A stretch of DNA of 64,000 nt, taken from positions 1 through 64,000 of the forward strand of contig JAUMVB010000002.1 in the NCBI GenBank assembly GCA_030530385.1, given 5' to 3'. Under the pieces are notes generated by a model. It ran no database searches and was not told the origin of the DNA. It saw only the letters and a list, made by a program, of their open reading frames with translations. The DNA is from a bacterium. Lineage in GTDB: Bacteria; Patescibacteriota; Saccharimonadia; Saccharimonadales; Saccharimonadaceae. Shown in pieces: positions 1 to 64,000 of this stretch. The number at the start of each line of letters is the position of its first letter. The first letter of the stretch is position 1. Both the position numbers and the translations under genes were made by a program.

Positions 1-203
1 AACAGTTTTTCCTCATCACAGACATCTGCTATATAAAATGGAATGTTTTGCCCAATAATTTTTTCAACAATTTCAATACTTTTTTTGTTACTATTGATTA
101 AATTATCAACAACAACTACTTCATGACCAGCATTAACTAGTTCAATAACAGTATGAGTACCTATAAAACCTGCCCCACCTGTAACTAAAATTTTATGTCT
201 CAC
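1..203 (-). CDS. galE: UDP-glucose 4-epimerase, 5' part only
   Basis: This is the first ~67 residues of an NAD-dependent sugar epimerase, cut by the window edge. The visible part has a Rossmann dinucleotide-binding motif (VTGGAGFIGTHTV) followed by the acidic end of the second strand (VVVDNLINSN), a pattern typical of GalE. GalE enzymes interconvert UDP-glucose and UDP-galactose in the cytoplasm and supply surface-glycan precursors. GTG at 203-201 is chosen as start because AGGAGG lies four bases upstream, and the overlapping ATG runs straight into TGA. Another epimerase of the same superfamily is possible because the catalytic YxxxK is outside the window. Confidence 0.75.
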   Translation of the reverse strand, partial: MRHKILVTGGAGFIGTHTVIELVNAGHEVVVVDNLINSNKKSIEIVEKIIGQNIPFYIADVCDEEKL

Positions 204-218
204 ATATCCTCCTATAAA

Positions 219-572
219 TTATTTATTACAATAGAAATCTGCTTCCTTAAAAATATCAACAAGCGACTTACGAAGTTCTTCATGCGAAATATCTCTTATA
301 GATTTGTGAAAAATCATTATTGCCACATCAAAATTACCATCAAATCTCGGCAACTCATGGCGAACTATTTCGTAAACACGCCGCCGGATACGATTTCGTC
401 CTACGGCAGATTTCAAAACTTTTTTAGAAATGACTACTGCGAACCTAGATTCAGTTCGTCGAGGGTTCTTAGTGAATTTAACAACAATCTTTTGTGATCT
501 AACTGATTCACCATTCTTATAGACATAACGAAGGCTTCCATGTCCATGAAATCTATTTTTATATGGTAACAT
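219..572 (-). CDS. rnpA: Ribonuclease P protein component
   Basis: The 117-residue basic protein has the usual RnpA length. It carries the RNR signature (GRNRIRRRVYEIVR) near residues 58-71, preceded by the FAVVISKKV strand. RnpA binds the catalytic RNase P RNA and helps remove 5' leaders from pre-tRNAs. In most bacteria it directly follows rpmH; here rpmH is 9.4 kb away beside dnaA and rnpA sits next to galE. A TATAAT at 588-583 lies ten bases upstream of the ATG, so the leader should be very short. No RNase P RNA gene was recognised in the window. Confidence 0.95.
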   Translation of the reverse strand: MLPYKNRFHGHGSLRYVYKNGESVRSQKIVVKFTKNPRRTESRFAVVISKKVLKSAVGRNRIRRRVYEIVRHELPRFDGNFDVAIMIFHKSIRDISHEELRKSLVDIFKEADFYCNK

Positions 573-623
573 ACTAATATATATTATACCATAAAAAAAT
601 AACCCATAAAACTAAGCAACTAA

Positions 624-652
624 TTGAAAAAATAATATGCTTATGTTATAAT
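624..652 (+). promoter_or_regulatory. Promoter of the PilB-like gene
   Basis: TTGAAA (624-629), 17 bp and TATAAT (647-652) form a sigma-70-type promoter. The ATG follows seven bases after the -10 box, so the predicted transcript is leaderless. Confidence 0.7.
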
Positions 653-659
653 TTTATTG

Positions 660-1925
660 ATGAAAATTGGTGGGGAAAAAACAAAAAAACAAGGCTACAA
701 AACCGAATCAACGGTTCAATTTACAGCCGAAAAAATTATCGAAAATGCTTTTAACTTACGAGCAACAGATATTCATATTGAACCTCATGAAGACTTTACT
801 TTAGTACGTTTTCGAATTCATGGAACTCTTAAAAACTTCCAAAAGCTACCACAAAATTATGCCAAAAAACTCGCAAAACATTTTAAATTTATCGGAAATT
901 TAGATTTTAGTGAAAAAAACTTTATACAAACCGCATCAATTAAACATGGTAAAGCACGAATCAGGATTTCTATAGTTCCAACATTCCTAGGTGAAAAAAC
1001 TACTTTAAGATTATTATCAACCAAAAGCAGAGTTAGGACTTTACAAGAAATTGGTTTATGGGGTGATAATCTTCGACTAGTTAAGCAAGCCTTAAGACAG
1101 CCTCATGGTATTATTTTTACTATCGGCCAAGGGAAAAATAATACTAATTTTGCCCTATTAAATGAAGTTCTATCAGACGACAAAAACATTGTTACCGTCG
1201 AAAACCACATCGAGAAATCAATTCCTAAGATCAATCAAACAGAAGTTAAATCGCGAATAGGGGTAGATTATTATATTGCAGCAAAAGCTGCTCTAAGCCA
1301 AAATCCAGATATTATTTTAATTGATAATTTACAAGACCTAAAAACAGCTAATTTAATTTTTGAAGCTTCCAGAAGCAAGTTAATTATAGCTTCATTGCCT
1401 GTTAAAAAAAGTAGCGAAGTTATTCCGTATCTTGAATTTCTAGGCATACCAAGTTTTATGATAGCAACAAATATTTTAGCTATCATTAGTCAAACATTAA
1501 TAAGAACGGTCTCCAAAAATGCTATAGAATTTAGAAAAATAAATAAAACTGAATCTAAAGTTCTCCTTAATGAATTCAACACAACCATAAATACAATCCA
1601 TAACCTAGAAAAATTAGCACAAAAAGAATTTAAAAATAAAAAAATACACTCTTCCGCCGAGTCCATTCTAGAAATATCTCAAATAAGAGAAGGTTTAGAA
1701 GAATCAGGATATATAGGTGTTACGGGAATTTTTGAAGTGATTAGCTTAATAAATAATAAACTAGGTAATGAATTACAAAATCTAATAATACACTCAGCGA
1801 GTCCAGTAGAGATAGAAGATTTACTTAAAGATAATAATTTCCCAACCATAAAAATCGATGGCCTAATTAAAAGTCTGCAAGGTCAGACTTCACTCAAAGA
1901 AATTATGCGCCGAACTGGTTATTAA
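660..1925 (+). CDS. Degenerate PilB/GspE-type ATPase, probably catalytically inactive
   Basis: The 421-residue protein aligns by eye with the N2 and ATPase domains of type IV pilus/type II secretion motors. Diagnostic stretches are ATDIHIEPHEDFTLVRFRIHG (in part), GEKTTLRLL and the run beginning PHGIIF. Catalytic motifs are lost. The Walker A position reads TIGQGKNNTNFAL instead of GPTGSGKTTT. The Walker B region reads NPDIILIDNLQD where active enzymes have DPDIIxxGEIRD. No cysteine is visible, so the family's four-Cys zinc element is absent. The N1 domain is also missing. An inactive partner of another PilB, or a scaffold, is the likely role. ATG at 660 is preferred over TTG at 657. The PRC-barrel gene follows 25 bases downstream. 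Confidence 0.75.
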   Translation: MKIGGEKTKKQGYKTESTVQFTAEKIIENAFNLRATDIHIEPHEDFTLVRFRIHGTLKNFQKLPQNYAKKLAKHFKFIGNLDFSEKNFIQTASIKHGKARIRISIVPTFLGEKTTLRLLSTKSRVRTLQEIGLWGDNLRLVKQALRQPHGIIFTIGQGKNNTNFALLNEVLSDDKNIVTVENHIEKSIPKINQTEVKSRIGVDYYIAAKAALSQNPDIILIDNLQDLKTANLIFEASRSKLIIASLPVKKSSEVIPYLEFLGIPSFMIATNILAIISQTLIRTVSKNAIEFRKINKTESKVLLNEFNTTINTIHNLEKLAQKEFKNKKIHSSAESILEISQIREGLEESGYIGVTGIFEVISLINNKLGNELQNLIIHSASPVEIEDLLKDNNFPTIKIDGLIKSLQGQTSLKEIMRRTGY

Positions 1926-1950
1926 TCTATAAAAATGATAAAATATAATT

Positions 1951-2511
1951 ATGCTAATATTAAATTCTAAAATAGCTAAAACACCAGTGATGGGTCTTCA
2001 AACAGGATCACAACTTGCAGTTATTGGCGAGCCAGTCATAAATCCAGCTAACCTTCAAATTATAGCTTATAGCCTAGAAAATAATTCTTACTCCAACGAT
2101 GAAATGTTTATAAGAATTGATGAAATTCGAGAATTATCAAGGCTCGGTTTTATTATTGATTCTGGAGAAGATTTTATATTACCTAATGATGTAATTAAAA
2201 TTAAAGATATTTTAGATTTAGATTTTCACCTAATAGGCATGAAAGTTGTTGATGAAAAAAATAACCATATAGGAAAAGTTGTAGATTTCACTATGAGCCT
2301 ACTAAACTTTTCAGTCCAGCAGATAATTATTAAGCGGCCTTTTTTCAAAAGTATAAATAATCCAGAATTAACAATCCATCGATCACAAATAACTAAAATT
2401 GATGACGAAAAAATTACAATTTATTCAGAAACAGAGGAAAAAATAATCTCTACAACCAAGAAATCAGACAATTATTTTGTACCAAATTACACTAATCCAT
2501 TCAGAAATTAA
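1951..2511 (+). CDS. PRC-barrel domain protein
   Basis: This 186-residue protein has the small beta-barrel pattern of PRC-barrel proteins: an N-terminal unit beginning LQTGSQLAVIGEPVINP and a second one around LIGMKVVDEKNNHIGKVVDF. PRC barrels occur in the 16S rRNA maturation factor RimM and in stand-alone proteins of unclear role. No RimM N-terminal domain is seen, so RimM is not supported. It lies 25 bases after the PilB-like gene. A possible promoter of its own (TAAAAT at 1939-1944, six bases before ATG) has a weak -35 box. The recX gene converges on it with five bases between stop codons. Confidence 0.6.
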   Translation: MLILNSKIAKTPVMGLQTGSQLAVIGEPVINPANLQIIAYSLENNSYSNDEMFIRIDEIRELSRLGFIIDSGEDFILPNDVIKIKDILDLDFHLIGMKVVDEKNNHIGKVVDFTMSLLNFSVQQIIIKRPFFKSINNPELTIHRSQITKIDDEKITIYSETEEKIISTTKKSDNYFVPNYTNPFRN

Positions 2512-2516
2512 GCAGA

Positions 2517-3269
2517 TTATTTATTGAGAGCTTTTTTGATATCATCGAAAGAAAAACCCTGACGAGCTAAATAAGAGATTAGCTTTTGCTCGTCTGGATA
2601 TTTGCGAGATTTTTTTTCAATTATTTTTTTAATTTCATCAGCATCACTACGTAAGTTTTCTGCAAATATTTGCTCTTGAATATTTGCAGACACACCTTTT
2701 TGAGATAATTCTGCTTTTAATTTACGAACGCTTATACCTTTACGTTGATTTCTATTTTCAACCCAAAACCGAGCAAACCTTTCATCGTCGATATATTTTT
2801 TCTGTTTAAGTCTTGTCATAGTTTGGTCAACGGATAAACTAGAAACACCTTTTTTCTCATAAATCTCGCCCGTTTTTCTATTCCGAAGTTTTTTCGTCAG
2901 AGTTTTCTTCCGTAAATAATCACGAATTTCTTTTTCCGAATGGGGACGCATCAAACAATAGTTAAGCGCTAAAGAATAAAGCTTGCCAAATTCACTCTGT
3001 TGTTCTAAATTAGAAATTTCATCTTTATTAAATACTTGACCAATTTTAACATTTAGATCACCTAGTTGAAAAACATCAAGCGAAAAATAATATTTCCCGT
3101 TTATAAAAATATTTACGCGATTTGGATTTTTTACAGCTTGTTTAATATCAGTAACCGTAAAAGCCCCATCCTCAAAAAAGGTTTTTTTTGATTTCCTAAT
3201 AGTTGCAGGACTTTTATTTTTTACTGTTTTAGATTCAAAATCTTGCTGATCAAAAATTTCTAATGACAT
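2517..3269 (-). CDS. recX: RecX family regulator of RecA
   Basis: The 250-residue protein has tandem three-helix RecX repeats from about residue 95, including LNYCLMRPHSEKEIRDYLRK, then KKYIDDERFARFWVENR and finally QGFSFDDIKKALNK. RecX binds RecA filaments and modulates them. The gene lies 68 bases downstream of recA on the same strand, the classic arrangement. A lysine-rich N-terminal tail and a beta-rich segment (about residues 35-75) precede the repeats, which makes the protein longer than a typical RecX of 150-200 residues. Confidence 0.88.
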   Translation of the reverse strand: MSLEIFDQQDFESKTVKNKSPATIRKSKKTFFEDGAFTVTDIKQAVKNPNRVNIFINGKYYFSLDVFQLGDLNVKIGQVFNKDEISNLEQQSEFGKLYSLALNYCLMRPHSEKEIRDYLRKKTLTKKLRNRKTGEIYEKKGVSSLSVDQTMTRLKQKKYIDDERFARFWVENRNQRKGISVRKLKAELSQKGVSANIQEQIFAENLRSDADEIKKIIEKKSRKYPDEQKLISYLARQGFSFDDIKKALNK

Positions 3270-3337
3270 TTATTTTTTTAAACAATTAAAGATACTCAAA
3301 ACCCAACCTCTATCTTAGAAGCTAGTTTTTAATTTTA

Positions 3338-4405
3338 TTATTCTTTTACTTCCTCAATATTGGATTTTTCTTCTTCAGTAGTCTGGCCATCATTAAAAAC
3401 TTCAGCTCTAACTTTGCACTCAATTTCTGCCATTACATCTGGATTATCTTTCAAATATTGTTTTGCTTTTTCACGACCTTGACCAATAGTCTGATCGCTA
3501 TATTTATAAAATGCTCCCGACTTTCCAACTATATCATGCTCAACAGCTAAGTCTAAAACATCACCAGTTTTAGAGATTCCTTCGTTGTACATAATATCGA
3601 ATTCTGCAGTCTTAAATGGTGCAGCAATTTTATTCTTAACAATTTTAATTTTTGTGCGGTTACCAATCACATCCTCACCATTCTTAATCTGACCTATACG
3701 ACGAATATCAGCCCGAACGGAAGCATAAAACTTCAAAGCATTACCTCCAGTTGTAGTTTCAGGATTACCGAACATTACACCAATTTTCATACGAATTTGA
3801 TTAATGAAAATAACTGTAGCCTTTGATTTATTAATAATACCTGTCAGTTTACGTAGAGCTTGACTCATTAGTCGTGCCTGAAGACCCATATGCGCATCAC
3901 CCATATCACCATCAATTTCGGCTTGTGGAACAAGAGCAGCTACAGAGTCAACTACGATTAAATCAACCGCGTTTGAACGAACTAATGTTTCAGTAATTTC
4001 AAGTGCTTGCTCTCCATTATCAGGCTGAGCTACGAGAAGATTTTCAATATCAACTCCAAGCCGTTTAGCATAAGCTGGGTCAAGAGCGTGCTCAGCATCA
4101 ATAAACGCAGCCGTTCCTCCCTGTTTTTGAATTTCAGCAATCGCGTGAAGTGTTAAAGTTGTCTTACCTGAGCTTTCAGGGCCATAAATTTCTATAATCC
4201 TACCTTTAGGATAACCACCACCAAGAGCAATATCGATTGAAAGCGACCCACTTGGTAGAAGCTCAACATCAACTTTATGGTCTTCACCTAACTTCATAAT
4301 TGACCCATCGCCAAATTGCTTAGAAATCTGCGCGATTGCTAGATCTAAAGCTTGTTTTTTTTCATCCTCCATCGCTTCTGTATTTTTTTTGGTTGCTTTT
4401 GCCAT
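3338..4405 (-). CDS. recA: Recombinase A
   Basis: RecA forms ATP-dependent filaments on single-stranded DNA and drives homologous pairing. The 355-residue length is normal. Walker A is GPESSGKTT near residue 75, followed by the [12 protein letters not shown] and [18 protein letters not shown] motifs, with the DNA-binding loop [17 protein letters not shown]. The C-terminus is acidic ([14 protein letters not shown]), as in other RecAs. AGGAG lies six bases before the ATG. The gene has its own promoter at 4469-4441 and is followed by recX. No LexA box was recognised. Confidence 0.99.
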
Positions 4406-4440
4406 AAAATCTCCTAAAACATCCTTAAACTATTATGCTT

Positions 4441-4469
4441 ATTTTAACATTTAGCTATAAAAACAACAA
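4441..4469 (-). promoter_or_regulatory. recA promoter
   Basis: On the minus strand TTGTTG (4469-4464) and TAAAAT (4446-4441) are separated by 17 bp, with a TG just upstream of the -10 box. The transcript should have a leader of roughly 30 bases containing the AGGAG site. Confidence 0.6.
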
Positions 4470-4484
4470 GATTAATTAATTGTT

Positions 4485-4967
4485 TTATCTCTTCATATAA
4501 AAATGAGTGATCGCTGCCGCTAAAGCATCAGCTGCATCATCGGGCTTCGGAATTTGCTGCAGATTCAATTGAGTCCTAACCATTTCTTGCATTTGCTTCT
4601 TATCAGCCCCACCATACCCAGTTAATGTTTGTTTAATTTGATTGGGGGTATATTCATAAATTGGTATTTTTTTTATCTGAGCAGCTAAAATAGCTACTCC
4701 ACGTGCCTGAGCTACCGAAATCGCCGTAGTTACATTCCGGGTAAAAAATAGTTTTTCGATTGAAACTTCATCTGGCTCGGTCTCGCTGATAATTTCATTT
4801 AAGCCCTTGAAAATTTCTTCTAGTCGTATTTCAATCTGTGTATGAGCTGGCGTAGAGATGACTCCACCAGTTACCATTCTAAGGGGTCTACCAACTTCAC
4901 AATCTACTACGCCAAATCCTAAAATTCCAGTACCTGGATCAATACCTAAAATTCGACGCTTAGACAT
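4485..4967 (-). CDS. ruvC: Holliday junction resolvase RuvC
   Basis: RuvC nicks four-way DNA junctions during recombination. The 160-residue protein carries the expected acidic catalytic set: D in GIDPGTG near the N-terminus, E in SIEKLFF near residue 70, and paired aspartates in PDDAADALAAA near the C-terminus. The ATG overlaps the 3' end of the upstream Cys-repeat protein gene by eight bases, so the two are probably translationally coupled. recA follows with about 80 bases between, giving a recombination cluster ruvC-recA-recX. Confidence 0.97.
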   Translation of the reverse strand: MSKRRILGIDPGTGILGFGVVDCEVGRPLRMVTGGVISTPAHTQIEIRLEEIFKGLNEIISETEPDEVSIEKLFFTRNVTTAISVAQARGVAILAAQIKKIPIYEYTPNQIKQTLTGYGGADKKQMQEMVRTQLNLQQIPKPDDAADALAAAITHFYMKR

Positions 4968-6435
4968 TCATTACCTTTTTCTTGATTTTACTAAAAAATA
5001 TAAAGATATCTTTTCTGAATTCCCAGATTAATATAATAATAAATACAGCAACGATTCCAGCTATTGCCAACCATCCAGTAAAATCAGATTTATTATCATC
5101 TTTATTTTCTTTAACTGCATCTTTTGCGCCAGTATTTCTAACAACCTTTCTACAACGCCCCGTTTCAGGATTTCGTTCGTAGCCAGCCCTGCATGCGGTT
5201 AATTTCTGGCTAGATAATGTTGAAATAATCTTTCTACAACGCCCAGTTTCCGGATTTAAATAGTAACCAGGACCACAGGTTTTCGGGGTTTCAACTTCAA
5301 TCTTTTTACAACGTCCAGTCTCAGGATTACGATAATATCCTAAACCACATTCTTCTTGAATCTTTTCGGTAATAATTTTATTACAGCGATTAGTTGACGA
5401 ATTTAAGTAATACCCATCTTCACAAACCTTTTCAGTTTTTATTTTTTCACATTTTCCAGAAGTAAAATTCCATTCCATCCCATCTCTACATTCGGGTTTA
5501 TCTTGAAGAATATTTTGTTTATTTCTCGTAACTTTAAATGTTTTTTTCCAAATATTATCGCCAAAATATGCAACTGAAGAATTCCTATCTGTAGATTCAT
5601 AGCTATAACTAGTTTCATTATTTAGATTATCAATAAATAAAATTTCATAATTTCCATTTGGTTCAATTTTTAAATTTTTACTCAAAAAATCCGCCACAAA
5701 AAGGCCATTCGCTTTAATCTCGTCTTTTTCATCGAATATATATGATAATATTATTTTTCCATCACGTTCTCGAATCTCAATTTTGCACCCCTTCAGATTA
5801 ATTTTTTCTTTATTTTCATTGCGAATTTCTATAAATTGCTTATCTGAATTTATAAAAATCTCATTCAAAAAAACATTCGAGCAAGTTGAATTTTCGGTAA
5901 TGGTATCATTTGGCTGTTTTTGATTAGCATCTTTTGATGTTGGATTTTCATTATCGTTTTCTTTTTGTTCATCAACTATAGACTTTTTATCTTCTTCCCA
6001 GATACTAGATGTTAGATTTAAATTCAAAAAATCTTCCCGACTAATCTTACCATTTCTACCCCAAACTTGACCATCTTCAATTACATCATGATATTCAATA
6101 GATGTATCACCATTAATAATTAACTTAAAATGAAACCTTTTAGGTATAAATTTATCTTTGTCAAACCTTATCTCTTTATAACTTCCATGCTTAAAAACAC
6201 CTTTATCTTTCAATTGAATCATCTGGCTAACTTTATTACCTGTTATTTTTTCAATACTTAAAGAATTAATACTAAAATCATCACCATCATTATAAAGCCA
6301 AATAAACTCATCACCGTCTTTAGCTGATACATAATCGACATATATAGGTTGAGACGAGGCTCCTACAAAATTAATAGAGCCAAAAAGAATAAAATTTAAA
6401 GTTATCACAAACAAAGCCACTAATATTTTTCGCAT
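4960..6435 (-). CDS. Secreted lamin-tail-like surface protein with five Cys repeats and a C-terminal membrane anchor
   Basis: The protein begins with a signal peptide (MRKILVALFVITLNFILFG). ATG at 6435 is chosen because GGAGG sits just upstream. A middle region near residues 190-310 (VFLNEIFIN, FIEIRNENKEKINLKGCKI) resembles a lamin-tail domain. Five repeats of about 20-25 residues follow, each of the form C-x2-G-(Y/M)-x2-N-x3-G/N-(R/K)-C-x-K, for example CGPGYYLNPETGRCRKI. A lysine/aspartate linker, one membrane helix (WLAIAGIVAVFIIILIW) and a basic tail end it. The likely location is the outer face of the cell membrane. Its job is unknown; extracellular binding is inferred from the repeats. 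It overlaps ruvC by eight bases. Confidence 0.7.
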   Translation of the reverse strand: MRKILVALFVITLNFILFGSINFVGASSQPIYVDYVSAKDGDEFIWLYNDGDDFSINSLSIEKITGNKVSQMIQLKDKGVFKHGSYKEIRFDKDKFIPKRFHFKLIINGDTSIEYHDVIEDGQVWGRNGKISREDFLNLNLTSSIWEEDKKSIVDEQKENDNENPTSKDANQKQPNDTITENSTCSNVFLNEIFINSDKQFIEIRNENKEKINLKGCKIEIRERDGKIILSYIFDEKDEIKANGLFVADFLSKNLKIEPNGNYEILFIDNLNNETSYSYESTDRNSSVAYFGDNIWKKTFKVTRNKQNILQDKPECRDGMEWNFTSGKCEKIKTEKVCEDGYYLNSSTNRCNKIITEKIQEECGLGYYRNPETGRCKKIEVETPKTCGPGYYLNPETGRCRKIISTLSSQKLTACRAGYERNPETGRCRKVVRNTGAKDAVKENKDDNKSDFTGWLAIAGIVAVFIIILIWEFRKDIFIFFSKIKKKVMNV

Positions 6436-6504
6436 TGCAACCTCCAAATTTTATAATTACTATAACTAATTATAAGCTTAAGCTTATCTAAAGTCAATAA
6501 AAGT

Positions 6505-7161
6505 TTAATTTTTGGGTGGTAAGGCTCTTACGAAATTTATTTTTAATCCTTCAGATACAAATCGTCGTTCATAAGTAGTCATAACTTTATAATTTTCATT
6601 CAAATCACTTTCATGCAAATCAAAACTAAGCCGCTGAATTTGCCAACCTTCAGCAACCAGCTGCTCTAAGCTCCAATCAAACAGTTCTTTAGCATCAGTC
6701 TTAAAATAAAGTGCGCCGTCTTCTCGTAAAAGATCTTTGTAAATCTTCAAAAAAGTAGGATGAGTTAAACGTCGCCCAGCGTTACGTTTTTTAGGATATG
6801 GATCAGGAAAGGTAATCCAGATATATTTTATAGAATGGTGAGCGAAGGCTTCCAGTAGTTGGTCTGCGCGAGCACGTAAAAAACGAATATTCCTTAATTG
6901 ATCACTCTCCGCCTGCTGTGCACCTTTAACTAATCGATCAGCTTTAACATCAATAGCAACAAATTTCTTATTCGGATTTTTAAGAGCTAGACACTCAGAA
7001 AATAATCCAGTTCCCGCACCAATTTCAAGATTATCAACTTCTGTTCGTTCTGGATTCCAATCATTAAATTCAAAACAAATAGAAGAATTATTAAAGAGTG
7101 CAAATTTATATAATTTTCGCTTACGAGTAATAATAAAATCTTTAGGATTTAGAAATGACAT
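6505..7161 (-). CDS. trmB: tRNA (guanine-N7-)-methyltransferase
   Basis: TrmB methylates G46 in the tRNA variable loop using S-adenosylmethionine. The SAM-binding motif is LEIGAGTGLFSECLA near residues 45-60. It is followed by KFVAIDVKADR, the IWITFPDPYPKKRNAGRR signature of the family and a C-terminal YERRF motif. The length of 218 residues is typical. It is the last gene of a tight four-gene run aspS-orf-orf-trmB, two bases after the preceding gene. Confidence 0.95.
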   Translation of the reverse strand: MSFLNPKDFIITRKRKLYKFALFNNSSICFEFNDWNPERTEVDNLEIGAGTGLFSECLALKNPNKKFVAIDVKADRLVKGAQQAESDQLRNIRFLRARADQLLEAFAHHSIKYIWITFPDPYPKKRNAGRRLTHPTFLKIYKDLLREDGALYFKTDAKELFDWSLEQLVAEGWQIQRLSFDLHESDLNENYKVMTTYERRFVSEGLKINFVRALPPKN

Positions 7162-7163
7162 TA

Positions 7164-7562
7164 TTAGTTTTCTCCCTGTGTATCATTAGTTATATTTAGA
7201 GTTTCATCACTTAACGCATTTTCGCCAAAAAAATTATCTTTTAGCCGATTTAAACTTCGATCATAAAGTTTTCCAAATTTATCTAAAGATTTAGAATCTA
7301 TTTTACCCGTAGAATCAAAATTATCCGCTTCAGCCTTTTCACGCTTTTCGCGTTCAGCGTCTTTTTTAGCCTGCTCGCGAGCTTCTTGAAGACTTGGACG
7401 AGACAAGTCTAGCTGTGCAGTACCAAATTCCTCATACATCCAGAGAGAAACACCGATTAAAATAAGAGCAACTGCTAAAGCGCTAAAAATAAAAATACTA
7501 AGTTGATTTTGTTTTACTTTCGATTGATTTTTTTTAATAGTATTAAATAAAAACTTCATCAT
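7164..7562 (-). CDS. Single-pass membrane protein with charged coiled-coil tail
   Basis: No family was recognised. The 132-residue protein has a basic N-terminus, one membrane helix (IFIFSALAVALILIGVSLWMY, residues 24-44 in part), then a strongly charged helical segment (EAREQAKKDAEREKREKAEA) and an acidic tail. The topology suggests a short cytoplasmic end and a long region outside, or the reverse. It overlaps the upstream gene by four bases and is followed two bases later by trmB, so it is co-transcribed with aspS and trmB. Confidence 0.6.
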   Translation of the reverse strand: MMKFLFNTIKKNQSKVKQNQLSIFIFSALAVALILIGVSLWMYEEFGTAQLDLSRPSLQEAREQAKKDAEREKREKAEADNFDSTGKIDSKSLDKFGKLYDRSLNRLKDNFFGENALSDETLNITNDTQGEN

Positions 7563-8113
7563 TTAACCTCTTTCCTAATACCATCAAATGACTTTTTATA
7601 ATTCTCGGTAATTTCACGAAGTTTTATGACATTGTAATTTAATTCACGACGCTGATATCTAACTTTTTCTAATTGATTATAAAACTCATTGGAATTTTCT
7701 TTTATTTCGCAATCTATTTTTTGAAGCTTATCTAATTCTTGTTCGTAGATTCGATAATTATCTTTAAAATAATTCAAATTCTCATCAAATTTTGAAGTGT
7801 GTGCGACTAAATTTGCTACAGAAAAATGATTAAGAATGGCACGAGCAGTAAATTTAGCCATTAAATCCTTGGAAATAGATTCGTAAATCTGGCCTAATTT
7901 AACTCTCTTTAGAGCATCTGTTGAATGAACCTTAGTGAGCTGTTTTTTAATACTTACACATTCGGTAGTTAATTTAGTAAGTTGAGTCTGAGTTGGTTGT
8001 TTGGGTTCAAATTTTGCCGTTTCTGCTAAAACATTGTCTGACAGACTCAAGATTAATATACTCGATAATATCAAGAATATACTAATCTTTATAAAGTTAG
8101 TCTTCATCTTCAA
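7559..8113 (-). CDS. Secreted or membrane-anchored coiled-coil protein of unknown function
   Basis: The 184-residue protein starts with a hydrophobic signal-like segment (ISIFLILSSILILSLSDNVLA). The rest is alpha-helical with heptad-like patterning (for example FYNQLEKVRYQRRELNYNVI) and no catalytic motif. Its start overlaps the end of aspS by 17 bases and its end overlaps the next membrane protein gene by four, so it is part of the aspS operon. The function is not known. The pairing with the single-pass protein downstream suggests that the two act together at the envelope. Confidence 0.55.
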   Translation of the reverse strand: MKMKTNFIKISIFLILSSILILSLSDNVLAETAKFEPKQPTQTQLTKLTTECVSIKKQLTKVHSTDALKRVKLGQIYESISKDLMAKFTARAILNHFSVANLVAHTSKFDENLNYFKDNYRIYEQELDKLQKIDCEIKENSNEFYNQLEKVRYQRRELNYNVIKLREITENYKKSFDGIRKEVK

Positions 8114-9863
8114 CTATTTTAATCCTTAGCTCTTTTAATTGATCGTTCTCAACCACACTCGGTGAACCCATCATTACATCAACCCCCGAACCATTTTTCG
8201 GAAAAGCCACCACTTCGCGAATATTCTCTTCATTCATTAAAATCATAAAAATTCGATCCAAACCAAATGCACATCCCGCGTGCGGAGGGGCGCCAAATTT
8301 AAATGCATTCAACATCGCGCCAAATTTTGTTTCAACATATTTTTTATCATATCCAAGCAAGCCAAAAGCCTCATACATAACCTCTGGGTTATGATTTCGA
8401 ACGGCACCTGAACAGATTTCATAGCCATTCATTACCATATCATATTGGTCAGCTTTAATCGCCAATTTTTCAACATCAGTTTTAGAATTTCGAAGAGCTT
8501 CAACACCACCTTTTGGCATTGAAAATGGATTATGGCCAAAATCAACTTTTTTGTTTTTCTCATCAAATTCATAAAACGGAAAATCTACAACCCAAGCGAG
8601 AGCCACTTTATTTTCATCTTTAAGATTAAAGAAGTCAGCAAATTCATTTCGAAGACGACCAAGAACTTTATTTACAACCTCACGTTTATCCGCACCAAAG
8701 AAAATTGCGTCACCATCTTCTGCGCAAGTTTCTTCTTTAATTTTCGAAAGCTCATTTTCACTCAAAAACTTCACAATTGGACTTTTTACTTCATCTTCAG
8801 CATATGTAATATAAGCCAAACCGCCAGCGCCCTCGCTTTTAGCAATTTCAGTGAAGTTATCAATTTGTTTACGGCTCAAACTTGCACCGTTTTTAACACA
8901 AATCACTTTCACGCATTCAGCATTTCTAAATATATCAAATCCAGATTCCGAAAGTTGAATGGTTAAATCAACTAACTCCATACCGAAGCGTAAGTCAGGC
9001 TTATCGCTACCGTATTTTTCCATCGCAACTTCATAAGGAATCCGCGGAATTTCTTCGCTCAAAAGCTCTTTTTTAGCAAAATTTTTCACTAGATCTTTGA
9101 TGAGAACTTCCATTTCAGTTCGAATCTCTTCACCATTTTCAACGAAGGCCTTTTCAAGGTCAAGCTGATAAAAATCACCATAAAGCCTATCCGCCCGCGG
9201 ATCTTCATCACGGAAACAAGTAGCAATTTGATAGTATTTGTCAATTCCACCAACCATTAAAAGCTGTTTAAACTGTTGTGGAGCTTGCGGTAGAGCATAA
9301 AATTTTCCAGGGTGAACACGGCTCGGAATTAAGAAATCACGTGCACCTTCTGGGCTAGAATTTGCAAGAATCGGTGTAGCAACTTCAATAAATTCGTGAT
9401 TTTCCATAAATTTTCGAATTTCACGATAAAATTCAGCACGGCGGCGTAACATTTTTTGCATTTTTTCACGGCGTAAGTCCAAAAAACGATACTTCAAGCG
9501 CAATTCTTCATTTGATTTTTGCCCATTATCAGAAACTGCAATTGGCAAAGGTTCACTCCGATTTAATATTTCAAGATTTTCAACAATAAGCTCAATTTCA
9601 CCAGTTGAGATATTCGGATTTTTCAAATTTTCAGCGCGCTCTTTTACTACACCAATTGCCGAAATCACGAATTCATCGCGACATTTCTCAGCTAATTCAA
9701 AACTCTCCGCAAAATCTGGCGAAATCACAAGCTGGAGCAATCCAGAATGATCGCGTAAATCAATAAAAATCAACCCACCATGATCCCGCCGAGAATTAAC
9801 CCAGCCTTTCACAGTAATTTTTTTACCAATATCCTGTATAGCTTTCTCTGTCAAGGTCCGCAT
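8097..9863 (-). CDS. aspS: Aspartyl-tRNA synthetase
   Basis: A 588-residue class II synthetase that charges tRNA(Asp). The anticodon-binding OB fold is at the N-terminus (VKGWVNSRRDHGGLIFIDLR). The catalytic core includes QAPQQFKQLLMVGG and motif 2 CFRDEDPRADR. The bacterial GAD insert occupies roughly residues 280-420. Motif 3 is the FGLDRIFMILMNEENIREVVAFP region, quoted here in part. This long form can be discriminating or can also charge tRNA(Asn); that cannot be decided here. It heads an operon with two membrane/secreted proteins and trmB. Confidence 0.98.
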   Translation of the reverse strand: MRTLTEKAIQDIGKKITVKGWVNSRRDHGGLIFIDLRDHSGLLQLVISPDFAESFELAEKCRDEFVISAIGVVKERAENLKNPNISTGEIELIVENLEILNRSEPLPIAVSDNGQKSNEELRLKYRFLDLRREKMQKMLRRRAEFYREIRKFMENHEFIEVATPILANSSPEGARDFLIPSRVHPGKFYALPQAPQQFKQLLMVGGIDKYYQIATCFRDEDPRADRLYGDFYQLDLEKAFVENGEEIRTEMEVLIKDLVKNFAKKELLSEEIPRIPYEVAMEKYGSDKPDLRFGMELVDLTIQLSESGFDIFRNAECVKVICVKNGASLSRKQIDNFTEIAKSEGAGGLAYITYAEDEVKSPIVKFLSENELSKIKEETCAEDGDAIFFGADKREVVNKVLGRLRNEFADFFNLKDENKVALAWVVDFPFYEFDEKNKKVDFGHNPFSMPKGGVEALRNSKTDVEKLAIKADQYDMVMNGYEICSGAVRNHNPEVMYEAFGLLGYDKKYVETKFGAMLNAFKFGAPPHAGCAFGLDRIFMILMNEENIREVVAFPKNGSGVDVMMGSPSVVENDQLKELRIKIVEDED

Positions 9864-9931
9864 ATTTACTAAAACTCTCTCCTAAAAAATTATATTTTCA
9901 ACTCCTTTTATTTTACCATATTTAAGTTAAA

Positions 9932-9968
9932 AAATAAAACGCCCTTCTTTATTATGGGCGTTTTATTT
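9932..9968 (-). terminator. rpmH terminator
   Basis: AAATAAAACGCCC and GGGCGTTTTATTT form a 13-bp stem with an 11-base loop and T-runs on both strands. It overlaps the rpmH stop codon and ends the rpmH transcript before aspS. Confidence 0.75.
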
Positions 9969-10104
9969 AAACTGAAAGCTTTTTGCGACCTTTAATTCGG
10001 CGACGTTTTAGAACTTTAATTCCAGCTTTCGATGACATTCGGTTTCGAAAACCATGAGTTTTCGCACGATGTCGCTTATGTGGTTGATGTGTTCTCTTTG
10101 GCAT
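9967..10104 (-). CDS. rpmH: 50S ribosomal protein L34
   Basis: A 45-residue, very basic protein beginning [19 protein letters not shown] and continuing [22 protein letters not shown], the L34 pattern. L34 is a small late-assembling protein of the large ribosomal subunit. It lies divergently next to dnaA, the ancestral bacterial order, but rnpA does not follow it. A proximal promoter (TTGATT 10142-10137, 17 bp, TAAAAT 10119-10114) and a distal one overlapping DnaA boxes can be seen upstream. Confidence 0.96.
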
Positions 10105-10113
10105 ATCTTCCCT

Positions 10114-10142
10114 ATTTTATAATTTATTATTCAAAAAATCAA
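10114..10142 (-). promoter_or_regulatory. Proximal rpmH promoter
   Basis: On the minus strand TTGATT (10142-10137) is followed after 17 bp by TAAAAT (10119-10114), nine bases before the ATG. AGGGAAG lies in that short gap. Confidence 0.55.
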
Positions 10143-10209
10143 GTTTAACAGTTTACGTAAGCATAATAATCTTATCTAAAAACTTGAAATCTGAATCATT
10201 TCATTTTGT

Positions 10210-10393
10210 AGTATAGCACAGTTTTCCACAAAAATCAATTAGTTTTCCACAACTTAAACAGTAGTTATCTTAAATTGTGGAAAACTTTTTATAGTAGTTT
10301 TTTAAATTATAACATAAAATCTATTTAAATAAATTTAGGTTGTGGAAAACTCAAAAAAATAGTAGAATAGATTTATGGATGAGTTGTGGAAAA
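10210..10393. other. oriC: Origin region, left half: five DnaA-box-like sites between rpmH and dnaA
   Basis: Five nine-base sites match TTTTCCACA or its complement, a one-base variant of the DnaA box TTATCCACA: 10222-10230 and 10243-10251 in one orientation, and 10276-10284, 10341-10349 and 10385-10393 in the other. The last lies inside the dnaA coding sequence. A distal rpmH promoter (TTGATT 10238-10233, TATACT 10215-10210) contains the first site in its spacer. The dnaA promoter's -35 box overlaps the fourth. This is the expected layout of a chromosomal origin with DnaA feedback control. Confidence 0.8.
10340..10368 (+). promoter_or_regulatory. dnaA promoter overlapped by a DnaA box
   Basis: TTGTGG (10340-10345), 17 bp and TAGAAT (10363-10368) are followed after six bases by the ATG. 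The DnaA box at 10341-10349 covers the -35 element, so DnaA binding should block its own transcription. The transcript is predicted to be leaderless. Confidence 0.65.
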
Positions 10394-11742
10394 GCGTTCT
10401 AGGAGAGATCGAACTTGAATCAAAAATTACAGAGGCAACTTTTAAGACTTTCTTCGCAGATCTACAACTTCTTAAAATTGATGATAACATAGCTATTATT
10501 AGCGTAAAAAATTCCTTTCTAGTTAAAACTCTACGCGAAAAATATTACGATATTATTAAGAAAATTCTCGCAAAAAATGGCTATACACCAGCACGAATTG
10601 ATTTTGAAGTTATAAAATCTAGCAATAAGAAAAATAAAAGACCAGAAATATCACCAGAAGAATTACTCCCCAAGAAAGTAGCTTCTAATCAGAGTTCTAA
10701 CTCCTTAAAAACAATATCTCATAATGACGGACTTAATCCTCGTTATACTTTCGAAAATTTTATAGTTGGATCATCAAACGATCTAGCCTATTCTGCCGCT
10801 AAAAATGTCGCTGAAAATCCAGGCCTAAAATATAACCCTCTATATTTCTACGGAGGAGTAGGTCTTGGTAAAACCCACTTGATGCAAGCTATTGGTAATG
10901 AAATTAAAAAAAATAACCCAGAATTAAGAATATTATATATAACTATTGAAAATTTTTACAAAGATTACCTGGAAAATGTCCGATTTAAGAAACAAGGCTA
11001 CGCTGACAAATATCGCAATGTTGATGTCTTGATCGTTGATGATATGCAATTTATTGCTGGTAAAGAAAAATCACAAGAAGAGTTTTTTCATACTTTCAAT
11101 GAATTACACCAAGCTAATAAACAAATTATTATTTCTAGCGACAGAGCACCAAAGAGTATTCCAACTCTAACCGACCGTTTAAGAAGTCGATTCGAATGGG
11201 GGATGACAATTGACATCCAACTCCCAGATATTGAAACTCGACAAGCTATAATCGAAGCTAAAACTGAGCAAAGCGGTTATTCATTCGATAGTGAGACAAT
11301 TGATTATTTAGCATCAAATGTAAGAACTAACATTCGCGAACTAGAAGGTATAATTAATAAATTGTCAGCCATAGCCGAGCTTCAGGGCATAACTGCAGAT
11401 ATAGAATTGGCCCGCGGATTAATATCTTCAGAAGCTCGAAATGGGATATCAAGAAAAAGTTTAACTACTAAGAAAATTATAGATAAAGTTTGCAGATTCT
11501 ATAATGTCTCTAAAGAAGATATTTTAAGTAAATCACGAACAAAAGATGTAAATCATGCCCGTCAAGTAGCTTGTTACTTAATGAAGTATCAACTTAAAAT
11601 GAGTTTTCCTCAAATTGGTCGAGAATTCTCTCGCGACCATACTACAATAATGAACGGTGTTTCTAAAATCGAAAAAGGCGTTAAATTTGATATCGAAATC
11701 CGCGAACAAATAAACAGCCTAGAAGAATTAATCTACGAATAA
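10375..11742 (+). CDS. dnaA: Chromosomal replication initiator DnaA
   Basis: DnaA binds DnaA boxes and opens the origin. The 455-residue protein has all four domains: an N-terminal helicase-loading domain, a short lysine-rich linker, and an AAA+ domain with Walker A GGVGLGKTHL (about residues 160-170) and Walker B VLIVDDMQF. The C-terminal helix-turn-helix domain has the signature FSRDHTTIMNGVSKIEK. No Shine-Dalgarno site precedes the ATG, and the -10 box is six bases away. A strong terminator follows, so dnaN is transcribed separately. Confidence 0.99.
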   Translation: MDELWKSVLGEIELESKITEATFKTFFADLQLLKIDDNIAIISVKNSFLVKTLREKYYDIIKKILAKNGYTPARIDFEVIKSSNKKNKRPEISPEELLPKKVASNQSSNSLKTISHNDGLNPRYTFENFIVGSSNDLAYSAAKNVAENPGLKYNPLYFYGGVGLGKTHLMQAIGNEIKKNNPELRILYITIENFYKDYLENVRFKKQGYADKYRNVDVLIVDDMQFIAGKEKSQEEFFHTFNELHQANKQIIISSDRAPKSIPTLTDRLRSRFEWGMTIDIQLPDIETRQAIIEAKTEQSGYSFDSETIDYLASNVRTNIRELEGIINKLSAIAELQGITADIELARGLISSEARNGISRKSLTTKKIIDKVCRFYNVSKEDILSKSRTKDVNHARQVACYLMKYQLKMSFPQIGREFSRDHTTIMNGVSKIEKGVKFDIEIREQINSLEELIYE

Positions 11743-11762
11743 GGCTTTAAATAATTTTAATT

Positions 11763-11793
11763 CAATCTGTTATTTTGACAGATTGTTTTTTTA
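11763..11793 (+). terminator. dnaA terminator
   Basis: CAATCTGT (11763-11770) pairs with ACAGATTG (11778-11785) around a seven-base loop and is followed by seven T residues. It is a textbook intrinsic terminator separating dnaA from dnaN. Confidence 0.85.
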
Positions 11794-12219
11794 TTCTATA
11801 AAAAGCGAACATGAATTGTACCGTTATTGTTTGATTTTTTATAAAATTATATTATTAAATTATAATTGATATATTTGTATTTAATCTATATTATTTTATA
11901 ACAATACTTGACATTAGATATGCAAAGTTTTAAAAAAGTGTTAAAAACTTGTGGAAAAATATAAATATATTGTCTAAAACTCTGTGCCTATATTGTTATG
12001 TTTATCAACTCGTTTTATACATTTTAAAATGACCTATTTTAAATTCCTTAAAAGATATGGAAAAACTTATTTTTATCCCCAAAGTTACTAAATGGTTTTA
12101 CTTGAATTTTACACATTAAAAATGTTATAATTTTAAGTAGTAGAATACGTGGTTTTCCACAATTTCCACAGGATCTATTATTATAACCACTACTTTTAAA
12201 GAAAAGGAAAATAATTTTT
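11794..12219. other. oriC: Origin region, right half: AT-rich spacer between dnaA and dnaN
   Basis: This gene-free stretch is extremely AT-rich around 11815-11900, a candidate unwinding element. It holds a DnaA-box-like site at 11950-11958, a site at 12153-12161 and a weaker adjacent one (ATTTCCACA, 12162-12170). Read on the minus strand, the last two boxes are followed by a six-base spacer and then CTACTACTT, resembling the DnaA-trio element of bacterial unwinding systems. The dnaN promoter lies within it. No open reading frame of note was seen. Confidence 0.65.
12102..12131 (+). promoter_or_regulatory. dnaN promoter
   Basis: TTGAAT (12102-12107), 18 bp and TATAAT (12126-12131) precede a leader of about 80 bases. 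The leader includes two tandem DnaA-box-like sites and an AAGGAAAA ribosome-binding site, so DnaA may also affect dnaN expression. Confidence 0.55.
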
Positions 12220-13317
12220 ATGGAACTTACTGTTAAGCAGGAGTATTTATCTAAGGCATTTAATATAATTGGGAAAATTGCAAGTAACCGAACTAGCTTA
12301 CCTATTTTAAGTAATGTCCTACTTCGGACTAATGGATCAAGATTATTAATTGCAGCAACTGATCTTGAAATTGCCATTTCTCAAAATATTGGAGCTAAGA
12401 TAGAAAAAGTTGGAGAAATTGCGATACCTGCAAAATTAGTATCAGAATTCATATCTAATTTGCCTCGTGAAAATATTCTTTTGAAAGTAGAAGGCGATCA
12501 TTTATTGATTGAAAGCGGAAACTATAAATCTAAAATTAATGGTGTTGTAACTGATGATTTTCCAGAGCTTCCAATTGCTGATAGAGATTCTGCTAGGAAA
12601 ATTGTTTTAAGTATTGATGAATTTAAAACTGCAGTTAACCAAACAGCTTTTACTGCTAGCACTGATACTTCGCGCCCTGTTTTAACAGGTGTTTATTGGC
12701 ATACTTTTGAAGGATATTTATATCTAGCAGCTACCGATGGTTATCGGTTGAGTGAGAAGAAAGTTTGTGAATGTGATGAGGAAATTTCGGCTATCATAAC
12801 GACATCTTCGCTTCAAGAAGTGATGCGCGCTATTTCGGATTCTACTGAGGAGATTGAGATATATATTGATGAAAATCAAGCCGAATTTAGAATTGACGAC
12901 ATCGTGATTGTTTCAAGATTAATAGATGGAAAATTCGTCGATTATCGTCGATTGATCCCTAACGATACTGAAACTAAAGTTGAAATTTCTAAGCCTGATT
13001 TTATGCGAGTAGTTAAAATAGCTGCTCTTTTCGCACGAGACTCTGGCGGAAGTATAACTGTTCATGCTGATGGAGAGAATTCTAAATTATCAATTCATTC
13101 GATCGCTAGTGAATTTGGGGAGAATACTTCTGAAGCTGATGCAGAGATTTTTGGTGAAGGCGAAGTTACGCTTAATTCTAACTATCTATTAAAAGGTATC
13201 TCAGCATTAAATGGTGAAGATATTCAATTTGGTTTTTCTGGTAAGCTTGCACCTACTGTCCTTAAAGATCAGAAAGATCCTGATTATATTCATATAATTA
13301 TGCCGCTAAAAAGTTAG
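12220..13317 (+). CDS. dnaN: DNA polymerase III beta sliding clamp
   Basis: The 365-residue protein forms the ring that tethers the replicative polymerase to DNA. Family features include LSKAFNIIGKIASNRTSLPIL at the N-terminus (in part), LLIAATDLEIAIS, TGVYWHTFEGYLYLAATDGYRLS in the second domain (in part), and the C-terminal PTVLKDQKDPDYIHIIMPL. The length is normal for three clamp domains. It has its own promoter and ribosome-binding site after the dnaA terminator and is followed seven bases later by recF. Confidence 0.98.
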   Translation: MELTVKQEYLSKAFNIIGKIASNRTSLPILSNVLLRTNGSRLLIAATDLEIAISQNIGAKIEKVGEIAIPAKLVSEFISNLPRENILLKVEGDHLLIESGNYKSKINGVVTDDFPELPIADRDSARKIVLSIDEFKTAVNQTAFTASTDTSRPVLTGVYWHTFEGYLYLAATDGYRLSEKKVCECDEEISAIITTSSLQEVMRAISDSTEEIEIYIDENQAEFRIDDIVIVSRLIDGKFVDYRRLIPNDTETKVEISKPDFMRVVKIAALFARDSGGSITVHADGENSKLSIHSIASEFGENTSEADAEIFGEGEVTLNSNYLLKGISALNGEDIQFGFSGKLAPTVLKDQKDPDYIHIIMPLKS

Positions 13318-13324
13318 GCCTTAA

Positions 13325-14365
13325 GTGAAACTATTAAAACTTCGCGTTCAGAATTTTCGGTCGCATAGTGATTTTATGCTTGAAATTGGAGATAAATCAA
13401 CTTTAATTTCTGGTAAAAATGGAAGTGGGAAAACCTCATTAATTGAAGCAATTTATATATTACTTCAAGGTACAAGTTTTCGCTCAAGTGATAAAGAAAT
13501 TCTAAAAAATGATGGATCTGATTGGTTTCGGGCAGATTTAAAAATGGTTTCTGGTGAAATACGAACAATTAAATTTGAGAGTAAAACTGGAAAACATAAA
13601 AAAACTTTTGAAATTGACAACAAGAAGACATCTCGGCTTCCAAGTAATTCTAAAATACCGGTAGTATTATTTGAGCCCGATGATCTTCAGCTACTGAGCG
13701 GTTCGCCAAGTCGTCGTCGAGATTTTATGGACCATTTCTTAGCTCAAGTTTTCCCTAGCTTTAGGATTGCTCTATCTAGGTATAACAAAGCTCTTAAGCA
13801 GCGAAATAATTTGCTTAAAAAAGAAATAATTACGAGGGATGAGCTTTTCCCTTGGAATATAATGCTAGCTGAATTCGGTGCTGAAATAATATCAAAAAGA
13901 ATAGAATTTATTGATAATCTTAATTCTAAAATATCTGATATCTATGCTGAAATATCTGGGATTAAAGATAGCATAGAAATAATCTATCTAGGTGATAAGC
14001 TTTCTAAAGATGCTATTTTAGGAATTATGGATGATAATTTTTCTCATGATCGGATTTTAGGATATACTGATTTTGGTCCACATAAACATGATATCCAGTT
14101 TACTTTTAATAAAAAAGATGCTCGAAATGTAGCTAGTCGTGGTGAAAATCGTAGTCTTGTATTGGCCTTAAAATTTATTGAAACGGATTTCTTAGCGGAA
14201 ATGAGCGAAAAAACACCAGTTGTTTTATTAGATGATGTTTTTTCTGAGCTAGACGAAAGTCGTCAAAAACTTTTAACAGCTCATTTTTCTAAATATCAAA
14301 CAATAATCACTTCAACTAATGGTATTGAAGTGACGAATTGCGTCCGGATAAATATAGAGGACTAG
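13325..14365 (+). CDS. recF: DNA replication and repair protein RecF
   Basis: RecF is an SMC-like ATPase that helps load RecA at single-strand gaps. It has Walker A GKNGSGKTS near residue 33, the signature segment ASRGENRSLVLALKF, Walker B PVVLLDDVFSELDESR and the typical C-terminal D-loop region. Length is 346 residues. The start is GTG, seven bases after the dnaN stop, so it is probably coupled to dnaN. Its TAG stop shares two bases with the stop of the convergent PEGA gene, and no terminator separates them. Confidence 0.97.
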   Translation: MKLLKLRVQNFRSHSDFMLEIGDKSTLISGKNGSGKTSLIEAIYILLQGTSFRSSDKEILKNDGSDWFRADLKMVSGEIRTIKFESKTGKHKKTFEIDNKKTSRLPSNSKIPVVLFEPDDLQLLSGSPSRRRDFMDHFLAQVFPSFRIALSRYNKALKQRNNLLKKEIITRDELFPWNIMLAEFGAEIISKRIEFIDNLNSKISDIYAEISGIKDSIEIIYLGDKLSKDAILGIMDDNFSHDRILGYTDFGPHKHDIQFTFNKKDARNVASRGENRSLVLALKFIETDFLAEMSEKTPVVLLDDVFSELDESRQKLLTAHFSKYQTIITSTNGIEVTNCVRINIED

Positions 14366-15036
14366 AGAATGCAATTTAGATTTATGACCTCTATCTTATA
14401 TTTATTTTGCTCTGAAGATTTCAAGTGAGAATTTAGCCAATTTAGAGCACTTTGTTTTCTAAATTCGATAGTATCTAACTTTGAATTATGATTTAAGCAG
14501 GTATTTATAGAAATCTTAATTTTCTCGACTCTAGTTGTATCGCTATTCGTTTCGTAATCAATAGTAAATCGGTTCTTTAGATTATCTTTATATGGTAGAT
14601 TAGACACGATCGGTGAGTTATTCTTTAATATATTCATTTTATCGCTTATAGCTTGATACCCTGCCCCGCTTCTGATGATATCATCTTTTTTATGATCTTT
14701 ATACCATGAATCTCCATTAATTTGATTAAGTGCTAAGATTATCTTTTTAGTCTCTTTTGATTTAATATTGATATCTAGCGTTTTAGTCTCAAAACCTTCT
14801 TTTTCTATTTTTAGGGTATATTTACCCGGCCAAACATGATGATCTCCGTTTGAATAGATAGTGTTATTTAAAGTAATTCTAGAATCTTGAGGTGCTATAG
14901 TTAATGATATAGTACCTGAGATTTGATTCAGCCATACCCAACTAATTAAAACTACTATTACTATAGCTGTAAAAATTATAGGTAAAAGAATCAACTTATT
15001 TTTTAAAAAAGATAAATTATTTAAAATATTATTCAT
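14362..15036 (-). CDS. Membrane-anchored PEGA-domain protein of the secretion locus
   Basis: The 224-residue protein has one N-terminal membrane helix (LLPIIFTAIVIVVLISWVW, residues 17-35). A PEGA-like domain follows (about 40-95), with NGDHHVWPGKYTLKIEKEGF and the KTLDINIKSKETKKIIL strand. The C-terminal 120 residues are unrecognised. PEGA domains are extracytoplasmic beta-sandwiches found on surface proteins. It lies four bases after the lysozyme/SGNH protein gene and is the last gene of the minus-strand secretion operon, overlapping the recF stop codon. Confidence 0.65.
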   Translation of the reverse strand: MNNILNNLSFLKNKLILLPIIFTAIVIVVLISWVWLNQISGTISLTIAPQDSRITLNNTIYSNGDHHVWPGKYTLKIEKEGFETKTLDINIKSKETKKIILALNQINGDSWYKDHKKDDIIRSGAGYQAISDKMNILKNNSPIVSNLPYKDNLKNRFTIDYETNSDTTRVEKIKISINTCLNHNSKLDTIEFRKQSALNWLNSHLKSSEQNKYKIEVINLNCIL

Positions 15037-15040
15037 GTCT

Positions 15041-16753
15041 TTAACCTTTCCAGCGCCAGACTTCTACTGGGCCAAGACTTTCCATTATCTTTAGATTCAT
15101 TGGTTCAATTACTCCCGTTGTTCTAGACCAACCAGCATTAGCTACCCTGTCTTCACCGTTAATTTGTACATAAATTTCTATATGGGCATTAGATCCACCA
15201 CCAGCACCGGCTGTAATAATATCACCGGGTTTCATATTGCTGGTACTTCCATTATATTCAATTTTTTCATATTTATCAGGATTAGATCTCATGTATTCAG
15301 CTAGATTAGCTACTCCGCAACATTTTTTAACATACTCTGGATCTACAGTAGTACTCATAACCATCGATACGAATGCATCACAACTTGCGCCTTTTTGAAC
15401 CCACGATTCTCCATAGTTATCTAGGCCAGTTTTAGAAAGAGCTTCTTTTTGCTTGTCTGATATTTCAAACGCATAAGCTCTATTTTGCTCACTTTCAGGC
15501 CAAGCTAATTCAACAGCTCTTTCGGAAATTGTAGAATTTCCTCCTAGGCTAGATCCTCCATTACAGTTATTAGAGCTTGAGCTGCTACTTCCAGTTAGAG
15601 ATTCTTTCAAAAAGTCTATATACTTAGAGGTTCCAGTACTATTGTAATGATAGCCATCACTTTCATATAATTTTTCTCTTCCTCCATTAGCTTCTGCGTA
15701 TGATTTCCAATTTAATACTTGAATATTACTAAAGCCTTCTATCGCTTTTTTAATATTAGCGTTTATGATCTCAAAATTAGCATTTCCACCTAAGCCAAAA
15801 TTATTTACTACATATACTTTTTTATCTTTAACTTTCTCAAACATTTCCCTAGCTTTATCTACGGGAAAATTATCATTTGTTCCTATATTAAATATTATTA
15901 CATTAGTTAATGAATCTTTATTGGATGATAAATAATCTAATACGCTTCCACCACCATTTCCTGGTGAATTTATACCTCGTCCAACGTAAGCATCAACTTT
16001 AGCGCCTTCAAATGCTGCCTCTAGCTTACTTTTTGCTCCTACGGTTATTGAGTCACCAATGAATGTATAGTCTTTAGACGAAGAGGATGAAGATACTGCA
16101 GTTGCGGCTGAAGCTGTAGACCCTTTGAATGTTGCATATGCTTCATCTGCAGCCTGATAACGAACTTCCCATCTAGGTATTCCAGCACGCTCAAAAGAGG
16201 TCTCGAATGCTTCAACCGCCGATTTGATATCGGTCATTTTTTTTAGTCCTTCCAGACCTCCATACCTAGAGTTAAGAATAGATGCCGTGGTAGGGTCAGA
16301 TCCCTCGAGCTCTTTAATTATCCACTCTAATTGGGATTGTAGGTCTGCCCAATCTTTACCCTTACTTTTAGCATAGTTTGCCATATTTAACCAGCGCCCA
16401 GATTGTTCGGAGTAACTTTCCCATTGTGCTAAACCCGCAGCTGGACCACCTGTTTGAAGTTTGGCTGGGTCGTATCCACTTTCTGCGTAAAAATTACCCA
16501 TAACTCCAGCTGTTGCTTCTTCTGTAAAACCTTGGCCTCGTAAGAAATTCCAAATTTGTTCGGGGACGCCGTCTCCTGTAAGTTTTGACGATCCGCCTCC
16601 GCCCGGTATGCATTTTTCTGATCCGGCGTCGTAATAAATGATATCATTTAGATTGAAAAAATCCCTATCAAATTTATTTGCAGCATAGACATTCCTTCCC
16701 CCAGCTACAACTATCAATAAAATTAGGAAAAAAGATTTAATTTTTTTATACAT
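15041..16753 (-). CDS. Secreted three-domain cell-wall enzyme: phage-tail-lysozyme-like, SGNH hydrolase, NlpC/CHAP-like
   Basis: A signal peptide (FFLILLIVVAGG) precedes three regions. Residues about 60-215 match the phage-tail lysozyme pattern (AGVMGNFYAESGYDPAK, GLAQW). Residues about 228-390 form an SGNH esterase/acetyltransferase-like fold, with GDSI, FNIGTND and DGYHYN blocks. Residues about 405-570 have a Cys/His hydrolase pattern (GASCDAFVSMV, then HIEIYV). Serine-rich linkers separate them. Such an enzyme would cut glycan, trim O-acetyl groups and cleave peptides in peptidoglycan. Its place directly behind an M23 peptidase gene and VirB4 suggests a VirB1-like role in opening the wall for the secretion channel, or an attack on a neighbour's wall. 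Substrates are inferred. Confidence 0.7.
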   Translation of the reverse strand: MYKKIKSFFLILLIVVAGGRNVYAANKFDRDFFNLNDIIYYDAGSEKCIPGGGGSSKLTGDGVPEQIWNFLRGQGFTEEATAGVMGNFYAESGYDPAKLQTGGPAAGLAQWESYSEQSGRWLNMANYAKSKGKDWADLQSQLEWIIKELEGSDPTTASILNSRYGGLEGLKKMTDIKSAVEAFETSFERAGIPRWEVRYQAADEAYATFKGSTASAATAVSSSSSSKDYTFIGDSITVGAKSKLEAAFEGAKVDAYVGRGINSPGNGGGSVLDYLSSNKDSLTNVIIFNIGTNDNFPVDKAREMFEKVKDKKVYVVNNFGLGGNANFEIINANIKKAIEGFSNIQVLNWKSYAEANGGREKLYESDGYHYNSTGTSKYIDFLKESLTGSSSSSSNNCNGGSSLGGNSTISERAVELAWPESEQNRAYAFEISDKQKEALSKTGLDNYGESWVQKGASCDAFVSMVMSTTVDPEYVKKCCGVANLAEYMRSNPDKYEKIEYNGSTSNMKPGDIITAGAGGGSNAHIEIYVQINGEDRVANAGWSRTTGVIEPMNLKIMESLGPVEVWRWKG

Positions 16754-19603
16754 TTATAAATCTCCAATATAATCTTTAGGATTTTTTCTTCCAGCTTTCC
16801 AATCTGACCAAATTGGTTGACCTTCTGTTATTTCTAGGTGAACATGAGAAACTGTTCCTTTTGCATATCCCTCATCTCCAACGGTTCCAATCTGTTGTCC
16901 TTTTTTAACCTTATCTCCAACTTTTACGCTTCCTGATTGGTTATGACAATATACAGAATAGATATTATTCGCATGCTTAATTTCTATTTGTGCCGGCCCA
17001 CATCCGACTGAAGGTGCTGCCATTGTGACTTCCCCGTCAGCTATGGCGTGTAGAGGTGTGCCTATATTAGCCCAGATATCAAGACCTGTGTGCCAGCCTT
17101 GATGGAGGGGGACAGAGCTTGGACCATATTCAGTCTGTCCGGTAACTTTTGATTTTTCAACAGGCCAGACAAAATCACCTTTTCCACTTAATGCTGAATT
17201 AGTACTTCCCGATGAACTACCGCCTCCACTATTGTTACTTGGATTTAGATCATCATCCATTCCATCTTGAGCTCTTACACTTGTCATGAATGATGAATAA
17301 TAAGCCGTTTTTATATCATCTTTTTGAACACATCCTAATCCCATTTCGTCTAATGTTTCGCCAACACCAAGAGAACTGCCTCTTTCGTAGCAATGTTTTT
17401 TATACTTATCAAGACCTGATCCTGAGATTATTGCATCTAGAGGATTATTTTCTCCCTTATTTGAATCTAAGCTACCCTCAGCGACTAGGAAATCTATTAC
17501 TTCATCCATGCTTTTTGTATTGGTTTGAGTTGATACTCCGGTATAAGGATTACAGAATGGATCTGTTGCAACGCCTATATCTATCATATCTGCATCCTGG
17601 CAAATTTCCATGTTGGCTTTAAATCCAGCAGCATCAGCGGCGCTAGCACTTGGTAAAATGGAAGATAAAGAGCGGCTTGCGATTGAAGCTATTGATGGTA
17701 TAAATCCACCAATTGTTGCCAATTGTTGATTATAAGGAATTGCGCTACTGATTATTGAGCCAAAAAAGGTGTGTCGTGATGAAATATCAAATGGACTTAG
17801 TGTAGCTCTTTCATCTTCTGCTATTCGTGCAATACGAGTTTCATTCTGTTGATAAAATGCTAGTGCTTGAGTTTTATCTAATGCCCCACTTCCGCCAGTT
17901 ATTGTATTTTTGCTCATGAGAGACCCAGATCCTGACATGACGGCGTTTCCGTAGTCTTCTCCCGTGATTCCTTTTTTAACAACTATTCCTGCTATTAGTT
18001 CTGGTAGATCTTTTAATACTGTACTGACCACTTCACTAACAACTAAACCAAGCGCAAAATCAGCCACGGCAGCTAATAAACCACCTGTAAAAAAAGTAAT
18101 TGCAAAATCTACTGCATCATTTTGGAGGATTTTACATCCGATACTAAATCCAGAATTTCGAGCTCCTCGTCTAAATTGTGCGAAAGTTTTTGCTATCCAC
18201 CCCAATGCTCCATTAGAGTATTTACTTGCAGATTTATCAAGGTTACCAATACTATCATTATAAGCTAAAGCGCGATAACCTTGAGAGTCTGTAGCTGCGG
18301 TGATTTTTGCTTTACCTAAACCTGCTAATTGATTTCCTATAGAAGTGACTTCGTTTGGTGATGCATGGCCAGCTTTAATTTTAGAGGCCATACTTAAAAA
18401 TTTCATCGCAAAAGTTGCTAACTTAACTGCTCGAACGGTCTTAACTCCACTATAGAAGAAATTTCCGATAGAATACGCTAAGCATGGTAATTGAGCTACG
18501 CCAGTTTTACCTAATAAGTCTTTAATTTTTGAATTTTTAGCTTTGATACCGACATCTGTATCTACGTCTGCCTCGTTGGCTATTTTTTTGCTTTCTTCGA
18601 AAAATTCTTCGCCCTTCTTTTTGGTTTCTTCTGATTTATTTTTAATATCTTCATCCTCACTGTCTGATGATTGACTTTTAGACGAGGGAGTTTCTCCAGT
18701 TGAGTTAGTTTCTTTTACAGTATCCTCAGAAATCTTTTCAGGTGGTTTATTGTTTTCTTCCCCGCTAACACCTCTAACTTTGAAAATTGATCTAAATTTT
18801 TTAGCTACACTATCACGGAAACTGGCAAATTTACCTTGGTAGGCCTTGTTTAGGTTTGAGCGAAGGTTAACATCATTTTTCATCATGAATGTAAGATTGT
18901 CAGAGTCTATTTTTACTCCATTTTTTATATCTGGGTGAGATAAGCTTGTGATGCGTTTTTTTCCGGTAATGGTTGGGTTATCTACATCAACTTCAACTTT
19001 AAACCCAGCTTTCTCGAGTTTTGCTAATTGCTTATCTGAGATAGCTTCAAATTTACACATTACTTTGATAGCACCACACTTAACTGACTTTTTAATTTTT
19101 GAATTAAAAATTGCGTCGGTACTGTATTCTAGGCTTGAAGCTGTAGAATTTATTTTTTCAGTGACAATTTGCATTACATGAATTGGCATAACTCCTGTAA
19201 CTAGCATTGAGAAAGCACCTATTAATGCTGAAGCACCACCACCAACAATAGCCGCTGCTATAGCTGCTTTTTTAGTGCGAAACTTACCTTTTATACCAGA
19301 GGAATTTGATTGTTTATTTCTAGTTGCCCAACTTCCGCCTTTGTCGTCTTTTCGGCCGGTGACATTATTTACGAATGGTTGATTTTCTTTGGAGAGAATT
19401 TCATTTTCGGACGATTTATTTGATGAGGTTGCGGAATTTTCTGCTGAATCTAAAAGCTGGGGATTATAATCCTTGGATTTGATGGCCTCATTATTGCTAA
19501 ATCCTCCATAATCACCGCGAATAGATTCGTTGATTCCGAAATCATCATTACTTACGATTGAGCGATTGCCGTCTTCATCGCGCTGTCCGTCAAAAACTCC
19601 CAT
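16754..19603 (-). CDS. Large secretion-locus membrane protein with C-terminal M23 metallopeptidase
   Basis: The 949-residue protein has a polar N-terminus of about 110 residues and a membrane helix (AAIAAAIVGGGASALIGAF). A long middle part holds an acidic, Ser/Lys-rich stretch (about 285-345) and a second hydrophobic region (FFTGGLLAAVADFALGLVV). The last ~135 residues are an M23/LytM peptidase with HTGLDIW and HVHLEI zinc motifs, a family that cuts peptide cross-links in peptidoglycan. It abuts the lysozyme/SGNH gene without spacing and follows virB4 by 42 bases. It probably combines a VirB8/VirB6-like envelope scaffold with wall opening; the scaffold role is inference. Confidence 0.72.
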   Translation of the reverse strand: MGVFDGQRDEDGNRSIVSNDDFGINESIRGDYGGFSNNEAIKSKDYNPQLLDSAENSATSSNKSSENEILSKENQPFVNNVTGRKDDKGGSWATRNKQSNSSGIKGKFRTKKAAIAAAIVGGGASALIGAFSMLVTGVMPIHVMQIVTEKINSTASSLEYSTDAIFNSKIKKSVKCGAIKVMCKFEAISDKQLAKLEKAGFKVEVDVDNPTITGKKRITSLSHPDIKNGVKIDSDNLTFMMKNDVNLRSNLNKAYQGKFASFRDSVAKKFRSIFKVRGVSGEENNKPPEKISEDTVKETNSTGETPSSKSQSSDSEDEDIKNKSEETKKKGEEFFEESKKIANEADVDTDVGIKAKNSKIKDLLGKTGVAQLPCLAYSIGNFFYSGVKTVRAVKLATFAMKFLSMASKIKAGHASPNEVTSIGNQLAGLGKAKITAATDSQGYRALAYNDSIGNLDKSASKYSNGALGWIAKTFAQFRRGARNSGFSIGCKILQNDAVDFAITFFTGGLLAAVADFALGLVVSEVVSTVLKDLPELIAGIVVKKGITGEDYGNAVMSGSGSLMSKNTITGGSGALDKTQALAFYQQNETRIARIAEDERATLSPFDISSRHTFFGSIISSAIPYNQQLATIGGFIPSIASIASRSLSSILPSASAADAAGFKANMEICQDADMIDIGVATDPFCNPYTGVSTQTNTKSMDEVIDFLVAEGSLDSNKGENNPLDAIISGSGLDKYKKHCYERGSSLGVGETLDEMGLGCVQKDDIKTAYYSSFMTSVRAQDGMDDDLNPSNNSGGGSSSGSTNSALSGKGDFVWPVEKSKVTGQTEYGPSSVPLHQGWHTGLDIWANIGTPLHAIADGEVTMAAPSVGCGPAQIEIKHANNIYSVYCHNQSGSVKVGDKVKKGQQIGTVGDEGYAKGTVSHVHLEITEGQPIWSDWKAGRKNPKDYIGDL

Positions 19604-19645
19604 AATTATACCTCTATTTTATCACAAGCTTAAATTAAAACAAAA

Positions 19646-21508
19646 TTAGAATAAATCTCCGGCATCGGCATATCCATTATTCATCCCATTGTCGTTTCGT
19701 CTCTGTTCTTTTTGGTTGGGATTTGTTGTTATGAGCTGATGCTCAGTGTCGCTAGCAATCACCTGAATATGAACGTGATTTGAACCTGCAAAAAATAAAC
19801 CTTGGCCTACTGGGAAGTTAGCTAGTCGCTTTCTCTCTTCCTCAGTTAGCTTAAAGACGTCACTTAACACATCAACTGCACTAGACGATTGTTTTAATAG
19901 AAGCTGCATAGAACTGTTGGAAACAATCGCGCGTCCCATTTTTGAGCCCATAAAATCTTCAACATCCTGAGAAATTGTAGTAAGTCCAAGATAGTATTTT
20001 CGGGCACGTTTTGCTAAACTAAACAAGAAGTTAGCTGAATCATCGTATTGCATTAACTGCCAAGCCTCATCAACAATCAACATTCGTTTTCGCTGATCTG
20101 TACGCACAATATTCCAGACGTGAGAAAGGACAATATACATAGCTACTGGCCGAAGATCATCCTCGAGATCACGAATATTAAATACGACCATTGGGTTATT
20201 TATATCAATGTTTGATTGTTGTGAGAAAATACCAGCGAAAGTTCCTGTAGTGTATTTTCGTAGGCGTTGTGCTAATTGTGGACCCGTTCCTCCCATATGG
20301 ACTAAAGTGTCGTATAGATTAGCGATAGTTGGTGGTGTGGAATTGTGGGTTAATGGGTCGGACGTAATTCCGGCACGTGCATAAGTATCGATTAGAGCTT
20401 GATCTAAATCTGCCTCCTCTGCTGGAGATAATCCTATTTGTTGTCCTCTTGAGGCGCCACCAAGCATCAAACGGAATAACCCATGCAGGGTAATAATGTT
20501 AGCACGAAGAGCATTATCAGCTTCGTCGCTATCGATTACGCGCGGTAAATCGAATGGATTAATCCGTGTATCGCTATTTAAACTCAAACGAATATAACTA
20601 CCACCAACCGCGTCGCTAAGTTTTTGATATTCGTTTTCAGGGTCAATAATTATAACATCTGATCCCATCATCATCGTACGGAGCGCTTCGAGCTTAACTG
20701 TAAAAGATTTACCCGCACCAGATTTAGCAAAAACCACCATGTTAGCGTTCTCGAGTGTGAAGCGGTCGAAAATTACCAAACCATTGTTATGCATATTTAC
20801 GCCATAAAGAACACCGTTTTCTTGAGTTAGGTCGGCCGAAGTAAATGGAAATGAAGTAGAAATTGCGCCAGTATTCATATTGCGACGAATCTGTAGTTGG
20901 TCGTTCATTTGCGGTACGGATGCATTTAGTCCTTGTTCTTGCTGGGAGGAGGCTACTTTTGAATAGATCAATTGCTGACCGAGCATTGTTTCAATTTTAT
21001 TCCGTACAAAATTCAACTCATCCATAGAATCGGCGTAAAGTGTAATATAAAAACCAAATCGGAAAAATTTTTCAGCACCAACTTGTAGTTGATCGCGCAA
21101 TTCTTCGGCGTCTTGGTAAGCCGCTTCAAGTGATGGATCACGTGTTTTACCTTTTTCTGTATTTATATTCATTGAGGCTTCAAGCTGGGTAACTTTTCGG
21201 CGAAGATTTTTCATAACAACTTCAGTTTCTACTGGATAAATAAACATCGATAAATCTAAAACTTCATCGGCGTTAATTAATCCTGAAAGCCAACCAGTAT
21301 AAAGCTGGCGCGGATAGCCATAGATATAGAGAGTTTGACCATATTTAGTACCTAGCCGAAAATAACTTGAATGTAATTCAAGGCTTGATGGTGCTATCAA
21401 ATCGCGAAGTGTATTAATTCCGGTTAGAAATGCTTGTTCAACTTCGGCTTGTTCTTGTGCACGTTGTTGAGCAGCTATATCAATAGCGGTTTGTTTTTTG
21501 CGCCCCAT
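19646..21508 (-). CDS. virB4: VirB4-type conjugation/secretion ATPase
   Basis: VirB4 ATPases power assembly and transport by type IV secretion systems at the inner membrane. The 620-residue protein has an N-terminal non-catalytic domain, then Walker A FAKSGAGKSFTVKLEA near residue 265. It also has the DPENEY motif, Walker B RKRMLIVDEAWQLMQ near residue 480, the following TISQDVEDF motif and the NSSMQLLLKQS segment. These residues look intact. Its ATG overlaps the stop of the TraC-like gene (TAATG), indicating coupled translation. Confidence 0.93.
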   Translation of the reverse strand: MGRKKQTAIDIAAQQRAQEQAEVEQAFLTGINTLRDLIAPSSLELHSSYFRLGTKYGQTLYIYGYPRQLYTGWLSGLINADEVLDLSMFIYPVETEVVMKNLRRKVTQLEASMNINTEKGKTRDPSLEAAYQDAEELRDQLQVGAEKFFRFGFYITLYADSMDELNFVRNKIETMLGQQLIYSKVASSQQEQGLNASVPQMNDQLQIRRNMNTGAISTSFPFTSADLTQENGVLYGVNMHNNGLVIFDRFTLENANMVVFAKSGAGKSFTVKLEALRTMMMGSDVIIIDPENEYQKLSDAVGGSYIRLSLNSDTRINPFDLPRVIDSDEADNALRANIITLHGLFRLMLGGASRGQQIGLSPAEEADLDQALIDTYARAGITSDPLTHNSTPPTIANLYDTLVHMGGTGPQLAQRLRKYTTGTFAGIFSQQSNIDINNPMVVFNIRDLEDDLRPVAMYIVLSHVWNIVRTDQRKRMLIVDEAWQLMQYDDSANFLFSLAKRARKYYLGLTTISQDVEDFMGSKMGRAIVSNSSMQLLLKQSSSAVDVLSDVFKLTEEERKRLANFPVGQGLFFAGSNHVHIQVIASDTEHQLITTNPNQKEQRRNDNGMNNGYADAGDLF

Positions 21509-22278
21509 TATTTTTCTCCTTTCGGTTCGTCTGCTTTAGAAACATACAGAGATGCTAGTTGCTTGAAATCGCCAAGTGGCTCATAAACGGAAGTGTCAGG
21601 ATTGTAAAAGTTATAATAAAGCTGTCCAAGCTCTTTAGTGTTGAGCTGAACGCTCTTGATTCCAATTTGGAATAATCCTCCTGTAATTGAGTCTACCCGT
21701 TTTTTCATTTCGTCAAGTGCAGTGTCCCAAGTATTGCGATTAATTTTAGTTACATTGGCGGATGGCTTTGCAAAAATCTTACCAAAAAATCCTTTTGCTT
21801 GCTCTTTTATTTTAGCAGCATCGCCTGATGGATAATATGGAATCACTACAAAGAAAGACTTATCCATGATATTAGCACTTTGTGAAAGATTATCGATAAA
21901 ATTAATGTAATCTTCCATTAAATCTGAAAGAAGCATATTATCTTGATTACGGTTTAGATCGGCTAGCTTATTTAGATAAGGTTCGATGTCGATTCGTTGT
22001 GAGCGTACTAAAATTTGAATTGGGAAAGTTAGTGAGTTTAAGAAACTTTGATAAGAATACTCGACACCTTCTCGTTCGGTCGAACTCATTAAATCGTAGT
22101 TAATAGATTTACAGGCAATTACTGCTCGAAAAGATCCATCTTTCATCACTACGATACCCTCGCGTATCTCTGCGATTTCTAGTGAATTTTGAGTTGATGC
22201 TTGATTTTGTGATTGGGTAGAATTTTGTTCATTCTGAGAATTCTGTTCTGGTGGTGTAAATTGTTGATTATTATTCAT
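21508..22278 (-). CDS. TraC-like domain protein of the secretion locus
   Basis: A glutamine/asparagine-rich N-terminus of about 30 residues precedes a domain beginning IAEIREGIVVMKDGSFRAVI. This resembles the non-catalytic N-terminal domain of VirB4/TraC proteins and includes SSTEREGVEYSYQSFLNSL. No Walker motif is seen in 256 residues. It sits directly between the PrgI-like gene (one base away) and virB4 (overlapping). Since virB4 downstream has its own N-terminal domain, this is an additional protein and not a broken half. It probably docks on VirB4 at the membrane. Confidence 0.7.
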   Translation of the reverse strand: MNNNQQFTPPEQNSQNEQNSTQSQNQASTQNSLEIAEIREGIVVMKDGSFRAVIACKSINYDLMSSTEREGVEYSYQSFLNSLTFPIQILVRSQRIDIEPYLNKLADLNRNQDNMLLSDLMEDYINFIDNLSQSANIMDKSFFVVIPYYPSGDAAKIKEQAKGFFGKIFAKPSANVTKINRNTWDTALDEMKKRVDSITGGLFQIGIKSVQLNTKELGQLYYNFYNPDTSVYEPLGDFKQLASLYVSKADEPKGEK

Positions 22279-22279
22279 A

Positions 22280-23383
22280 TTACCTCAGTGAAATTATTAC
22301 TTCGTCTTCATTTAGATTTATTTCATTATCTTGCCTGTTTTTAATTCTGTTAGCTTGTCGAGCGAGAGTTTCAACTGATAAATCTTTACCTTCGCTAACT
22401 AACCGTGCAATTTCTGGATCAAGACTTTCTTTTTGTTCTGGAGTATTGTTTGGCGGATTTTGATGATCTAGAGATTGTACTTGTTGAGGTGGTTGTATTG
22501 TGTTTGAACGCCTACCGTCTGGCGAAATAACACTTTGATGTATCGAGTCTGGATATGGGTTATAATGAAGTTTAATGTTGTCGAGATTATCGTTTGGATT
22601 TTGATTTGGCTGAAGCTGGTTGGTTTGGTAGTTTTTGGCTAATGTTTGATTTTGTGGAGAATTCCAACTTAAATACTCATTTTGATTAGAGTATTGAGCT
22701 CGCCCCATAGAATCTTGATAAAGATCAGCGGCGTTAGAAGTAGAAAAAGTCTTATCTTGAATTTGTTCTGCATTATCTTGTGTATAGTCGGCTAAATTGC
22801 GCGCTATATTCATGTTATTTAGAATTTGTTGTTTGCGAATATTGCCATGATTGGTGAGCATCATATCAATTCTATCAGCTCGATGATTTTCGAAAATATC
22901 GCTCATTTGTTGGCTTTCATAAAAAACATCTTGTTGGATATTCCCTTGTTGTGAGACTGCGTGTTTGATGGCCCATCCTTCGGTATCAACAATATCCGCT
23001 AAATAACTAAGACGACGAGAGGCTTCATCTCGACCTATATTTTTAGTAAGTCTTTCATCTGATTTATTTGGAGCGGAAATCTCTATTAGATGTTCAATTC
23101 CATCAGCTAGCCATATTCTTTTGTTTGGTTTTATGTAGAAACTTAAAACTGCCGCTAAATATAATTCCATCGGCTGTTCTTTTTTTAATGGTAGAGCTAA
23201 AACTAAAAAGAAAATTAAAAATGGCGCTGGTATTATTATTAGACCTGGAAAAACTTGATAAAGAAGAAATCCTAAAAATAATAATCCCGCCGAAATCATT
23301 AAATAAATAAATTGGCGGAAATTAAACGGACCGAGTAACTTATCATCGGCCTCAACATCTTGAGGAACTTTATAAACACTCAC
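22280..23383 (-). CDS. PrgI/VirB3-like membrane protein with long Gln/Asn-rich tail
   Basis: The first ~110 residues match PrgI-family proteins, the Gram-positive counterparts of VirB3. They have KVPQDVEADDKLLGPFNFRQ and two membrane helices (FIYLMISAGLLFLGFLLYQV and IIIPAPFLIFFLVLAL), then FYIKPNKRIWLADG. The remaining ~250 residues are low in complexity and rich in Gln and Asn, an unusual extension. GTG at 23383 is taken as start because it gives the conserved N-terminus. It begins a run of five tightly spaced genes. A terminator separates it from the VirB6-like gene upstream. Confidence 0.8.
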   Translation of the reverse strand: MSVYKVPQDVEADDKLLGPFNFRQFIYLMISAGLLFLGFLLYQVFPGLIIIPAPFLIFFLVLALPLKKEQPMELYLAAVLSFYIKPNKRIWLADGIEHLIEISAPNKSDERLTKNIGRDEASRRLSYLADIVDTEGWAIKHAVSQQGNIQQDVFYESQQMSDIFENHRADRIDMMLTNHGNIRKQQILNNMNIARNLADYTQDNAEQIQDKTFSTSNAADLYQDSMGRAQYSNQNEYLSWNSPQNQTLAKNYQTNQLQPNQNPNDNLDNIKLHYNPYPDSIHQSVISPDGRRSNTIQPPQQVQSLDHQNPPNNTPEQKESLDPEIARLVSEGKDLSVETLARQANRIKNRQDNEINLNEDEVIISLR

Positions 23384-23439
23384 AGTGCGCCCACTTCTCC
23401 CTTCATTCTTATGTTTTATTATAGCAGATTATAATGAAA

Positions 23440-23470
23440 AAAAAAGCCTTTCAATATGAAAAGCTTATTT
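23440..23470 (-). terminator. Terminator after the VirB6-like gene
   Basis: On the minus strand AAGCTTTTC and GAAAGGCTT form a stem with one mismatch around ATATT, followed by a run of nine T residues. It overlaps the VirB6-like stop codon. Confidence 0.7.
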
Positions 23471-26107
23471 TTTAGTTTTAATATTTGACATGTCGGACGG
23501 TTGAACTCCAACTGTATTACCAACTCGATGGATTTCATCACCAAGATTAGCATTAATTTTGTTGAAAAGTTTTTGGTTGTCATTAATATCTTTGATACTC
23601 TTTTCGAGATTTTTAAGAACATGAGCACCATCAATTTCTTTATATTTACCACTTTTAATGTCGGATAGAATGTTGTTGCTGAGCATGAATTTAACAGCAC
23701 TATCATCCATAGTAGCTAGAGATTCACCGCTAATTTTATTCATAGATTTAGCTAATTCAACCATGGAAGTATCAAAGTCTGTGATTGCCCCAGACGCGAT
23801 CGCATTCTTGAACCCGGCGCCAAGAATTTTAGCGCCATCCTTCTTACCAGACTTATCCCATGCATCAGCGTTGGCTCCACTAATACTTGCTAATTTTTTG
23901 TTAGTCAATGCCTTGAAAGAATCGCCGAAATCAGCTGCTGCGTGCCAATCTTCAGCTACAGCTTCACGCCAAGTGTCGCTAACTTCAAGTTTAAAACCGT
24001 TAACTTTCAATTTTTCACCATCGTTCTTATTTAAGAAAATATCATCACGGTCTTCTTTAGACATTTTAAGATGTTTTGATAGATTACGAAGTGCGGCAAC
24101 TTCATCGTTATGAATTTTCTTTGATTGATCAAAAGCTGCTCCTAGAGCTATACTTCTACCGGTATTTCCACGTTGACCTTCTGATATTGATTGATAATGA
24201 TCATCCGCCTGAAGATTGTTAGCCAGCGAATCAGCAATCATAGCTTTGTTGTTTTGTTCAGCTAATTTATGAGCATTAGCAGTATTCATTGTATCGAATA
24301 TTCGAGTAGCTACCGAACCAAAATTCTTACGTAGATCTTCTGGGTTTGAGATTTTAACTTCACCATCAGTAATTTTAATGCCTTTTTTAAGTTCAGTGAG
24401 AATTTCAGCATTTAGACCGGATATTGCTGCATTTTTACGATTTGTAGAGTTTGCGATTTCTTGCGCTACTAAATTCTCTTGAAATGCGGTGTTATTTTTA
24501 AGAACGGAATTAAGAGCATTAGGATCTGTACCGAGACGCGAAGTAGCCTCTTCAATCTGTTTAGCTTCCATATTGTCGAAACGAGATTGCTGATATTGTT
24601 CGCCAATAGATTTAGCTGAATTAACTCGACGAGAGCGATTGAACTTTACCTGATGAGCCTTAGCTGTTAAGCTATTTGGATTATCTCTAATTTTTTGGTT
24701 AGTTCTAATATCCATTTGGTCTTTGAGGAATTTTTTAGAAGTATCGATTGGTCCTTTATTAGGATTATTAATCATGCCGGCAAACTTGCCTAGTAGATTT
24801 CCGCTTAGTTTCATGATCGTTGGTGTAATTGCGAGTGGTACAACTTGAACGACCATCCCTAAAATTAAGGTTACGATATTACCATTAGCGTTAGCAATAA
24901 TCGCAATTCCTGCTAATTGCGAGCCGCCAAAAAGTAAGGCGATAAGTGGATACATTACTAGCATTGTAGTGAATAAATCTTTCCATTTATCGAACCATTT
25001 TTCAGTATTTGGCCAAATATTAGCAACAAAAGCTAAAGGCGCTAAGAATATTAAAACAGTAATAATTGCTTGGCGAGCAGCTAAAATTACAACTGCTACA
25101 AAAACTGAATATAAGACAATTAAGAGTACGAACATCATCATTAAGCCAAGATTTTGCGGGCCTCCCGCAAGAACAAAACTCCATACACCCATAGTTATGG
25201 CTCCAGCTCCACTCAATATACCAACTACTAGACTTTTCCAGGAGAGAGCTTCAATTTGAATACCGGAACCGCTTTCAAAGATATCTTTTCGAACTCCAAC
25301 TAATAAATCTTGCAGTCTAACTCCTAAAATATTTGATAAATCAACCGCTAGTGCGCATATATAATAAGAAACGTTAATTAGAATTGCTGCAATAATTAAT
25401 TTCGGAAGCATTTTTTTAATGCCATAATTTGAGATGCCGACATTAGTGATTTGAGAATAAATTATTAAAATAAAAACAATCACGAAGAAAATATTCGCAA
25501 TATTGCGCATATAGTCCCAAACTCGATAAAGACCGGACTTGTCTGATGTTTGGAGTGGTTGAACTTTAAGGAAATCACTTACAATATTGTAAAGCCCATC
25601 CATTGCTCCAGCTAAAGTATTAGAAATCATACAAACTGCCCATCCGCCACCGCCTTCAATTGCGCAAGAAGTTTCGGATTTAGTTGGGTCTGTTTCGCTT
25701 ATCCCTTGACCAGTAATTGATTCGGTTTGACCTTCTTGTTTATAATTACCGGTAACTGATACTTTAAATTTATAAAGTTTACCTTCTATTTTGTCTGAAT
25801 CGGTTGACTTAACTGAAATAACTTCAGCGGTTTGCTCACCACCAGCTGTAGCTTGAGAAGTATTAATAAAAGCTGTGCCCCCTTGTGTATCTTTTGGTAA
25901 TCTAGAGGTATCAGTAGTCTTGGTAAATGTTTTTTGGTTATAGACTATAGCATTTTTATATGAATTTGCCCATTTTGCGCCTTCTAGAGCAAAAGTTCGG
26001 GTAAAATTAAAAATTCCCAGCGTTATTGCTGAAATAATAGATGCTATCAAGAAAACATTTATTCTTCGTCGAGAAATTTTCCTCAAATTTTCCACGATTG
26101 TTATCAT
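23465..26107 (-). CDS. VirB6/TrbL-like polytopic membrane protein
   Basis: The protein (880 residues from ATG at 26107) has a signal-anchor (VFLIASIISAITLGIF) and roughly seven further hydrophobic segments between residues 200 and 460. Examples are IFFVIVFILIIYSQI and LGLMMMFVLLIVLYSVFVAV. A long polar, helical C-terminal half of about 400 residues follows, probably cytoplasmic. This is the layout of VirB6/TrbL channel components in Gram-positive-type secretion systems. The upstream ATG at 26125 is rejected because the -10 box overlaps it. The gene is divergent from the VirB2-like cluster and upstream of PrgI-TraC-VirB4. Confidence 0.75.
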   Translation of the reverse strand: MITIVENLRKISRRRINVFLIASIISAITLGIFNFTRTFALEGAKWANSYKNAIVYNQKTFTKTTDTSRLPKDTQGGTAFINTSQATAGGEQTAEVISVKSTDSDKIEGKLYKFKVSVTGNYKQEGQTESITGQGISETDPTKSETSCAIEGGGGWAVCMISNTLAGAMDGLYNIVSDFLKVQPLQTSDKSGLYRVWDYMRNIANIFFVIVFILIIYSQITNVGISNYGIKKMLPKLIIAAILINVSYYICALAVDLSNILGVRLQDLLVGVRKDIFESGSGIQIEALSWKSLVVGILSGAGAITMGVWSFVLAGGPQNLGLMMMFVLLIVLYSVFVAVVILAARQAIITVLIFLAPLAFVANIWPNTEKWFDKWKDLFTTMLVMYPLIALLFGGSQLAGIAIIANANGNIVTLILGMVVQVVPLAITPTIMKLSGNLLGKFAGMINNPNKGPIDTSKKFLKDQMDIRTNQKIRDNPNSLTAKAHQVKFNRSRRVNSAKSIGEQYQQSRFDNMEAKQIEEATSRLGTDPNALNSVLKNNTAFQENLVAQEIANSTNRKNAAISGLNAEILTELKKGIKITDGEVKISNPEDLRKNFGSVATRIFDTMNTANAHKLAEQNNKAMIADSLANNLQADDHYQSISEGQRGNTGRSIALGAAFDQSKKIHNDEVAALRNLSKHLKMSKEDRDDIFLNKNDGEKLKVNGFKLEVSDTWREAVAEDWHAAADFGDSFKALTNKKLASISGANADAWDKSGKKDGAKILGAGFKNAIASGAITDFDTSMVELAKSMNKISGESLATMDDSAVKFMLSNNILSDIKSGKYKEIDGAHVLKNLEKSIKDINDNQKLFNKINANLGDEIHRVGNTVGVQPSDMSNIKTKK

Positions 26108-26115
26108 ATGTGTTA

Positions 26116-26144
26116 ATTTTAGCATAAATAACTATTTTTGTCAA
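26116..26144 (-). promoter_or_regulatory. Promoter of the VirB6-like gene
   Basis: TTGACA (26144-26139), 17 bp and TAAAAT (26121-26116) on the minus strand end eight bases before the ATG at 26107. It lies back to back with the promoter of the plus-strand VirB2-like cluster. Confidence 0.72.
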
Positions 26145-26176
26145 CTTTATATGATATCTAAAATGTACGAAAATAC

Positions 26177-26205
26177 TTGCGTTTTCTCTTGATATAGGGT
26201 AAAGT
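26177..26205 (+). promoter_or_regulatory. Promoter of the VirB2-like cluster
   Basis: TTGCGT (26177-26182), 17 bp and TAAAGT (26200-26205) lie nine bases before the ATG at 26215. The gap holds the weak ribosome-binding sequence TAGG. Confidence 0.5.
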
Positions 26206-26214
26206 ATAGGTAAT

Positions 26215-26643
26215 ATGAATAAAATAAACATAATTAGTAAAATTTTTATAATTTTTGTGGCTATTTTTAGCTTTAATGCTATTGCCTTAAATAGATCATT
26301 TGCTGCTCCTATAGATCAAGACGGTAATAGTACAAGTAAGGAAAAACAAAATAGCAGTCAAGAAGGTGGTCAAGATGGGTGTGCTTCTACATCTATTCTT
26401 GATGGATGCTGGCAAATTGAAGATATTCTAAACCTTATTTTAACAACTTTAACTATTGGCGCTGGGGTCATGGCAACTGGGTCGATAATTGTTGCGGGGG
26501 CAATTTATGTAACGGCGCGAGATAACGCTAGTCAAGTCCAAAAAGCTAAAACTATGATTTTTAATACTATAATTGGAATTATTATATATTCATTTTTCTG
26601 GGCGATTATGCAATGGATAATTCCAGGAGGGATAGGAGGTTAA
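26215..26643 (+). CDS. VirB2-like two-helix protein 1 (most divergent)
   Basis: The 142-residue precursor has a signal peptide (IFIIFVAIFSFNAIALNRSFA). A polar Gln/Ser-rich part with two cysteines follows, then two membrane helices joined by a short loop (TARDNASQVQKAKTM). The pattern of two helices with a conserved AK in the loop matches the other cluster members, but the second helix ends WAIMQWI instead of the usual AIVNFV. Family members are taken as VirB2/TrbC-like pilin subunits. It is followed three bases later by the next copy. Confidence 0.65.
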   Translation: MNKINIISKIFIIFVAIFSFNAIALNRSFAAPIDQDGNSTSKEKQNSSQEGGQDGCASTSILDGCWQIEDILNLILTTLTIGAGVMATGSIIVAGAIYVTARDNASQVQKAKTMIFNTIIGIIIYSFFWAIMQWIIPGGIGG

Positions 26644-26646
26644 ATA

Positions 26647-27096
26647 ATGAAGAAAATTTTAATTGCAATTTTTGTGGTGTTTAGCGTGTTGTTTTTTTCG
26701 CCTACAAATAATATCACATTTGCTAAAAAAGATTGTTCAAAAGAAGACAGCTTTTTTGGGCTACCAGCTTGGTATCGAGGTCTGGTTGATAAAGGAACCT
26801 GTCAGATAAAAAAGATTAACCAAAAAAATGGTTCTGCATACAAAACCGGTTCCGAAGTATCTCTGCAGGTTTTTATTTGGAGTATTATTGGAAACATAGC
26901 TGATATGATTATGCGTTTGATCGGTGTTATCTCGGCTGGCTTTATTATTTATGGTGGATATCAGTATATGCTTTCAGTTGGAGATTCTAGTAAAATGGCA
27001 AAAGCAAAAGTTACCATAACTAATGCTGTGGTTGGGCTAATTATTGCTATTATTGCCTCTGGGATTGTTAGTTATTTAATGAGTAATATAAAATAA
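26647..27096 (+). CDS. VirB2-like two-helix protein 2
   Basis: The 149-residue precursor has a signal peptide (ILIAIFVVFSVLFF), an extracytoplasmic part with two cysteines, then helix 1 (IADMIMRLIGVISAGFIIYGG), the loop SVGDSSKMAKAK and helix 2 (NAVVGLIIAIIASGIVSYLM). These match the shared family pattern S-x-G-(N/D)-S/T-x4-AK. It lies three bases after the first copy and nine before the third, so the set is one transcription unit. Confidence 0.68.
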   Translation: MKKILIAIFVVFSVLFFSPTNNITFAKKDCSKEDSFFGLPAWYRGLVDKGTCQIKKINQKNGSAYKTGSEVSLQVFIWSIIGNIADMIMRLIGVISAGFIIYGGYQYMLSVGDSSKMAKAKVTITNAVVGLIIAIIASGIVSYLMSNIK

Positions 27097-27105
27097 GGAT
27101 TTATA

Positions 27106-27399
27106 ATGTATAAAGCTTACGCACTTGATGAATCAAAAATATTTAAAGATGTATCTGTTGCTAATAAAAGTAAGGAAGTGACTAGCCAACAAGTAAAAGG
27201 TATGTTTAATCTTGCCTTTACTTGGGCGGGGATAATTTGTGTGGTTGTTATTATTACTGCAGGAGCTATGTATACCTTATCCGCTGGAAATACTTCTCGG
27301 ATTCAGAAGGCTAAGATGGCATTAATAGGTGCTATTATTGGCTTGATTATTGTGCTTATGGCTTTTGCAATTGTAAACTTTGTGATAGGAAATATTTAA
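27106..27399 (+). CDS. VirB2-like two-helix protein 3, short form without signal peptide
   Basis: At 97 residues this is the shortest member. It lacks an evident signal peptide and begins with about 35 polar residues, followed by helix 1 (AFTWAGIICVVVIITAGAMY), the loop SAGNTSRIQKAK and helix 2 (IGAIIGLIIVLMAFAIVNFV). Its last base is shared with the start of the next gene (TAATG). Without a cleavable signal it may insert through its first helix. Confidence 0.66.
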   Translation: MYKAYALDESKIFKDVSVANKSKEVTSQQVKGMFNLAFTWAGIICVVVIITAGAMYTLSAGNTSRIQKAKMALIGAIIGLIIVLMAFAIVNFVIGNI

Positions 27400-27767
27400 T
27401 GAAGAAAATTATTTTAATTCTAACTATTATATTAAGTTCATTTTTTATAGCAGGCTTTTCTTTACCTGCCTTTGCAGAAAATGATGCATGTAATTATATG
27501 GCTAGTGATGCTTTGTGTAAAAATAAAGATAATACCAACCCGGTCCAGCGTGCAAAAAATATAATAAATATTTTACTGACTATTGTTGGGGCTGGATCTG
27601 TTGTAGTGATAATTTATGCTGGAATCTTATTTGTGATTTCATCTGGTAATTCGCAAACAATCCAGACTGCTAAAAATACTATTATTTATGCTGTTATAGG
27701 CTTAGTTATCTCGATTCTATCTTTTGCAATTGTTAATTTTGTGGTCAGTAGCACTACCACACCATAG
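27399..27767 (+). CDS. VirB2-like two-helix protein 4
   Basis: The 122-residue precursor has a signal peptide ending near PAFAEN, then a short polar part with two cysteines. Helix 1 is IINILLTIVGAGSVVVIIYAG, the loop is SSGNSQTIQTAK, and helix 2 is IYAVIGLVISILSFAIVNFV. The loop and second helix are nearly the same as in copy 5, suggesting a local duplication. It overlaps copy 3 by one base. Confidence 0.7.
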   Translation: MKKIILILTIILSSFFIAGFSLPAFAENDACNYMASDALCKNKDNTNPVQRAKNIINILLTIVGAGSVVVIIYAGILFVISSGNSQTIQTAKNTIIYAVIGLVISILSFAIVNFVVSSTTTP

Positions 27768-27828
27768 CAATTATAATTTTTAATTTAAAAAGATAGAAAA
27801 TAATAAAAATACTAAGAAAGGTATAATA

Positions 27829-28203
27829 ATGAAAAAAATACTATTGATTATAGGCACTATTGCGGCAATTATAGCCCCACAGATGATATTAGCTAGTTCT
27901 TCGTCTAATTTAGTGTTTGCTGATGCTAAAACTCAGATTGAAAGTGCCGTTAATGAAGTTGGCGGTAGTGAAAATAAAACTGATGTCAAAGGTTTTATTG
28001 GAAATATTATTAAAACTATGTTTTTTGTAGTTGGTGTTTTGGCGGTAATAGTAATTATATTTGCTGGAGTAACTTTTGTGATGTCTGCTGGCAATTCACA
28101 GACCATTCAGAAGGCCAAGACTACGATTATTTATGCGGTAATTGGTCTAATAGTATCAATTCTTTCTTATGCAATTGTCAACTTCGTAGTTAGCTCTCTT
28201 TAA
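27829..28203 (+). CDS. VirB2-like two-helix protein 5
   Basis: The 124-residue precursor has a signal peptide, a polar segment, helix 1 (MFFVVGVLAVIVIIFAG), the loop SAGNSQTIQKAK and helix 2 (IYAVIGLIVSILSYAIVNFV). It is very close to copy 4 in the loop and second helix. AGAAAGG lies a few bases before the ATG, and a 61-base spacer separates it from copy 4. Confidence 0.7.
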   Translation: MKKILLIIGTIAAIIAPQMILASSSSNLVFADAKTQIESAVNEVGGSENKTDVKGFIGNIIKTMFFVVGVLAVIVIIFAGVTFVMSAGNSQTIQKAKTTIIYAVIGLIVSILSYAIVNFVVSSL

Positions 28204-28205
28204 TA

Positions 28206-28233
28206 TTGACATTAGCATATAAATTGGTATAAT
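28206..28233 (+). promoter_or_regulatory. Consensus promoter of VirB2-like gene 6
   Basis: TTGACA (28206-28211), 16 bp and TATAAT (28228-28233) are both perfect consensus boxes. A leader of about 32 bases with AAAGG before the ATG follows. The sixth copy can therefore be expressed strongly and independently of the upstream copies. Confidence 0.75.
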
Positions 28234-28272
28234 TTAATTAAGATATTTTATATTTAAAAGAAAGGTAAAATA

Positions 28273-28692
28273 ATGAAGAATATAATAAAGAAAATTTCAG
28301 TTGCAGCTTTTGCGGTTGCTCTATCTGTTGCTGGAATTTCAACATTAACAGTTTCAACACCTGCCTATGCTGACCCTAAGAAGTCTAGTTCTGGAAGCTT
28401 TAGTCTGCAGGATGGTATGAATGCTGCTAAAACTGATGATCAGCAGTCTAACCTATTCGGTGATACTGGTATCTTCACTACTATTGTACGAGTTATGCTC
28501 TTCTTGATTGGTGTGATTAGTGTGATTATGCTTATCTATGGAGGTATTCAATACGTTCTTTCTACGGGTGATTCAGGAAAAGTCACAAATGCTAAGAATA
28601 CAATTCTCTATGCGGTAGTAGGTCTAATCGTTGCAATCCTATCTTATGCGATTGTCAACTTCGTTCTTACTTCAATTAACGGCGAGAAATAG
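28273..28692 (+). CDS. VirB2-like two-helix protein 6, probably the major cluster pilin
   Basis: The 139-residue precursor has a signal peptide ending near PAYADP. A Ser/Lys/Gln-rich segment precedes LFGDTGIFTTIVRVMLFLIG, then the loop STGDSGKVTNAK and helix 2 (ILYAVVGLIVAILSYAIVNF). It shares the FG(D/N)TGIFT motif only with the distant copy at 49,860-50,309. Both are preceded by a TTGACA/TATAAT promoter, so these two look like the highly expressed pilin subunits. Two hairpins follow the gene. Confidence 0.72.
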   Translation: MKNIIKKISVAAFAVALSVAGISTLTVSTPAYADPKKSSSGSFSLQDGMNAAKTDDQQSNLFGDTGIFTTIVRVMLFLIGVISVIMLIYGGIQYVLSTGDSGKVTNAKNTILYAVVGLIVAILSYAIVNFVLTSINGEK

Positions 28693-28719
28693 AATCTATA
28701 TACTTGCATAGTTAACACT

Positions 28720-28748
28720 AAAGACTCTCTATCGAGAGTCTTTAGTTT
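28720..28748 (+). terminator. Terminator of the VirB2-like cluster
   Basis: AAAGACTCTC and GAGAGTCTTT form a perfect 10-bp stem with a four-base loop. It is the first of two hairpins between the pilin cluster and the convergent hsp20 gene. Confidence 0.7.
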
Positions 28749-28765
28749 GGTTAATAAAATAATAA

Positions 28766-28795
28766 AAATACTCACTTTTATTGTGAGTATTTTAA
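28766..28795 (-). terminator. hsp20 terminator (two-way)
   Basis: AAATACTCAC and GTGAGTATTT form a 10-bp stem with a seven-base loop and flanking A/T runs on both sides, directly after the hsp20 stop codon on the minus strand. Confidence 0.72.
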
Positions 28796-29266
28796 CTATA
28801 GGACTTGAATTTTCTTTGATTCTTGTTTGACTTTTACGAAACTAATTGTTAGGATTCCGTCTTTGAGTATAGCCTCAACTTCATTTTCTTTAATATCTAC
28901 TGGGATATTATAAGTTCGGCTAAATTCTCCCCAATAGCATTCCTGTGCGTGCCACTTTGTTACCCCTTCTTGATCATTAGTTGATAGAGTTCCGCTAATT
29001 GTTAGAATTCTATCACTTAATGAAACATCAAGATCACTCTTGTTTACCCCTGCTGTACGCGCCTTGATGAAAAATCTATCTTCTGTCTCATAAGCATCGA
29101 TCGCTAGTTGTCCAGGGAGTTCATCTTCTTCAGATGGTGTGATACTAACAGTTTCTTCGGTAGACTCACTAGCAACGGGGTCATCAAGTAAACCTGTATC
29201 ATCGAAATTAAATGCAGCTTCAAGTTCATCCTTTAGAAAGCTATCATCGTTTTGTCTTCTAGCCAT
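28796..29266 (-). CDS. Hsp20 / alpha-crystallin small heat-shock protein
   Basis: The 156-residue protein has an acidic N-terminal extension of about 50 residues, then an alpha-crystallin domain: QLAIDAYETEDRFFIKARTAG, VSLSDRILTISGTL, EFSRTYNIPVDI and the closing AILKDGILTISFVK with the conserved LKDGIL motif. Small heat-shock proteins hold unfolding proteins for ATP-dependent refolders. GGAGGAG lies before the ATG. Promoter boxes TTGATT (29335-29330) and TATAAT (29312-29307) overlap the divergent comF promoter. No CIRCE element was seen. Confidence 0.93.
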   Translation of the reverse strand: MARRQNDDSFLKDELEAAFNFDDTGLLDDPVASESTEETVSITPSEEDELPGQLAIDAYETEDRFFIKARTAGVNKSDLDVSLSDRILTISGTLSTNDQEGVTKWHAQECYWGEFSRTYNIPVDIKENEVEAILKDGILTISFVKVKQESKKIQVL

Positions 29267-29306
29267 TTCTCCTCCACATTATTTTAAATAGGCTTAAACT
29301 TACTTT

Positions 29307-29335
29307 ATTATAGCGTATTTTTAGGGTATAATCAA
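29307..29335. promoter_or_regulatory. Overlapping divergent promoters of hsp20 and comF
   Basis: On the minus strand TTGATT (29335-29330), 17 bp and TATAAT (29312-29307) serve hsp20. On the plus strand a TATAAT (29327-29332) lies before comF, with AGGGGAAAG next to the ATG. The two promoters overlap, so use of one should hinder the other. Confidence 0.6.
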
Positions 29336-29353
29336 GGGGAAAGTTTAATTTTT

Positions 29354-30007
29354 ATGAAGAAAAATTTATTCTCTAGCGTTTTGGATTTATTCGCCCCTAA
29401 CCACTGTTATATTTGTAATAAAATTGGTAATTTAGTTTGCAATGAATGCCTTGAAAAACATAATTTTCAAATTCAAATAATTAAACGGCAATCTAAGCGT
29501 CGCCCTTCTCGCGAGTTTTTTCTGGGAGATCGGGAAGGTGTTTTAGCAAAGATTTTAGATGATGCTAAGTTTAATGGCTGGCGAGAAAATTTTGAGATTT
29601 TAGCGCTTATTTTGTCTCGATCGTTAAAGAAAAATAACCTTTTCTATGGTTCGAAAGATGATATTATAATTGTGCCGGCACCAACTTCTTCTCGGCATGC
29701 TCGTCAGCGTGGCGTGGCGCATAGTGAGTTCATGGCGGAGGTTCTATCTAATGAACTTAGTGTTGAAACGGCAGATATTATTGCTAGGACATCACATTTC
29801 GTTCAAAAAGGCGCCTCGGCTAAAGTTCGCAAAAAGCAGGCTCTGGAAGGATATCAACTTGTGGGAGAAATTAATCGGGATAAAATCTATGTAATTCTTG
29901 ATGATATTAAAACAACTGGTGCGACTATAGATTCAATTTCTGATATTTTACTTCAGGCTGGAGCTCATGAAGTCTGGGCGGTTTATTTGATGCGCCAAAA
30001 AATATAG
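29354..30007 (+). CDS. comF: ComF family phosphoribosyltransferase-like protein
   Basis: A four-cysteine zinc motif (CYIC and CNEC) at the N-terminus is followed by a type I phosphoribosyltransferase fold with the PRPP-binding signature VILDDIKTTGAT near residue 185 and the segment QKGASAKVRKKQ. The 217-residue length is typical of ComF/GntX proteins, which are linked to uptake of external DNA. In a reduced organism with pilus-type ATPases this supports natural uptake of nucleic acids, but no other competence gene is seen here. Confidence 0.88.
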   Translation: MKKNLFSSVLDLFAPNHCYICNKIGNLVCNECLEKHNFQIQIIKRQSKRRPSREFFLGDREGVLAKILDDAKFNGWRENFEILALILSRSLKKNNLFYGSKDDIIIVPAPTSSRHARQRGVAHSEFMAEVLSNELSVETADIIARTSHFVQKGASAKVRKKQALEGYQLVGEINRDKIYVILDDIKTTGATIDSISDILLQAGAHEVWAVYLMRQKI

Positions 30008-30102
30008 ATGATAAATACCTATATTAAAAGAAGCATATAACATAGGTAAACAAATCTTTATCTTGAAATAGTGAATTGAATGTGATAAAATAATTATAGT
30101 CT

Positions 30103-30192
30103 GGAGAGGTGGCCGAGTGGTTGAAGGCACCGGTCTTGAAAACCGGCATGCGGGAGACCGTATCGAGGGTTCGAATCCCTCCTTCTCCGCCA
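30103..30192 (+). tRNA. tRNA-Ser(UGA)
   Basis: A complete class II tRNA with a long variable arm. The acceptor stem pairs GGAGAGG with CTTCTCC (one G-U), the anticodon loop is CTTGAAA with anticodon TGA, the T-loop has GGTTCGAATCC, and CCA is encoded. It reads UCN serine codons, chiefly UCA. Confidence 0.96.
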
Positions 30193-30214
30193 GAAATTTG
30201 AAGTTCAATAAAAT

Positions 30215-30250
30215 AAATAATCCTATTTTGCGAGGTAGGATTATTTTTAT
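30215..30250 (+). terminator. Terminator after tRNA-Ser(UGA)
   Basis: AAATAATCCTA and TAGGATTATTT form an 11-bp stem with a ten-base loop, followed by a T-rich stretch 22 bases after the tRNA end. Confidence 0.75.
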
Positions 30251-30266
30251 TTATCAATTTTTAAAT

Positions 30267-30386
30267 TTAAAACCTTATTATTTTAAATGAGGTTTTTTGT
30301 TTCATCATTAATGGGAAAGCTTTTCTGAGATGACTGTGTATAACTGCATCGCCTATTACCCTAAAATCAGAAATACCTTCCATCAT
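30267..30386 (-). CDS. Possible small protein or gene remnant of unknown function
   Basis: A 39-residue frame starts with two adjacent methionines (MMEGISDFRVIGDAVIHSHL) and ends before the tRNA terminator. The same frame stays open upstream for about 30 further codons up to the pnp terminator, but without a usable start, so this may be the tail of a decayed gene. A TACAAT lies four to seven bases before the two ATGs, without a convincing -35 box. No family was recognised. The rest of 30,193-30,534 holds only terminators and AT-rich sequence. Confidence 0.25.
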   Translation of the reverse strand: MMEGISDFRVIGDAVIHSHLRKAFPLMMKQKTSFKIIRF

Positions 30387-30471
30387 TCTTATTGTATCTT
30401 GTTTTTCACCGTTTAAAATCTCAAATTTGACTATAATTACTAAAATATACCATTTAGTTTTACGATAGTCA

Positions 30472-30517
30472 ATATAAAAACCACCTATTATATATGATAT
30501 AGGTGGTTTTTATATTG
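30472..30517 (-). terminator. pnp terminator
   Basis: A long stem of AATATAAAAACCACCTAT with its complement surrounds a short AT loop, 18 bases after the pnp stop codon on the minus strand. T-runs flank both sides. Confidence 0.8.
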
Positions 30518-30534
30518 CGAAACGATAAGATGAT

Positions 30535-32661
30535 TTATTGCTTAACACCTTTCATCGTAAGATTTAGGCGACCTTTTTCATCAATTTTGTCGAGCTTGAC
30601 CCAAATTTCTTGGTCTTGGCTTAAAACATCAGTCACTTTTTCAGTTCTCTTTTCGGATATTTGCGAGATATGCAGCATTCCATCAATTCCGGGTAGAATA
30701 TTCACAAAAGCGCCAAAATCCTTGATCGAAACCACTTTTCCGCGATAGATTTTGCCGATTTCTGGCTCTTCAACCAAAGATTTAATCCAGTTGAGGGCTT
30801 TTTCGATTTGCTCGGCATTAGGGCTGGCAATTGTGATTAAGCCATCTTCTTTGATATCAACTTCGGCTCCAGTTTCAGAAGTAATTTTATTGATTGTTTC
30901 ACCACCCTTACCAATAATCGCACCAATTTTATCGGGATTGATTTTAAGTTTTTCAATTCGAGGCGCATATGGCGAAAGCTCAGCTTTTGGTTCAGAAATT
31001 ACGCTCAATATATGGCGCAGAATATGCTCACGGCCTTTGCGAGATGTTAAAATTGCTTTTTCAAGAACTGAAACTGGCAAACCGTGAACTTTCATATCCA
31101 TTTGTAGTGCGGTAATTCCATTTTTTGAGCCTGTACATTTGAAGTCCATGTCGCCAGCAAAATCTTCTGCATCTGCAATATCACTTAAAATATAAGGTGT
31201 TTCTCCGTCCATCATTAAGCCCATTGCGATTCCAGAAACCGCATTTTTTAGTGGCACACCAGCGCTCATTAACGCCATGCAGCTTGAGCAGGTTGCAGCC
31301 ATTGATGTTGAACCATTTTGGCTCATAATTTCAGTTACGCTACGAATAGCATAAGGGAAATCTTCTTCATTCGGCAAAACCGCCTCTAAAGCGCGCTGAG
31401 CTAAATATCCGTGGCCGATTTCGCGCCTACCAGGGCTACCTAATCGGCGAGGTTCGCCAACAGTGTATCCAGGAGCATTATAATGATGCATATAACGGCG
31501 TTCAATTTCATTAAATTCCATTGTATCAACCAGTTGCGAGTATGAAAGTGGCGCAAGTGTCACGATATTCATTGCTTGAGTTACGCCACGAGTAAACAAA
31601 CTCGAACCGTGCGCACGTGGCAAAAAGTCGATTTCGCTTGAAAGCGGGCGGATTTCATCCAGAGCTCGCCCATCTGGTCGCTCACCATCTTCCACAATCC
31701 CCTTTCGAACAGCTTTATGAACCGCCAAAGTGAAAGCTTCATCGTAATCTTTTCGGATTTCTTCATAAGCTTCTTCCCCAAATTTTTCAAGCATTTCTGA
31801 GTGGAATTTCTCACGAATTTCAGCAATATTTTGGTTATATTTTGGATAGGCTTCACGAATCTCTGAGCCGAATTTTCCTTCTGTCCAAGCTTCAACTTCT
31901 TTCGAAATTTCTTCATCTGGCAAAATAAGCTCAAATTTTCGTTCTTCAAAATAACCCGCCTCGATATATTTGGTGCGAAGTTCATTTTGCAGCTTGATCG
32001 CTGGCTGAAAATTCTCAAAAGCCCAAGCGAGACCTGAGATAATTTCTTCTTCGGGGACTTCATTTGCGCCCGCTTCAACCATGGTAATTCCGCTTTCAAT
32101 TCCGGCTACAACCAAATCAAGTGAGGAATTTTCGCGCTCCTCAGGATTTAGAAAGGCTTTAAACTCGCCATTTACTTTACCGATTCGGAGACCGGCAACT
32201 GGACCATCAAACGGCACACCAGCTAGATGAAGCGCACTTGAGGCTGCAATCATCGCAATCATATCTGGGCGAAATTCTGGGTCGGCCGAAAGCACGGTTG
32301 CGACAACCTGTACTTCTTCGCGATAACCTTTTGGAAAGAGTGGTCGAATTGGTCGGTCGATCAATCGCCCAATTAAAATTGCATCGTCGCTTGGTCGCCC
32401 CTCTCGCTTAATAAATCGTGAGCCAGAAATCCGTCCGCTGGCATACCACTTTTCTTCGTAATCAATTGATAGCGGAAAATAATCTAGAGCCACCGGTTTC
32501 GAACCCAGTTGAACTGTTCCCAAAACCACGGTTTCGCCGTATTTTGCAATCACGCTTGCAGTTGAACGAAAACCAACTTTACCAACTTCTAGCGTTAATT
32601 TTCGCCCCAAAAAATCAGTGCTAACCGAAATTACACTTTTCCCTGTTGGGTTTATAATCAT
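30535..32661 (-). CDS. pnp: Polyribonucleotide nucleotidyltransferase
   Basis: PNPase degrades RNA 3' to 5' with phosphate. The two RNase PH-like domains are present (GRKLTLEVGKVGFRSTASV; SLFTRGVTQAMNIVTLAPLS). They are followed by a KH domain (KIGAIIGKGGETINKITSETG, in part) and an S1 domain (GKIYRGKVVSIKDFGAFV). ATG at 32661 is used because AAGGAG lies seven bases upstream; an ATG 69 bases further up would add a non-conserved tail. The leader from a TATAAT at 32762-32757 is about 90 bases. Confidence 0.97.
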   Translation of the reverse strand: MIINPTGKSVISVSTDFLGRKLTLEVGKVGFRSTASVIAKYGETVVLGTVQLGSKPVALDYFPLSIDYEEKWYASGRISGSRFIKREGRPSDDAILIGRLIDRPIRPLFPKGYREEVQVVATVLSADPEFRPDMIAMIAASSALHLAGVPFDGPVAGLRIGKVNGEFKAFLNPEERENSSLDLVVAGIESGITMVEAGANEVPEEEIISGLAWAFENFQPAIKLQNELRTKYIEAGYFEERKFELILPDEEISKEVEAWTEGKFGSEIREAYPKYNQNIAEIREKFHSEMLEKFGEEAYEEIRKDYDEAFTLAVHKAVRKGIVEDGERPDGRALDEIRPLSSEIDFLPRAHGSSLFTRGVTQAMNIVTLAPLSYSQLVDTMEFNEIERRYMHHYNAPGYTVGEPRRLGSPGRREIGHGYLAQRALEAVLPNEEDFPYAIRSVTEIMSQNGSTSMAATCSSCMALMSAGVPLKNAVSGIAMGLMMDGETPYILSDIADAEDFAGDMDFKCTGSKNGITALQMDMKVHGLPVSVLEKAILTSRKGREHILRHILSVISEPKAELSPYAPRIEKLKINPDKIGAIIGKGGETINKITSETGAEVDIKEDGLITIASPNAEQIEKALNWIKSLVEEPEIGKIYRGKVVSIKDFGAFVNILPGIDGMLHISQISEKRTEKVTDVLSQDQEIWVKLDKIDEKGRLNLTMKGVKQ

Positions 32662-32834
32662 ATTTTCTCCTTCTGCCAAATGAGTTGCAGGAATCTTCTT
32701 CGAAAATATTTCGAAAATAATTTCTACCACACATTCAGCGTTAATTTTACTCTTTCATTATAACATTTTTAGCTTATTTTTAAAAGGTCGGCTGAAGGGT
32801 GAGACTTGTTCGAATTTATGCTAAAATAATTACT

Positions 32835-33233
32835 ATGGAAGATTCAATTTTTACGAAAATTATTAAAGGTGAAATCCCCTGCCACAAGGTTTATGAAGAC
32901 GAAAAAGTTTTTGCAATGCTTGATATTGAGCCGCTTTCGAACGGTCATGTTTTGGTTATTCCAAAAAAGCAAGTTGATTTGATTTGGGATTTAGAACAAA
33001 GTGATTATGATTATCTGTGGCAAATTGCTAAAAAAATAGCCCAGAAAATTCAAGCTGAAATGAAGCCGATTCGCGTGGGTGTTGTGGTTGAAGGTTTTGG
33101 TGTGCCACACGCCCATATTCACCTTGTTCCACTTTATGATAAAAATGTTTTGCAGCTCCACCACGGCTACCCCGCTGAAACTTCACCCGAAGAACTTGCT
33201 AAAATTGCTAAGAAAATTGCTTTCGAAAAATAA
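32835..33233 (+). CDS. HIT family nucleotide hydrolase/transferase
   Basis: The 132-residue protein from ATG at 32835 starts FTKIIKGEIPCHKVYEDEKV and carries the histidine triad PHAHIHLVPL near residue 96. HIT proteins split nucleotide-phosphate linkages such as adenosine phosphoramidate. ATG at 32835 is preferred over GTG at 32799 because the -10 box TAAAAT (32822-32827) lies between them, seven bases before the ATG. Its exact substrate cannot be read from the sequence. Confidence 0.92.
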   Translation: MEDSIFTKIIKGEIPCHKVYEDEKVFAMLDIEPLSNGHVLVIPKKQVDLIWDLEQSDYDYLWQIAKKIAQKIQAEMKPIRVGVVVEGFGVPHAHIHLVPLYDKNVLQLHHGYPAETSPEELAKIAKKIAFEK

Positions 33234-33258
33234 AAAAATCCCCACAATTTCGTGGGGA
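33230..33258 (-). terminator. Two-way hairpin between the HIT gene and the unknown minus-strand gene
   Basis: TCCCCAC and GTGGGGA form a 7-bp GC-rich stem with a six-base loop. On the minus strand it is followed by seven T residues, so it ends the gene at 33,266-33,667. Confidence 0.75.
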
Positions 33259-33265
33259 CTAATGT

Positions 33266-33667
33266 TTATTTGAAATCGTTGGATATAATGCTAATATTAT
33301 ACCCTTCACTTGCCGTGCGTTCTTCGACATTAAAGTGTATTTTCGAATTCAGTTTGTAATAATCGATGTATACACCTCTTTTTAGCCACCAATTTTTTAG
33401 AGTGTGCCGATCTGAGTAATTACCAGACATTCTTTCTAGAATAGGAATAGAATTTACCTTACCTTTTGAGTGTTTTATATATTCTTTGGCAAAGTTTTCT
33501 ATTTCTTTGCGACTATCCGCAAGGACATTTTCAAGTTTTCCATTTATAGAAAGCAAGAAAACTTTATCTGTCTTCTTTACTAAGTCGCCATTTCCATCGA
33601 AGATTTCTATGGTTTCTCCTTTTAGACTTTTTAGGATGTACACCACTACGTATGTAGATTTTTCCAT
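33266..33667 (-). CDS. Protein of unknown function with structured upstream region
   Basis: No family was recognised in the 133 residues. A beta-rich N-terminal half (STYVVVYILKSLKGETIEIF and KVFLLSINGKLENVL) is followed by a helical segment (SRKEIENFAKEYIKHSKGK) and another beta-rich end. There is no signal peptide or membrane helix. GGAGAA precedes the ATG. The ~200 bases upstream contain three successive hairpins, and GC-rich and AT-rich patches alternate, unlike neighbouring spacers. This suggests an accessory, regulated gene. Confidence 0.5.
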   Translation of the reverse strand: MEKSTYVVVYILKSLKGETIEIFDGNGDLVKKTDKVFLLSINGKLENVLADSRKEIENFAKEYIKHSKGKVNSIPILERMSGNYSDRHTLKNWWLKRGVYIDYYKLNSKIHFNVEERTASEGYNISIISNDFK

Positions 33668-33706
33668 TTATTTTCTCCGCGTTTAAAGTCCGCCCGACTG
33701 TAGATT

Positions 33707-33771
33707 TTTCGAAGCTTTCAGCTTCGAAAGCTAAGTTTAATTTTTAAACTCAATTTTCGAAACTGAAAATT
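33707..33771. repeat. Three consecutive perfect hairpins
   Basis: TTTCGAAGCT/AGCTTCGAAA (33707-33729, 10-bp stem, 3-base loop), AGTTTAA/TTAAACT (33734-33750, 7-bp stem) and AATTTTC/GAAAATT (33752-33771, 7-bp stem) follow one another with four and one bases between. They lie upstream of the unknown minus-strand gene and may form a structured leader or small RNA. Confidence 0.6.
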
Positions 33772-33846
33772 CGGCAAAACTAGCCAGATTCCTATTTCTG
33801 AAATGTCCTCTCGCTCCACGCAAGTTTCATAACTATATCACTAAAA

Positions 33847-33875
33847 TTGAAAAAAGTCAATAGTTATGCTAGAAT
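33847..33875 (+). promoter_or_regulatory. rlmH promoter
   Basis: TTGAAA (33847-33852), 17 bp and TAGAAT (33870-33875), with an upstream TATGC, lie six bases before the ATG. The transcript should be leaderless. Confidence 0.72.
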
Positions 33876-33881
33876 CCAAGT

Positions 33882-34334
33882 ATGAATATTATTGCGATCG
33901 GCAAAAAACACGAAAAGTGGGTTTTGAATGGAATTGAGCTTTTCGAAAAACGGCTCAAAAAACCGTTTAACTTGAGCTGGGAGATTTTACCGCATTCGAA
34001 TTTTGCTGAAGAAAAAGCGCGCGAAGAAGAAACTCAGCGGATTTTAGCAAAAATTAAACCGAGCGATTTTGTGATTTTGCTGGATGAGCGTGGTAAAAAT
34101 ATTTCTAGCCCAGAGCTCGCCGAAATGCTTTCGAACGGATTTGTGAATTCGCAGAATTTTGTGATTGTGATTGGTGGAGCTTTTGGCGTGTCTGAGGAGC
34201 TTCGCCAGCGAGCGAATTTTGTTTGGAGTCTTTCGAAATTAGTTTTTCCGCATCAAATTGTGAGATTGATTTTGGTTGAACAAATTTATCGCGCGCAAGA
34301 AATTTCTTCTGGCGGAAAATATCACCACGAATAA
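33882..34334 (+). CDS. rlmH: 23S rRNA (pseudouridine1915-N3)-methyltransferase RlmH
   Basis: RlmH is a SPOUT-class methyltransferase acting on helix 69 of the assembled ribosome. Visible signatures are VILLDERGKNISSPELAEML, FVIVIGGAFGVSEELRQRA and the C-terminal LSKLVFPHQIVRLILVEQIY, ending in the conserved GGKYHHE. The 150-residue length is normal. No ribosome-binding site precedes the ATG. Confidence 0.96.
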   Translation: MNIIAIGKKHEKWVLNGIELFEKRLKKPFNLSWEILPHSNFAEEKAREEETQRILAKIKPSDFVILLDERGKNISSPELAEMLSNGFVNSQNFVIVIGGAFGVSEELRQRANFVWSLSKLVFPHQIVRLILVEQIYRAQEISSGGKYHHE

Positions 34335-34355
34335 AATAAAATTAAACATTAGCAA

Positions 34356-34384
34356 TTGCTAAAAACTAACTAAAAATATATAAT
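34356..34384 (+). promoter_or_regulatory. Promoter of the ABC exporter operon
   Basis: TTGCTA (34356-34361), 17 bp and TATAAT (34379-34384) lie six bases before the ATG at 34391. Confidence 0.68.
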
Positions 34385-34390
34385 ATAATT

Positions 34391-35191
34391 ATGGCGAAAA
34401 ATGAAACAGAAATATTGAAACTACGAAATTTAAAAAAGCGTTTTGGCGTTGGTGACGCTGAAAATTATGCCTTAGACGGTATTGATCTGAGCATTAAAAA
34501 AGGTGAATTTATTATAATTATGGGTCCGAGTGGATGTGGTAAAACAACACTGCTAAATATTATCGGATTATTAGATCGAGCAACTCATGGTGATTATATT
34601 TTGAATGGACGTAATGTTGCTAAGTTATCACGTCGTAATCATGCTAAGATTCGTAGTGAAAAGATTGGTTTTATTTTTCAGAATTTTAATTTAATTCCGC
34701 GTTTGACGGTTATTGAGAACGTTGCGCTCCCACTAGTTTATAAAGGTATCGGCAAAACTAAGCGTCTTGAAAAAGCTTCATCAATTCTTCATCAATTCCA
34801 TTTAGGCGAGCGTGAATATTATATGCCGTGGCAACTTTCTGGTGGTCAGACTCAGCGCGTGGCAATTGCTCGAGCGCTAGTTAATGAACCATCTATTATT
34901 CTGGCGGATGAGCCGACTGGTAATCTTGATTCCAAGTCTTCTCATATTATTATGGAAGAGTTAGCTGAAGTCCATAAAAAAGGTAACACAATAATTATGG
35001 TGACCCATAATCCAGAACTTATGGCGTATGCAACTAGAATTATTACGATGTTTGATGGCAAAATTGATACTGATACAAAAAATAAAAAGAATAAACGGCA
35101 ATCTAATCCAGATAGTGAACAGAATACACTAGATAAAATTGAAGCTGTAGCTGAAAAATTAGATGAAATTAAAGAAGAATTAGGGGTTTAA
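34391..35191 (+). CDS. MacB/LolD-type ABC transporter ATP-binding protein
   Basis: The 266-residue ATPase has Walker A GPSGCGKTTL near residue 46, the Q-loop FIFQNFNLIP, signature LSGGQTQRVAIARAL, Walker B SIILADEPTG and the H-loop TH. The MacB/LolD subfamily works with a FtsX-like permease to move lipoproteins, peptides or toxins. An added charged C-terminal tail of about 40 residues (NKKNKRQSNPDSEQNT) is likely a coiled coil. The permease gene follows one base after the stop. Confidence 0.94.
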   Translation: MAKNETEILKLRNLKKRFGVGDAENYALDGIDLSIKKGEFIIIMGPSGCGKTTLLNIIGLLDRATHGDYILNGRNVAKLSRRNHAKIRSEKIGFIFQNFNLIPRLTVIENVALPLVYKGIGKTKRLEKASSILHQFHLGEREYYMPWQLSGGQTQRVAIARALVNEPSIILADEPTGNLDSKSSHIIMEELAEVHKKGNTIIMVTHNPELMAYATRIITMFDGKIDTDTKNKKNKRQSNPDSEQNTLDKIEAVAEKLDEIKEELGV

Positions 35192-35192
35192 T

Positions 35193-36425
35193 ATGTTTAG
35201 AATTTTTAAAACACACATCGAAAACGCGCTTGAATCACTTCATGCTAACCGAATGCGAACTTTCCTTACAATGCTTGGTGTGATGATTGGTATTGCTAGC
35301 ATTACGATAATTTTTGCTCTTTCTGGAGGAATTGGATCATTGATAGCTAGCCAAGTCGAAAATGAAGGCGCGATGGTGATTGTTCGGCCTAAGGAAATAT
35401 CTACTAGTAGTAATAATATAATTGCCGAATTAACTAAAACTGATAATTTTATAAAAAGTTCTCTAAGCGAAAAAGATCTTGAGGGTATTTCGAAGGTTAA
35501 AAACGTTTCAGCTGTAGCACCTTTAGCTAGCTTTACGTCAACTGTTACAGCGGAGGGGCGTACGCTAAATTCTAAAATTTTAGCAACAACGCCAAATCTT
35601 GAAAAGGTAATTAACTTAAAAATGCGCGGTGAAAATAGTGAATTTATCGCGGAAACACCAAATTCTAAACTTGCCGTTATTGGATATCAGACTGCAGTGA
35701 ATTTATTTGGCACTCCGGATGCAATAGGACGTAATTTTAAGATTAAAGATCAGCAGTTTTTGATTATTGGTGTTCTCGATCGTAAAGAATCGTCTGTGAA
35801 TTTTAATAATGTTGATTTTGATAATGTCGTGATTATTAATTATTCGATGGCTAAAAGTATTCTTGGCGATAGTCTTCAGATTCAGCAAATCAATATCAAG
35901 GCTAACAGTATAAATAATCTTTCGCGGGCAGATTCAGAAATAACGGATTTGATTTCTAAAAACCATAAAGGCGAGCAAGATTTTGAAGTACTCTCGGGTA
36001 AGGAAATTGCTAAAACGTCGAGCAATTTAATTCGGACTGCAAGCTGGATTTTAGCTTTAGTTGCGGGAATTTCTCTAGTTGTGGGTGGGATTGGTATTAT
36101 GAATATTATGCTTGTAAATGTCAGTGAGCGGACTCGTGAAATTGGTATTCGTAAAGCTTTAGGCGCTAATAATCGACATATTCTCTTTCAGTTCTTGACA
36201 GAATCAATTATTATTTCTATCGGTGGTGGTATATTTGGTTTTGCATTAGGTTTTTCATTTGCGTTTGGAATATCTGTAGTCTTACCGTTTAAACCATTTA
36301 TATCGTGGGAAATCGGACTATTGATTGGTGTGATTTCAATCTTGGTTGGTATAGTTTTTGGAATTTACCCTGCTCTTCGTGCTGCGCGGAAAGATCCGAT
36401 TGAAAGTTTGAGGCAGTATAATTAA
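35193..36425 (+). CDS. MacB-type ABC transporter permease
   Basis: The 410-residue protein has one N-terminal membrane helix after NRMRTFLTMLGVMIGIASIT. A large extracytoplasmic MacB-PCD domain (about 50-280) is followed by three C-terminal helices of the FtsX fold, including VAGISLVVGGIGIMNIMLVN and the conserved SERTREIGIRKALGA loop. It ends YPALRAARKDPIESLRQY. It works with the ATPase one base upstream and probably exports a peptide or extracts a lipid-linked substrate. The substrate is unknown. Confidence 0.93.
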   Translation: MFRIFKTHIENALESLHANRMRTFLTMLGVMIGIASITIIFALSGGIGSLIASQVENEGAMVIVRPKEISTSSNNIIAELTKTDNFIKSSLSEKDLEGISKVKNVSAVAPLASFTSTVTAEGRTLNSKILATTPNLEKVINLKMRGENSEFIAETPNSKLAVIGYQTAVNLFGTPDAIGRNFKIKDQQFLIIGVLDRKESSVNFNNVDFDNVVIINYSMAKSILGDSLQIQQINIKANSINNLSRADSEITDLISKNHKGEQDFEVLSGKEIAKTSSNLIRTASWILALVAGISLVVGGIGIMNIMLVNVSERTREIGIRKALGANNRHILFQFLTESIIISIGGGIFGFALGFSFAFGISVVLPFKPFISWEIGLLIGVISILVGIVFGIYPALRAARKDPIESLRQYN

Positions 36426-36460
36426 AATTAAAAATCCGCACCTGTTGCGGATTTTTAATT
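36426..36460. terminator. Two-way terminator between exporter operon and isomerase
   Basis: AATTAAAAATCCGCA and its exact complement form a perfect 15-bp stem with the loop CCTGT, starting right after the permease stop. A/T arms let it work on both strands. Confidence 0.85.
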
Positions 36461-36482
36461 ATACTGAATGTGGCATTTTAGA

Positions 36483-37526
36483 TTATTTAACTAGTTCGAC
36501 CTTTAATTTTTCGATTAAGTCAACTGGTGTTGGATCTACACCATTTAGTATAGCGAGATATATACTGACAAAATCTGCAAGAACTGAGCCCCAAAGCATT
36601 TGTTCGAGCGGAGTGGCGCCGCGTAATTCAATATTCCTAGCAGCGGGCCTCTTTCCGTTAAGTAAGTGGTCGGAAATATCAAATCGTTTGATTATTCGTG
36701 GGTTGTCAAAAGAGCTGCGTATATTAAAGATAACAAACAATTTCTCGATAGGATGTGAACTCCAGCCAATAAATTCATTATGATTAAATTCTGGGTATTC
36801 ATTCCAGAAGCTAACATTTTTGGCATTTTCATTCCAGGAAATTTTCCATTTGTAAGCTACCGGAGAAAAATCACCGCTGCTCAAGAAAACTGCGCTTCGT
36901 CCTGCCGAATATAAAGCGAGTTGTTTTGCGAGATTATTTTGGCTGGGGTTGCTTGGTAGCCAGTGCTCAATTTCTTGATGGAGGAAATTTGCCGAGCGGG
37001 CAATTTCTTGATATTTATCTTCTGTAATAATCCCAAAATTAACTAAGATTTTAACTAACGCCCGTAAATTATAAAACACCGCTATGCGAGGCTGAAGGCC
37101 TTGAGGGAGTTTGATATGCGCAATATCATGAGATTTAGCAATTTGTTCAAGCTTGCCATGAGCACTAATTGTGGCGATTTGAGCACCTATTTGTTGAGCT
37201 TGATTAAGAGCCGCGATAGTCTCTTCGGTATTACCTGAATAAGAATTTGCGATCACTAGAGTGTTGACAGTGGTACTTTTTGGTAGATTATAATCACGCA
37301 CAATTTCAAGGGGTTGAGAAATATCTGATGCTAACCATTTTTTGATAATTAGTGCTGCTAATGCTGAGCCACCCATTCCTGCAATGATGATATTTTTAAT
37401 TTCACGATTATCATGTTCTGGATTGATGATTTCTGCGTTGAATTTTGTCTGTTTCCATTGTTCGCTCGCTGCTAAAAGTGCGTTTTGCGGATCGCGCCGA
37501 ACAATCATATTTAAGTCGTCTAACAT
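36483..37526 (-). CDS. Bifunctional phosphoglucose/phosphomannose isomerase
   Basis: The protein is a SIS-domain sugar isomerase of the PGI/PMI family first known from archaea. It interconverts glucose-6-phosphate and mannose-6-phosphate with fructose-6-phosphate. Visible motifs are the N-terminal IIIAGMGGSALAALI, the ANSYSGNTEETI phosphate-binding loop, and SWNENAKNVSFWNEYPEFNHN (in part), which carries the family Glu and His near the active site. ATG at 37526 is preferred to GTG at 37532 because AGAGGTGG lies directly upstream. The gene is divergent from the acidic protein gene at 37,628. Confidence 0.88.
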   Translation of the reverse strand: MLDDLNMIVRRDPQNALLAASEQWKQTKFNAEIINPEHDNREIKNIIIAGMGGSALAALIIKKWLASDISQPLEIVRDYNLPKSTTVNTLVIANSYSGNTEETIAALNQAQQIGAQIATISAHGKLEQIAKSHDIAHIKLPQGLQPRIAVFYNLRALVKILVNFGIITEDKYQEIARSANFLHQEIEHWLPSNPSQNNLAKQLALYSAGRSAVFLSSGDFSPVAYKWKISWNENAKNVSFWNEYPEFNHNEFIGWSSHPIEKLFVIFNIRSSFDNPRIIKRFDISDHLLNGKRPAARNIELRGATPLEQMLWGSVLADFVSIYLAILNGVDPTPVDLIEKLKVELVK

Positions 37527-37548
37527 TCCCACCTCTTTAAAAATAATC

Positions 37549-37577
37549 TTGATTATGCTTTATTTCTATGATACAAT
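37549..37577 (+). promoter_or_regulatory. Promoter of the acidic protein gene
   Basis: TTGATT (37549-37554), 17 bp and TACAAT (37572-37577) give a leader of about 45 bases ending in an AGGTGGG ribosome-binding site. Confidence 0.6.
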
Positions 37578-37627
37578 AGATTCAACAAAAAGTAAAGTTA
37601 GATAATTAAAATAAGAATAGGTGGGCT

Positions 37628-38113
37628 ATGGATGATACTAATTTAGTGCAAAAACAGACTGTGAGTGACGATCCAGAACTAGCAAAAGTTTTGGCGGGGG
37701 TTAATGCTGCAGCACAAACAAATAATGATGATGAAGACACGGAACTTCAATATGAAGGCCTAGAACAAGAAGCCTCTGCTATGCCAGATAATGATATTAA
37801 TGAAATTGAGACAGAAGAAATTATGGCGCCTAATCCAGTTCAGCCAGTGTCTAATTTAGGTGGATTAAATCTTGATAATATTAAAATTTCAGCGCTTCAG
37901 GATTTGCGACCACTGGTAGACAAATTAAATGTTTCAAATGAAGAAAAATTTGATATATATCTACTTCTTCTACGATCAAGCGACGATAATACGCTTATTC
38001 AGCCAGCGTATGAGGCTGCACGTAATATTGAAGATGAAACAAAGCGAGCTAATGCTTTGCTTGACGTGATTAAAGAAATTGATTACTTTAACTCAAAAAA
38101 TATAGCAGCTTAA
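37628..38113 (+). CDS. Acidic protein of unknown function
   Basis: The 161-residue protein has a very acidic, probably disordered N-terminal half (NNDDEDTELQYEGLEQE). A compact helical C-terminal domain of about 80 residues follows (ISALQDLRPLVDKLNVSNEE; YEAARNIEDETKRANALLDV). No signal peptide or membrane segment is seen. AGGTGGG lies three bases before the ATG, and a terminator follows closely, so it is transcribed alone. Confidence 0.65.
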   Translation: MDDTNLVQKQTVSDDPELAKVLAGVNAAAQTNNDDEDTELQYEGLEQEASAMPDNDINEIETEEIMAPNPVQPVSNLGGLNLDNIKISALQDLRPLVDKLNVSNEEKFDIYLLLLRSSDDNTLIQPAYEAARNIEDETKRANALLDVIKEIDYFNSKNIAA

Positions 38114-38118
38114 ATTTA

Positions 38119-38157
38119 TAAAAACCAGCTTTCTTGTTGCGAGCTGGTTTTTATTTT
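38119..38157 (+). terminator. Terminator of the acidic protein gene
   Basis: TAAAAACCAGCT and AGCTGGTTTTTA form a 12-bp stem around an 11-base loop, followed by T-rich sequence. Confidence 0.8.
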
Positions 38158-38174
38158 ATATCATAGTTCAAATA

Positions 38175-38203
38175 TTCACTTTTTAAGTTATCTATGTTAA
38201 AAT
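38175..38203 (+). promoter_or_regulatory. tRNA-Ser(CGA) promoter
   Basis: TTCACT (38175-38180), 17 bp and TAAAAT (38198-38203) end ten bases before the mature tRNA. Confidence 0.5.
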
Positions 38204-38213
38204 TATTGTAATT

Positions 38214-38303
38214 GGAGAAGTGGCCGAGTGGTTGAAGGCGCACGACTCGAAATCGTGTATGCGGGTAACCGTATCGAGGGTTCGAATCCCTCCTTCTCCG
38301 CCA
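38214..38303 (+). tRNA. tRNA-Ser(CGA)
   Basis: A class II tRNA with GGAGAAG/CTTCTCC acceptor stem, anticodon loop CTCGAAA (anticodon CGA), long variable arm, GGTTCGAATCC T-arm and encoded CCA. It reads UCG. Its sequence is close to the Ser(UGA) gene at 30,103, suggesting they are paralogues. Confidence 0.96.
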
Positions 38304-38337
38304 AATTAAAAAATCCCTGAAGCGGATTTTTTAATTT
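38304..38337 (+). terminator. Terminator after tRNA-Ser(CGA)
   Basis: AAATTAAAAAATCC and its complement form a long stem around CTGAAGC, starting at the CCA end of the tRNA. It also faces the convergent MurE-like gene. Confidence 0.78.
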
Positions 38338-38370
38338 AAGTTAATTCTCTACTAGATAAATATATGGAAT

Positions 38371-39690
38371 CTATTTCTTATTAGAGATTTTTTGTTTAAA
38401 AATTTCAGTTGCGATTTCTCGAGCTATTTCTGAATCATTCCAAGGAACTTTTTTCCCATCAATAATCCTGAAAACTTCGTGGCCAAGCCCTGTGATTAAA
38501 ATAGTATCACCTTTTCCTGCAATACGTAGTGCTTTTTCGATAGCTTTCCTTCTGTCGGGAATCTCTTCGACACTAGCCGGTAATTTTTTGCCCATTCCGG
38601 ATTTTATTTCTTCGCGAATTTGTTCTGCGCTTTCGGTATAATTCTCTTCGTCGGTTAGGATTACTCGGTCGGCAAGTTTTTTGGCGATTCCGCCCATAAT
38701 TGGTCGTTTTGCTCGGTCTCTGTCTCCGCAGGCACCAAAAACTAGAATCGTGCGACCCTTAGTGATATTTTTTGAGGCCTCAAGCAATTTTTCCAGACCG
38801 TCTGGTGTATGTGCATAATCAACAATAACTTCAAATGGTAGCCCCTCTACGGCTCTTTCAAATCTGCCGGAAATAGCTTCGAGATTTGCGACGCCATTTT
38901 GAATATCCTCTAGGGATATTCCTAATAGATAAGCTGCCGAAATTGCTGCTGTCATATTATAGATATTGAATTTGCCCGGTAGGTTAGTAGCTACTTCAAG
39001 GTTAACATTATTGTCTATTATTATTTTAGCCTCACTACCCTTTTTGTATAGAGTTGCGCCAGTGATTCTTACCTCAGCATTCTCGCTTGATCCATAGGTA
39101 ATTTTTTGTTCGCTCGCTTTGAATTTATTAAAATATTCAAACCATTCATCATCATGATTTAAAACAATAAATTTTGGCTGGCTTTTGAATAATTTAGCTT
39201 TAGCTGCAGCATAGTTTTTCATTGTTTTGTGGTAGTCAAGGTGATCTTGAGTTAGATTAGTCATAATTGCCATTTCAAACTCTACACCTGCAAATTTATA
39301 CTGGTCTAACGCATGAGAAGTAGCTTCGACTAGTGCAAATTCAACATTGGCTTTTGATGCGTCGGCGAAAAATTTTTGTAGGCGCGAAACAGTGGCGGTG
39401 GTTGAATTAGTGTCATTAACTAATTTATTATTAGCGATTTCAATATTAGCAGTCGAAAACATAGCTGTTTTATAGCCGGCTTCTTTTAGGATTTCATTCA
39501 AGAAATTAATAGTGGTTGTTTTACCATTAGTGCCGGTAGCGGCAATTACGCGAAGTTTTCGTGCAGGGTTGCCGTAACGAGTAGCGACTACCTTAGCGCG
39601 CATTTTACGGTAGTCTTTCTCTACGACTTTTAAAGCGCCTTTTGGCAAAGTATTTCGGGCGATTTTTGCTAGTTTATTCTTAATGCTCAT
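38371..39690 (-). CDS. MurE-like Mur ligase lacking the usual N-terminal domain
   Basis: Mur ligases add amino acids to the peptidoglycan stem peptide using ATP. The P-loop GTNGKTT is at residues 53-59, about 50-60 residues earlier than in standard MurE, so the domain that holds the UDP-MurNAc substrate is cut down. Other motifs are present: TSHALDQYKF, MTNLTQDHLDYH, NIYNMTAAISAAYLLG, VIVDYAHTPDGLEKLL and VFGACGDRDRAKRP. Where DAP-adding MurE has DNPR, this protein reads EENY in DEENYTESAE. It may be a MurE of unusual specificity or a relative such as a MurT- or CphA-like ligase. Confidence 0.75.
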   Translation of the reverse strand: MSIKNKLAKIARNTLPKGALKVVEKDYRKMRAKVVATRYGNPARKLRVIAATGTNGKTTTINFLNEILKEAGYKTAMFSTANIEIANNKLVNDTNSTTATVSRLQKFFADASKANVEFALVEATSHALDQYKFAGVEFEMAIMTNLTQDHLDYHKTMKNYAAAKAKLFKSQPKFIVLNHDDEWFEYFNKFKASEQKITYGSSENAEVRITGATLYKKGSEAKIIIDNNVNLEVATNLPGKFNIYNMTAAISAAYLLGISLEDIQNGVANLEAISGRFERAVEGLPFEVIVDYAHTPDGLEKLLEASKNITKGRTILVFGACGDRDRAKRPIMGGIAKKLADRVILTDEENYTESAEQIREEIKSGMGKKLPASVEEIPDRRKAIEKALRIAGKGDTILITGLGHEVFRIIDGKKVPWNDSEIAREIATEIFKQKISNKK

Positions 39691-39719
39691 TCTTTGATTA
39701 TAGCACTATTCACTTTCTT

Positions 39720-39748
39720 TTGCGAATTTATTATGCTTGTGTTATAAT
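39720..39748 (+). promoter_or_regulatory. Promoter of the membrane protein gene at 39,755
   Basis: TTGCGA (39720-39725), 17 bp and TATAAT (39743-39748) lie six bases before the ATG. The transcript should be leaderless. Confidence 0.68.
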
Positions 39749-39754
39749 TAAGCT

Positions 39755-40471
39755 ATGAATTTTGATCGGGAAGAAAAACAATTGCCACAAGATTTTAATG
39801 TGCCTAAGCAGAGTTTTTATGCGCCAGAAATACCTGATTCTAGTGTTATGGATGGTGTAAATTCCAATATCTCGAATCAGATTTCGCAGGAAGTAAACGG
39901 TAATTTTAAAGATCTTCAGTCTGAATCGGTTGAACCGTTTGTTCCACCCGAGTATGAAAGTAACACCCCAAATAGTGTTAATCCTCTAGAAAATAACAAC
40001 AGTTTTGAAGAACGCGAAATAGTTAATTGGAGTGCCCCAGATCTCTTGATTGGTAAGAAATCTAAAACTTGGTTTTTATGGTTTTTTGTGATTGTGGCGA
40101 TTTTAGCTGGTCTGTCTATCTGGCAACAACTATGGACTTTTACGGCTTTAATTTTAGTTTCTGCGGCTGCAATTTTTATTACTCGTCGAGATAATCAGTC
40201 GAGTTTGATTGGTTATTCTTTGAGCACGCGAGGTGTTTATATCGGCAATAGTTTTCATTCTTATGATGAGTTTAAGGGTTTTGGTATTATTAAAGAAGCT
40301 AATTTATACTCGATTGTGTTTATTCCTAAAAAGCGCTTTTCTCCTTCGACTTCAATTTATTTCAGTAAGGAAGATGGTGAAAAAATTACTGATATTATTG
40401 GTGCACGTCTACCAATGGAAGAAATTGAGCATGATTTGATCGATAGAATAATTCGAAAAATAAATCTTTGA
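39755..40471 (+). CDS. Membrane protein with disordered N-terminus and PH-like C-terminal domain
   Basis: About 100 acidic, Asn/Ser/Pro-rich residues precede two closely spaced membrane helices (FLWFFVIVAILAGLSIW and WTFTALILVSAAAIFIT). A C-terminal ~90-residue domain follows (LSTRGVYIGNSFHSYDEF, LYSIVFIPKKRF). Its strands resemble the bacterial PH-like domains that often follow a helix pair. The function is unknown. The gene ends with TGA, used here as a normal stop. Confidence 0.6.
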   Translation: MNFDREEKQLPQDFNVPKQSFYAPEIPDSSVMDGVNSNISNQISQEVNGNFKDLQSESVEPFVPPEYESNTPNSVNPLENNNSFEEREIVNWSAPDLLIGKKSKTWFLWFFVIVAILAGLSIWQQLWTFTALILVSAAAIFITRRDNQSSLIGYSLSTRGVYIGNSFHSYDEFKGFGIIKEANLYSIVFIPKKRFSPSTSIYFSKEDGEKITDIIGARLPMEEIEHDLIDRIIRKINL

Positions 40472-40472
40472 T

Positions 40473-40501
40473 TTGCTTTTTTGAAAAAAATTTGCTATAA
40501 T
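40473..40501 (+). promoter_or_regulatory. tRNA-Arg promoter
   Basis: TTGCTT (40473-40478), 17 bp and TATAAT (40496-40501) give a precursor with a leader of about 50 bases. The leader contains two short hairpins (TTCGC-GCAA-GCGAA and GCTAC-GAAA-GTAGC) that must be removed by processing. Confidence 0.6.
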
Positions 40502-40557
40502 GACTTTATTCGCGCAAGCGAAAGAACTTCATAATTTATGCTACGAAAGTAGCGTTT

Positions 40558-40634
40558 GCACCTGTAGCTCAGCTGGATAGAGCGTTGGCTTGCGGAGCCA
40601 AAGGTCGTAAGTTCGAATCTTGCCAGGTGTACCA
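40558..40634 (+). tRNA. tRNA-Arg(GCG)
   Basis: A complete 77-base tRNA. The acceptor stem GCACCTG/CAGGTGT includes a G1-U72 pair, the D-loop is AGCTGGATAG with the Arg-type A20, the anticodon loop is TTGCGGA with anticodon GCG, and CCA is encoded. Most bacteria read CGU/CGC with anticodon ACG edited to inosine; here G34 would do the job without editing. Confidence 0.93.
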
Positions 40635-40680
40635 GAGAAAAAGCGTCAAATTATAAAGTTTGGCGCTTTTTCTCTGTTTT
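40633..40680 (+). terminator. tRNA-Arg terminator, overlapping the CCA end
   Basis: CAGAGAAAAAGCG and CGCTTTTTCTCTG form a 13-bp stem, with an inner CAAA/TTTG stem. The outer pair starts at the last two bases of the encoded CCA. Confidence 0.82.
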
Positions 40681-40728
40681 ATATTATTGAAGATGATGAT
40701 ATATTTTATTTAATGATGTCTTATGGGA

Positions 40729-43320
40729 TTAAAGTGCTTCCCAGCTCTTGCCAATTTTAACATCGACTTTGAGCGGAATATCAAGTTCGGGGCAAACTTG
40801 CTCCATAATTTCACGCAAAATTTTACTGACTTGCTCAGCATTTTCGATTGGGGCTTCAATTAAGATTGAATCATGAATTTGTAGAATTTGTTCGCCAAGA
40901 CCGGCTCGAGTTATTTTTTTATCAACCTCAATCATGGCTCGCTTCATTAAATCGGCCTCTGTTCCCTGAATTGGCATATTAGCAGCAGCTCGTTTGGCAG
41001 CTTCTCGGATCATGAAATTACTTGATTTTACATCTGGAGTCGGACGCCGTCGACCAAGTAAAGTTTCGACGAAACCTTGCTCTTCAGCCTGTTTGATAGT
41101 CTTATTTATGAAATTTTGAATGGGTTTTCGAACTTCAAAATAATTATCAATAAAACTTTTGGCCTCAGCAAAATTAATTTTAAGTTCGCTAGCTAGCCGG
41201 TGAGCGCTCATTCCATATAACACGCCAAAATTAATCACTTTAGCTGCGCGACGTTGTTCGGTGGAGATTTCATTCTCTGGTAAATTAAACATCATTGCTG
41301 CAGTTTTAAGGTGAATATCAGCACCAGAACGAAAATCTTCAATTAATTTTTGATCGCCAGCCATAACAGCAGCGAGGCGCAGTTCAAACTGTGAGTAGTC
41401 AGCCGCAATTAAGATATTTCCCTCTTTTGGGACGAATCCAGCTCGGAGTTTGCGACCTAGCTCACTGCGGATTGGGATATTTTGTAAATTTGGATTCGTA
41501 GAACTTAACCGACCGGTACTCGTGACATCTTGATGAAAAGTTGAATGGATGCGATTTTGCTCGTCTGCTAGTTTTGGTAGTGTATCGATATAAGTGTTTT
41601 TTAATTTTGAAAACTCGCGGAATTGCTCAATTTTTTCAATAATTGAATGGAGACCTCTTAGTTTATCGAGTTCTTTTTGGCCTGTTGAGAAACCAGTGCG
41701 AGATTTTTTAATTCCTTTGGTTGGCAAAGCTAGATTCTCGAACAAGACTTTAGAAAGCTGTAGCGGACTAGCTACGTTAAATGTTGTGCCGGCTAGTTCA
41801 AAAATTTCAGTTTCAATTTTGGCAATTTTTTCACCAAAAATCTGGCTTTCCTCCGCAAAGAAATCTGGATTGATTTCAACACCAGTCCGCTCCATTTTAA
41901 ATATAACTGACGCCATAGGGAAATCTAGATTTTTGGCAATCTTGCGAATTTTAGGTAGATTTTCTAACTGTTTTTGATGGCGATTATAAATGTAAATCAT
42001 CGCTCTCAAACATTCAATTGGGTCTTTTTCATTGATTTCTTGTTCTAAGATTCCGCTCAGGCTTTTATCTCGTATTAGCGGATTTAGCAAAAACTCCATC
42101 TGGCGAAGATCATAAAATTTATCCGTTTGGCTATAAAAAATTCCATTTTCTGACATATCGTGAAGGTGCTGTTTAATATCAAATAGAATTATTTCATCAT
42201 GCAAAAAGTTTTGTTCTAGATCCGTAACGCTATACTCTGAAATTTCGTAAAATCCATACTGTTCATTATTTGCGTAATAAATTTTATTTTCATAATTTAT
42301 GATAAATAGTCTATCTGATTGAGCTAAAAAATTAGCCATATTATCGTGGGTGTGAAGATTTAGTTCTGGTAATAGATTGTTAGATTTTTGTGACTCTAAA
42401 TTCTCGAAAAGATTGGTTTGATCTGGATTTTCTGGAGTGTTTGTGCCTTGTTTCATCTCGGCGGGAATTTTTCGTACTAGCGAATTAAACTCAAATTCTC
42501 GCAATTTTACAAGTACTTTTTGGTAGTCAAAATTATGAATATCGGCGTCTTTAAGATTTAGCTCAACTGGCGCATTGAGCCAAATCTCAGCAATTTTTTT
42601 GCTCATAAAAGCTGATTCTTTACCGGCTTCAAGTTTAGATCGCCAAGATGGTTTTATCTTATCGAGATTTTTGTAGATATTTTCAAGTGTAAAAAACTCT
42701 TGAAGCAGCGTAGTGGCGGTTTTAGGGCCAATACCAGGAACTCCAGGGATATTATCGCTTGAATCACCTTGAAGAGCTTTTAGGTCTAGGAACTGTGCTT
42801 GCTTTAGACCATATTTTTCTTCAAAATATTTTAGATCAAACTCTTCAATCTCCGAAAATCCGCGTTTCATAGCGAAAACTTTCGTGTCTGAATCGATCAA
42901 CTGAAGCATATCAAGATCGCTAGTAATTAAATCCGCCTCAATACCAAGCTTATTGGCTTGAACTGCAAGTGTGCCAAGAATATCATCCGCCTCGTAACCA
43001 TCGCATTCGAAAAGTGGCCAGCCAAGCGCTTCGAGAAAATCTTTCAACAGCGGAATTTGCTCGTAGAAATCATCTGGTGCTTTTTTTCGCCCAGCTTTAT
43101 ATTCTGGATAGATTTCGCTCCGTCGTGCGGTTGAAGTTCCTTTTTTATCCCATGCCACTACTACATAATCAGGCTTTAATTTACGGATTACTTCAAAAGC
43201 TAAGCTCGCAAAACCATAAACCCCACCAGTCGGCGTTCCATCAGTAGTTGTGAGATTACTCATTGCATAATAACCTCTATAAAAAACACTTTTTCCGTCA
43301 ATAATTACTAGCTTTTTCAT
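40729..43320 (-). CDS. polA: DNA polymerase I with inactive proofreading domain
   Basis: PolA fills gaps and removes primers. The 863 residues have a complete 5'-nuclease domain (LVIIDGKSVFYRGYYAM, ECDGYEADDILGTLA, QGDSSDNIPGVPGIGPKTA). The polymerase domain has motif A DYSQFELRLAAVMAGD, motif B RRAAKVINFGVLYG and motif C QIHDSILIEAP. The middle 3'-5' exonuclease domain is present in outline (about 330-460), but the DxE metal motif is missing; INYENKIYY stands at that place. The -10 box is seven bases from the ATG, so the mRNA is probably leaderless. Confidence 0.97.
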   Translation of the reverse strand: MKKLVIIDGKSVFYRGYYAMSNLTTTDGTPTGGVYGFASLAFEVIRKLKPDYVVVAWDKKGTSTARRSEIYPEYKAGRKKAPDDFYEQIPLLKDFLEALGWPLFECDGYEADDILGTLAVQANKLGIEADLITSDLDMLQLIDSDTKVFAMKRGFSEIEEFDLKYFEEKYGLKQAQFLDLKALQGDSSDNIPGVPGIGPKTATTLLQEFFTLENIYKNLDKIKPSWRSKLEAGKESAFMSKKIAEIWLNAPVELNLKDADIHNFDYQKVLVKLREFEFNSLVRKIPAEMKQGTNTPENPDQTNLFENLESQKSNNLLPELNLHTHDNMANFLAQSDRLFIINYENKIYYANNEQYGFYEISEYSVTDLEQNFLHDEIILFDIKQHLHDMSENGIFYSQTDKFYDLRQMEFLLNPLIRDKSLSGILEQEINEKDPIECLRAMIYIYNRHQKQLENLPKIRKIAKNLDFPMASVIFKMERTGVEINPDFFAEESQIFGEKIAKIETEIFELAGTTFNVASPLQLSKVLFENLALPTKGIKKSRTGFSTGQKELDKLRGLHSIIEKIEQFREFSKLKNTYIDTLPKLADEQNRIHSTFHQDVTSTGRLSSTNPNLQNIPIRSELGRKLRAGFVPKEGNILIAADYSQFELRLAAVMAGDQKLIEDFRSGADIHLKTAAMMFNLPENEISTEQRRAAKVINFGVLYGMSAHRLASELKINFAEAKSFIDNYFEVRKPIQNFINKTIKQAEEQGFVETLLGRRRPTPDVKSSNFMIREAAKRAAANMPIQGTEADLMKRAMIEVDKKITRAGLGEQILQIHDSILIEAPIENAEQVSKILREIMEQVCPELDIPLKVDVKIGKSWEAL

Positions 43321-43411
43321 TATTATAATTATATCATATTTAGGCGTTTATATTGTTTTACGCTGTGAGCAAAAATGCAGGAATACCTTATGATATGTTA
43401 TAATTAAACTT

Positions 43412-44014
43412 ATGAATAGACAAATCTTACGCCTAAAAAATAAAAAGCAAAAACCAAATTCGGTTAAAATATTGGCATTTGTCGGCATGAGCGGCTCGGG
43501 TAAAAGCACGGCAGTAGAGTTTGTTAAGCAAAAAGGCTTTCCGCATGTTTATTTTGGGGGCGTGATTCTTCAGGCTTTACGTGACGCTAATCTTGAAATT
43601 AACGAAAAAAATGAAAAAATGATGCGCGAGAAGCTGCGGCAAGATTTTGGTAAGGATGTGGTGGTTAATAGAATGATTGAACAGATGGAGAATTTAATCA
43701 ATGCCGGACAGAGGCGAATTTTAGCGGACGGCATTTATAGTTGGACAGAATATAAAATTCTCAAAAAACGCTTCCCTAAAGAGTTGAAAGTTATCGCACT
43801 AGTGCCGCCAAAAAGCGAGCGCTATAAGCGAATTAGTGGTCGAAGTGAGCGACCTTTGACACAAGAAGAAACTGTGACGCGCGACTGGGCTGAAGTTGAA
43901 AACCTTGAAAAAGGTGGTCCGATCGCCATGGCGGACTATTTTATTGTGAATCGTGGGTCAGTATTTGAAACGCGCCGTAAAATTGCGAAAATTCTGCGCG
44001 AGATTGAGTTTTAG
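43412..44014 (+). CDS. P-loop kinase related to dephospho-CoA kinase
   Basis: The 200-residue protein has Walker A FVGMSGSGKSTAVEF near residue 27 and a lid region (RYKRISGRSERPLTQEE). It has the DxxE/W segment RDWAEVENLEKGGPIAMADY and ends with VNRGSVFETRRKIAKIL. CoaE-like kinases phosphorylate dephospho-CoA, and polA-coaE linkage is common in bacteria. The N-terminal RQILRLKNKKQKPNSVK extension is basic. Sequence divergence leaves nucleoside kinase or nucleotide monophosphate kinase as alternatives. A TATAAT lies seven bases before the ATG. Confidence 0.7.
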   Translation: MNRQILRLKNKKQKPNSVKILAFVGMSGSGKSTAVEFVKQKGFPHVYFGGVILQALRDANLEINEKNEKMMREKLRQDFGKDVVVNRMIEQMENLINAGQRRILADGIYSWTEYKILKKRFPKELKVIALVPPKSERYKRISGRSERPLTQEETVTRDWAEVENLEKGGPIAMADYFIVNRGSVFETRRKIAKILREIEF

Positions 44015-44024
44015 ATATTTTAAA

Positions 44025-44049
44025 AACCCGACAGATTTATTGTCGGGTT
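44025..44049 (-). terminator. Terminator of the winged-helix gene (two-way)
   Basis: AACCCGACA and TGTCGGGTT form a 9-bp stem with a seven-base loop. On the minus strand it is followed by TTTTT. Confidence 0.78.
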
Positions 44050-44054
44050 AATGA

Positions 44055-44420
44055 TTAGCTATTTGAACAGAGGATTTCCCACTCTTTCTGGGCAATTTGC
44101 TCACCTTTTGGAGTGAGTCCTACCTCAAAAAGCTTGCCAGCGAGAGCTGTATGACGTCTTTTAAGGTAGATCCAACCTGCCTGCTTCGCACGATTTAATG
44201 CTCGTAGGAAAGCTTTCCTGCTTACTAGGAGTGTTGGATGGTCTTTATTGATGCAAACTTCGAATAACTTTAACTCATCCTGCAATGATTTGAAGTTTGT
44301 ATCACTTACAAATGGGTTATTATTGAATCGATAAAACAGACGCATCAAGAGTTGATACTTTGTCTCGCTAATTATAGCATTGGTTTCTTCATTCGAATAA
44401 CTGTAAATTTCTTTGCTCAT
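44055..44420 (-). CDS. Probable winged-helix DNA-binding regulator
   Basis: From ATG at 44420 the protein has 121 residues. The start is fixed by AAGGAGG eight bases upstream. A helical N-terminal part is followed by a winged-helix-like segment (SRKAFLRALNRAKQAGWIYL, then a beta wing KRRHTALAGKLFEVGLTPKG), as in MarR/PadR-type repressors. The family cannot be named. Its promoter and an 8-bp inverted repeat just behind the start point suggest that it represses itself. It lies downstream of argS. Confidence 0.55.
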   Translation of the reverse strand: MSKEIYSYSNEETNAIISETKYQLLMRLFYRFNNNPFVSDTNFKSLQDELKLFEVCINKDHPTLLVSRKAFLRALNRAKQAGWIYLKRRHTALAGKLFEVGLTPKGEQIAQKEWEILCSNS

Positions 44421-44446
44421 GTTGGTTTCCTCCTTAAAATAAAGTA

Positions 44447-44472
44447 CATTTTCCTGAGCAAAACGGAAAATG
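44447..44472. promoter_or_regulatory. Inverted repeat at the start of the winged-helix transcript
   Basis: CATTTTCC (44447-44454) and GGAAAATG (44465-44472) are exact inverted copies with a ten-base spacer. They lie directly after the expected transcription start of the regulator gene, a usual operator position. An RNA hairpin is the alternative. Confidence 0.55.
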
Positions 44473-44482
44473 CCGTATCTAT

Positions 44483-44510
44483 ATAATATAGCATTTTTGA
44501 TATTTGTCAA
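44483..44510 (-). promoter_or_regulatory. Promoter of the winged-helix gene
   Basis: TTGACA (44510-44505) is a consensus -35 box, followed after 16 bp by TATTAT (44488-44483). The leader is about 55 bases with a strong ribosome-binding site, unlike the leaderless housekeeping genes nearby. Confidence 0.6.
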
Positions 44511-44517
44511 GAATTAA

Positions 44518-46194
44518 TTACATTCTCTCTGGAGTGTCTATTCCTAGAAGACTCAAACCTTCAGCAAGAGTGTCGCGATATCGCGCTACTAATGCAAGGC
44601 GTAGTTCTTCGCGATCATCGCCAATAACACGATTTTGTTCATAAAAGCGATTGAACTCTTGTGCTAGCTCATAGAGATAGCGACAAATACCATGCACCAT
44701 ATACTCGCTTGCTGCTTTGGCGACCACACCAGGGAATTCACTTAGCTTTTGAAGTAGCTTGCGTTCAGACTCTGTAGTGTTTAGTTCAGTTGAAGGAGTT
44801 TTACTACTTTTCGACAAAATACTACAGGCTCGCGCATGAGCGTATTGAATATATGTGCCGGAGTTTCCATGAAGGTTAACAGTTTCTTCGATATCGAAAG
44901 CAATATCTCCACCTAGGCGGTATTTTACAAAAGCATACTTAATTGCGCCTAAAGCAATTTGGTTTGTTAGTTTTTGATCGTCTTTGGCTAGTTCACTAGC
45001 TCGAACTTTAATTTCATCTAAAACATCAACTGCACGTGAAACATTGCCTAATCTAGAACTCATTTTTTTACCATCAGAAAAACGAACCGTACCGTTGGTT
45101 AGGTGAGTCATCTTTGCGCCGATTCCAGGTTTAAAGGTGTCTGCGGCAGCGTAAACTACACGCATGTATTCTTTTTGGTCGTTACCAGTCATTAGGATTC
45201 GATGATCGAAGTTATAATCAGCGATTTCTTTCCATATAACGCCGATATCCTTAGTTTCGTAAGTTGGCAAACCGTTCGATGTTACAAATACGCGGGTGTG
45301 CAGATTTTTACTTTCATCACCCTTGAAGACAATTGCGCCTTCACTTCTCTCTAATTTTCCTGCTTTAAGTTGTTCGGCGATGACACTCATTCCGGTTGGC
45401 GCGGTAGAGCTTTCTGGATAGTAATGCATGCGGTCGACTTCAATTAAGTCATAGAACGCGTCGAAATAGTCAAAACTCCACTGGCGAGTTTCCCAGTATA
45501 TTTTTGCCATTGGCGAAGTGGTATCATTTTGTTCATGAAAACCATAAATAGCTTTGTTCAGATCGATAATTTCTTGCTTGGCGATTTCGTCTTCTTCGTA
45601 AGCTTTAGCGCCAATGACATAAGTTTTACCTATCCATTTAGCTCGCTCAAAAGCGTTATTTTCAACCTCTTGAAGCCGGTCTGGGTTTTCGCCGCCAAGT
45701 TCTTGGCGCATCCCCCAAAGACATTTAGCGACATGCAAGCCAACATCACCACCAAAACTAGTGCGATTAACTTTTGCGCCAGCTGCCTCTAGGACTCGCG
45801 CTAGAACATCACCATAAATTGTCTGGTAAAGATGTCCTGTGTGTAAATCCTTAAAAGCATTTGGGCACGAATATTCAAGCACATAGACTTGATCTTTGAA
45901 TACTTGATCTGGTTGTGAATTAGCTAGCTCCCAGAGTGATTTATCGCTAATCTTAAGATTAATAAAACCGGGGCCTGCAATTTCGACATTTTCAAATAAA
46001 GGGTTTTTTTCTAATTCATTACATAATATTTCGGCTATTTCACGCGGATTTTTGCCAAGCTTGCCAGCAAGTTGCATTGCTGTATTAGTTGCGAAATCAC
46101 CAAATTCTGGCCGAGGCCGAGTCAAATTTACCTCAATCTCTTGGTTGAATTGCTGTAAAATGATTTGTTGGATAATTTCTGCTACTTTATTCAT
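44518..46194 (-). CDS. argS: Arginyl-tRNA synthetase
   Basis: A class I synthetase that charges tRNA(Arg). From ATG at 46194 it has 558 residues. It has an N-terminal tRNA-recognition domain, the HIGH-type motif LHTGHLYQTIYGDVLARVL with HTGH, and the segment SDGKKMSSRLGN carrying the KMSK-type motif. A DALR-type anticodon domain is at the end (YELAQEFNRFYEQNRVI). The longer start at 46230 is rejected because the -10 box TAAAAT lies seven bases before ATG 46194. Confidence 0.97.
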   Translation of the reverse strand: MNKVAEIIQQIILQQFNQEIEVNLTRPRPEFGDFATNTAMQLAGKLGKNPREIAEILCNELEKNPLFENVEIAGPGFINLKISDKSLWELANSQPDQVFKDQVYVLEYSCPNAFKDLHTGHLYQTIYGDVLARVLEAAGAKVNRTSFGGDVGLHVAKCLWGMRQELGGENPDRLQEVENNAFERAKWIGKTYVIGAKAYEEDEIAKQEIIDLNKAIYGFHEQNDTTSPMAKIYWETRQWSFDYFDAFYDLIEVDRMHYYPESSTAPTGMSVIAEQLKAGKLERSEGAIVFKGDESKNLHTRVFVTSNGLPTYETKDIGVIWKEIADYNFDHRILMTGNDQKEYMRVVYAAADTFKPGIGAKMTHLTNGTVRFSDGKKMSSRLGNVSRAVDVLDEIKVRASELAKDDQKLTNQIALGAIKYAFVKYRLGGDIAFDIEETVNLHGNSGTYIQYAHARACSILSKSSKTPSTELNTTESERKLLQKLSEFPGVVAKAASEYMVHGICRYLYELAQEFNRFYEQNRVIGDDREELRLALVARYRDTLAEGLSLLGIDTPERM

Positions 46195-46201
46195 AAGAGA
46201 T

Positions 46202-46230
46202 ATTTTAGCATATTTTGTTATTTTTAGCAA
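46202..46230 (-). promoter_or_regulatory. argS promoter
   Basis: TTGCTA (46230-46225), 17 bp and TAAAAT (46207-46202) on the minus strand, with TATGC before the -10 box. The ATG is seven bases away. Confidence 0.7.
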
Positions 46231-46263
46231 AAATAAAATCGCCCAAGTTAGGGCAATCTTATT
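46231..46263 (-). terminator. Adhesin terminator
   Basis: ATTGCCC and GGGCGAT form a stem with one wobble pair around TAACTT, followed on the minus strand by TTTTATTTTT, directly after the adhesin stop codon. Confidence 0.7.
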
Positions 46264-46266
46264 TTA

Positions 46267-48612
46267 TTAATTTCGGCTAATAATTTTTCGGAAAGTTGCA
46301 AAGATTAAAGATGGAAGAGTGATACTGAATGCAATTATTGATAAAATATCAACTCTGCTTTCTTTTTGCTGAATACCTGTTTTAGGTGAACTCAAGTCCT
46401 TTTTGGTATTCTGAGCTAATTTTTCTTTGGCGATCTCGTTAGCTTTTTGAGCTTTATCATCTTCAATTTTCTTTTGCTTATTAGCTATAGACTCTTTGAT
46501 AGACTTAATCTTTTGAGTAAGTTTTTCCTTTTCGGCTGGATCCTTAACTTCCTCGACTGCCTTTTCGATATCTTTAAGATTTATCTCAGGTAGCTTATTG
46601 ATATCTGCTTTATTAGCCTCTAGCTTTTTCTCGGCGTCAGCGACTGCTTGCTTAGCATGATCCTGGCGAGAAAGCTCTTTGTTTTTTAATTCTTTGAGCT
46701 TATTTGCTAACTTGTTTGCTGCTTCTGTAATATCTTCGTATGTAGGATTCTCTTGTTCATTTATCTCTTCGGCATTTTTTATTTCTGCCTGGATATCTGC
46801 ATCATTTTTAATCCAATCTGGTGAGTTTTTGAAATTGGTTATTTCTTGTGTGAGGGTTGTTTTGTCGAACCTCAAATCATTCATGGCATCTTCGAGTGTT
46901 CCATGTAAGAGGTTGATATCTTGTGATGATAGCCATTTTGTAGGATCGTTTTGGTCGGATTCACCATCTTCTGTAAAATATTCTTTAGCTTTATTTAAAG
47001 CTTTTGTGAAATTATCCGCAGTTTCTTTACTATAGTGTTCCAAGTTCTTTATTGACTTAGCAGTTTCTACTAATTGTTGAAGATCTGAATATAATCCTAG
47101 ATATGTATTAAAAGCTTTCTGGAATTCTTGATCCATAGCCTTTTTGGCTTCATCATCTTTGAGCTCTCTGATAGCTTTTCTTGCATTTAGAACATCTTCA
47201 TATTTTTTGATGTTATAGCCTAACTCCAACTTATCTATTGCATCTTGTGCTTTTCTGATTCGTTTAGTTTCTTCGGCGATAATTTTTTCTATTGCTATTT
47301 CTATGTCGCTAACAGCTTTATTTATTTCATCTTTACTTGCGTTTTTGTTGCTTATTATAGATTCAGCTGTAGATTTTATTGATTGAGGAAAATCTTCGAC
47401 GATATATTTTTTCTGAGAGGATAGCTTGTTTAGCGCGTCTTTAAGCTTTGTTTTATCGTTTTCCGTGATTTTAACTTTTACGAAAACTTTTGCGGAATTA
47501 CCGTACTCGTCATTTGCGGTATAAGTAATCGTATAGTCTCCGAATTTAGGATCTTTAATATCTAAATCGCCGTAATTTATAGATACAGTACCTTTTGATG
47601 CTTTGACTTGATCTGCTAAATTTCGAGAAGAAAGCTCTTCTCTAGCTGGAAAATCTAATGTTTTTACCGTTTGGCCGTCAGTATAATTTTTATTCTCACT
47701 AGTAAAAGTGGGTAGGGTTTTATCAATATCAACATTTAACGCTAAGCGAGTTTTGTGGGTAGCTTCGTTGTCAAATTTTGTACCATTTGGTAGTGCTAAC
47801 TTTGTATTAAGTGCTTCAATATCGATATTACCTTGATAGTCCTGAGTGATAACCTTAATATACCCGCCATCTTTTTGGGGGTTTCCTGCTGCATCTGAAT
47901 TTATGATACTAGCGGATTTTCCTTCATTAATTTGTTTTTCTATTATCTCAATCGGAGTTCCATCCCAGTTAACCATAGGATTTTTAACTATTGCTTGACC
48001 TTTTGAGAGATTTATAGTTTGTTCTTCTGATTGGAGATCATAAACGTTATTTAGTTTCGGTAGTTTTGATACTACGCTAAAATCAGTAGCGTTTATTTGG
48101 TGAATCCATAACAATTCTAGATTTTTTAATTTTTCTAGAGGAGACAAATCTTTAATTCCTGTTGCTGACAAATAGGCTGTTTTTATGTTTACTAAGTCTC
48201 GCATAGGCGATATATCTTCTACCGTCTCAATGCCGTGGATATGTATAAACTCTAAGTTTGTAAAATATTGAATCCCTTCAAGATTACTAAAATTGCGATA
48301 TTTGTCTTCTGGCCAGAATATTGTTAGTTTTTTAGCATCGCCAAAAGTTATATCGTCCGTAATCTGGCGTGTTAGGCCAGCTTTTTTGATAAGTTCAGAA
48401 TTAAGCGCTTTTTTAAATTTTTCATCAGAAAATTTAATTATATAATTATCTTGTGCATTTGTAGGATCTATAGGATTTGTTGCAGTAGTAAAAGCATCCG
48501 CTTTTTGATATGTGCTATTTGCGAATAAATTTGTGGCGTAAACTCCACCACCGAGCGCCAAAGTCGCCACAGCTATAACTGGCAATAATCTATTAGTTTG
48601 TTTTATCTTCAT
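46267..48612 (-). CDS. Large cell-surface adhesin with LRR, Ig-like and FIVAR-like regions and a sortase-type tail
   Basis: The 781-residue protein starts with a signal peptide (LLPVIAVATLALGGGVYA). Residues about 90-200 are leucine-rich repeats (LVNIKTAYLSATGIKDLSPL; LKNLELLWIHQ). About 310-380 is a bacterial Ig-like domain (FGDYTITYTANDEYGNSAKV). From 385 to 730 come FIVAR-like three-helix and charged coiled-coil regions. The C-terminus has SPKTG, a hydrophobic segment (ILSIIAFSITLPSLIFATF) and a basic tail, like LPXTG wall anchors but with S at the first position. It is probably a host- or partner-binding adhesin. AAGGAAAA precedes the ATG. Confidence 0.78.
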   Translation of the reverse strand: MKIKQTNRLLPVIAVATLALGGGVYATNLFANSTYQKADAFTTATNPIDPTNAQDNYIIKFSDEKFKKALNSELIKKAGLTRQITDDITFGDAKKLTIFWPEDKYRNFSNLEGIQYFTNLEFIHIHGIETVEDISPMRDLVNIKTAYLSATGIKDLSPLEKLKNLELLWIHQINATDFSVVSKLPKLNNVYDLQSEEQTINLSKGQAIVKNPMVNWDGTPIEIIEKQINEGKSASIINSDAAGNPQKDGGYIKVITQDYQGNIDIEALNTKLALPNGTKFDNEATHKTRLALNVDIDKTLPTFTSENKNYTDGQTVKTLDFPAREELSSRNLADQVKASKGTVSINYGDLDIKDPKFGDYTITYTANDEYGNSAKVFVKVKITENDKTKLKDALNKLSSQKKYIVEDFPQSIKSTAESIISNKNASKDEINKAVSDIEIAIEKIIAEETKRIRKAQDAIDKLELGYNIKKYEDVLNARKAIRELKDDEAKKAMDQEFQKAFNTYLGLYSDLQQLVETAKSIKNLEHYSKETADNFTKALNKAKEYFTEDGESDQNDPTKWLSSQDINLLHGTLEDAMNDLRFDKTTLTQEITNFKNSPDWIKNDADIQAEIKNAEEINEQENPTYEDITEAANKLANKLKELKNKELSRQDHAKQAVADAEKKLEANKADINKLPEINLKDIEKAVEEVKDPAEKEKLTQKIKSIKESIANKQKKIEDDKAQKANEIAKEKLAQNTKKDLSSPKTGIQQKESRVDILSIIAFSITLPSLIFATFRKIISRN

Positions 48613-48717
48613 TATTTTCCTTATATATTACGCTTATGATAATATAATTTTACCATAACTTGTATGAAAAGTAAATATAATGATATGATGTGTTTATTTT
48701 GGTAGATTATAGAATAA

Positions 48718-48746
48718 AATAATCACCCCTTGTCGGAGTGATTATT
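48718..48746 (-). terminator. rpsO terminator
   Basis: AATAATCAC and GTGATTATT form a 9-bp stem extended by two G-C pairs, 15 bases after the rpsO stop on the minus strand. Confidence 0.75.
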
Positions 48747-48760
48747 CGGTTTCGAGCTAA

Positions 48761-49027
48761 TTATTTTCGAAGTCCTAATTTAGAAACAACAGCTTTATAG
48801 GCTTCAAAATCTTTTCGTTCAAGATATTTTAGAAGTTTTTTACGGCGACCAACCATTTGTATCAAACCGCGTCGAGCCATGAAGTCGTGCTTATTTGATT
48901 TAAGGTGTTCCGTCACTTCTTTGATACGAGCCGTCAAGATTGACACTTGCGCCTGTGGCGAACCAACGTCATTCTTTGAAACCTGAGTCAAAGCGATTGC
49001 CTTCTCTTTATTCTCTTTAGTAATCAT
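48761..49027 (-). CDS. rpsO: 30S ribosomal protein S15
   Basis: From ATG at 49027 the protein has 88 residues, the standard S15 length. It shows GSPQAQVSILTARIKEVTEHL (in part), the DFMARRGLIQMVGRRKKLL core and the final YLERKDFEAYKAVVSKLGLR. S15 binds 16S rRNA in the platform. The 12-codon extension to 49063 is rejected: it overlaps the promoter, and the -10 box lies seven bases before the chosen ATG. Confidence 0.97.
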   Translation of the reverse strand: MITKENKEKAIALTQVSKNDVGSPQAQVSILTARIKEVTEHLKSNKHDFMARRGLIQMVGRRKKLLKYLERKDFEAYKAVVSKLGLRK

Positions 49028-49034
49028 CTTTAAA

Positions 49035-49063
49035 ATTTTATCATTTTTTAAGATTTTAGTCAA
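49035..49063 (-). promoter_or_regulatory. rpsO promoter
   Basis: TTGACT (49063-49058), 17 bp and TAAAAT (49040-49035) end seven bases before the ATG, giving a leaderless transcript. Confidence 0.72.
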
Positions 49064-49110
49064 GAGTATATTATATTTTAATTACAATTATTTGTAATGT
49101 AAATATTAAA

Positions 49111-49138
49111 AAGCCCCGCACTAAGTCGGAGCTTGTAT
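49111..49138 (-). terminator. Terminator of the unknown gene at 49,148
   Basis: AAGCTCCG and CGGGGCTT form a stem with one mismatch, followed by TTTTT on the minus strand. Confidence 0.65.
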
Positions 49139-49147
49139 TTTGTATTT

Positions 49148-49651
49148 TTATTCATCTTTTTGCAACTTCTTTTTGAGCTCTTTGGCGAATTTTTCCAGAA
49201 CCCAGTTTTCAATTCCACCATCATTAATCCAACATTCTAGTTTTTCTAGATCGCTCCACTCGGATAACACGCGCACTATAGGATAAGGATAGTGTTCTTC
49301 CCAATCTCCATTCGTGTAATAATGAAATACTTGGTGCGGGAGTAAACAAAGATATTCCTCCCATTGATCTTCATCTAAGTAAATGTCACCTCCTCCTGCT
49401 TGCTGTTTTAAACATATTTCGACTTCAAATTGACCATTTCCAGGGCGTAAGTAGACGAAAACAAACTGACCGAATATTATTTGATTGGAGAATTCGATGC
49501 AATTAGGATTGATAGTACTTAGAATAATATTAAGTTTATCCTTTGCGGATTGAAGAAGAGATTTCTCCTTATTTCTAATTTTTTTGAATTCAATAGCTTT
49601 CAGCCATTCTTTTTTATCTTGGACTTTAATTATACTTTCGAATTGTTTCAT
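49148..49651 (-). CDS. Cytoplasmic protein of unknown function
   Basis: No family was recognised. The 167 residues are rich in Glu, Lys and aromatic residues, with a helical N-terminus and a beta-rich centre (FGQFVFVYLRPGNGQFEVEI). A Trp/Tyr/His-rich stretch (FHYYTNGDWEEHYPYPIVRV) precedes a helical end. There is no signal peptide or membrane helix. The gene has a long leader with an orphan AAGGAGG about 79 bases upstream of the ATG, so the start or an upstream small frame is uncertain. Confidence 0.5.
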   Translation of the reverse strand: MKQFESIIKVQDKKEWLKAIEFKKIRNKEKSLLQSAKDKLNIILSTINPNCIEFSNQIIFGQFVFVYLRPGNGQFEVEICLKQQAGGGDIYLDEDQWEEYLCLLPHQVFHYYTNGDWEEHYPYPIVRVLSEWSDLEKLECWINDGGIENWVLEKFAKELKKKLQKDE

Positions 49652-49729
49652 TTTAATGTTCTCTTTCTAATAACTCTCACGTTTTAATATTACCGTCGCT
49701 AGAAAGTTTTTGCGCCAGTAATTATTTTT

Positions 49730-49797
49730 CCTCCTTATAAGTATTTAAAACATGCGAATTATGTACATATTCTACCATAAATATAATAAAAAGTCAA
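49730..49797 (-). promoter_or_regulatory. Promoter and orphan ribosome-binding site upstream of the unknown gene
   Basis: TTGACT (49797-49792), 17 bp and TAGAAT (49774-49769) form a good promoter. AAGGAGG (49736-49730) follows about 30 bases after the start point but has no ATG, GTG or TTG at normal spacing. The annotated ATG is 79 bases further on. Confidence 0.55.
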
Positions 49798-49835
49798 GCA
49801 AAGTGTTTTTAATTAACTTTTTATTTTTATTAAAA

Positions 49836-49857
49836 AAATCGCCAGCTAGGGCGATTT
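49836..49857 (-). terminator. Terminator of the lone VirB2-like gene
   Basis: AAATCGCC and GGCGATTT form an 8-bp stem around AGCTAG, with a long T-run following on the minus strand. Confidence 0.75.
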
Positions 49858-49859
49858 AA

Positions 49860-50309
49860 TCAGATATCGGTTGGCGCAACACCATTAGCTCCGCTGGAGC
49901 CAGTAGAGTTGATTCCGCCGCCGCTCGTAGTGAAACTAGAAACGACGAAATTCACAATCGCGTAGGACATTATAGCTACAATCAAACCAATAATTGCGTA
50001 TAGGATTGTATTTTTGGCGGCTTCAACTTTTTTAGAGTCGCCATTCGAGATTATGTAGCGTAGTCCGCCAAAGATAAGCATAATTATACTTAGAATACCT
50101 ACCGCGAATAACATCACGCTCACGATTCGAGTAAAAATTCCGGTATTTCCAAAAATAGTAGTTGGCATTTCGCTAGTTTTGCCTTGTTGTAGTCCACTAT
50201 GGAGTCCGCCATCAAAAATATTGGCTGCCAAAACGGGGGCTTGAGCCATAACGGCAACTATGCTTGAGATAACTAAACCTGAGATCAAATAATTTGATAA
50301 TTTCTTCAT
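49860..50309 (-). CDS. VirB2-like two-helix protein 7, distant from the cluster
   Basis: From ATG at 50309 the precursor has 149 residues: a signal peptide (LISGLVISSIVAVMAQAPVLA), then FGNTGIFTRIVSVMLFAVG, the loop SNGDSKKVEAAK, helix 2 (ILYAIIGLIVAIMSYAIVNF) and a Gly/Ser-rich tail. It is closest to copy 6 at 28,273, sharing the FG(D/N)TGIFT motif. It lies 21 kb from the secretion cluster on the other strand and has a perfect consensus promoter. It is probably an abundant pilin-like subunit, perhaps an alternative to copy 6. Confidence 0.72.
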   Translation of the reverse strand: MKKLSNYLISGLVISSIVAVMAQAPVLAANIFDGGLHSGLQQGKTSEMPTTIFGNTGIFTRIVSVMLFAVGILSIIMLIFGGLRYIISNGDSKKVEAAKNTILYAIIGLIVAIMSYAIVNFVVSSFTTSGGGINSTGSSGANGVAPTDI

Positions 50310-50318
50310 GATGATTGT

Positions 50319-50347
50319 ATTATACCAAAAATATTGATTTTTGTCAA
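50319..50347 (-). promoter_or_regulatory. Consensus promoter of VirB2-like gene 7
   Basis: TTGACA (50347-50342), exactly 17 bp and TATAAT (50324-50319): both boxes and the spacing are ideal. The ATG lies nine bases after the -10 box. Confidence 0.82.
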
Positions 50348-50352
50348 TGAGC

Positions 50353-50381
50353 TTGCGTTTTTGTAGGTGATTTGTTAAAAT
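50353..50381 (+). promoter_or_regulatory. tRNA-Ser(GCU) promoter
   Basis: TTGCGT (50353-50358), 17 bp and TAAAAT (50376-50381) end ten bases before the mature tRNA. The promoter is divergent from that of VirB2-like gene 7, with five bases between the -35 boxes. Confidence 0.6.
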
Positions 50382-50391
50382 ATAAAAAGTT

Positions 50392-50484
50392 GGAGGATTA
50401 CCCAAGTGGCTGAAGGGGACGGTTTGCTAAATCGTTAGTCTGGGGAGACCTGGAGCGGGAGTTCGAATCTCCCATCCTCCGCCA
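50392..50484 (+). tRNA. tRNA-Ser(GCU)
   Basis: A 93-base class II tRNA with GGAGGAT/ATCCTCC acceptor stem, anticodon loop TTGCTAA (anticodon GCT), long variable arm, GAGTTCGAATCTC T-arm and encoded CCA. It reads AGU and AGC. Confidence 0.96.
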
Positions 50485-50501
50485 GAAAGAATTTATGTTT
50501 T

Positions 50502-50534
50502 AAAAAGTCTCGGATTTTTTTCGAGACTTTTATT
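50502..50534. terminator. Two-way terminator between tRNA-Ser(GCU) and truB
   Basis: AAAAGTCTCG and CGAGACTTTT form a 10-bp stem with a T-rich loop. It serves the tRNA on the plus strand and truB on the minus strand. Confidence 0.75.
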
Positions 50535-51241
50535 TAGTCTTTGATTCCTAGATCTTTAAGTTCAATTGCGTTTGATATGTCAAAATCAGCAATTTTTATT
50601 CGCCGTAGTTTGGAGCAAAAAGCGCTACAACCAAGCTTATAGCCCAAATCTTCAGCGAGTGAACGAATATAAGTCCCGCTCGAAACATGAGTTCGGACTT
50701 TGAGGATAGGAAAGTTATAGTCTAAGATTTCAAAACTGAAAATCTCAACTGTCCGCTTAGGTATTTCGAAGTCTGCACCTTTTCGCGCTAAATCATAGGC
50801 TCGCCGGCCATCAACTTTTATAGCGCTAAAAGCAGGCGGCGTTTGTTCTATTTTGCCTAAAAAATTTCGGTTAATTTCATTTTGGACTTGTTCTAGTGTA
50901 GGAATTTTAAAATCACTACAATCAGAGATCTCGCCTTCCGGGTCGCCAGTGCTTGAAATTTGCCCGAGTGTAAATTCAGCTTCATAGACCTTATCAAGTT
51001 TAGTTAAATTCATGGCGTTTTTGGTTTCTTTGCCGTAAAGTAAAACTAATAAGCCTGTTGCAAAAGGATCAAGTGTGCCAGTATGTCCAACTTTAATTTT
51101 TTTCTTACCGAGTTTTTGTTTAAGTACTCGCCGAACACGCGCTACTACGCCGAAGCTAGTAATCCCAGCGGGTTTATCAATTAAGATTTGCCCGCTTTCT
51201 GATGGATTTTCGAGATTAAAATTCACGTTTTCGACGTTCAT
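50534..51241 (-). CDS. truB: tRNA pseudouridine-55 synthase
   Basis: TruB makes pseudouridine 55 in the T-loop of tRNAs. The 235 residues contain ILIDKPAGITSFGVVARVRR, the catalytic motif KVGHTGTLDPFATGLL with its aspartate, and RRAYDLARKG and VSSGTYIRSLAEDLG. The protein lacks a PUA domain at the end, as in short TruB forms. The start codon overlaps the stop of the DHH-like gene (TAATG), a classic nrnA-truB neighbourhood. Confidence 0.97.
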   Translation of the reverse strand: MNVENVNFNLENPSESGQILIDKPAGITSFGVVARVRRVLKQKLGKKKIKVGHTGTLDPFATGLLVLLYGKETKNAMNLTKLDKVYEAEFTLGQISSTGDPEGEISDCSDFKIPTLEQVQNEINRNFLGKIEQTPPAFSAIKVDGRRAYDLARKGADFEIPKRTVEIFSFEILDYNFPILKVRTHVSSGTYIRSLAEDLGYKLGCSAFCSKLRRIKIADFDISNAIELKDLGIKD

Positions 51242-53199
51242 TACATTCCTGGAATTTTGAATTGTGAAGGATCTTGGTAGACTTGATCAATCATAATATC
51301 GTTTGCGCTAGCAGAAGTGCCTTGTCCGACTGGCGCTGGCTGTGGAGTTTGTGCTGCGGAAATTACAGCTTGAGCGTTGGCTTCGTAAGGATCTGTTGCA
51401 GGTTGACTAGGGCTTGGTGAATTACTCAAAATTGGTGCTGGCGCAGGAATTTCACCAAAATTAATGTTTGAAAAATCAGGAACAGGAGGAAGCTCTGGTG
51501 GCATTGGCATTGTATTAAAGTCTGGAGCTGGAGGCATCGCAGGCTGACTAGCTGTAGTTAAGATTTGATCATTCTCTAATTTTGGTGCTGAGTTTGTCGT
51601 ACTGGCAAGTGGGTCAATTGTTTTTTGATTATAATAGGCATTATCTTCGGTAGAAAGTTTGGCTGTTTCTGGCTGTGATCCGTTTATGATCGGTTGATCT
51701 TCGGGGTTTTGCTCTAAAATACGGCGGGCCTGTTCGGGTTGATAATACTCATCGGTTGTATAATCTTGTGCACCAAATTTTGGCTGAACAGATACTTGAT
51801 CTTGTTTTGACTCTGAATCTACTGGAGTCATTTGGTTTTGGATAGAGTTTTCTTCTTGCGGTAAAGAAATATCTGCTTGCTGAGCTGGCTCAAAAGTTTG
51901 AGAATCAATAGGTTGCTCGGAAATAAAAGCTGAATCTTGTTCTATTTCAGGGTTGTCTAGAGAAATTTCTGGTGCATAATTTTCTATTGGGGCAATTACT
52001 TCTGCAGTTGATTCTTCGGTATTTTCGACGTAGCTTTTTGCAGGGGTCTCTTCAAATTTAATTTGATCTTCCTCTTCTGCGTGATCTTCTAATGTGTTAT
52101 CTATCTCAGGAACATTTGAAACGCTTAAATCTCTAGTTGCAGGAAAATCGACTGCTAAATCAGCTATCTTGGCAAGCTCAGGATCGGGCTCTTCATTATT
52201 GGATTTTGTTGTGCTATCCGATAATTTGGCGGACATCTCATCTAAATAATTATCTAGTTCATTATCAGGTGTTGAGTCCTCACGCTCAATTGTGAGAATA
52301 TTTGCATCCTTTTTCTTGGATTGTTTTGGTTTGGTCTCTTCAGTTAAATTCTCTGCTTCTTCTAGCTTATTTGTGTCATTTTCGAAGTTTTTTGATTGGT
52401 CTTCAATTTCTTTGCGGAGGTTAATTTCAGCTACACGATCTTCAGCTTCTTTTAATTTAGAAACAATTAACTGTTGGTCTGCGCCAGCAAGAATTAATTT
52501 AGATGCTAAATTCATAACTTTAGCGTTGGCTTTTTCGTTTGAGAATCGCTCTGTTTCTGCAACGATTCCAGTTAGGATAGCTGTTGATACGGATTTGGTC
52601 AAGGATTTTTTACCGATAGAATCAGAATCGATTAGTTCAAGAGCCATCTCGGAAAGACTGGACGCTATTTCGCTATGCCAGTTTAGCTCGCTTAAGTTAC
52701 TTGAAGTTTCGCCTACGGTTAAAACGCCAACTGATGCGTCATGGAAGATTCTACCATGGGCAGTTAGAGCTCCATCTAGATGATCTTGGCTAGTTACGCC
52801 CAAAGCTAGCACAAAATCAATATTGAAATCACCTTGTTCAAATTCAAGATCATCCTTAGTCAAGGTTGTTTTGTATGGAGTAATGAAAATTTTAACATAA
52901 TCACCAACTAATTTATATCGTAGATGATCAGCCTTATCTTTGTTTAATGCAATAATAAAATCACGTAATGAATCAACAGAATTCTCGAAAGTTTTATTAG
53001 GGTTTAAAAATTCCAGTGCATCTGGCATTTCACCGCTAGCAACCGCAGTTGCGTGTTTACCTGTTTTATTGATTGCGAGAGTTAGAGCTAGCGCTGCAGA
53101 AAGTTCATCAACGCTAGGATTATTGCTAACTGTAATCAGAATATTGTCTGATTCTTTGAGCTTAGCGATAATCTGCTCTCGGGCGTTATTTTTTTGCAT
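51241..53199 (-). CDS. DHH-family-derived protein without active-site motifs and with long disordered tail
   Basis: The first ~260 residues follow the fold of DHH phosphoesterases such as NrnA, beginning DNILITVSNNPSVDELSAALAL. Catalytic residues are gone: active enzymes have H-x-N-P-D-x-D here, this protein has SNNPSVDE, and no DHH triplet is visible. The remaining ~390 residues are acidic and then Pro/Gln/Asn-rich (PMPPELPPVPDF), probably disordered. Position next to truB supports descent from NrnA, but an enzyme activity is unlikely. Transcription starts from a TTGACA-17-TAAAAT promoter. Confidence 0.68.
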   Translation of the reverse strand: MQKNNAREQIIAKLKESDNILITVSNNPSVDELSAALALTLAINKTGKHATAVASGEMPDALEFLNPNKTFENSVDSLRDFIIALNKDKADHLRYKLVGDYVKIFITPYKTTLTKDDLEFEQGDFNIDFVLALGVTSQDHLDGALTAHGRIFHDASVGVLTVGETSSNLSELNWHSEIASSLSEMALELIDSDSIGKKSLTKSVSTAILTGIVAETERFSNEKANAKVMNLASKLILAGADQQLIVSKLKEAEDRVAEINLRKEIEDQSKNFENDTNKLEEAENLTEETKPKQSKKKDANILTIEREDSTPDNELDNYLDEMSAKLSDSTTKSNNEEPDPELAKIADLAVDFPATRDLSVSNVPEIDNTLEDHAEEEDQIKFEETPAKSYVENTEESTAEVIAPIENYAPEISLDNPEIEQDSAFISEQPIDSQTFEPAQQADISLPQEENSIQNQMTPVDSESKQDQVSVQPKFGAQDYTTDEYYQPEQARRILEQNPEDQPIINGSQPETAKLSTEDNAYYNQKTIDPLASTTNSAPKLENDQILTTASQPAMPPAPDFNTMPMPPELPPVPDFSNINFGEIPAPAPILSNSPSPSQPATDPYEANAQAVISAAQTPQPAPVGQGTSASANDIMIDQVYQDPSQFKIPGM

Positions 53200-53240
53200 T
53201 TTAATCTGATCCTATGTTTATTTTTATTAATTCTGAATTG

Positions 53241-53269
53241 ATTTTAGCATAATCAAGATAAAATGTCAA
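53241..53269 (-). promoter_or_regulatory. Promoter of the DHH-derived gene and truB
   Basis: TTGACA (53269-53264), 17 bp and TAAAAT (53246-53241) on the minus strand, with a leader of about 35-40 bases containing AGGA. Confidence 0.68.
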
Positions 53270-53288
53270 GCTGATTTGAATAAAAGTT

Positions 53289-53317
53289 TTGACTTTTTTC
53301 ATTAAATACTGTATAAT
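53289..53317 (+). promoter_or_regulatory. rpsT promoter
   Basis: TTGACT (53289-53294), 17 bp and TATAAT (53312-53317) give a leader of about 35 bases with GAGGAAC before the ATG. It is divergent from the truB operon promoter. Confidence 0.75.
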
Positions 53318-53358
53318 CGATTTTGAATTGTAAATAATAACCTAAAATGAGGAACTAA

Positions 53359-53673
53359 ATGCCAATTATTAAATCTGCTGTAAAGCGAATGCGCCAAACT
53401 GCGAAACGACGAGAACGCAATGTCGGTATTAAAAAAGATATTAAAACTGCGGTAAAAGCTTTTGTGGCTGAACCAAGTGCAGTAAACCTTTCAAAAGCTC
53501 ATAGCGAACTAGATAAAGCTGTTAAAAAAGGTTTAATCAAGAAAAATACTGCTGCGCGACGCAAATCTGCTCTATCAGCTGCAGCAAAAAAAGCTGGCGT
53601 GAAACTTGAAGCTAAATCAGCTCCAGCTAAAAAATCTCCAGCTAAGAAAACTACCAAAAAAGCTGAGAAATAG
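53359..53673 (+). CDS. rpsT: 30S ribosomal protein S20
   Basis: S20 is an early-binding all-helical 16S rRNA protein. The 104 residues start PIIKSAVKRMRQTAKRRERN and include the conserved VKKGLIKKNTAARRKSAL segment. A Lys/Ala/Pro-rich tail (APAKKSPAKKTTKKAEK) extends it beyond the usual 85-90 residues, resembling histone-like extensions. Confidence 0.96.
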   Translation: MPIIKSAVKRMRQTAKRRERNVGIKKDIKTAVKAFVAEPSAVNLSKAHSELDKAVKKGLIKKNTAARRKSALSAAAKKAGVKLEAKSAPAKKSPAKKTTKKAEK

Positions 53674-53683
53674 TTTTGAAAAT

Positions 53684-53722
53684 AAAATCCGCCTTCTAGT
53701 TATGATGAGCGGATTTTTATTG
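53684..53722 (+). terminator. rpsT terminator
   Basis: AAAATCCGC and GCGGATTTT form a 9-bp stem with a 16-base loop, followed by T-rich sequence. Confidence 0.75.
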
Positions 53723-53730
53723 CATAAAAT

Positions 53731-54159
53731 TTAGAATCGATAGTTTTTGGTTATATCCTTAAGAAATGGCACGACGCTTGAAAAATAAGCTAGGGTTGCT
53801 ATTGCTACATTTACGATAAAAATAATAAGCGCAATTTGAGCGATAGTTTTAGCTTTAGACCTAGCGCCAGTTTCCAGCTCAAACTGGTTTCCGGCTTTAA
53901 TTGCTTTATAAGCGAAAAATCCCACCAGCAACACTAATGGCTGTAAAAATATCCCTAATACTGCACAGACGATTGCAGTTTGGGCTGATGATAAGTCTTC
54001 GTTGGCAATTTTTGCTGCTCGTTCTGCTTTGAAATTTTCTTCTATTCGGCGATTGTGATGATCTTCATCGGAAAGAATTTCCGCTCGGTCATAAGAATTA
54101 CCGGTATTTTTAACTTCAGGATAAATATCGCTAGGGTCAAATTGTTTATGGTTGTCCAT
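53731..54159 (-). CDS. Two-helix membrane protein of unknown function
   Basis: The 142 residues have a polar, charged N-terminus of about 55 residues. Two membrane helices follow (AIVCAVLGIFLQPLVLLVGFF and IALIIFIVNVAIATLAYF), joined by a short charged loop (KAIKAGNQFELETGARSK). This resembles the DUF4190-like small membrane protein pattern. A TATACT lies six bases before the ATG, without a clear ribosome-binding site. Confidence 0.55.
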   Translation of the reverse strand: MDNHKQFDPSDIYPEVKNTGNSYDRAEILSDEDHHNRRIEENFKAERAAKIANEDLSSAQTAIVCAVLGIFLQPLVLLVGFFAYKAIKAGNQFELETGARSKAKTIAQIALIIFIVNVAIATLAYFSSVVPFLKDITKNYRF

Positions 54160-54228
54160 AAGGTTAGTATAGCAACAGTTATATAAAAAATAAAGTTAAG
54201 AATACAGTTTTGCAAAACATGTTTCAAA

Positions 54229-54257
54229 TTGAAAATAATCGTTAAAAGTGTTAGAAT
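54229..54257 (+). promoter_or_regulatory. tsaD promoter
   Basis: TTGAAA (54229-54234), 17 bp and TAGAAT (54252-54257) lie six bases before the ATG. Confidence 0.72.
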
Positions 54258-54263
54258 CATTAT

Positions 54264-55352
54264 ATGAAAATTTTGGGAATTGAGAGTACGTGTGATGAAA
54301 CCGCAGCTGCAGTAGTAGAACTTCAAGCTGGAGAAGTTTCACGCGTGAGCAATAACCATGTAAAATTACTTTCAAGTGTAGTTCATTCGCAGATTAATAT
54401 CCATGCTCAATTTGGAGGTGTAATTCCTGAAGTAGCGGCGCGATCGCACATCGAATATATAAATCCAGTTGTTCGTCAAGCTTTAGAAAAAGCTGAGACG
54501 GGATGGAACGAGATTGATGGTATTGCAGTTAGTTTTGCGCCTGGCTTAAATGGTTCTTTATTGGTTGGTAATTTAGCCGCGCGAACTTACGCGAGGATTT
54601 TTAATAAACCTTTCTTCCCTGTTCATCACGTCGAAGCTCATGTTTATGTTAATTATTTAAGCGAACACCCACCTCGGTTTCCTTTTTTGGCGCTTGTAGT
54701 TAGTGGAGGACACTCGCAGATAGTTCTGTTTAAAGGTCATTCTGATTTTGAAATTTTAGGTGAAACACAAGATGATGCTGTTGGTGAAGCGTTTGATAAA
54801 GTGGCTAAAATTCTTGGTTTGCCATATCCTGGTGGTCCATCGATTTCATCAGCGGCCAAAAATGGTGACGATTTAAAATATAAATTTCCTAAAGCGAAAC
54901 TTTCTGGAGAATATGATTTTAGTTTCTCGGGTTTAAAAACAGCTGTATTGCGCGCAGTTCAAAAAGAAGTTGGAGTTGATTATAACTTCCCTTCTTTCCG
55001 TTTGGCCGAAAAGTTAACCGAACAACAAAAAAATGACTTTGCGGCATCTTTCCAAAAAATTGCTGTAGAAACGCTGGTTGATAAGCTTGAAAAAGCTACT
55101 AAAAAATACCAGCCTACTACTGTTGTGGTTGCTGGTGGTGTAGCGGCAAATGAGGTATTACGTGAAGAATTACTACATAGAATAGCGAATATAGTCCCAG
55201 ATGAGATTATTTTTACTCCGCCGGAATTTTGTACCGATAATGCTGCAATGGTTGCGACGTTGGGAGCTTTTCATGCTGTGTTAGGTCAGCCCCAAGGCCC
55301 GCTTGATGCGGAGGTTAGTCCTAGTTTATCGATGAACGATGCGCGTTGGTAA
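54264..55352 (+). CDS. tsaD: tRNA N6-adenosine threonylcarbamoyltransferase
   Basis: TsaD transfers the threonylcarbamoyl group to A37 of tRNAs reading ANN codons. The 362 residues include GIESTCDETAAAVV, the metal-binding HHVEAHVYVNYL, LVVSGGHSQIVLF, DDAVGEAFDKVAKILGLPYPG (in part) and VVAGGVAANEVLREEL. The length is slightly above the usual 340. No TsaB or TsaE gene is in the window. Confidence 0.97.
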   Translation: MKILGIESTCDETAAAVVELQAGEVSRVSNNHVKLLSSVVHSQINIHAQFGGVIPEVAARSHIEYINPVVRQALEKAETGWNEIDGIAVSFAPGLNGSLLVGNLAARTYARIFNKPFFPVHHVEAHVYVNYLSEHPPRFPFLALVVSGGHSQIVLFKGHSDFEILGETQDDAVGEAFDKVAKILGLPYPGGPSISSAAKNGDDLKYKFPKAKLSGEYDFSFSGLKTAVLRAVQKEVGVDYNFPSFRLAEKLTEQQKNDFAASFQKIAVETLVDKLEKATKKYQPTTVVVAGGVAANEVLREELLHRIANIVPDEIIFTPPEFCTDNAAMVATLGAFHAVLGQPQGPLDAEVSPSLSMNDARW

Positions 55353-55390
55353 ATTTATTCTTTAGAGCTGACCTAGAGAGTCAATATAGA

Positions 55391-55429
55391 AATAAAGTCT
55401 CAGTCTTACTAAGATAGACTTTATTTATT
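55391..55429. terminator. Two-way terminator between tsaD and femX
   Basis: AATAAAGTCT and AGACTTTATT form a 10-bp stem with a 15-base loop that itself contains a short stem. T-rich sequence follows on both strands. Confidence 0.68.
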
Positions 55430-55437
55430 CTTATCGA

Positions 55438-56553
55438 CTAACGACTTTTAATTGTGCGGATAATCTTTTTGAAAGTTGGTAATCCGTGAGACCATAGCCA
55501 ATACCAGCCTGATAGTGGTTTATCGAAAGTCCCAGCGAGCATATTTTCGTGATGGGCGAATTTACTTTTGAATTTAGAAATGCCGTCATTTAGCAGTCCG
55601 TTCATGTCGTAGCGTTCTATCCCGGCATTTTTCATTTGTATTAAAACAAGCCATTTCAAGATGTAGTTAGCGCGAGTAGATCTACCCAGTTCATTGCTGC
55701 CGCCGTAGAGCTCGAAAGCTGTTTTTTGAGATTTGGCAATCCAGCTGAAACCAACTAGTTCTTCTCTGTCGTGAATTTTTTCAAGCTGGGTTAAATTTTG
55801 TTTAGTTTCTTCTCTTCTATCTCGAGATTTTTGGGTTGAGTTTTTAACAAAAGCTCCGTAAATTGGAGCATTATCGCCCATTAGCTCAAATAACTTTTGG
55901 TAGTATTTTCGACTATGGATTGCAAAACCAGCTCGTTGAGCAGTCTCTTCATATATATCGAGCGCGGTCTCTAGTTCTGCTGGTGTTTTGATCTGGCGAA
56001 CAGTAGCTTTTTCGGATGATTTTCGGACGATTTGGCGATTATTTTTTGTCATATCAGCCATAAGTTTTTCTTCGCTCTGAGTTAAATCCAAGATTAAAGT
56101 TCGAGGAATTAGAATAGTGTTTTTTGCTCTCTTCCAACCTTTTTCAAGGAGTTCTTTGCCTGAAAATTCTCGCTCTTCCCAGTCTGGTTCAATAGATAAC
56201 GCTACTGGCTGTGGCTTAATTTCCCTTTGGCAATATTCGGCGATAAAATTAAGAATTTTTGCTCGTTCCTGAGGTTTTTTAGAAATAATTACAGCTCCGC
56301 GCGGAATATACGCAAAACTTCGGAGCGGCCAAGGCAATTTTCGAATTAGAATCTGAGCAGCCGCCACAACGTCGGAGTATTTCTCTTTCTTTTTTGGCTC
56401 TTCGCTGACATTTTTAATAAAGATTCGGACTACTTTCCAAGTTGGGCTTTGCGCTTTCAATTCGCCCCACCCCCACATTTGTAAAGGGTGTCCATATTTA
56501 AAAACAAAACCATCCCATTCATCTTTTTTAGTAATTTCTACAATCTTTAGCAT
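55438..56553 (-). CDS. FemABX-type peptidyltransferase
   Basis: FemX-family enzymes use aminoacyl-tRNA to add amino acids to the peptidoglycan stem peptide. From ATG at 56553 the protein has 371 residues. It shows the paired GNAT-like folds and family segments GHPLQMWGWGELKAQSPTWK, LDLTQSEEKLMADMTKNNRQ, IYEETAQRAGFAIHS, FELYGGSNE and NYILKWLVLIQMKNAG. With the MurE-like ligase this points to a cross-linked or decorated cell wall. A TATAAT lies six bases before ATG 56553, which is why the longer start is rejected. Confidence 0.88.
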   Translation of the reverse strand: MLKIVEITKKDEWDGFVFKYGHPLQMWGWGELKAQSPTWKVVRIFIKNVSEEPKKKEKYSDVVAAAQILIRKLPWPLRSFAYIPRGAVIISKKPQERAKILNFIAEYCQREIKPQPVALSIEPDWEEREFSGKELLEKGWKRAKNTILIPRTLILDLTQSEEKLMADMTKNNRQIVRKSSEKATVRQIKTPAELETALDIYEETAQRAGFAIHSRKYYQKLFELMGDNAPIYGAFVKNSTQKSRDRREETKQNLTQLEKIHDREELVGFSWIAKSQKTAFELYGGSNELGRSTRANYILKWLVLIQMKNAGIERYDMNGLLNDGISKFKSKFAHHENMLAGTFDKPLSGWYWLWSHGLPTFKKIIRTIKSR

Positions 56554-56630
56554 AAGTCTATTATACACTAAAAAAGTATGATATAATAGAATAGAAAATA
56601 AAAACAAGAAATTAGTTTTTGTAGGAGGTA

Positions 56631-56689
56631 ATTTTCCGTGAAATTTCGCGTGAAATAATTTTTGCTTTTTGCTAAATTTCTTGTGAAAT
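56631..56689. promoter_or_regulatory. Three similar dyads and a mini reading frame upstream of valS
   Basis: Three 14-base elements ATTTT-CCGT-GAAAT (56631-56644), ATTTC-GCGT-GAAAT (56643-56656) and ATTTC-TTGT-GAAAT (56676-56689) are inverted repeats; the last two are 33 bp apart. The third covers a TTGTGA -35-like box. Within the block AGGAGG (56623-56628) precedes GTG-AAA-TTT-CGC-GTG-AAA-TAA (56638-56658), a possible six-codon leader peptide. Confidence 0.5.
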
Positions 56690-56723
56690 GTGAATAATTC
56701 GAAGTTATAATTTAGGGAAGAAT

Positions 56724-59285
56724 ATGAAAATCACGAAAACTTATGAACCAAATAACTATGAGCCTGAAATCTATGCTCTTTGGGAAGCGTCAAAGATCTT
56801 TGAATCTACAGGAGTTGGCCCAAAATACTCAATTGTTATGCCACCACCAAATGCAAACGGCAATCTCCATATCGGCCACGGACTAATGGCTGCCGTTGAA
56901 GATATCTTGATGCGTTATCATCGAATGAAAGGCTATGATTCTGTCTACCTGCCAGGAGCAGATCATGCGGGTTTTGAGACTTGGGTTGTTTATGAACGAC
57001 TTTTAAATGAAAAAGGGAAGAGTCGTTTGGACTTTTCTCGAGATGAACTTTATTCACAGGTTTGGGATTTTGTGTCTAAACAGCGAGGTGGAATGGAACT
57101 TCAACTTCGCGCTCTAGGAGTTGGCGCTGATTGGAAAAATTCAACCTTTACGCTAGATGAAAAAGTAGTTAATCGTGTTTATAAAACTTTCCAAAAAATG
57201 TGGAATGACGGTTTGATTTACAGAGGTGAACGAATTGTTAATTACTCGACGAAATACCAAACTTCATATGCTGACATCGAAGTAGATTATAAAGAAGAAA
57301 AGGGTAAACTATGGACAATTGCTTATCCTGTTATAGGCGAGTTTGGCCAAGCGGTAGAATATATGCTAGTTTCGACCACTCGCCCAGAAACAATGTTTGG
57401 CGATACGGCTTTAGCGGTTAATCCAACAGATGAGCGTTATGAGAAATTAATTGGTAAAAAAGTAGAAGTTCCACTTATTAAACGCAAAATTCCAGTTATT
57501 GCTGATGATTATGTAGATCCGAATTTTGGCACAGGTGTTGTTAAAATTACTCCTTTTCATGACCCGAATGATTTTGAAGTAGGCAATCGACATAATTTGC
57601 CGAAAATTCAGGTGATTGGTTTTGACGGAAAAATGACCGAAGATACAGGGGCTGATTATGCGGGGTTAACAGTAATTGATGCGCGCAAAAAAGTTCTTGA
57701 AGATCTTAAAAAAGCAAATGCGCTTTTTGGAGAAGAGAATATCACTCATGTGGTTGGCTATGATTATAAATCTGGCGAGCCAATTCAACCGCTCGTGAAA
57801 GAGCAGTGGTTTGTTTCGACTAAACCTTTGGCGGAGAAAGCTATTGAGGCACTACAAAATAATGAGATTAAATTTACGCCTGAAAACAAGAAAAATGTGT
57901 TGCTTAACTACCTCGAAAATATTCGCGACTGGAATATTTCACGCCAAATCCCTTGGGGAATTCCGATTCCAGCTTTTCAAAATATTGAAGATCCAACTGA
58001 CTGGATTTTTGATGAACGTGTTCACGAATTGCAAATTACTGTTGATGGTAAAACTTATCAACGCGATGAAGATACGCTTGATACTTGGTTCTCTAGCGGC
58101 CAATGGCCATTTATTACGACTGATTTTCTGGAAGGTGGTGAACTTGCTAAATTCTATCCAAATAGTGTGATGGAAACTGGCCATGATTTGATTTTCCCTT
58201 GGATCTCTCGAATGATAATGTTGGGAATTTATTGCACGGGGCAAATTCCATTCCGCGAGGTTTATTTGCACGGAATGGTTCTTGATGAGCATGGCCAAAA
58301 AATGAGCAAATCAAAGGGAAACGTGATCAACCCAATGGATGTAATTGCTGAGTTTGGCTCCGACGCTTTTCGTCTCGGAATTATTGCGGCACGTTCAGCA
58401 GGGCAGAATCAAGCGTTTTCAAAAGATAAAGTTATTGCTGGGCGAAATTTCTGTAATAAATTATGGAATATTTCGCGATTCATCTCGGATAAAATTGGCG
58501 ATTTTAAGAGCGAAAAGCCACTTGAGGCGATTTCGCCGGCTGATCATTGGGTTATTCAAGAGCTTGGTCGTGCGATTTCAGAAATTGATAACCATATGAA
58601 AAACTATCGTTTTGCTGAAGCTGCAGAAACGGTTTATCATACTATTTGGAGTACGGTTGCAGACTGGTATATTGAGGCTTCAAAAACGCAAGAAAATCCC
58701 GAACTTTTGGCTTGGGTTTTGGAGACTTGTTTAAAAATCGCTCATCCATTTGCGCCATTTGTGACTGAAACAATTTGGCAAACTCTATCTTGGACAGAAG
58801 GTACTTTAGCTAGCGAAAAACTGGCTGAAGCACTTAGCTGCAATGAATTTGAGGCGATTCAATTTGAGAGAATTCAAGACTTAGTGAGCGAAATTCGTTT
58901 GATCACTGCAGAACTTCCTGGTAAACAACGATATAATTTACTTTTTGAAAGAGATGAGTTAATTCGAACTAATGCCGAAACAATCCGTCATTTGTCACGT
59001 GTGCCACAAGTTCTTGAAACTGATGCGCCACATGGATTTAGCCTTGCAGCTAGTGGTTTGGGCGCATATCTTGACGTACCAGCGAAGGTGCTTGCTGAAT
59101 ATAAAAATGATTTGAACGAGCGAATCGACAAAGTTTCTTCCGAGATTGGACTGCTCGAAAAACGCCTTTCGAATGAAAACTATATTGCAAAAGCTCCCGC
59201 GCATTTGGTTGAAGAAACTCGTGAAGAATTTTCAAATAAAAAAGCCGAACTCGATAAAATTAAAAAAGCTGTTGAATTATTATAG
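56724..59285 (+). CDS. valS: Valyl-tRNA synthetase
   Basis: A class I synthetase with an editing domain. The 853 residues include PPPNANGNLHIGHGL (HIGH) near residue 38, the editing segment STTRPETMFGDTALAVNP near 217, VLDEHGQKMSKSKGNVINP (KMSKS) near 525, an anticodon-binding helical domain and a C-terminal coiled coil. It attaches valine to its tRNA. A TATAAT (56706-56711) and AGGGA lie close to the ATG, and an operator-like block lies upstream. Confidence 0.98.
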   Translation: MKITKTYEPNNYEPEIYALWEASKIFESTGVGPKYSIVMPPPNANGNLHIGHGLMAAVEDILMRYHRMKGYDSVYLPGADHAGFETWVVYERLLNEKGKSRLDFSRDELYSQVWDFVSKQRGGMELQLRALGVGADWKNSTFTLDEKVVNRVYKTFQKMWNDGLIYRGERIVNYSTKYQTSYADIEVDYKEEKGKLWTIAYPVIGEFGQAVEYMLVSTTRPETMFGDTALAVNPTDERYEKLIGKKVEVPLIKRKIPVIADDYVDPNFGTGVVKITPFHDPNDFEVGNRHNLPKIQVIGFDGKMTEDTGADYAGLTVIDARKKVLEDLKKANALFGEENITHVVGYDYKSGEPIQPLVKEQWFVSTKPLAEKAIEALQNNEIKFTPENKKNVLLNYLENIRDWNISRQIPWGIPIPAFQNIEDPTDWIFDERVHELQITVDGKTYQRDEDTLDTWFSSGQWPFITTDFLEGGELAKFYPNSVMETGHDLIFPWISRMIMLGIYCTGQIPFREVYLHGMVLDEHGQKMSKSKGNVINPMDVIAEFGSDAFRLGIIAARSAGQNQAFSKDKVIAGRNFCNKLWNISRFISDKIGDFKSEKPLEAISPADHWVIQELGRAISEIDNHMKNYRFAEAAETVYHTIWSTVADWYIEASKTQENPELLAWVLETCLKIAHPFAPFVTETIWQTLSWTEGTLASEKLAEALSCNEFEAIQFERIQDLVSEIRLITAELPGKQRYNLLFERDELIRTNAETIRHLSRVPQVLETDAPHGFSLAASGLGAYLDVPAKVLAEYKNDLNERIDKVSSEIGLLEKRLSNENYIAKAPAHLVEETREEFSNKKAELDKIKKAVELL

Positions 59286-59369
59286 TGTAGTCGATAATTC
59301 AAAAAAGTATTTTAGAAAATAACATTCGTATATTTATCAAAAGTTAATTCTATGTTAAAATAAAATGGT

Positions 59370-59457
59370 GGAGAGATGGCCGAGTGGTTTAAGGCGCACG
59401 CCTGGAACGCGTGTTGAGTGCAAGCTCTCGCAGGTTCGAATCCTGTTCTCTCCGCCA
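59370..59457 (+). tRNA. tRNA-Ser(GGA)
   Basis: An 88-base class II tRNA with GGAGAGA/TCTCTCC acceptor stem, anticodon loop CTGGAAC (anticodon GGA), long variable arm, CAGGTTCGAATCCTG T-arm and encoded CCA. It reads UCU and UCC and completes the set of serine tRNAs. Confidence 0.96.
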
Positions 59458-59466
59458 AATATTTTT

Positions 59467-59490
59467 CAGCCCTGTGGCTGTTTTATTTTT
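59467..59490 (+). terminator. Terminator after tRNA-Ser(GGA)
   Basis: CAGCC and GGCTG form a short GC-rich stem with the loop CTGT, followed by TTTTATTTTT. Confidence 0.75.
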
Positions 59491-59538
59491 GGTTTAATTT
59501 CCTTTAATAAGGTAGTGAATTAAGACGGAATACTTGCC

Positions 59539-59586
59539 TTGACTTTGCAGTGATAATATGTTAAAATTATGTATCCCCGTGGGGAA
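59539..59586 (+). promoter_or_regulatory. Promoter and dyad before the unknown gene pair
   Basis: TTGACT (59539-59544), 17 bp and TAAAAT (59562-59567) are followed by TCCCC-GT-GGGGA (59574-59585) at the expected start point, an operator-like dyad or 5' hairpin. AGGAGG follows before the ATG at 59611. Confidence 0.65.
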
Positions 59587-59610
59587 TAAAAAGAAAAGGA
59601 GGAAAGGAAA

Positions 59611-60054
59611 ATGGAAGCCTTTCTTAGTAATTTAAAAAAAATCAAACATAGAGTTGTTGACTTTATGTTTGATTTAATTCATACTGCTGACATCAAAGGG
59701 AGAGAACTTTCTTCGGAAAAACTTGCCCCTTGGGCGCTGGCGTCTGATGTGGGTCGGCTTATCAAGGAGGTGAATTATCTTAATAGAGTATTTGTCCAAC
59801 AGGATAGATTTTTTAAAGATCCTATAATATTATTGGTTATCAGTAAAGATATTGACGTAGATAGTTTCTATAGATCTTTACGCAATGAGTTTAATCGAAA
59901 CGGATGGATGATTGATAACTCTTATCGCAATGGTGTATCTTTTAGTGTTTCAAATGAAAATAGAAAATATGATATTTTAATTTCAAGCACAGAAGATATT
60001 GCTGTTAAGAAGAAGAGATTAGGCGAGCCGAGCCAAGTAATGGAAATCTTTTAG
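59611..60054 (+). CDS. Protein of unknown function, first of a pair
   Basis: No family was recognised. The 147 residues begin with a helical part (EAFLSNLKKIKHRVVDFMFD) and continue to an alpha/beta region with strands such as IILLVISKDIDV and YDILISSTEDIAV. There is no signal peptide or membrane helix. A strong AGGAGG site and a promoter with a dyad precede it. The downstream gene's GGGGGGT ribosome-binding site abuts its stop codon, so the two are made together. Confidence 0.55.
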   Translation: MEAFLSNLKKIKHRVVDFMFDLIHTADIKGRELSSEKLAPWALASDVGRLIKEVNYLNRVFVQQDRFFKDPIILLVISKDIDVDSFYRSLRNEFNRNGWMIDNSYRNGVSFSVSNENRKYDILISSTEDIAVKKKRLGEPSQVMEIF

Positions 60055-60067
60055 GGGGGTGAATCGA

Positions 60068-60436
60068 ATGAATTTTAGACAAAGGTTTAAGATGATTCTG
60101 GCCAAGACTGTAACTCAGCGTGAAGTTGCTGAGCTACTATGGGATTTATTTCCCGAGGGGAAAGTCTATATCGATCCAAGGCATATAGATAAATCCTTCG
60201 GCGAGATTAAAATAATTTTGTCATCAAATAATTACGCCGCTTATTATAATTTTGAAAACAATATTAATAAGGGTATTGATAAAATTGGCTGTAATATTGT
60301 TGATTCGTCTAATAGCCTTATCAGTAAGATAGTCTCTATTGAGAGTGTTCACGGGGATTATTTTAATATCGAATGCTTCCAGGAAGATAATTCTGAAGCT
60401 AAATTTATTCCTGAAATATATCAGCTGTTTAGGTGA
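60068..60436 (+). CDS. Protein of unknown function, second of a pair
   Basis: From ATG at 60068, chosen because AGGGGGGTG lies nine bases upstream, the protein has 122 residues. It begins NFRQRFKMILAKTVTQREVA and continues to YIDPRHIDKSFGEIKIILSS and YFNIECFQEDNSEAKF. The first part resembles that of its neighbour in length and helix pattern (a basic helix then an alpha/beta region), so the two may be diverged copies. The function is unknown. A terminator follows. Confidence 0.5.
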   Translation: MNFRQRFKMILAKTVTQREVAELLWDLFPEGKVYIDPRHIDKSFGEIKIILSSNNYAAYYNFENNINKGIDKIGCNIVDSSNSLISKIVSIESVHGDYFNIECFQEDNSEAKFIPEIYQLFR

Positions 60437-60442
60437 TAGTAT

Positions 60443-60471
60443 AGCTCAAGCATATGGCTTGGGCTTTTTTA
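60443..60471 (+). terminator. Terminator of the unknown gene pair
   Basis: AGCTCAAGC and GCTTGGGCT form a 9-bp stem with one wobble pair around ATATG, followed by six T residues. Confidence 0.8.
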
Positions 60472-60473
60472 TT

Positions 60474-60501
60474 TTGATAAAAATCTTTTATTTGCTAAAA
60501 T
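60474..60501 (+). promoter_or_regulatory. orn promoter
   Basis: TTGATA (60474-60479), 16 bp and TAAAAT (60496-60501) lie six bases before the ATG, directly after the preceding terminator. Confidence 0.65.
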
Positions 60502-60507
60502 GGAATC

Positions 60508-61056
60508 ATGAAAAACGCAAAAATCTTATGGATTGATTTAGAGATGACGGGGCTTAGTCCGCAAAAAGATCGGATTTTGGAAATTGCAGCAATTGCGACA
60601 GACTGGGATTTTAATGAGATTGCAACTTTTGAGAGTTCGGTTAAGGTAGATGAAGAAGTTGTAGAAGATCGGATGGTGGGAGAATTTTGGGAGACCTTCA
60701 GCGAGACTCGTGATGCTTTGAAGGTGCAAAATCTACAAGCTACCAAAAATTCATTAGAGGTCGAAGCTGAGTTGATTGAATTTATTAAAGAAAACTTTGT
60801 CGAAGAAATTGCGAACGGTGAAAAAATTCTTCTTGGCGGAAACTCAATTCATCAAGATAGAAGATTTATCCGTAGTGAATGGCTTAATTTAGAAAAAATG
60901 CTTCATTATCGGATGCTTGATGTGAGCGCCTGGAAGGTAGTGATGAGTGCAAAGTTCAAGCGTGTTTTTGCAAAACCAGATAATCATCGTGCGTTGGATG
61001 ATATTCGTGGATCGATTGAAGAGTTAAAATTTTATTTGAAGAAAGTGAAGAAATAA
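60508..61056 (+). CDS. orn: Oligoribonuclease
   Basis: Orn degrades two- to five-base RNA fragments left by other nucleases. The 182 residues carry the DEDDh exonuclease motifs: DLEMTGL near residue 11, NSIHQDRRFI near 113 and HRALDDIRGSIEEL near 158. The length is typical. It may take over the nanoRNase role that the degenerate DHH protein near truB has lost. The next gene begins right after the stop codon (TAAATG). Confidence 0.94.
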   Translation: MKNAKILWIDLEMTGLSPQKDRILEIAAIATDWDFNEIATFESSVKVDEEVVEDRMVGEFWETFSETRDALKVQNLQATKNSLEVEAELIEFIKENFVEEIANGEKILLGGNSIHQDRRFIRSEWLNLEKMLHYRMLDVSAWKVVMSAKFKRVFAKPDNHRALDDIRGSIEELKFYLKKVKK

Positions 61057-61482
61057 ATGAATCAAGATGAAGTTAGGAATTTTTTACTAAATTTTGAGGC
61101 GGCGGAAGTTCGGAAAGATAAACAAAATAGGCTGGAGATTTTTGAGGTTAATTTTGAAAAGCTGGCTAAAATTTGGCGTGAGAAATTAACGGGCGAGCTG
61201 GGTGATTTTGAACGGGAGACTGGCGAGAAGATTTTAGCAAAAATTGACGACAGTGAAGATACGAAAGCGATTTTTGCAATTATTCATGATGGCTCAAATC
61301 CGCTCCAAGTTGAGATGAAGACTGGTGCGCAGCTAGCAAAAATTTTGCGCGAAAAAGAAAGTGTTGTGCCATCGAAACTTATGAGCGAGCGAGAATGGAA
61401 TTTGATTATTGGTCAAGGTCAAGTTTCGGCAGAAGAACTTTGTGATTTATTACGACTTAGTTATCGCTTAATTTGCGAATAG
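61057..61482 (+). CDS. Protein of unknown function downstream of orn
   Basis: The 141 residues are charged and mostly helical (EVRNFLLNFEAAEVRKDKQN; KLMSEREWNLIIGQGQVSAE). One strand-rich stretch (TKAIFAIIHDGSNPLQVEM) lies in the middle. There is no signal peptide or membrane helix and no motif that names a family. It starts immediately after the orn stop without its own ribosome-binding site, so it is translated by coupling to orn. Confidence 0.55.
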   Translation: MNQDEVRNFLLNFEAAEVRKDKQNRLEIFEVNFEKLAKIWREKLTGELGDFERETGEKILAKIDDSEDTKAIFAIIHDGSNPLQVEMKTGAQLAKILREKESVVPSKLMSEREWNLIIGQGQVSAEELCDLLRLSYRLICE

Positions 61483-61499
61483 ACAGCTAGCTTTAAATT

Positions 61500-61528
61500 T
61501 TGCGAAAATCGTTTAATTTTGTTATAAT
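61500..61528 (+). promoter_or_regulatory. Promoter of the Gln/Asn-rich membrane protein gene
   Basis: TTGCGA (61500-61505), 17 bp and TATAAT (61523-61528) lie ten bases before ATG 61539. Confidence 0.65.
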
Positions 61529-61538
61529 CATAAGTAAT

Positions 61539-62414
61539 ATGAATCCACAAGATTATAATCCTAATAATTCTCAAAATAACGCTCAGAATCCTGCTAATCA
61601 GCCAGCTCAGTTCGGAGATGGTTTTATAAATAATGGCGCTAATAATCAGCAGCAATTTGTTGATGTGTATCAGTCTCCGCAGGTTCAGCAGAATTATTAT
61701 CAGCAGAGCCAGATGGGCAATAATTCACAATTTAATCAAGTAGCTCAATCCGTGCCTCAAAATCAACTTTCGCCCAATCAAAGTTATAACCAGAGTCTAA
61801 ATAATGAAAACCCTTACACTGTAGAATATCTTAACAGCATCGCTCCTAAGCCGCCAGTTAGTTTTTGGACGAAAGGTAAGCTGATGTTAGTGGCGTTTGT
61901 AGTTTTGGGCGGGGTGTTTGCATCATTTTTATTACTAAATAACTCTGGCGGTAGTACGACGAATAGTCAGGCTGTAACTAAACTTTATTATAATATTTCA
62001 CAAATGCAAACTATTTCGACTAATTATCAGAAGCGTTTGAGAAATCCTGACATCGTGGCGCTTAATGCCGGATTAACATCATCGCTCGCATCAAGCCAGA
62101 CGTCCCTTTATAATTATATGGAATCTAAAAAAATTGAAATATTAAAGGAGTCAAAAGCTAAGAAAACTCAGCTTTATACATCAGTGGCTGAAGAATATGA
62201 GAAATTAGATAAAGAGCTAGATGAAGCTTTCCTTAAGACTTCACTAGACGAAACTTATGCGCGCGACGTTGGCTATCAATTATCTATAATTAAAAGCTTG
62301 GCCACTCGCTTAAAAGATCGTCTACGCACTAAAACAGCTGATGCTACACTTGACCCAATTATTGCCAACTTAGAGATTTCGATTAAGAGTTTTAGCGATT
62401 ATAAAAGTAAATAG
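61539..62414 (+). CDS. Membrane-anchored protein with Gln/Asn-rich N-terminus
   Basis: From ATG at 61539 the protein has 291 residues. The longer start at 61500 overlaps the promoter and is rejected. About 105 residues of low-complexity Gln/Asn/Tyr/Pro sequence (PNNSQNNAQNPANQPAQFG) precede one membrane helix (LMLVAFVVLGGVFASFLLL). A helical C-terminal domain of about 150 residues follows (ISQMQTISTNYQKRL; VAEEYEKLDKELDEAF). The topology is cytoplasmic disordered end, helix, outer coiled coil. The function is unknown. The composition recalls the tail of the PrgI-like protein. Confidence 0.6.
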   Translation: MNPQDYNPNNSQNNAQNPANQPAQFGDGFINNGANNQQQFVDVYQSPQVQQNYYQQSQMGNNSQFNQVAQSVPQNQLSPNQSYNQSLNNENPYTVEYLNSIAPKPPVSFWTKGKLMLVAFVVLGGVFASFLLLNNSGGSTTNSQAVTKLYYNISQMQTISTNYQKRLRNPDIVALNAGLTSSLASSQTSLYNYMESKKIEILKESKAKKTQLYTSVAEEYEKLDKELDEAFLKTSLDETYARDVGYQLSIIKSLATRLKDRLRTKTADATLDPIIANLEISIKSFSDYKSK

Positions 62415-62448
62415 CTAAAATTTTGCGCTATAAAAATTATTCATAAAA

Positions 62449-62477
62449 TTGCTTAGACCTAAAAAATATTGTAAAAT
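62449..62477 (+). promoter_or_regulatory. dnaG promoter
   Basis: TTGCTT (62449-62454), 17 bp and TAAAAT (62472-62477) lie six bases before the ATG. Confidence 0.7.
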
Positions 62478-62483
62478 AGAACC

Positions 62484-64000
62484 ATGAATAATGGCGCAAT
62501 GGAAGAGATAAAAGCTCGCATAAATATCGAAGATTTAGCGAGCGAATATTTGGAACTGCGCCGAGCTGGGCGAAATTTTAAAGCGCTCAGCCCCTGGACA
62601 AATGAGAGAACACCTAGTTTTATTGTTAGTCCTGAAAAACAGATCTGGCATGACTTCTCGAGTGGTAAAGGCGGCGATATTTTTGGATTTATTATGGAGG
62701 TTGAAGGCCTGACTTTTCGTGAAGCGTTGGAGTTTTTAGCACGCAAAGCTGGTATCGAGCTTCAGCAATTTGATAATATACGCGCCAAGCAAATTGCACA
62801 AAAGAAAAAACGACTTTACGAAGTGTTGCGAGTTAGTGCAAATTTTTACCAACATTTTTTAGTTCGCGATAAAACGGCTTTAGAATACGTTTTTCAAAAA
62901 CGCAGACTTAGTAAAGAGATTGTTCAAGAATTTAAAATTGGTTACGCGCCAAAAGGTCAACGGACGCTAGTAGATTTTTTACAAAAAAAAGGGTTTACAC
63001 TGGACGAAATTCGTGATGTCGGTATGACTAATCGATTTGGTGGTGATATTTTTCGCGATCGAATGGTGATTGCACTTCAGGATATCAGTGGTGCACCGGT
63101 TGGTTTTACTGGCAGATTGTTGGCCGAATCTGATAACGCGCCAAAATATCTTAACACACCGCAGACTTTGCTTTATGATAAGTCAAATAATGTTTTTGGT
63201 TTATCGCAAGCTAAGAATGAGATTCGTAAAGCTGGTTTTGCTGTGGTGGTCGAAGGAAATATGGATGTAATTTCTAGCCATCAGGCGGGTGTTAAAAATG
63301 TTGTGGCTACGGCAGGTACCGCGATCACTACGCGCCATTTAAAAACGATTGCTCGGTTTAGTAATGATATCCGCCTCTGTTTTGATGCCGATGCGGCCGG
63401 TATCAATGCTACCGAGAGGGCAATTAGATTGGCGCAAGAAGTTGGTGTTGAACTTTCAATTATTGCACTTAATCAAGCTAGTAACGATGCGAAAGATCCA
63501 GACGAATTAATCCAAGTTGATTCAAATCTTTGGCGTGAATCTATTTCTCGGCCGAAGCCGGCAGTCGAGTGGGTTTTTGATCAGTATGAAAAGCGACTGG
63601 ATATTTCTACGGCTAGTGGTAAGCGGCAGTTTTCTAATATTGCGCTTAAGCTAGTTAAAAATTTAAGTGATCCAGTCGAGAAAGAATTTTATCTTGATGA
63701 AATTGCCCGTCGAATTAAAACTTCACGCGAATCTTTACTGGCAAAGTTTTCATCAGACAAACAGCCTGTTAAACTTAAGCATATAAAAGCCGAAAAAACA
63801 GAAGTGGTAAAAGACGATTTTGTTTATGAAGATGACCTGTTGGCGCTAATTTTGGCTGAAGAGAAATTTGCAGCCAAAATTGTTAACTTGCCGAAAAACC
63901 CACTTCACGGCGAAAACCGAAATCAAATTTTCGAAATTATTCGCAATAATGATCGCGAGAAGTTGAAAAAATTTGAGAATTATGTTAAAATCCTTCTATT
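62484..64000 (+). CDS. dnaG: DNA primase DnaG lacking the zinc ligands, 3' end outside the window
   Basis: DnaG makes RNA primers at the replication fork. About 505 residues are visible. The N-terminal domain keeps the primase fold (EERTPSF-type segment NERTPSFIVSPEKQIWHDF; SSGKGGDIFGFIM). However, the four zinc-binding residues of the CHC2 ribbon are replaced: CPFH reads SPWT, and the second pair, normally in HCFGCG, reads HDFSSG. The TOPRIM core is intact (VVVEGNMDVISSHQAG, GTAITTRHL, LCFDADAAGI). It probably binds template in a zinc-free way. The frame runs off the window edge. Confidence 0.93.
   Translation, partial: MNNGAMEEIKARINIEDLASEYLELRRAGRNFKALSPWTNERTPSFIVSPEKQIWHDFSSGKGGDIFGFIMEVEGLTFREALEFLARKAGIELQQFDNIRAKQIAQKKKRLYEVLRVSANFYQHFLVRDKTALEYVFQKRRLSKEIVQEFKIGYAPKGQRTLVDFLQKKGFTLDEIRDVGMTNRFGGDIFRDRMVIALQDISGAPVGFTGRLLAESDNAPKYLNTPQTLLYDKSNNVFGLSQAKNEIRKAGFAVVVEGNMDVISSHQAGVKNVVATAGTAITTRHLKTIARFSNDIRLCFDADAAGINATERAIRLAQEVGVELSIIALNQASNDAKDPDELIQVDSNLWRESISRPKPAVEWVFDQYEKRLDISTASGKRQFSNIALKLVKNLSDPVEKEFYLDEIARRIKTSRESLLAKFSSDKQPVKLKHIKAEKTEVVKDDFVYEDDLLALILAEEKFAAKIVNLPKNPLHGENRNQIFEIIRNNDREKLKKFENYVKILL

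Follow-up and report, generated by a model that had tools for sequence, protein, structure and literature searches.

Promoters placed at the start codon suggest leaderless or nearly leaderless first genes in a Saccharibacteria genome

Introduction

Genes known as TA-led carry the hexamer TANNNT about 10–12 bp before the start codon, where it is regarded as the -10 box of a leaderless gene (Zheng et al. 2011, PMC3160421). In the portions of that survey drawn on here, which covers RefSeq genomes of 2010, leaderless initiation is described as possible only for the proximal gene of a transcript, initiation mechanisms differ between genes of shared descent, and a leaderless share above 20% is reported for Actinobacteria and Deinococcus-Thermus. 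Its main text mentions neither TM7 nor Saccharibacteria, nor does it use the term candidate division. For Deinococcus-Thermus, the available sections of another survey, from which symbiotic and not clearly classified species were excluded, report TANNNT at a defined short spacing next to about 30% of the ORFs on average; the -10 motif was tested experimentally, and adding a -35 box raised transcription (PMC12340547). Genomes in which leaderless and Shine-Dalgarno (SD) genes are mixed are described with StartLink and GeneMarkS-2; StartLink was tested on Archaea, Actinobacteria, Enterobacterales and the FCB group, with Saccharibacteria and Patescibacteria unnamed in the sections at hand (PMC9581028).

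A search of the open-licence literature yielded no paper dealing with leaderless genes in Saccharibacteria or CPR, and no mapped transcription starts for Saccharibacteria. In the accessible text, "leaderless" appears in a reference title in PMC7441243 and PMC6851277, and PMC12641178 has it in a comment about YchF and in a reference; that of PMC9723584, PMC10582724 and PMC6851277 contains nothing on SD use in CPR.

The window analysed here comprises 64,000 nucleotides of a Saccharibacteria genome (GCA_030530385.1, contig JAUMVB010000002.1, positions 1 to 64,000). It documents the known TA-led class, whose mechanism is known from other bacteria, in the poorly studied Saccharibacteria. The genes resemble those of Zheng et al., as far as described in the parts of that work used here, in the box, its distance, the first-gene rule and class switching among related genes; they differ in the prominence of an extended -10 box and of a TTG -35 box at 17 bp. 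The fixed short distance of TANNNT from the ORF is shared with Deinococcus-Thermus, and the mixture of leaderless and SD genes with the StartLink/GeneMarkS-2 genomes, again as the consulted sections present them. The finding predicts the mode of translation start in these small bacteria, and annotators of Saccharibacteria should consult the -10 box when picking start codons.

Materials and methods

The genome sample comprised 225.6 kb, or 36% of the genome. Start codons for the spacing count (205 genes) were called from coding potential alone, without promoter information. Gene sets were 137 first-like genes and 58 close-following genes, the latter lying on the same strand close behind another gene. 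Spacing is the number of nucleotides between the -10 box and the start codon.

An EM model divided genes into 61 of leaderless type (51 at spacings 6–7 and ten at 8–9) and 118 of the SD class. Another eight that the model assigned to the leaderless type, at spacings 10–12, were considered doubtful and left out of the 61; one of them, 19603, carries AGAGG, which resembles an SD site, and has a relative in the congener G004 with a GAGG leader. Seeded with an extended -10 box, the model converged on ataTG.TAtAAT, a motif that was not kept in three runs from the same seed on shuffled data. The mixture weights were rejected as the sole measure of the leaderless fraction, because shuffled upstream regions gave L weights of 0.46–0.52, similar to the real data, yet without any real motif.

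Orthologous upstream regions were taken from a comparison genome of the same genus, G003. An Rfam scan of the window returned five tRNAs and nothing else, and comparison of DnaA with plasmid records added nothing.

Results and discussion

Position of the -10 box

The layout proposed in the initial annotation implied a genome-wide -10 peak before the ATG, and such a peak is present, sharp, at spacings 6–7 in the 36% sampled. TAnAAT occurs at spacing 6 in 23 of the 205 genes and at 7 in 15, with none at 4 or 5; before internal ATGs, as a background control, it lies at 6–7 in six of 993. A motif-free positional search of the 137 first-like genes ranks TATAAT at spacing 6 first, above AAGGAG. In the same genes TAnnnT is found at 6–7 in 44 cases against 15.5 expected (Poisson p = 2e-9). 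The positive control, D. radiodurans MP1, has a peak as well (11 against 1.0 expected, 78 genes), and E. coli has none (2 against 3.9, 82 genes). A secondary TANNNT peak at 11–12 was considered as a second promoter class and rejected, as it agrees with the TATGnT part of the extended -10 box instead.

The excess of TAnnnT at 6–7 over background amounts to 21% of the first-like genes, and EM, which applies no correction for chance, labels 42% of them (58/137) as leaderless-type. The size of the class is thus uncertain, at roughly one to two fifths of all genes not close behind another.

Promoters in the window

At least 15 start codons directly behind a -10 box had been listed for the window, and all 16 ATGs named there indeed carry TAnnnT, at spacing 6 (nine genes), 7 (six) or 8 (one). 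The accompanying statement that a TTG -35 box usually lies 17 bp upstream also holds, with ten at 17 bp and one at 16 bp, leaving five without a TTG -35 at 16–17 bp (32835, 43412, 43320, 54159 and 56553). An extended -10, with TGn ahead of the box, is found in 12 of the 16 and had gone unremarked. Three leaderless-type starts are new to the list: 39690 (minus strand, partner of 39755), 1951 (plus strand), which lies 25 nt downstream of the preceding gene, and 50309 (minus strand), where the box spacing is identical in G003 and the leader would be about 2–3 nt. The features are collected in Table 1.

Table 1. Leaderless-type starts and their promoter elements in the window
Feature	Positions	Strand	-35 box, spacer	-10 box	Spacing	Remarks
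T2SSE ATPase, ATG 660	624..662	+	TTGAAA, 17 bp	TGTTATAAT (extended)	7 nt	Pfam
PRC-barrel protein, start 1951	1936..1953	+		TAAAAT	6 nt	G003 box at equal spacing
dnaA	10340..10377	+	TTGTGG, 17 bp	TAGAAT	6 nt	ATG
Gene without Pfam match, ATG 26107	26105..26144	-	TTGACA, 17 bp	TGCTAAAAT	8 nt	
HIT-domain gene, ATG 32835	32819..32837	+	no TTG	TGCTAAAAT	7 nt	
rlmH, ATG 33882	33847..33884	+	TTGAAA, 17 bp	TGCTAGAAT	6 nt	
ABC ATPase, ATG 34391	34356..34393	+	TTGCTA, 17 bp	TATAAT	6 nt	
39690(-)/39755(+)	39688..39757	both				Divergent leaderless-type pair, 64 bp separating starts
polA 43320(-)/43412(+)	43318..43414	both	no TTG in either			Divergent leaderless-type pair, 91 bp separating starts
argS, ATG 46194	46192..46230	-	TTGCTA, 17 bp	TGCTAAAAT	7 nt	
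rpsO, ATG 49027	49025..49063	-	TTGACT, 17 bp	TGATAAAAT	7 nt	
T4SS pilin-like gene, ATG 50309	50307..50347	-	TTGACA, 17 bp	TATAAT	9 nt	
54159(-)/tsaD 54264(+)	54157..54266	both				Divergent leaderless-type pair, 104 bp separating starts
FemAB-family gene, ATG 56553	56551..56568	-	no TTG	TATAAT	6 nt	
RNase_T exonuclease gene (initially annotated as orn), ATG 60508	60474..60510	+	TTGATA, 16 bp	TGCTAAAAT	6 nt	
dnaG, ATG 62484	62449..62486	+	TTGCTT, 17 bp	TAAAAT	6 nt	
572, 19603, 61539 and five others					10–12 nt	Doubtful; EM leaderless-type, excluded from the 61

Promoter grammar and proposed mechanism

In the genome sample, 56 genes were aligned on their boxes, the -35 region playing no part in their choice. 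TTG lies exactly 17 bp from the -10 box in 23 of them, at 16 bp in four and at 18 bp in none; at any other spacing between 8 and 33 it is found in at most four, and about half of the genes have no TTG -35 at 16–17 bp. Boxes of this genome (n = 44) carry the TG extension in 34 cases and TTG at 17 bp in 19, against 0/11 and 1/11 in the D. radiodurans MP1 sample. Directly before the start codon, T is present in 71% of the 51 leaderless-type genes with spacing 6–7, against 32% of the 118 SD-class genes (p = 5e-6), which fits a Y(-1)A(+1) transcription start.

The gap between a -10 box and the transcription start is usually 6–7 nt. Transcription had been proposed to begin within two bases of the ATG; the box placement supports sigma-70-type promoters here, with a start most likely at the ATG or within about three bases of it, and spacings of 8–9 would imply leaders of about 1–3 nt rather than zero. 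From the promoter grammar and its position, specificity, conservation and dependence on gene order, we infer the 5' ends, the operon borders and the mode of ribosome initiation. These sigma-70-type promoters are very probably fused to start codons, giving leaderless or nearly leaderless mRNAs of first genes. A TTG -35 box, a 17 bp spacer and an extended -10 box, TATGnTAnAAT, would form a promoter fused to the ATG, and RNA polymerase would initiate at the first base of the ATG or 1–3 bases earlier. The leaderless mRNA of the first gene of a transcription unit would then be translated without SD contact, with ordinary SD leaders serving most close-following genes and another group of first genes. 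Individual genes may also have a further promoter upstream.

A very unlikely alternative is that the A/T-rich stretch is a translation signal rather than a promoter, acting through S1 binding, low structure or an AT-rich non-SD site like that proposed for the FCB group. The upstream regions are A/T-rich, an ORF with four S1 domains is present in the genome, and in SD-poor Patescibacteria the hexamer is enriched before close-following genes too, without a clear -35 box. Evidence against it in this genome is the TTG located precisely 17 bp upstream, along with TG a single base ahead of the box. Moreover, among eight WW...W patterns of A and T before the first-like genes of this genome, solely TA...T is enriched more than 1.5-fold (2.84-fold; the next reaches 1.49), and its close-following genes show no enrichment of TAnnnT (2 against 2.9 expected of 58).

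Dependence on gene order

The initiation class of a gene can be predicted from its place in the transcription unit: under EM, 58 of the 137 first-like genes but only three of the 58 close-following genes are leaderless-type (p = 6e-8).

The initial annotation had suggested that the two translation classes separate housekeeping from accessory genes, and dnaA, polA, argS, rpsO, tsaD and dnaG are indeed leaderless-type, and of the window's seven T4SS_pilin-like genes five are SD-class. This division is not borne out by the window as a whole, where the leaderless type accounts for 10 of 20 first-like genes with housekeeping functions and for 10 of the 23 others (Fisher p = 0.76), with categories from our own sorting of Pfam hits, spacings up to 10 counted, and dnaG excluded because the window edge cuts it. 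The housekeeping genes aspS, valS, recA, dnaN, pnp and rpsT belong to the SD class, and the pilin-like 50309 and the function-unassigned 54159 are leaderless-type outside housekeeping. As dnaA also switches class outside the genus (see below), a split by function is highly improbable.

Conservation and validity of the start codons

In G003, the orthologues of all 14 comparable leaderless-type genes likewise have TAnnnT upstream at spacings 5–9, in 11 cases at identical spacing; for other genes this is so in one of 21. The dnaA box has identical spacing in all five genomes of the genus. Outside the genus, among 22 dnaA loci whose start is clear, two carry the box and 18 an SD-like 4-mer, suggesting that the initiation class can switch.

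Were the promoters real but the starts miscalled, with the true ATG downstream behind an SD site, the mRNAs would have normal leaders. The start calls are computational, EM moved nine of the 69 leaderless-type starts, and at the starts of 26107 and 26215 no alignment with G003 was possible. The spacing peak is, however, already present in the calls made without promoter information, and of the 16 window genes of leaderless type with spacings of at most 9 and a match in G003, 14 align from residue 1. In RlmH, PolA, DnaA, ArgS, RpsO, Orn and DnaG the Pfam domain begins at residues 2–7, which leaves little room for a later start codon. Miscalling as the explanation is therefore extremely unlikely.

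Other Patescibacteria

The TA-led class appears, less firmly, to extend to other Patescibacteria. We make no claim of such promoters throughout the phylum, because the TTG -35 box is weak beyond the Saccharibacteria (at 17 bp in 6 of 101) and in SD-poor Patescibacteria genomes the A/T signal precedes close-following genes as well. It is conceivable, though doubtful, that leaderless initiation is a main mode across Patescibacteria, some lineages having SD sites at or below background, an intact anti-SD and packed genes with their own -10 boxes, perhaps replacing SD-dependent translation of operons. If general, the arrangement would give comparisons of SD and leaderless initiation a large lineage that is unnamed in the consulted parts of the surveys, and the translation of closely packed genes in SD-poor members would become a testable question.

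The Shine-Dalgarno class and the ribosome

A second class of genes with SD leaders, as initially described, exists beside the genes with a promoter at the ATG and comprises the 118 genes assigned by EM. The examples 28273, 59611, 60068, recA (4405, minus strand) and rpsT (53359, plus strand) all belong to it. At 44420 a minus-strand ATG is preceded by AAGGAGG; Pfam gives no match for the ORF there (44055–44510) at E 1e-4. SD 4-mers occur in 92 of the 118 SD-class genes and in none of the 61 leaderless-type genes, a difference that is partly built in, since the EM classes compete. No 16S match was obtained in the assembly itself or in G003. In line with an SD-capable ribosome in this lineage, the congeners G001, G002 and G004 have the anti-SD sequence CCTCC at the 16S 3' end, the tails reading ACCTCCTTTCT, and the Saccharibacteria 16S tail is GGATTACCTCC.

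Gene calling and sample

Stretches totalling 225,640 bases, or 36% of the genome, were analysed; the assembly contains 628,076 bases in 14 contigs (estimated completeness 92%), of which the window is 64 kb. Judged by DnaA, the closest relative found is the MAG "bacterium isolate S12M_Sa_37" (78% identity), and nine Candidatus Saccharibacteria loci are 45–52% identical. These matches suggest that the organism belongs to the Saccharibacteria (TM7, Patescibacteria). Because starts must not be picked via their promoters, genes were called from coding statistics alone, giving 205 genes. Ten of these are at stretch edges and have no context. The remaining 195 include 137 first-like genes, which are divergent or have a gap of at least 40 nt to their same-strand neighbour.

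A probable -10 box next to the start codon

The initial annotation had described a leaderless promoter layout, and all 16 starts it listed are indeed ATG codons with TAnnnT upstream, separated from the end of the box by 6 (nine starts), 7 (six) or 8 (one) nucleotides. TTG is located 17 bp upstream of the box in 10 of the 16 and 16 bp upstream in one; an extended -10, with TG one base upstream of the box, is present in 12 and had gone unmentioned. Among the 205 genes, the distribution of TAnAAT has a sharp peak, with 23 genes at spacing 6 and 15 at spacing 7, none at 4 or 5 and two at 8. Internal in-frame ATGs, used as a control, have the motif at 6–7 in 6 of 993 cases. By gene context, it precedes 21 of the 56 divergent genes, 16 of the 81 that follow a same-strand gene at a distance of at least 40 nt, and 1 of the 58 that follow more closely. 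The looser TAnnnT at 6–7 is found in 44 first-like genes, against 15.5 expected (p = 2e-9). With the identical pipeline, E. coli gives 2 observed versus 3.9 expected (82 first-like genes) and the positive control, D. radiodurans MP1, 11 versus 1.0 (78 first-like genes). In a motif-free scan of all hexamers, the top positional signal is TATAAT at spacing 6 (12 versus 0.49 expected), which ranks above AAGGAG at 4. A comparison of eight equally shaped A/T patterns singles out TA...T (2.84-fold); the runner-up reaches 1.49-fold.

Evidence independent of the choice of genes argues that the box is a promoter element. In the 56 box-aligned genes, TTG is present at exactly 17 bp in 23 and at 16 bp in 4, and no other spacing between 8 and 33 accounts for more than four cases; about half of these genes have no TTG at 16–17. 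Initiator base preference leads one to expect T at -1 where the A of ATG is +1, and such an excess is seen: T precedes ATG in 71% of the 51 genes with spacing 6–7 and in 32% of the 118 SD-class genes (p = 5e-6). Expectation maximization (EM) with start refinement, seeded with the extended -10 and AGGAGG, ended at the motifs ataTG.TAtAAT and aGGaga. In three runs on shuffled data the -10 consensus was lost, but the mixture weights were still high and are therefore set aside as evidence.

Conservation in the genus

When genes with an unaligned start are excluded (two of them leaderless-type, 26107 and 26215), all 14 leaderless-type genes retain TAnnnT at 5–9 nt in the ortholog upstream regions of the congener G003, with identical spacing in 11, and 1 of 21 other genes has it there; in the congener G004 the counts are 2 of 2 and 1 of 11. 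Per-position identity was calculated from 12 ortholog pairs, pooled from the two congeners, that keep spacing 6 or 7. Five of the six box positions and the TG of the extended -10 are 92–100% identical, the third box position 67%, the TTG positions 100, 83 and 67%, and the A/T-rich stretch directly upstream of the TG 67–83%, with the mid-spacer at 17–58%.

Two probable initiation classes

Applying the usual distance from the -10 box to +1, a spacing of 6 would make the A of the start codon +1, and spacings of 7–9 would put +1 zero to three bases upstream. Leaderless-type mRNAs would then have too little leader for an SD site. The evidence supports the term leaderless used in the initial annotation as an interpretation. 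EM assigns 61 of the 195 non-edge genes to the leaderless type (spacing up to 9) and 118 to the SD class. How large the leaderless class is varies with the method: EM gives 42% of first-like genes (58/137), and counting only TAnnnT at 6–7 with chance matches subtracted gives 21%. Class tracks gene position: leaderless-type genes make up 58 of 137 first-like genes versus 3 of the 58 that lie under 40 nt downstream of a same-strand gene (p = 6e-8), as expected if leaderless initiation is possible only for the first gene of an mRNA. In 9 of 11 divergent pairs with both genes leaderless-type, the starts are 37–107 bp apart, so two promoters can apparently fit into very little DNA; in the pair at 37 bp the promoters overlap, or else one call is wrong.

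The machinery for both leaderless and SD initiation is present. IF3 occurs here as well as in 115 of the 117 genomes sampled from the phylum, a 357-aa open reading frame contains four S1 domains, and the anti-SD is intact in the 16S of three congeners, the assembly itself having no 16S match.

The proposed division into housekeeping and accessory genes is not supported: leaderless-type genes number 10 among the 20 housekeeping and 10 among the 23 remaining first-like genes of the window (p = 0.76), by our own sorting of Pfam matches of window proteins, counting spacings up to 10 and leaving out dnaG, which is truncated by the window edge. The dnaA gene carries the box in all five genomes of the genus. 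Outside the genus, most dnaA loci have an SD leader: of 22 loci with a clear start, 18 have an SD-like 4-mer and 2 have the box (one of these, L027, being doubtful as it has such a 4-mer as well). Three loci with unclear starts were excluded. The class of dnaA appears to have switched (loci L021–L050).

The TA-led leaderless layout is already known as a kind: Zheng et al. 2011 (PMC3160421) describe such genes at operon fronts, and a 2025 study (PMC12340547) reports having tested this layout experimentally in Deinococcus-Thermus. In the open-licence literature searched, no study of leaderless genes in either Saccharibacteria or Patescibacteria turned up, and the words Saccharibacteria and TM7 are absent from the main text of the survey of 14 bacterial phyla by Nakagawa et al. 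2017 (PMC5397173).

Other Patescibacteria

In 27 of 28 other Patescibacteria genomes, TAnnnT at 6–7 exceeds expectation in first-like genes, with significance not reached in each. The -35 is visible and weaker in other Saccharibacteria relatives, from family to class (TTG at 17 in 9/73), and unconvincing in the remaining phylum (6/101). Five genomes (G087, G093, G058, G128 and G034; loci L105–L107, L117–L122, L134–L139 and L167–L186) have SD-like 4-mers before starts at or below background, except in first-like genes of G058 (5 versus 2.5); in G087 the motif is found in 0 of 93 non-edge genes. Their 16S tails all contain CCTCC, an intact anti-SD. In these genomes TA...T is also enriched before close-following genes (46/246, 11.0 expected). 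For TAnnnT at 6–7 this enrichment is clear in G128, G058 and G034, weak in G087 (3 versus 0.6) and absent in G093 (4 versus 3.8). Their A/T signal may represent either promoters or another A/T signal.

Other features of the window

Further features are listed in the table.

Coordinates of additional features in the window
Position (strand)	Feature	Observation
15041-23383	TraG-like, PrgI-like, lysozyme and M23 peptidase genes	Beside the tandem T4SS_pilin genes
26215-28692	Six tandem genes matching the T4SS_pilin family	First one below the family cut-off
30103, 38214, 50392, 59370	tRNA-Ser genes	Four of the five window tRNA genes; four different anticodons
32661 (-)	pnp start	Preceding 45 bases almost unchanged in G003, partly kept in G004
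32661-32730 (-)	Stretch upstream of pnp	Possible coding sequence (with a GTG upstream, at 32730) or possible regulatory leader

Follow-up and report, generated by a model that had tools for sequence, protein, structure and literature searches.

Loss of all four zinc ligands from the DnaG primase of Saccharimonadales and the probable retention of a zinc-free primase domain

Bacterial primases are held to recognise their template through the zinc motif of DnaG. For the primase of T7, the zinc-binding domain has been reported to be necessary for template-dependent synthesis, and template-independent dinucleotides are made when it is missing; the precise role of the zinc in primase has been described as unresolved (PMC6163395). 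The dnaG gene at the end of the 64,000-nucleotide stretch of DNA analysed here (the window), which stems from a member of the Saccharimonadaceae, raises the question of whether such a domain can be kept in a working primase once all of its zinc ligands are gone.

The zinc site of the primase encoded in the window

The original prediction that this DnaG lacks all four zinc ligands is borne out by alignment. The former zinc positions read S36-P-W-T39 and H-D57-F-S-S60, and a gap-free alignment with the DnaG proteins of B. stearothermophilus (1D0Q; CPFH and HCFGC) and A. aeolicus (2AU3) places the replaced residues exactly at the zinc ligand sites (Table 1). The four-ligand pattern of the CHC2 domain (Cys-x2-His ... 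Cys-x2-Cys) is accordingly absent. The signatures ERTPSF and GGDIF flank the altered site, just as had been predicted, and the TOPRIM metal residues, likewise said to be retained, are invariant in the 69 null rows compared (E257, D301, D303, D338 and D340). Homology of the N-terminal domain is not in doubt, since its match to the PF01807 profile reaches 93.8 bits at a cut-off of 24.9. The order of domains is that of a DnaG-type protein, with PF01807 followed by the PF08275 (DNAG_N)/TOPRIM catalytic domain, and the C-terminal part of the full-length protein of 577 amino acids (L001) is predicted to be helical, in keeping with the helicase-binding helices expected for this type. The protein thus shares domain order, predicted fold, TOPRIM residues and the ERTPSF and GGD motifs with the CHC2-type enzymes 1D0Q and 2AU3 but differs from them in that Ser, Thr, Asp and Ser stand in for the four ligands, such that zinc would not be expected to bind. 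His56 next to Asp57 was considered as an alternative ligand and rejected: some null rows have Lys or Tyr there, and it is therefore not a conserved ligand.

A second intact primase, which would speak against the reading of a retained domain, was looked for with both profiles. The 628 kb, 92%-complete genome yielded one match to PF01807, namely the DnaG of the window, and one match to PF08275; no second primase domain of either kind was found in it. Judged from these matches, the protein appears to be the only recognisable DnaG-type primase of the cell, and priming activity is predicted for it.

Table 1. Positions of the dnaG gene, its former zinc ligand sites and further genes for proteins with altered zinc sites in the same genome (G000)
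Feature	Sequence	Position	Strand	Remarks
dnaG primase gene	window	62484..64000	+	ATG start codon at 62484; reading frame leaves the window at 64000 and continues; 577 codons on the contig
N-terminal CHC2-homologous domain without zinc ligands, residues 1-92	window	62484..62760	+	from PF01807, 1D0Q alignment and predicted fold
Ser36 (AGC) in place of zinc ligand Cys 1	window	62589..62591	+	invariant in 146 null rows
Thr39 (ACA) in place of zinc ligand His	window	62598..62600	+	T, S, G, N, K or R across null rows
Asp57 (GAC) in place of zinc ligand Cys 3	window	62652..62654	+	invariant in 146 null rows
Ser60 (AGT) in place of zinc ligand Cys 4	window	62661..62663	+	Ser, Ala or Thr across null rows
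Catalytic (RNA polymerase/TOPRIM) region, residues about 100-430	window	62781..63773	+	acidic residues intact
rpoC without zinc ribbon cysteines	L255, G000 contig C1	19488-20657	-	
S14	L245, G000 contig C9	10254-10412		
LigA, NAD-dependent DNA ligase	L301, G000 contig C1	113567-113794		

Distribution, recurrence and constraint

The survey for null sites covered Patescibacteria together with viral relatives from IMG/VR. Some loci in the DnaG alignment duplicate genomes and the tallies are thus of rows, not species: 75 rows have the complete CHCC set, 146 are fully null, 7 are partial with three of the four ligands lost and 10 are unreadable. All five genomes of the window's genus have the null site, and so do all 80 named loci taken from the collection of public genomes, most of them labelled Saccharibacteria or Saccharimonadia. 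Close relatives with intact cysteines, which would have implied a faulty sequence, were therefore not what we encountered, and sequencing error is ruled out as the cause of a change that is clade-wide.

Within the order Saccharimonadales, all families with sequence read null (f1-f8, f153-f160), and so do f11, f12 and f161 of the same class. Other families of this class have kept the zinc site in the form CPFH...HCFGC (f9, f10, f162, f164, f165, f166), and in f163 and f167 the three cysteines are gone and the histidine remains (SPFH...HDFS[A/T]). Two loci from the latter families, L192 and L194, look like intermediates, with SPFH...HDFS at the site, and suggest that the ligand histidine was the last to go on this route. 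In the rest of the phylum, most families read retain zinc. Beyond the class, f49 and one f20 genome show full loss. A second route was taken in f36, f133 and another f20 genome, where the site reads S-[T/S/K]-C-T, three ligands being lost and the third Cys retained. One genus of f36 even comprises both a partial and a zinc-keeping genome. The loss had been framed as one of Saccharibacteria, nearly the whole of which share it, but it is not restricted to them, as other families of Patescibacteria are null and some families of the class keep zinc.

Viral primases were considered as a source and rejected, as almost every IMG/VR relative in which the site is readable has CHCC. Two IMG/VR contigs (L322, L323) have S-V-C-S at the zinc positions and are partly null in the manner of f36 and f133. 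Six near-complete Patescibacteria genomes (G098, G032, G079, G198, G272, G305) gave no match to PF01807 or PF08275, which could be due to assembly or frame problems or to true absence of DnaG.

Seven changes are needed to place the three states of the zinc site on a tree calculated from residues 101-430, which cover only the catalytic region. One origin for all losses is ruled out, since a single clade of all losers was rejected with a set of 39 representatives (AU test, p=3e-5). With the same representatives, joining the losers of the class with f49 (p=1.5e-5) or with the null row of f20 (p=2e-47) was rejected as well. A single loss within the class received p=0.375 in a 70-row set and p=0.013 in the 39-row set. 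Beyond the class, the null lineages have arrived at this S...D...S/A pattern as well. By all appearances, the zinc ligands have been lost more than once independently and the same replacement residues have been reached; less probably, the domain alone may have been passed between lineages by an old transfer.

The residues that took over are under tight constraint. Ser36, Pro37, Trp55 and Asp57 are found at 100% among the 146 null rows, position 59 is Ser in 96% of these rows and Gly in zinc rows, and Ala stands at position 60 in 13% of the null rows. According to the genetic code, Cys is one base change away from Ser and two from Asp. Asp57 is nevertheless present in every fully null row, which points to selection for Asp. 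When rows are compared at matched identity of the catalytic domain, conservation of the null domain equals or exceeds that of the zinc domain in nearly all bins (0.67 v 0.63 in the 45-50% bin, 0.81 v 0.72 in the 60-65% bin); this pattern does not read as a signature of decay. It bears also on neutral drift, by which ligands would have been lost by chance in small populations with relaxed selection and reduced genomes and the loss compensated later. Small genomes, several independent losses among Patescibacteria and partial forms that have lost three ligands would all suit such a course. However, the same Ser and Asp in independent lineages, combined with the strong constraint, point to a selected solution, and we regard drift as rather unlikely, even though compensation following an initial neutral loss would look alike.

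Structural zinc in other proteins

The loss in DnaG had been proposed to bear on metal economy, and a sample of other zinc proteins was audited. In the window's genome, the N-terminal Cys4 ribbon of RpoC, WECYCGKYK...VCDKCG, is replaced by the cysteine-free INPYDNKLK...AVDKNG. None of the 11 Saccharimonadales genomes read (f1, f3, f4, f6, f7, f8) has the ribbon any longer, and it is kept in the class-mates read, even in those with null or partial DnaG (f11, f12, f163, f167), and also in f10, f20, f36 and f49. S14 is long and cysteine-free, or has one Cys left (G153), in the six Saccharimonadales read; it is short and has CxxC...CxxC in the class-mates G053 and G298 and in G050. LigA is devoid of its Cys4 site in nine out of ten genomes of the class, two of which have a zinc-keeping DnaG; the site is kept in G153 (L302). 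TopA is uninformative, because Cys4 fingers were found in none of the genomes read. The losses in DnaG and RpoC do not coincide, with f11, f12 and f49 having lost the DnaG ligands only, and the non-coinciding patterns of DnaG, RpoC, S14 and LigA indicate that the losses were stepwise and in part independent.

As far as the sequences tell, the losses found concern the structural zinc of information processing. The idea of metal economy gains support from the changes in RpoC, S14 and LigA, but zinc has not been abandoned: ComF, encoded in the window (29354-30007), retains a Cys4 zinc ribbon, and the catalytic zinc ligands of CysRS are retained in the same genome. The evidence for zinc economy as the driver is correlational. 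Possibly, and we put this forward tentatively, the Saccharimonadales have stripped structural zinc from the core machinery of replication, transcription and translation (DnaG, RpoC, S14 and LigA), kept catalytic zinc and, throughout the lineage, acquired a permanently low-zinc apparatus for information processing with ribbons re-engineered to be metal-free. The simplest cause would be selection on small, host-dependent cells to get by with little zinc.

General avoidance of cysteine, because of oxidation or cysteine supply, would make the zinc sites collateral casualties. The cysteine content, 0.49% against 0.57% in class-mates that keep zinc, is indeed slightly reduced, and f163 and f167 keep the ligand His once the cysteines are gone. 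Yet the difference is small, the Cys4 site of ComF and the zinc cysteines of CysRS are still there, and His, too, has been lost in nearly all null rows. We consequently rejected this explanation as the main cause and consider it improbable.

A GTPase encoded on contig C1 (L261:18950-19999, plus strand), which we take by eye to be of the COG0523/CobW type, carries a GCICC motif and a His-rich tract. The COG0523/CobW family is often linked to zinc delivery. The protein may be a zinc chaperone in a genome that is poor in zinc ribbons.

Predicted fold and possible function of the null domain

An AlphaFold2 model built from null sequences only has a pLDDT of 93 overall, with the blocks of the ribbon mostly at about 90 and above. 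Foldseek matches of the DnaG model are to DnaG N-terminal and catalytic domains; compared with 1d0q_A, the null-only model gave a TM score of 0.88 and 1.7 A over 98 columns, and a zinc-type control from the same class gave 0.85 and 0.9 A over 90 columns. The antiparallel beta-ribbon fold of 1D0Q is thus recovered in the prediction. AlphaFold2 tends to give the family fold with or without the metal, and the model shows that the null sequence is compatible with the CHC2 fold but does not thereby prove metal-free stability.

Conservation, predicted fold and recurrent convergence together support the prediction that the domain has been kept in a zinc-free form, the sequence being what speaks for the absence of zinc. 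We consider it likely that it is a functional primase domain pinned by Ser/Asp/Ser, within a wider reduction of structural zinc. The N-terminal domain would keep the fold of the DnaG zinc domain and, most likely, its template-handling job. Their conservation leads us to infer that Ser36, Asp57 and Ser59/60 form a hydrogen-bonded pin joining the two loops that are normally clamped by zinc. An aromatic core (F/W38, W55, F58) would bear the remaining load, and the beta-ribbon, staying folded, could still present single-stranded DNA to the catalytic domain.

Instead of forming a pin, Ser36, Asp57 and Ser60, possibly with Thr39, might bind Mg, Mn, Ca or another hard metal. The former ligand positions do carry three or four side chains with oxygen and Asp57 is invariant, but position 39 is free to vary (T, S, G, N, K, R) and the Ala noted above is tolerated at position 60. 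Ser36 and Asp57 are then the only side chains conserved enough to act as ligands, fewer than a usual site has, and a metal swap is very improbable. More doubtful still is decay of the kind known from animal mitochondrial Twinkle, a T7 gp4-like protein in which the primase-family zinc domain has likewise lost most cysteines, zinc ligands and primase activity disappeared together and POLRMT took over priming (PMC7231222): in the null DnaG, by contrast, there is no loss of constraint, the domain being highly conserved with invariant new residues. The catalytic domain, which on the decay reading would prime alone or give way to another enzyme, has its TOPRIM residues in place, and the two profiles found no other primase of the DnaG type in the genome.

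The reading of a Ser/Asp/Ser-pinned, zinc-free domain has parallels among other zinc proteins. RpmE2, RpmJ2 and DksA2 are zinc-free paralogs of zinc-ribbon proteins that serve to save zinc (PMC8531726) and, like the null DnaG, retain the protein without its cysteines. They are spare paralogs induced by zinc starvation, whereas the null DnaG is the only copy and its ligands are permanently absent. Zinc-free versions, already known for other zinc proteins, would thus be met here in a single-copy replication enzyme. Our search of the mainly freely accessible literature found no report of a zinc-free DnaG in these bacteria. Taken at the level of sequence, the observations suggest that a part of primase long thought to depend on zinc can work without it. 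The sole DnaG-type primase seems to be metal-free throughout an order and, by independent change, in other lineages as well, each time with the Ser/Asp/Ser solution, and the role of the zinc may well become testable by comparing members of one class that naturally have or lack it. Considered alongside the changes in RpoC, S14 and LigA, these findings make it conceivable that these host-dependent bacteria have been shaped by their zinc supply.

Apart from dnaG, the window features type IV secretion-like genes on the minus strand (16754-21508). A VirB4-like ATPase of the CD1110 conjugal-transfer family (19646-21508) is encoded next to a protein with a match to M23-type peptidases (16754-19603).
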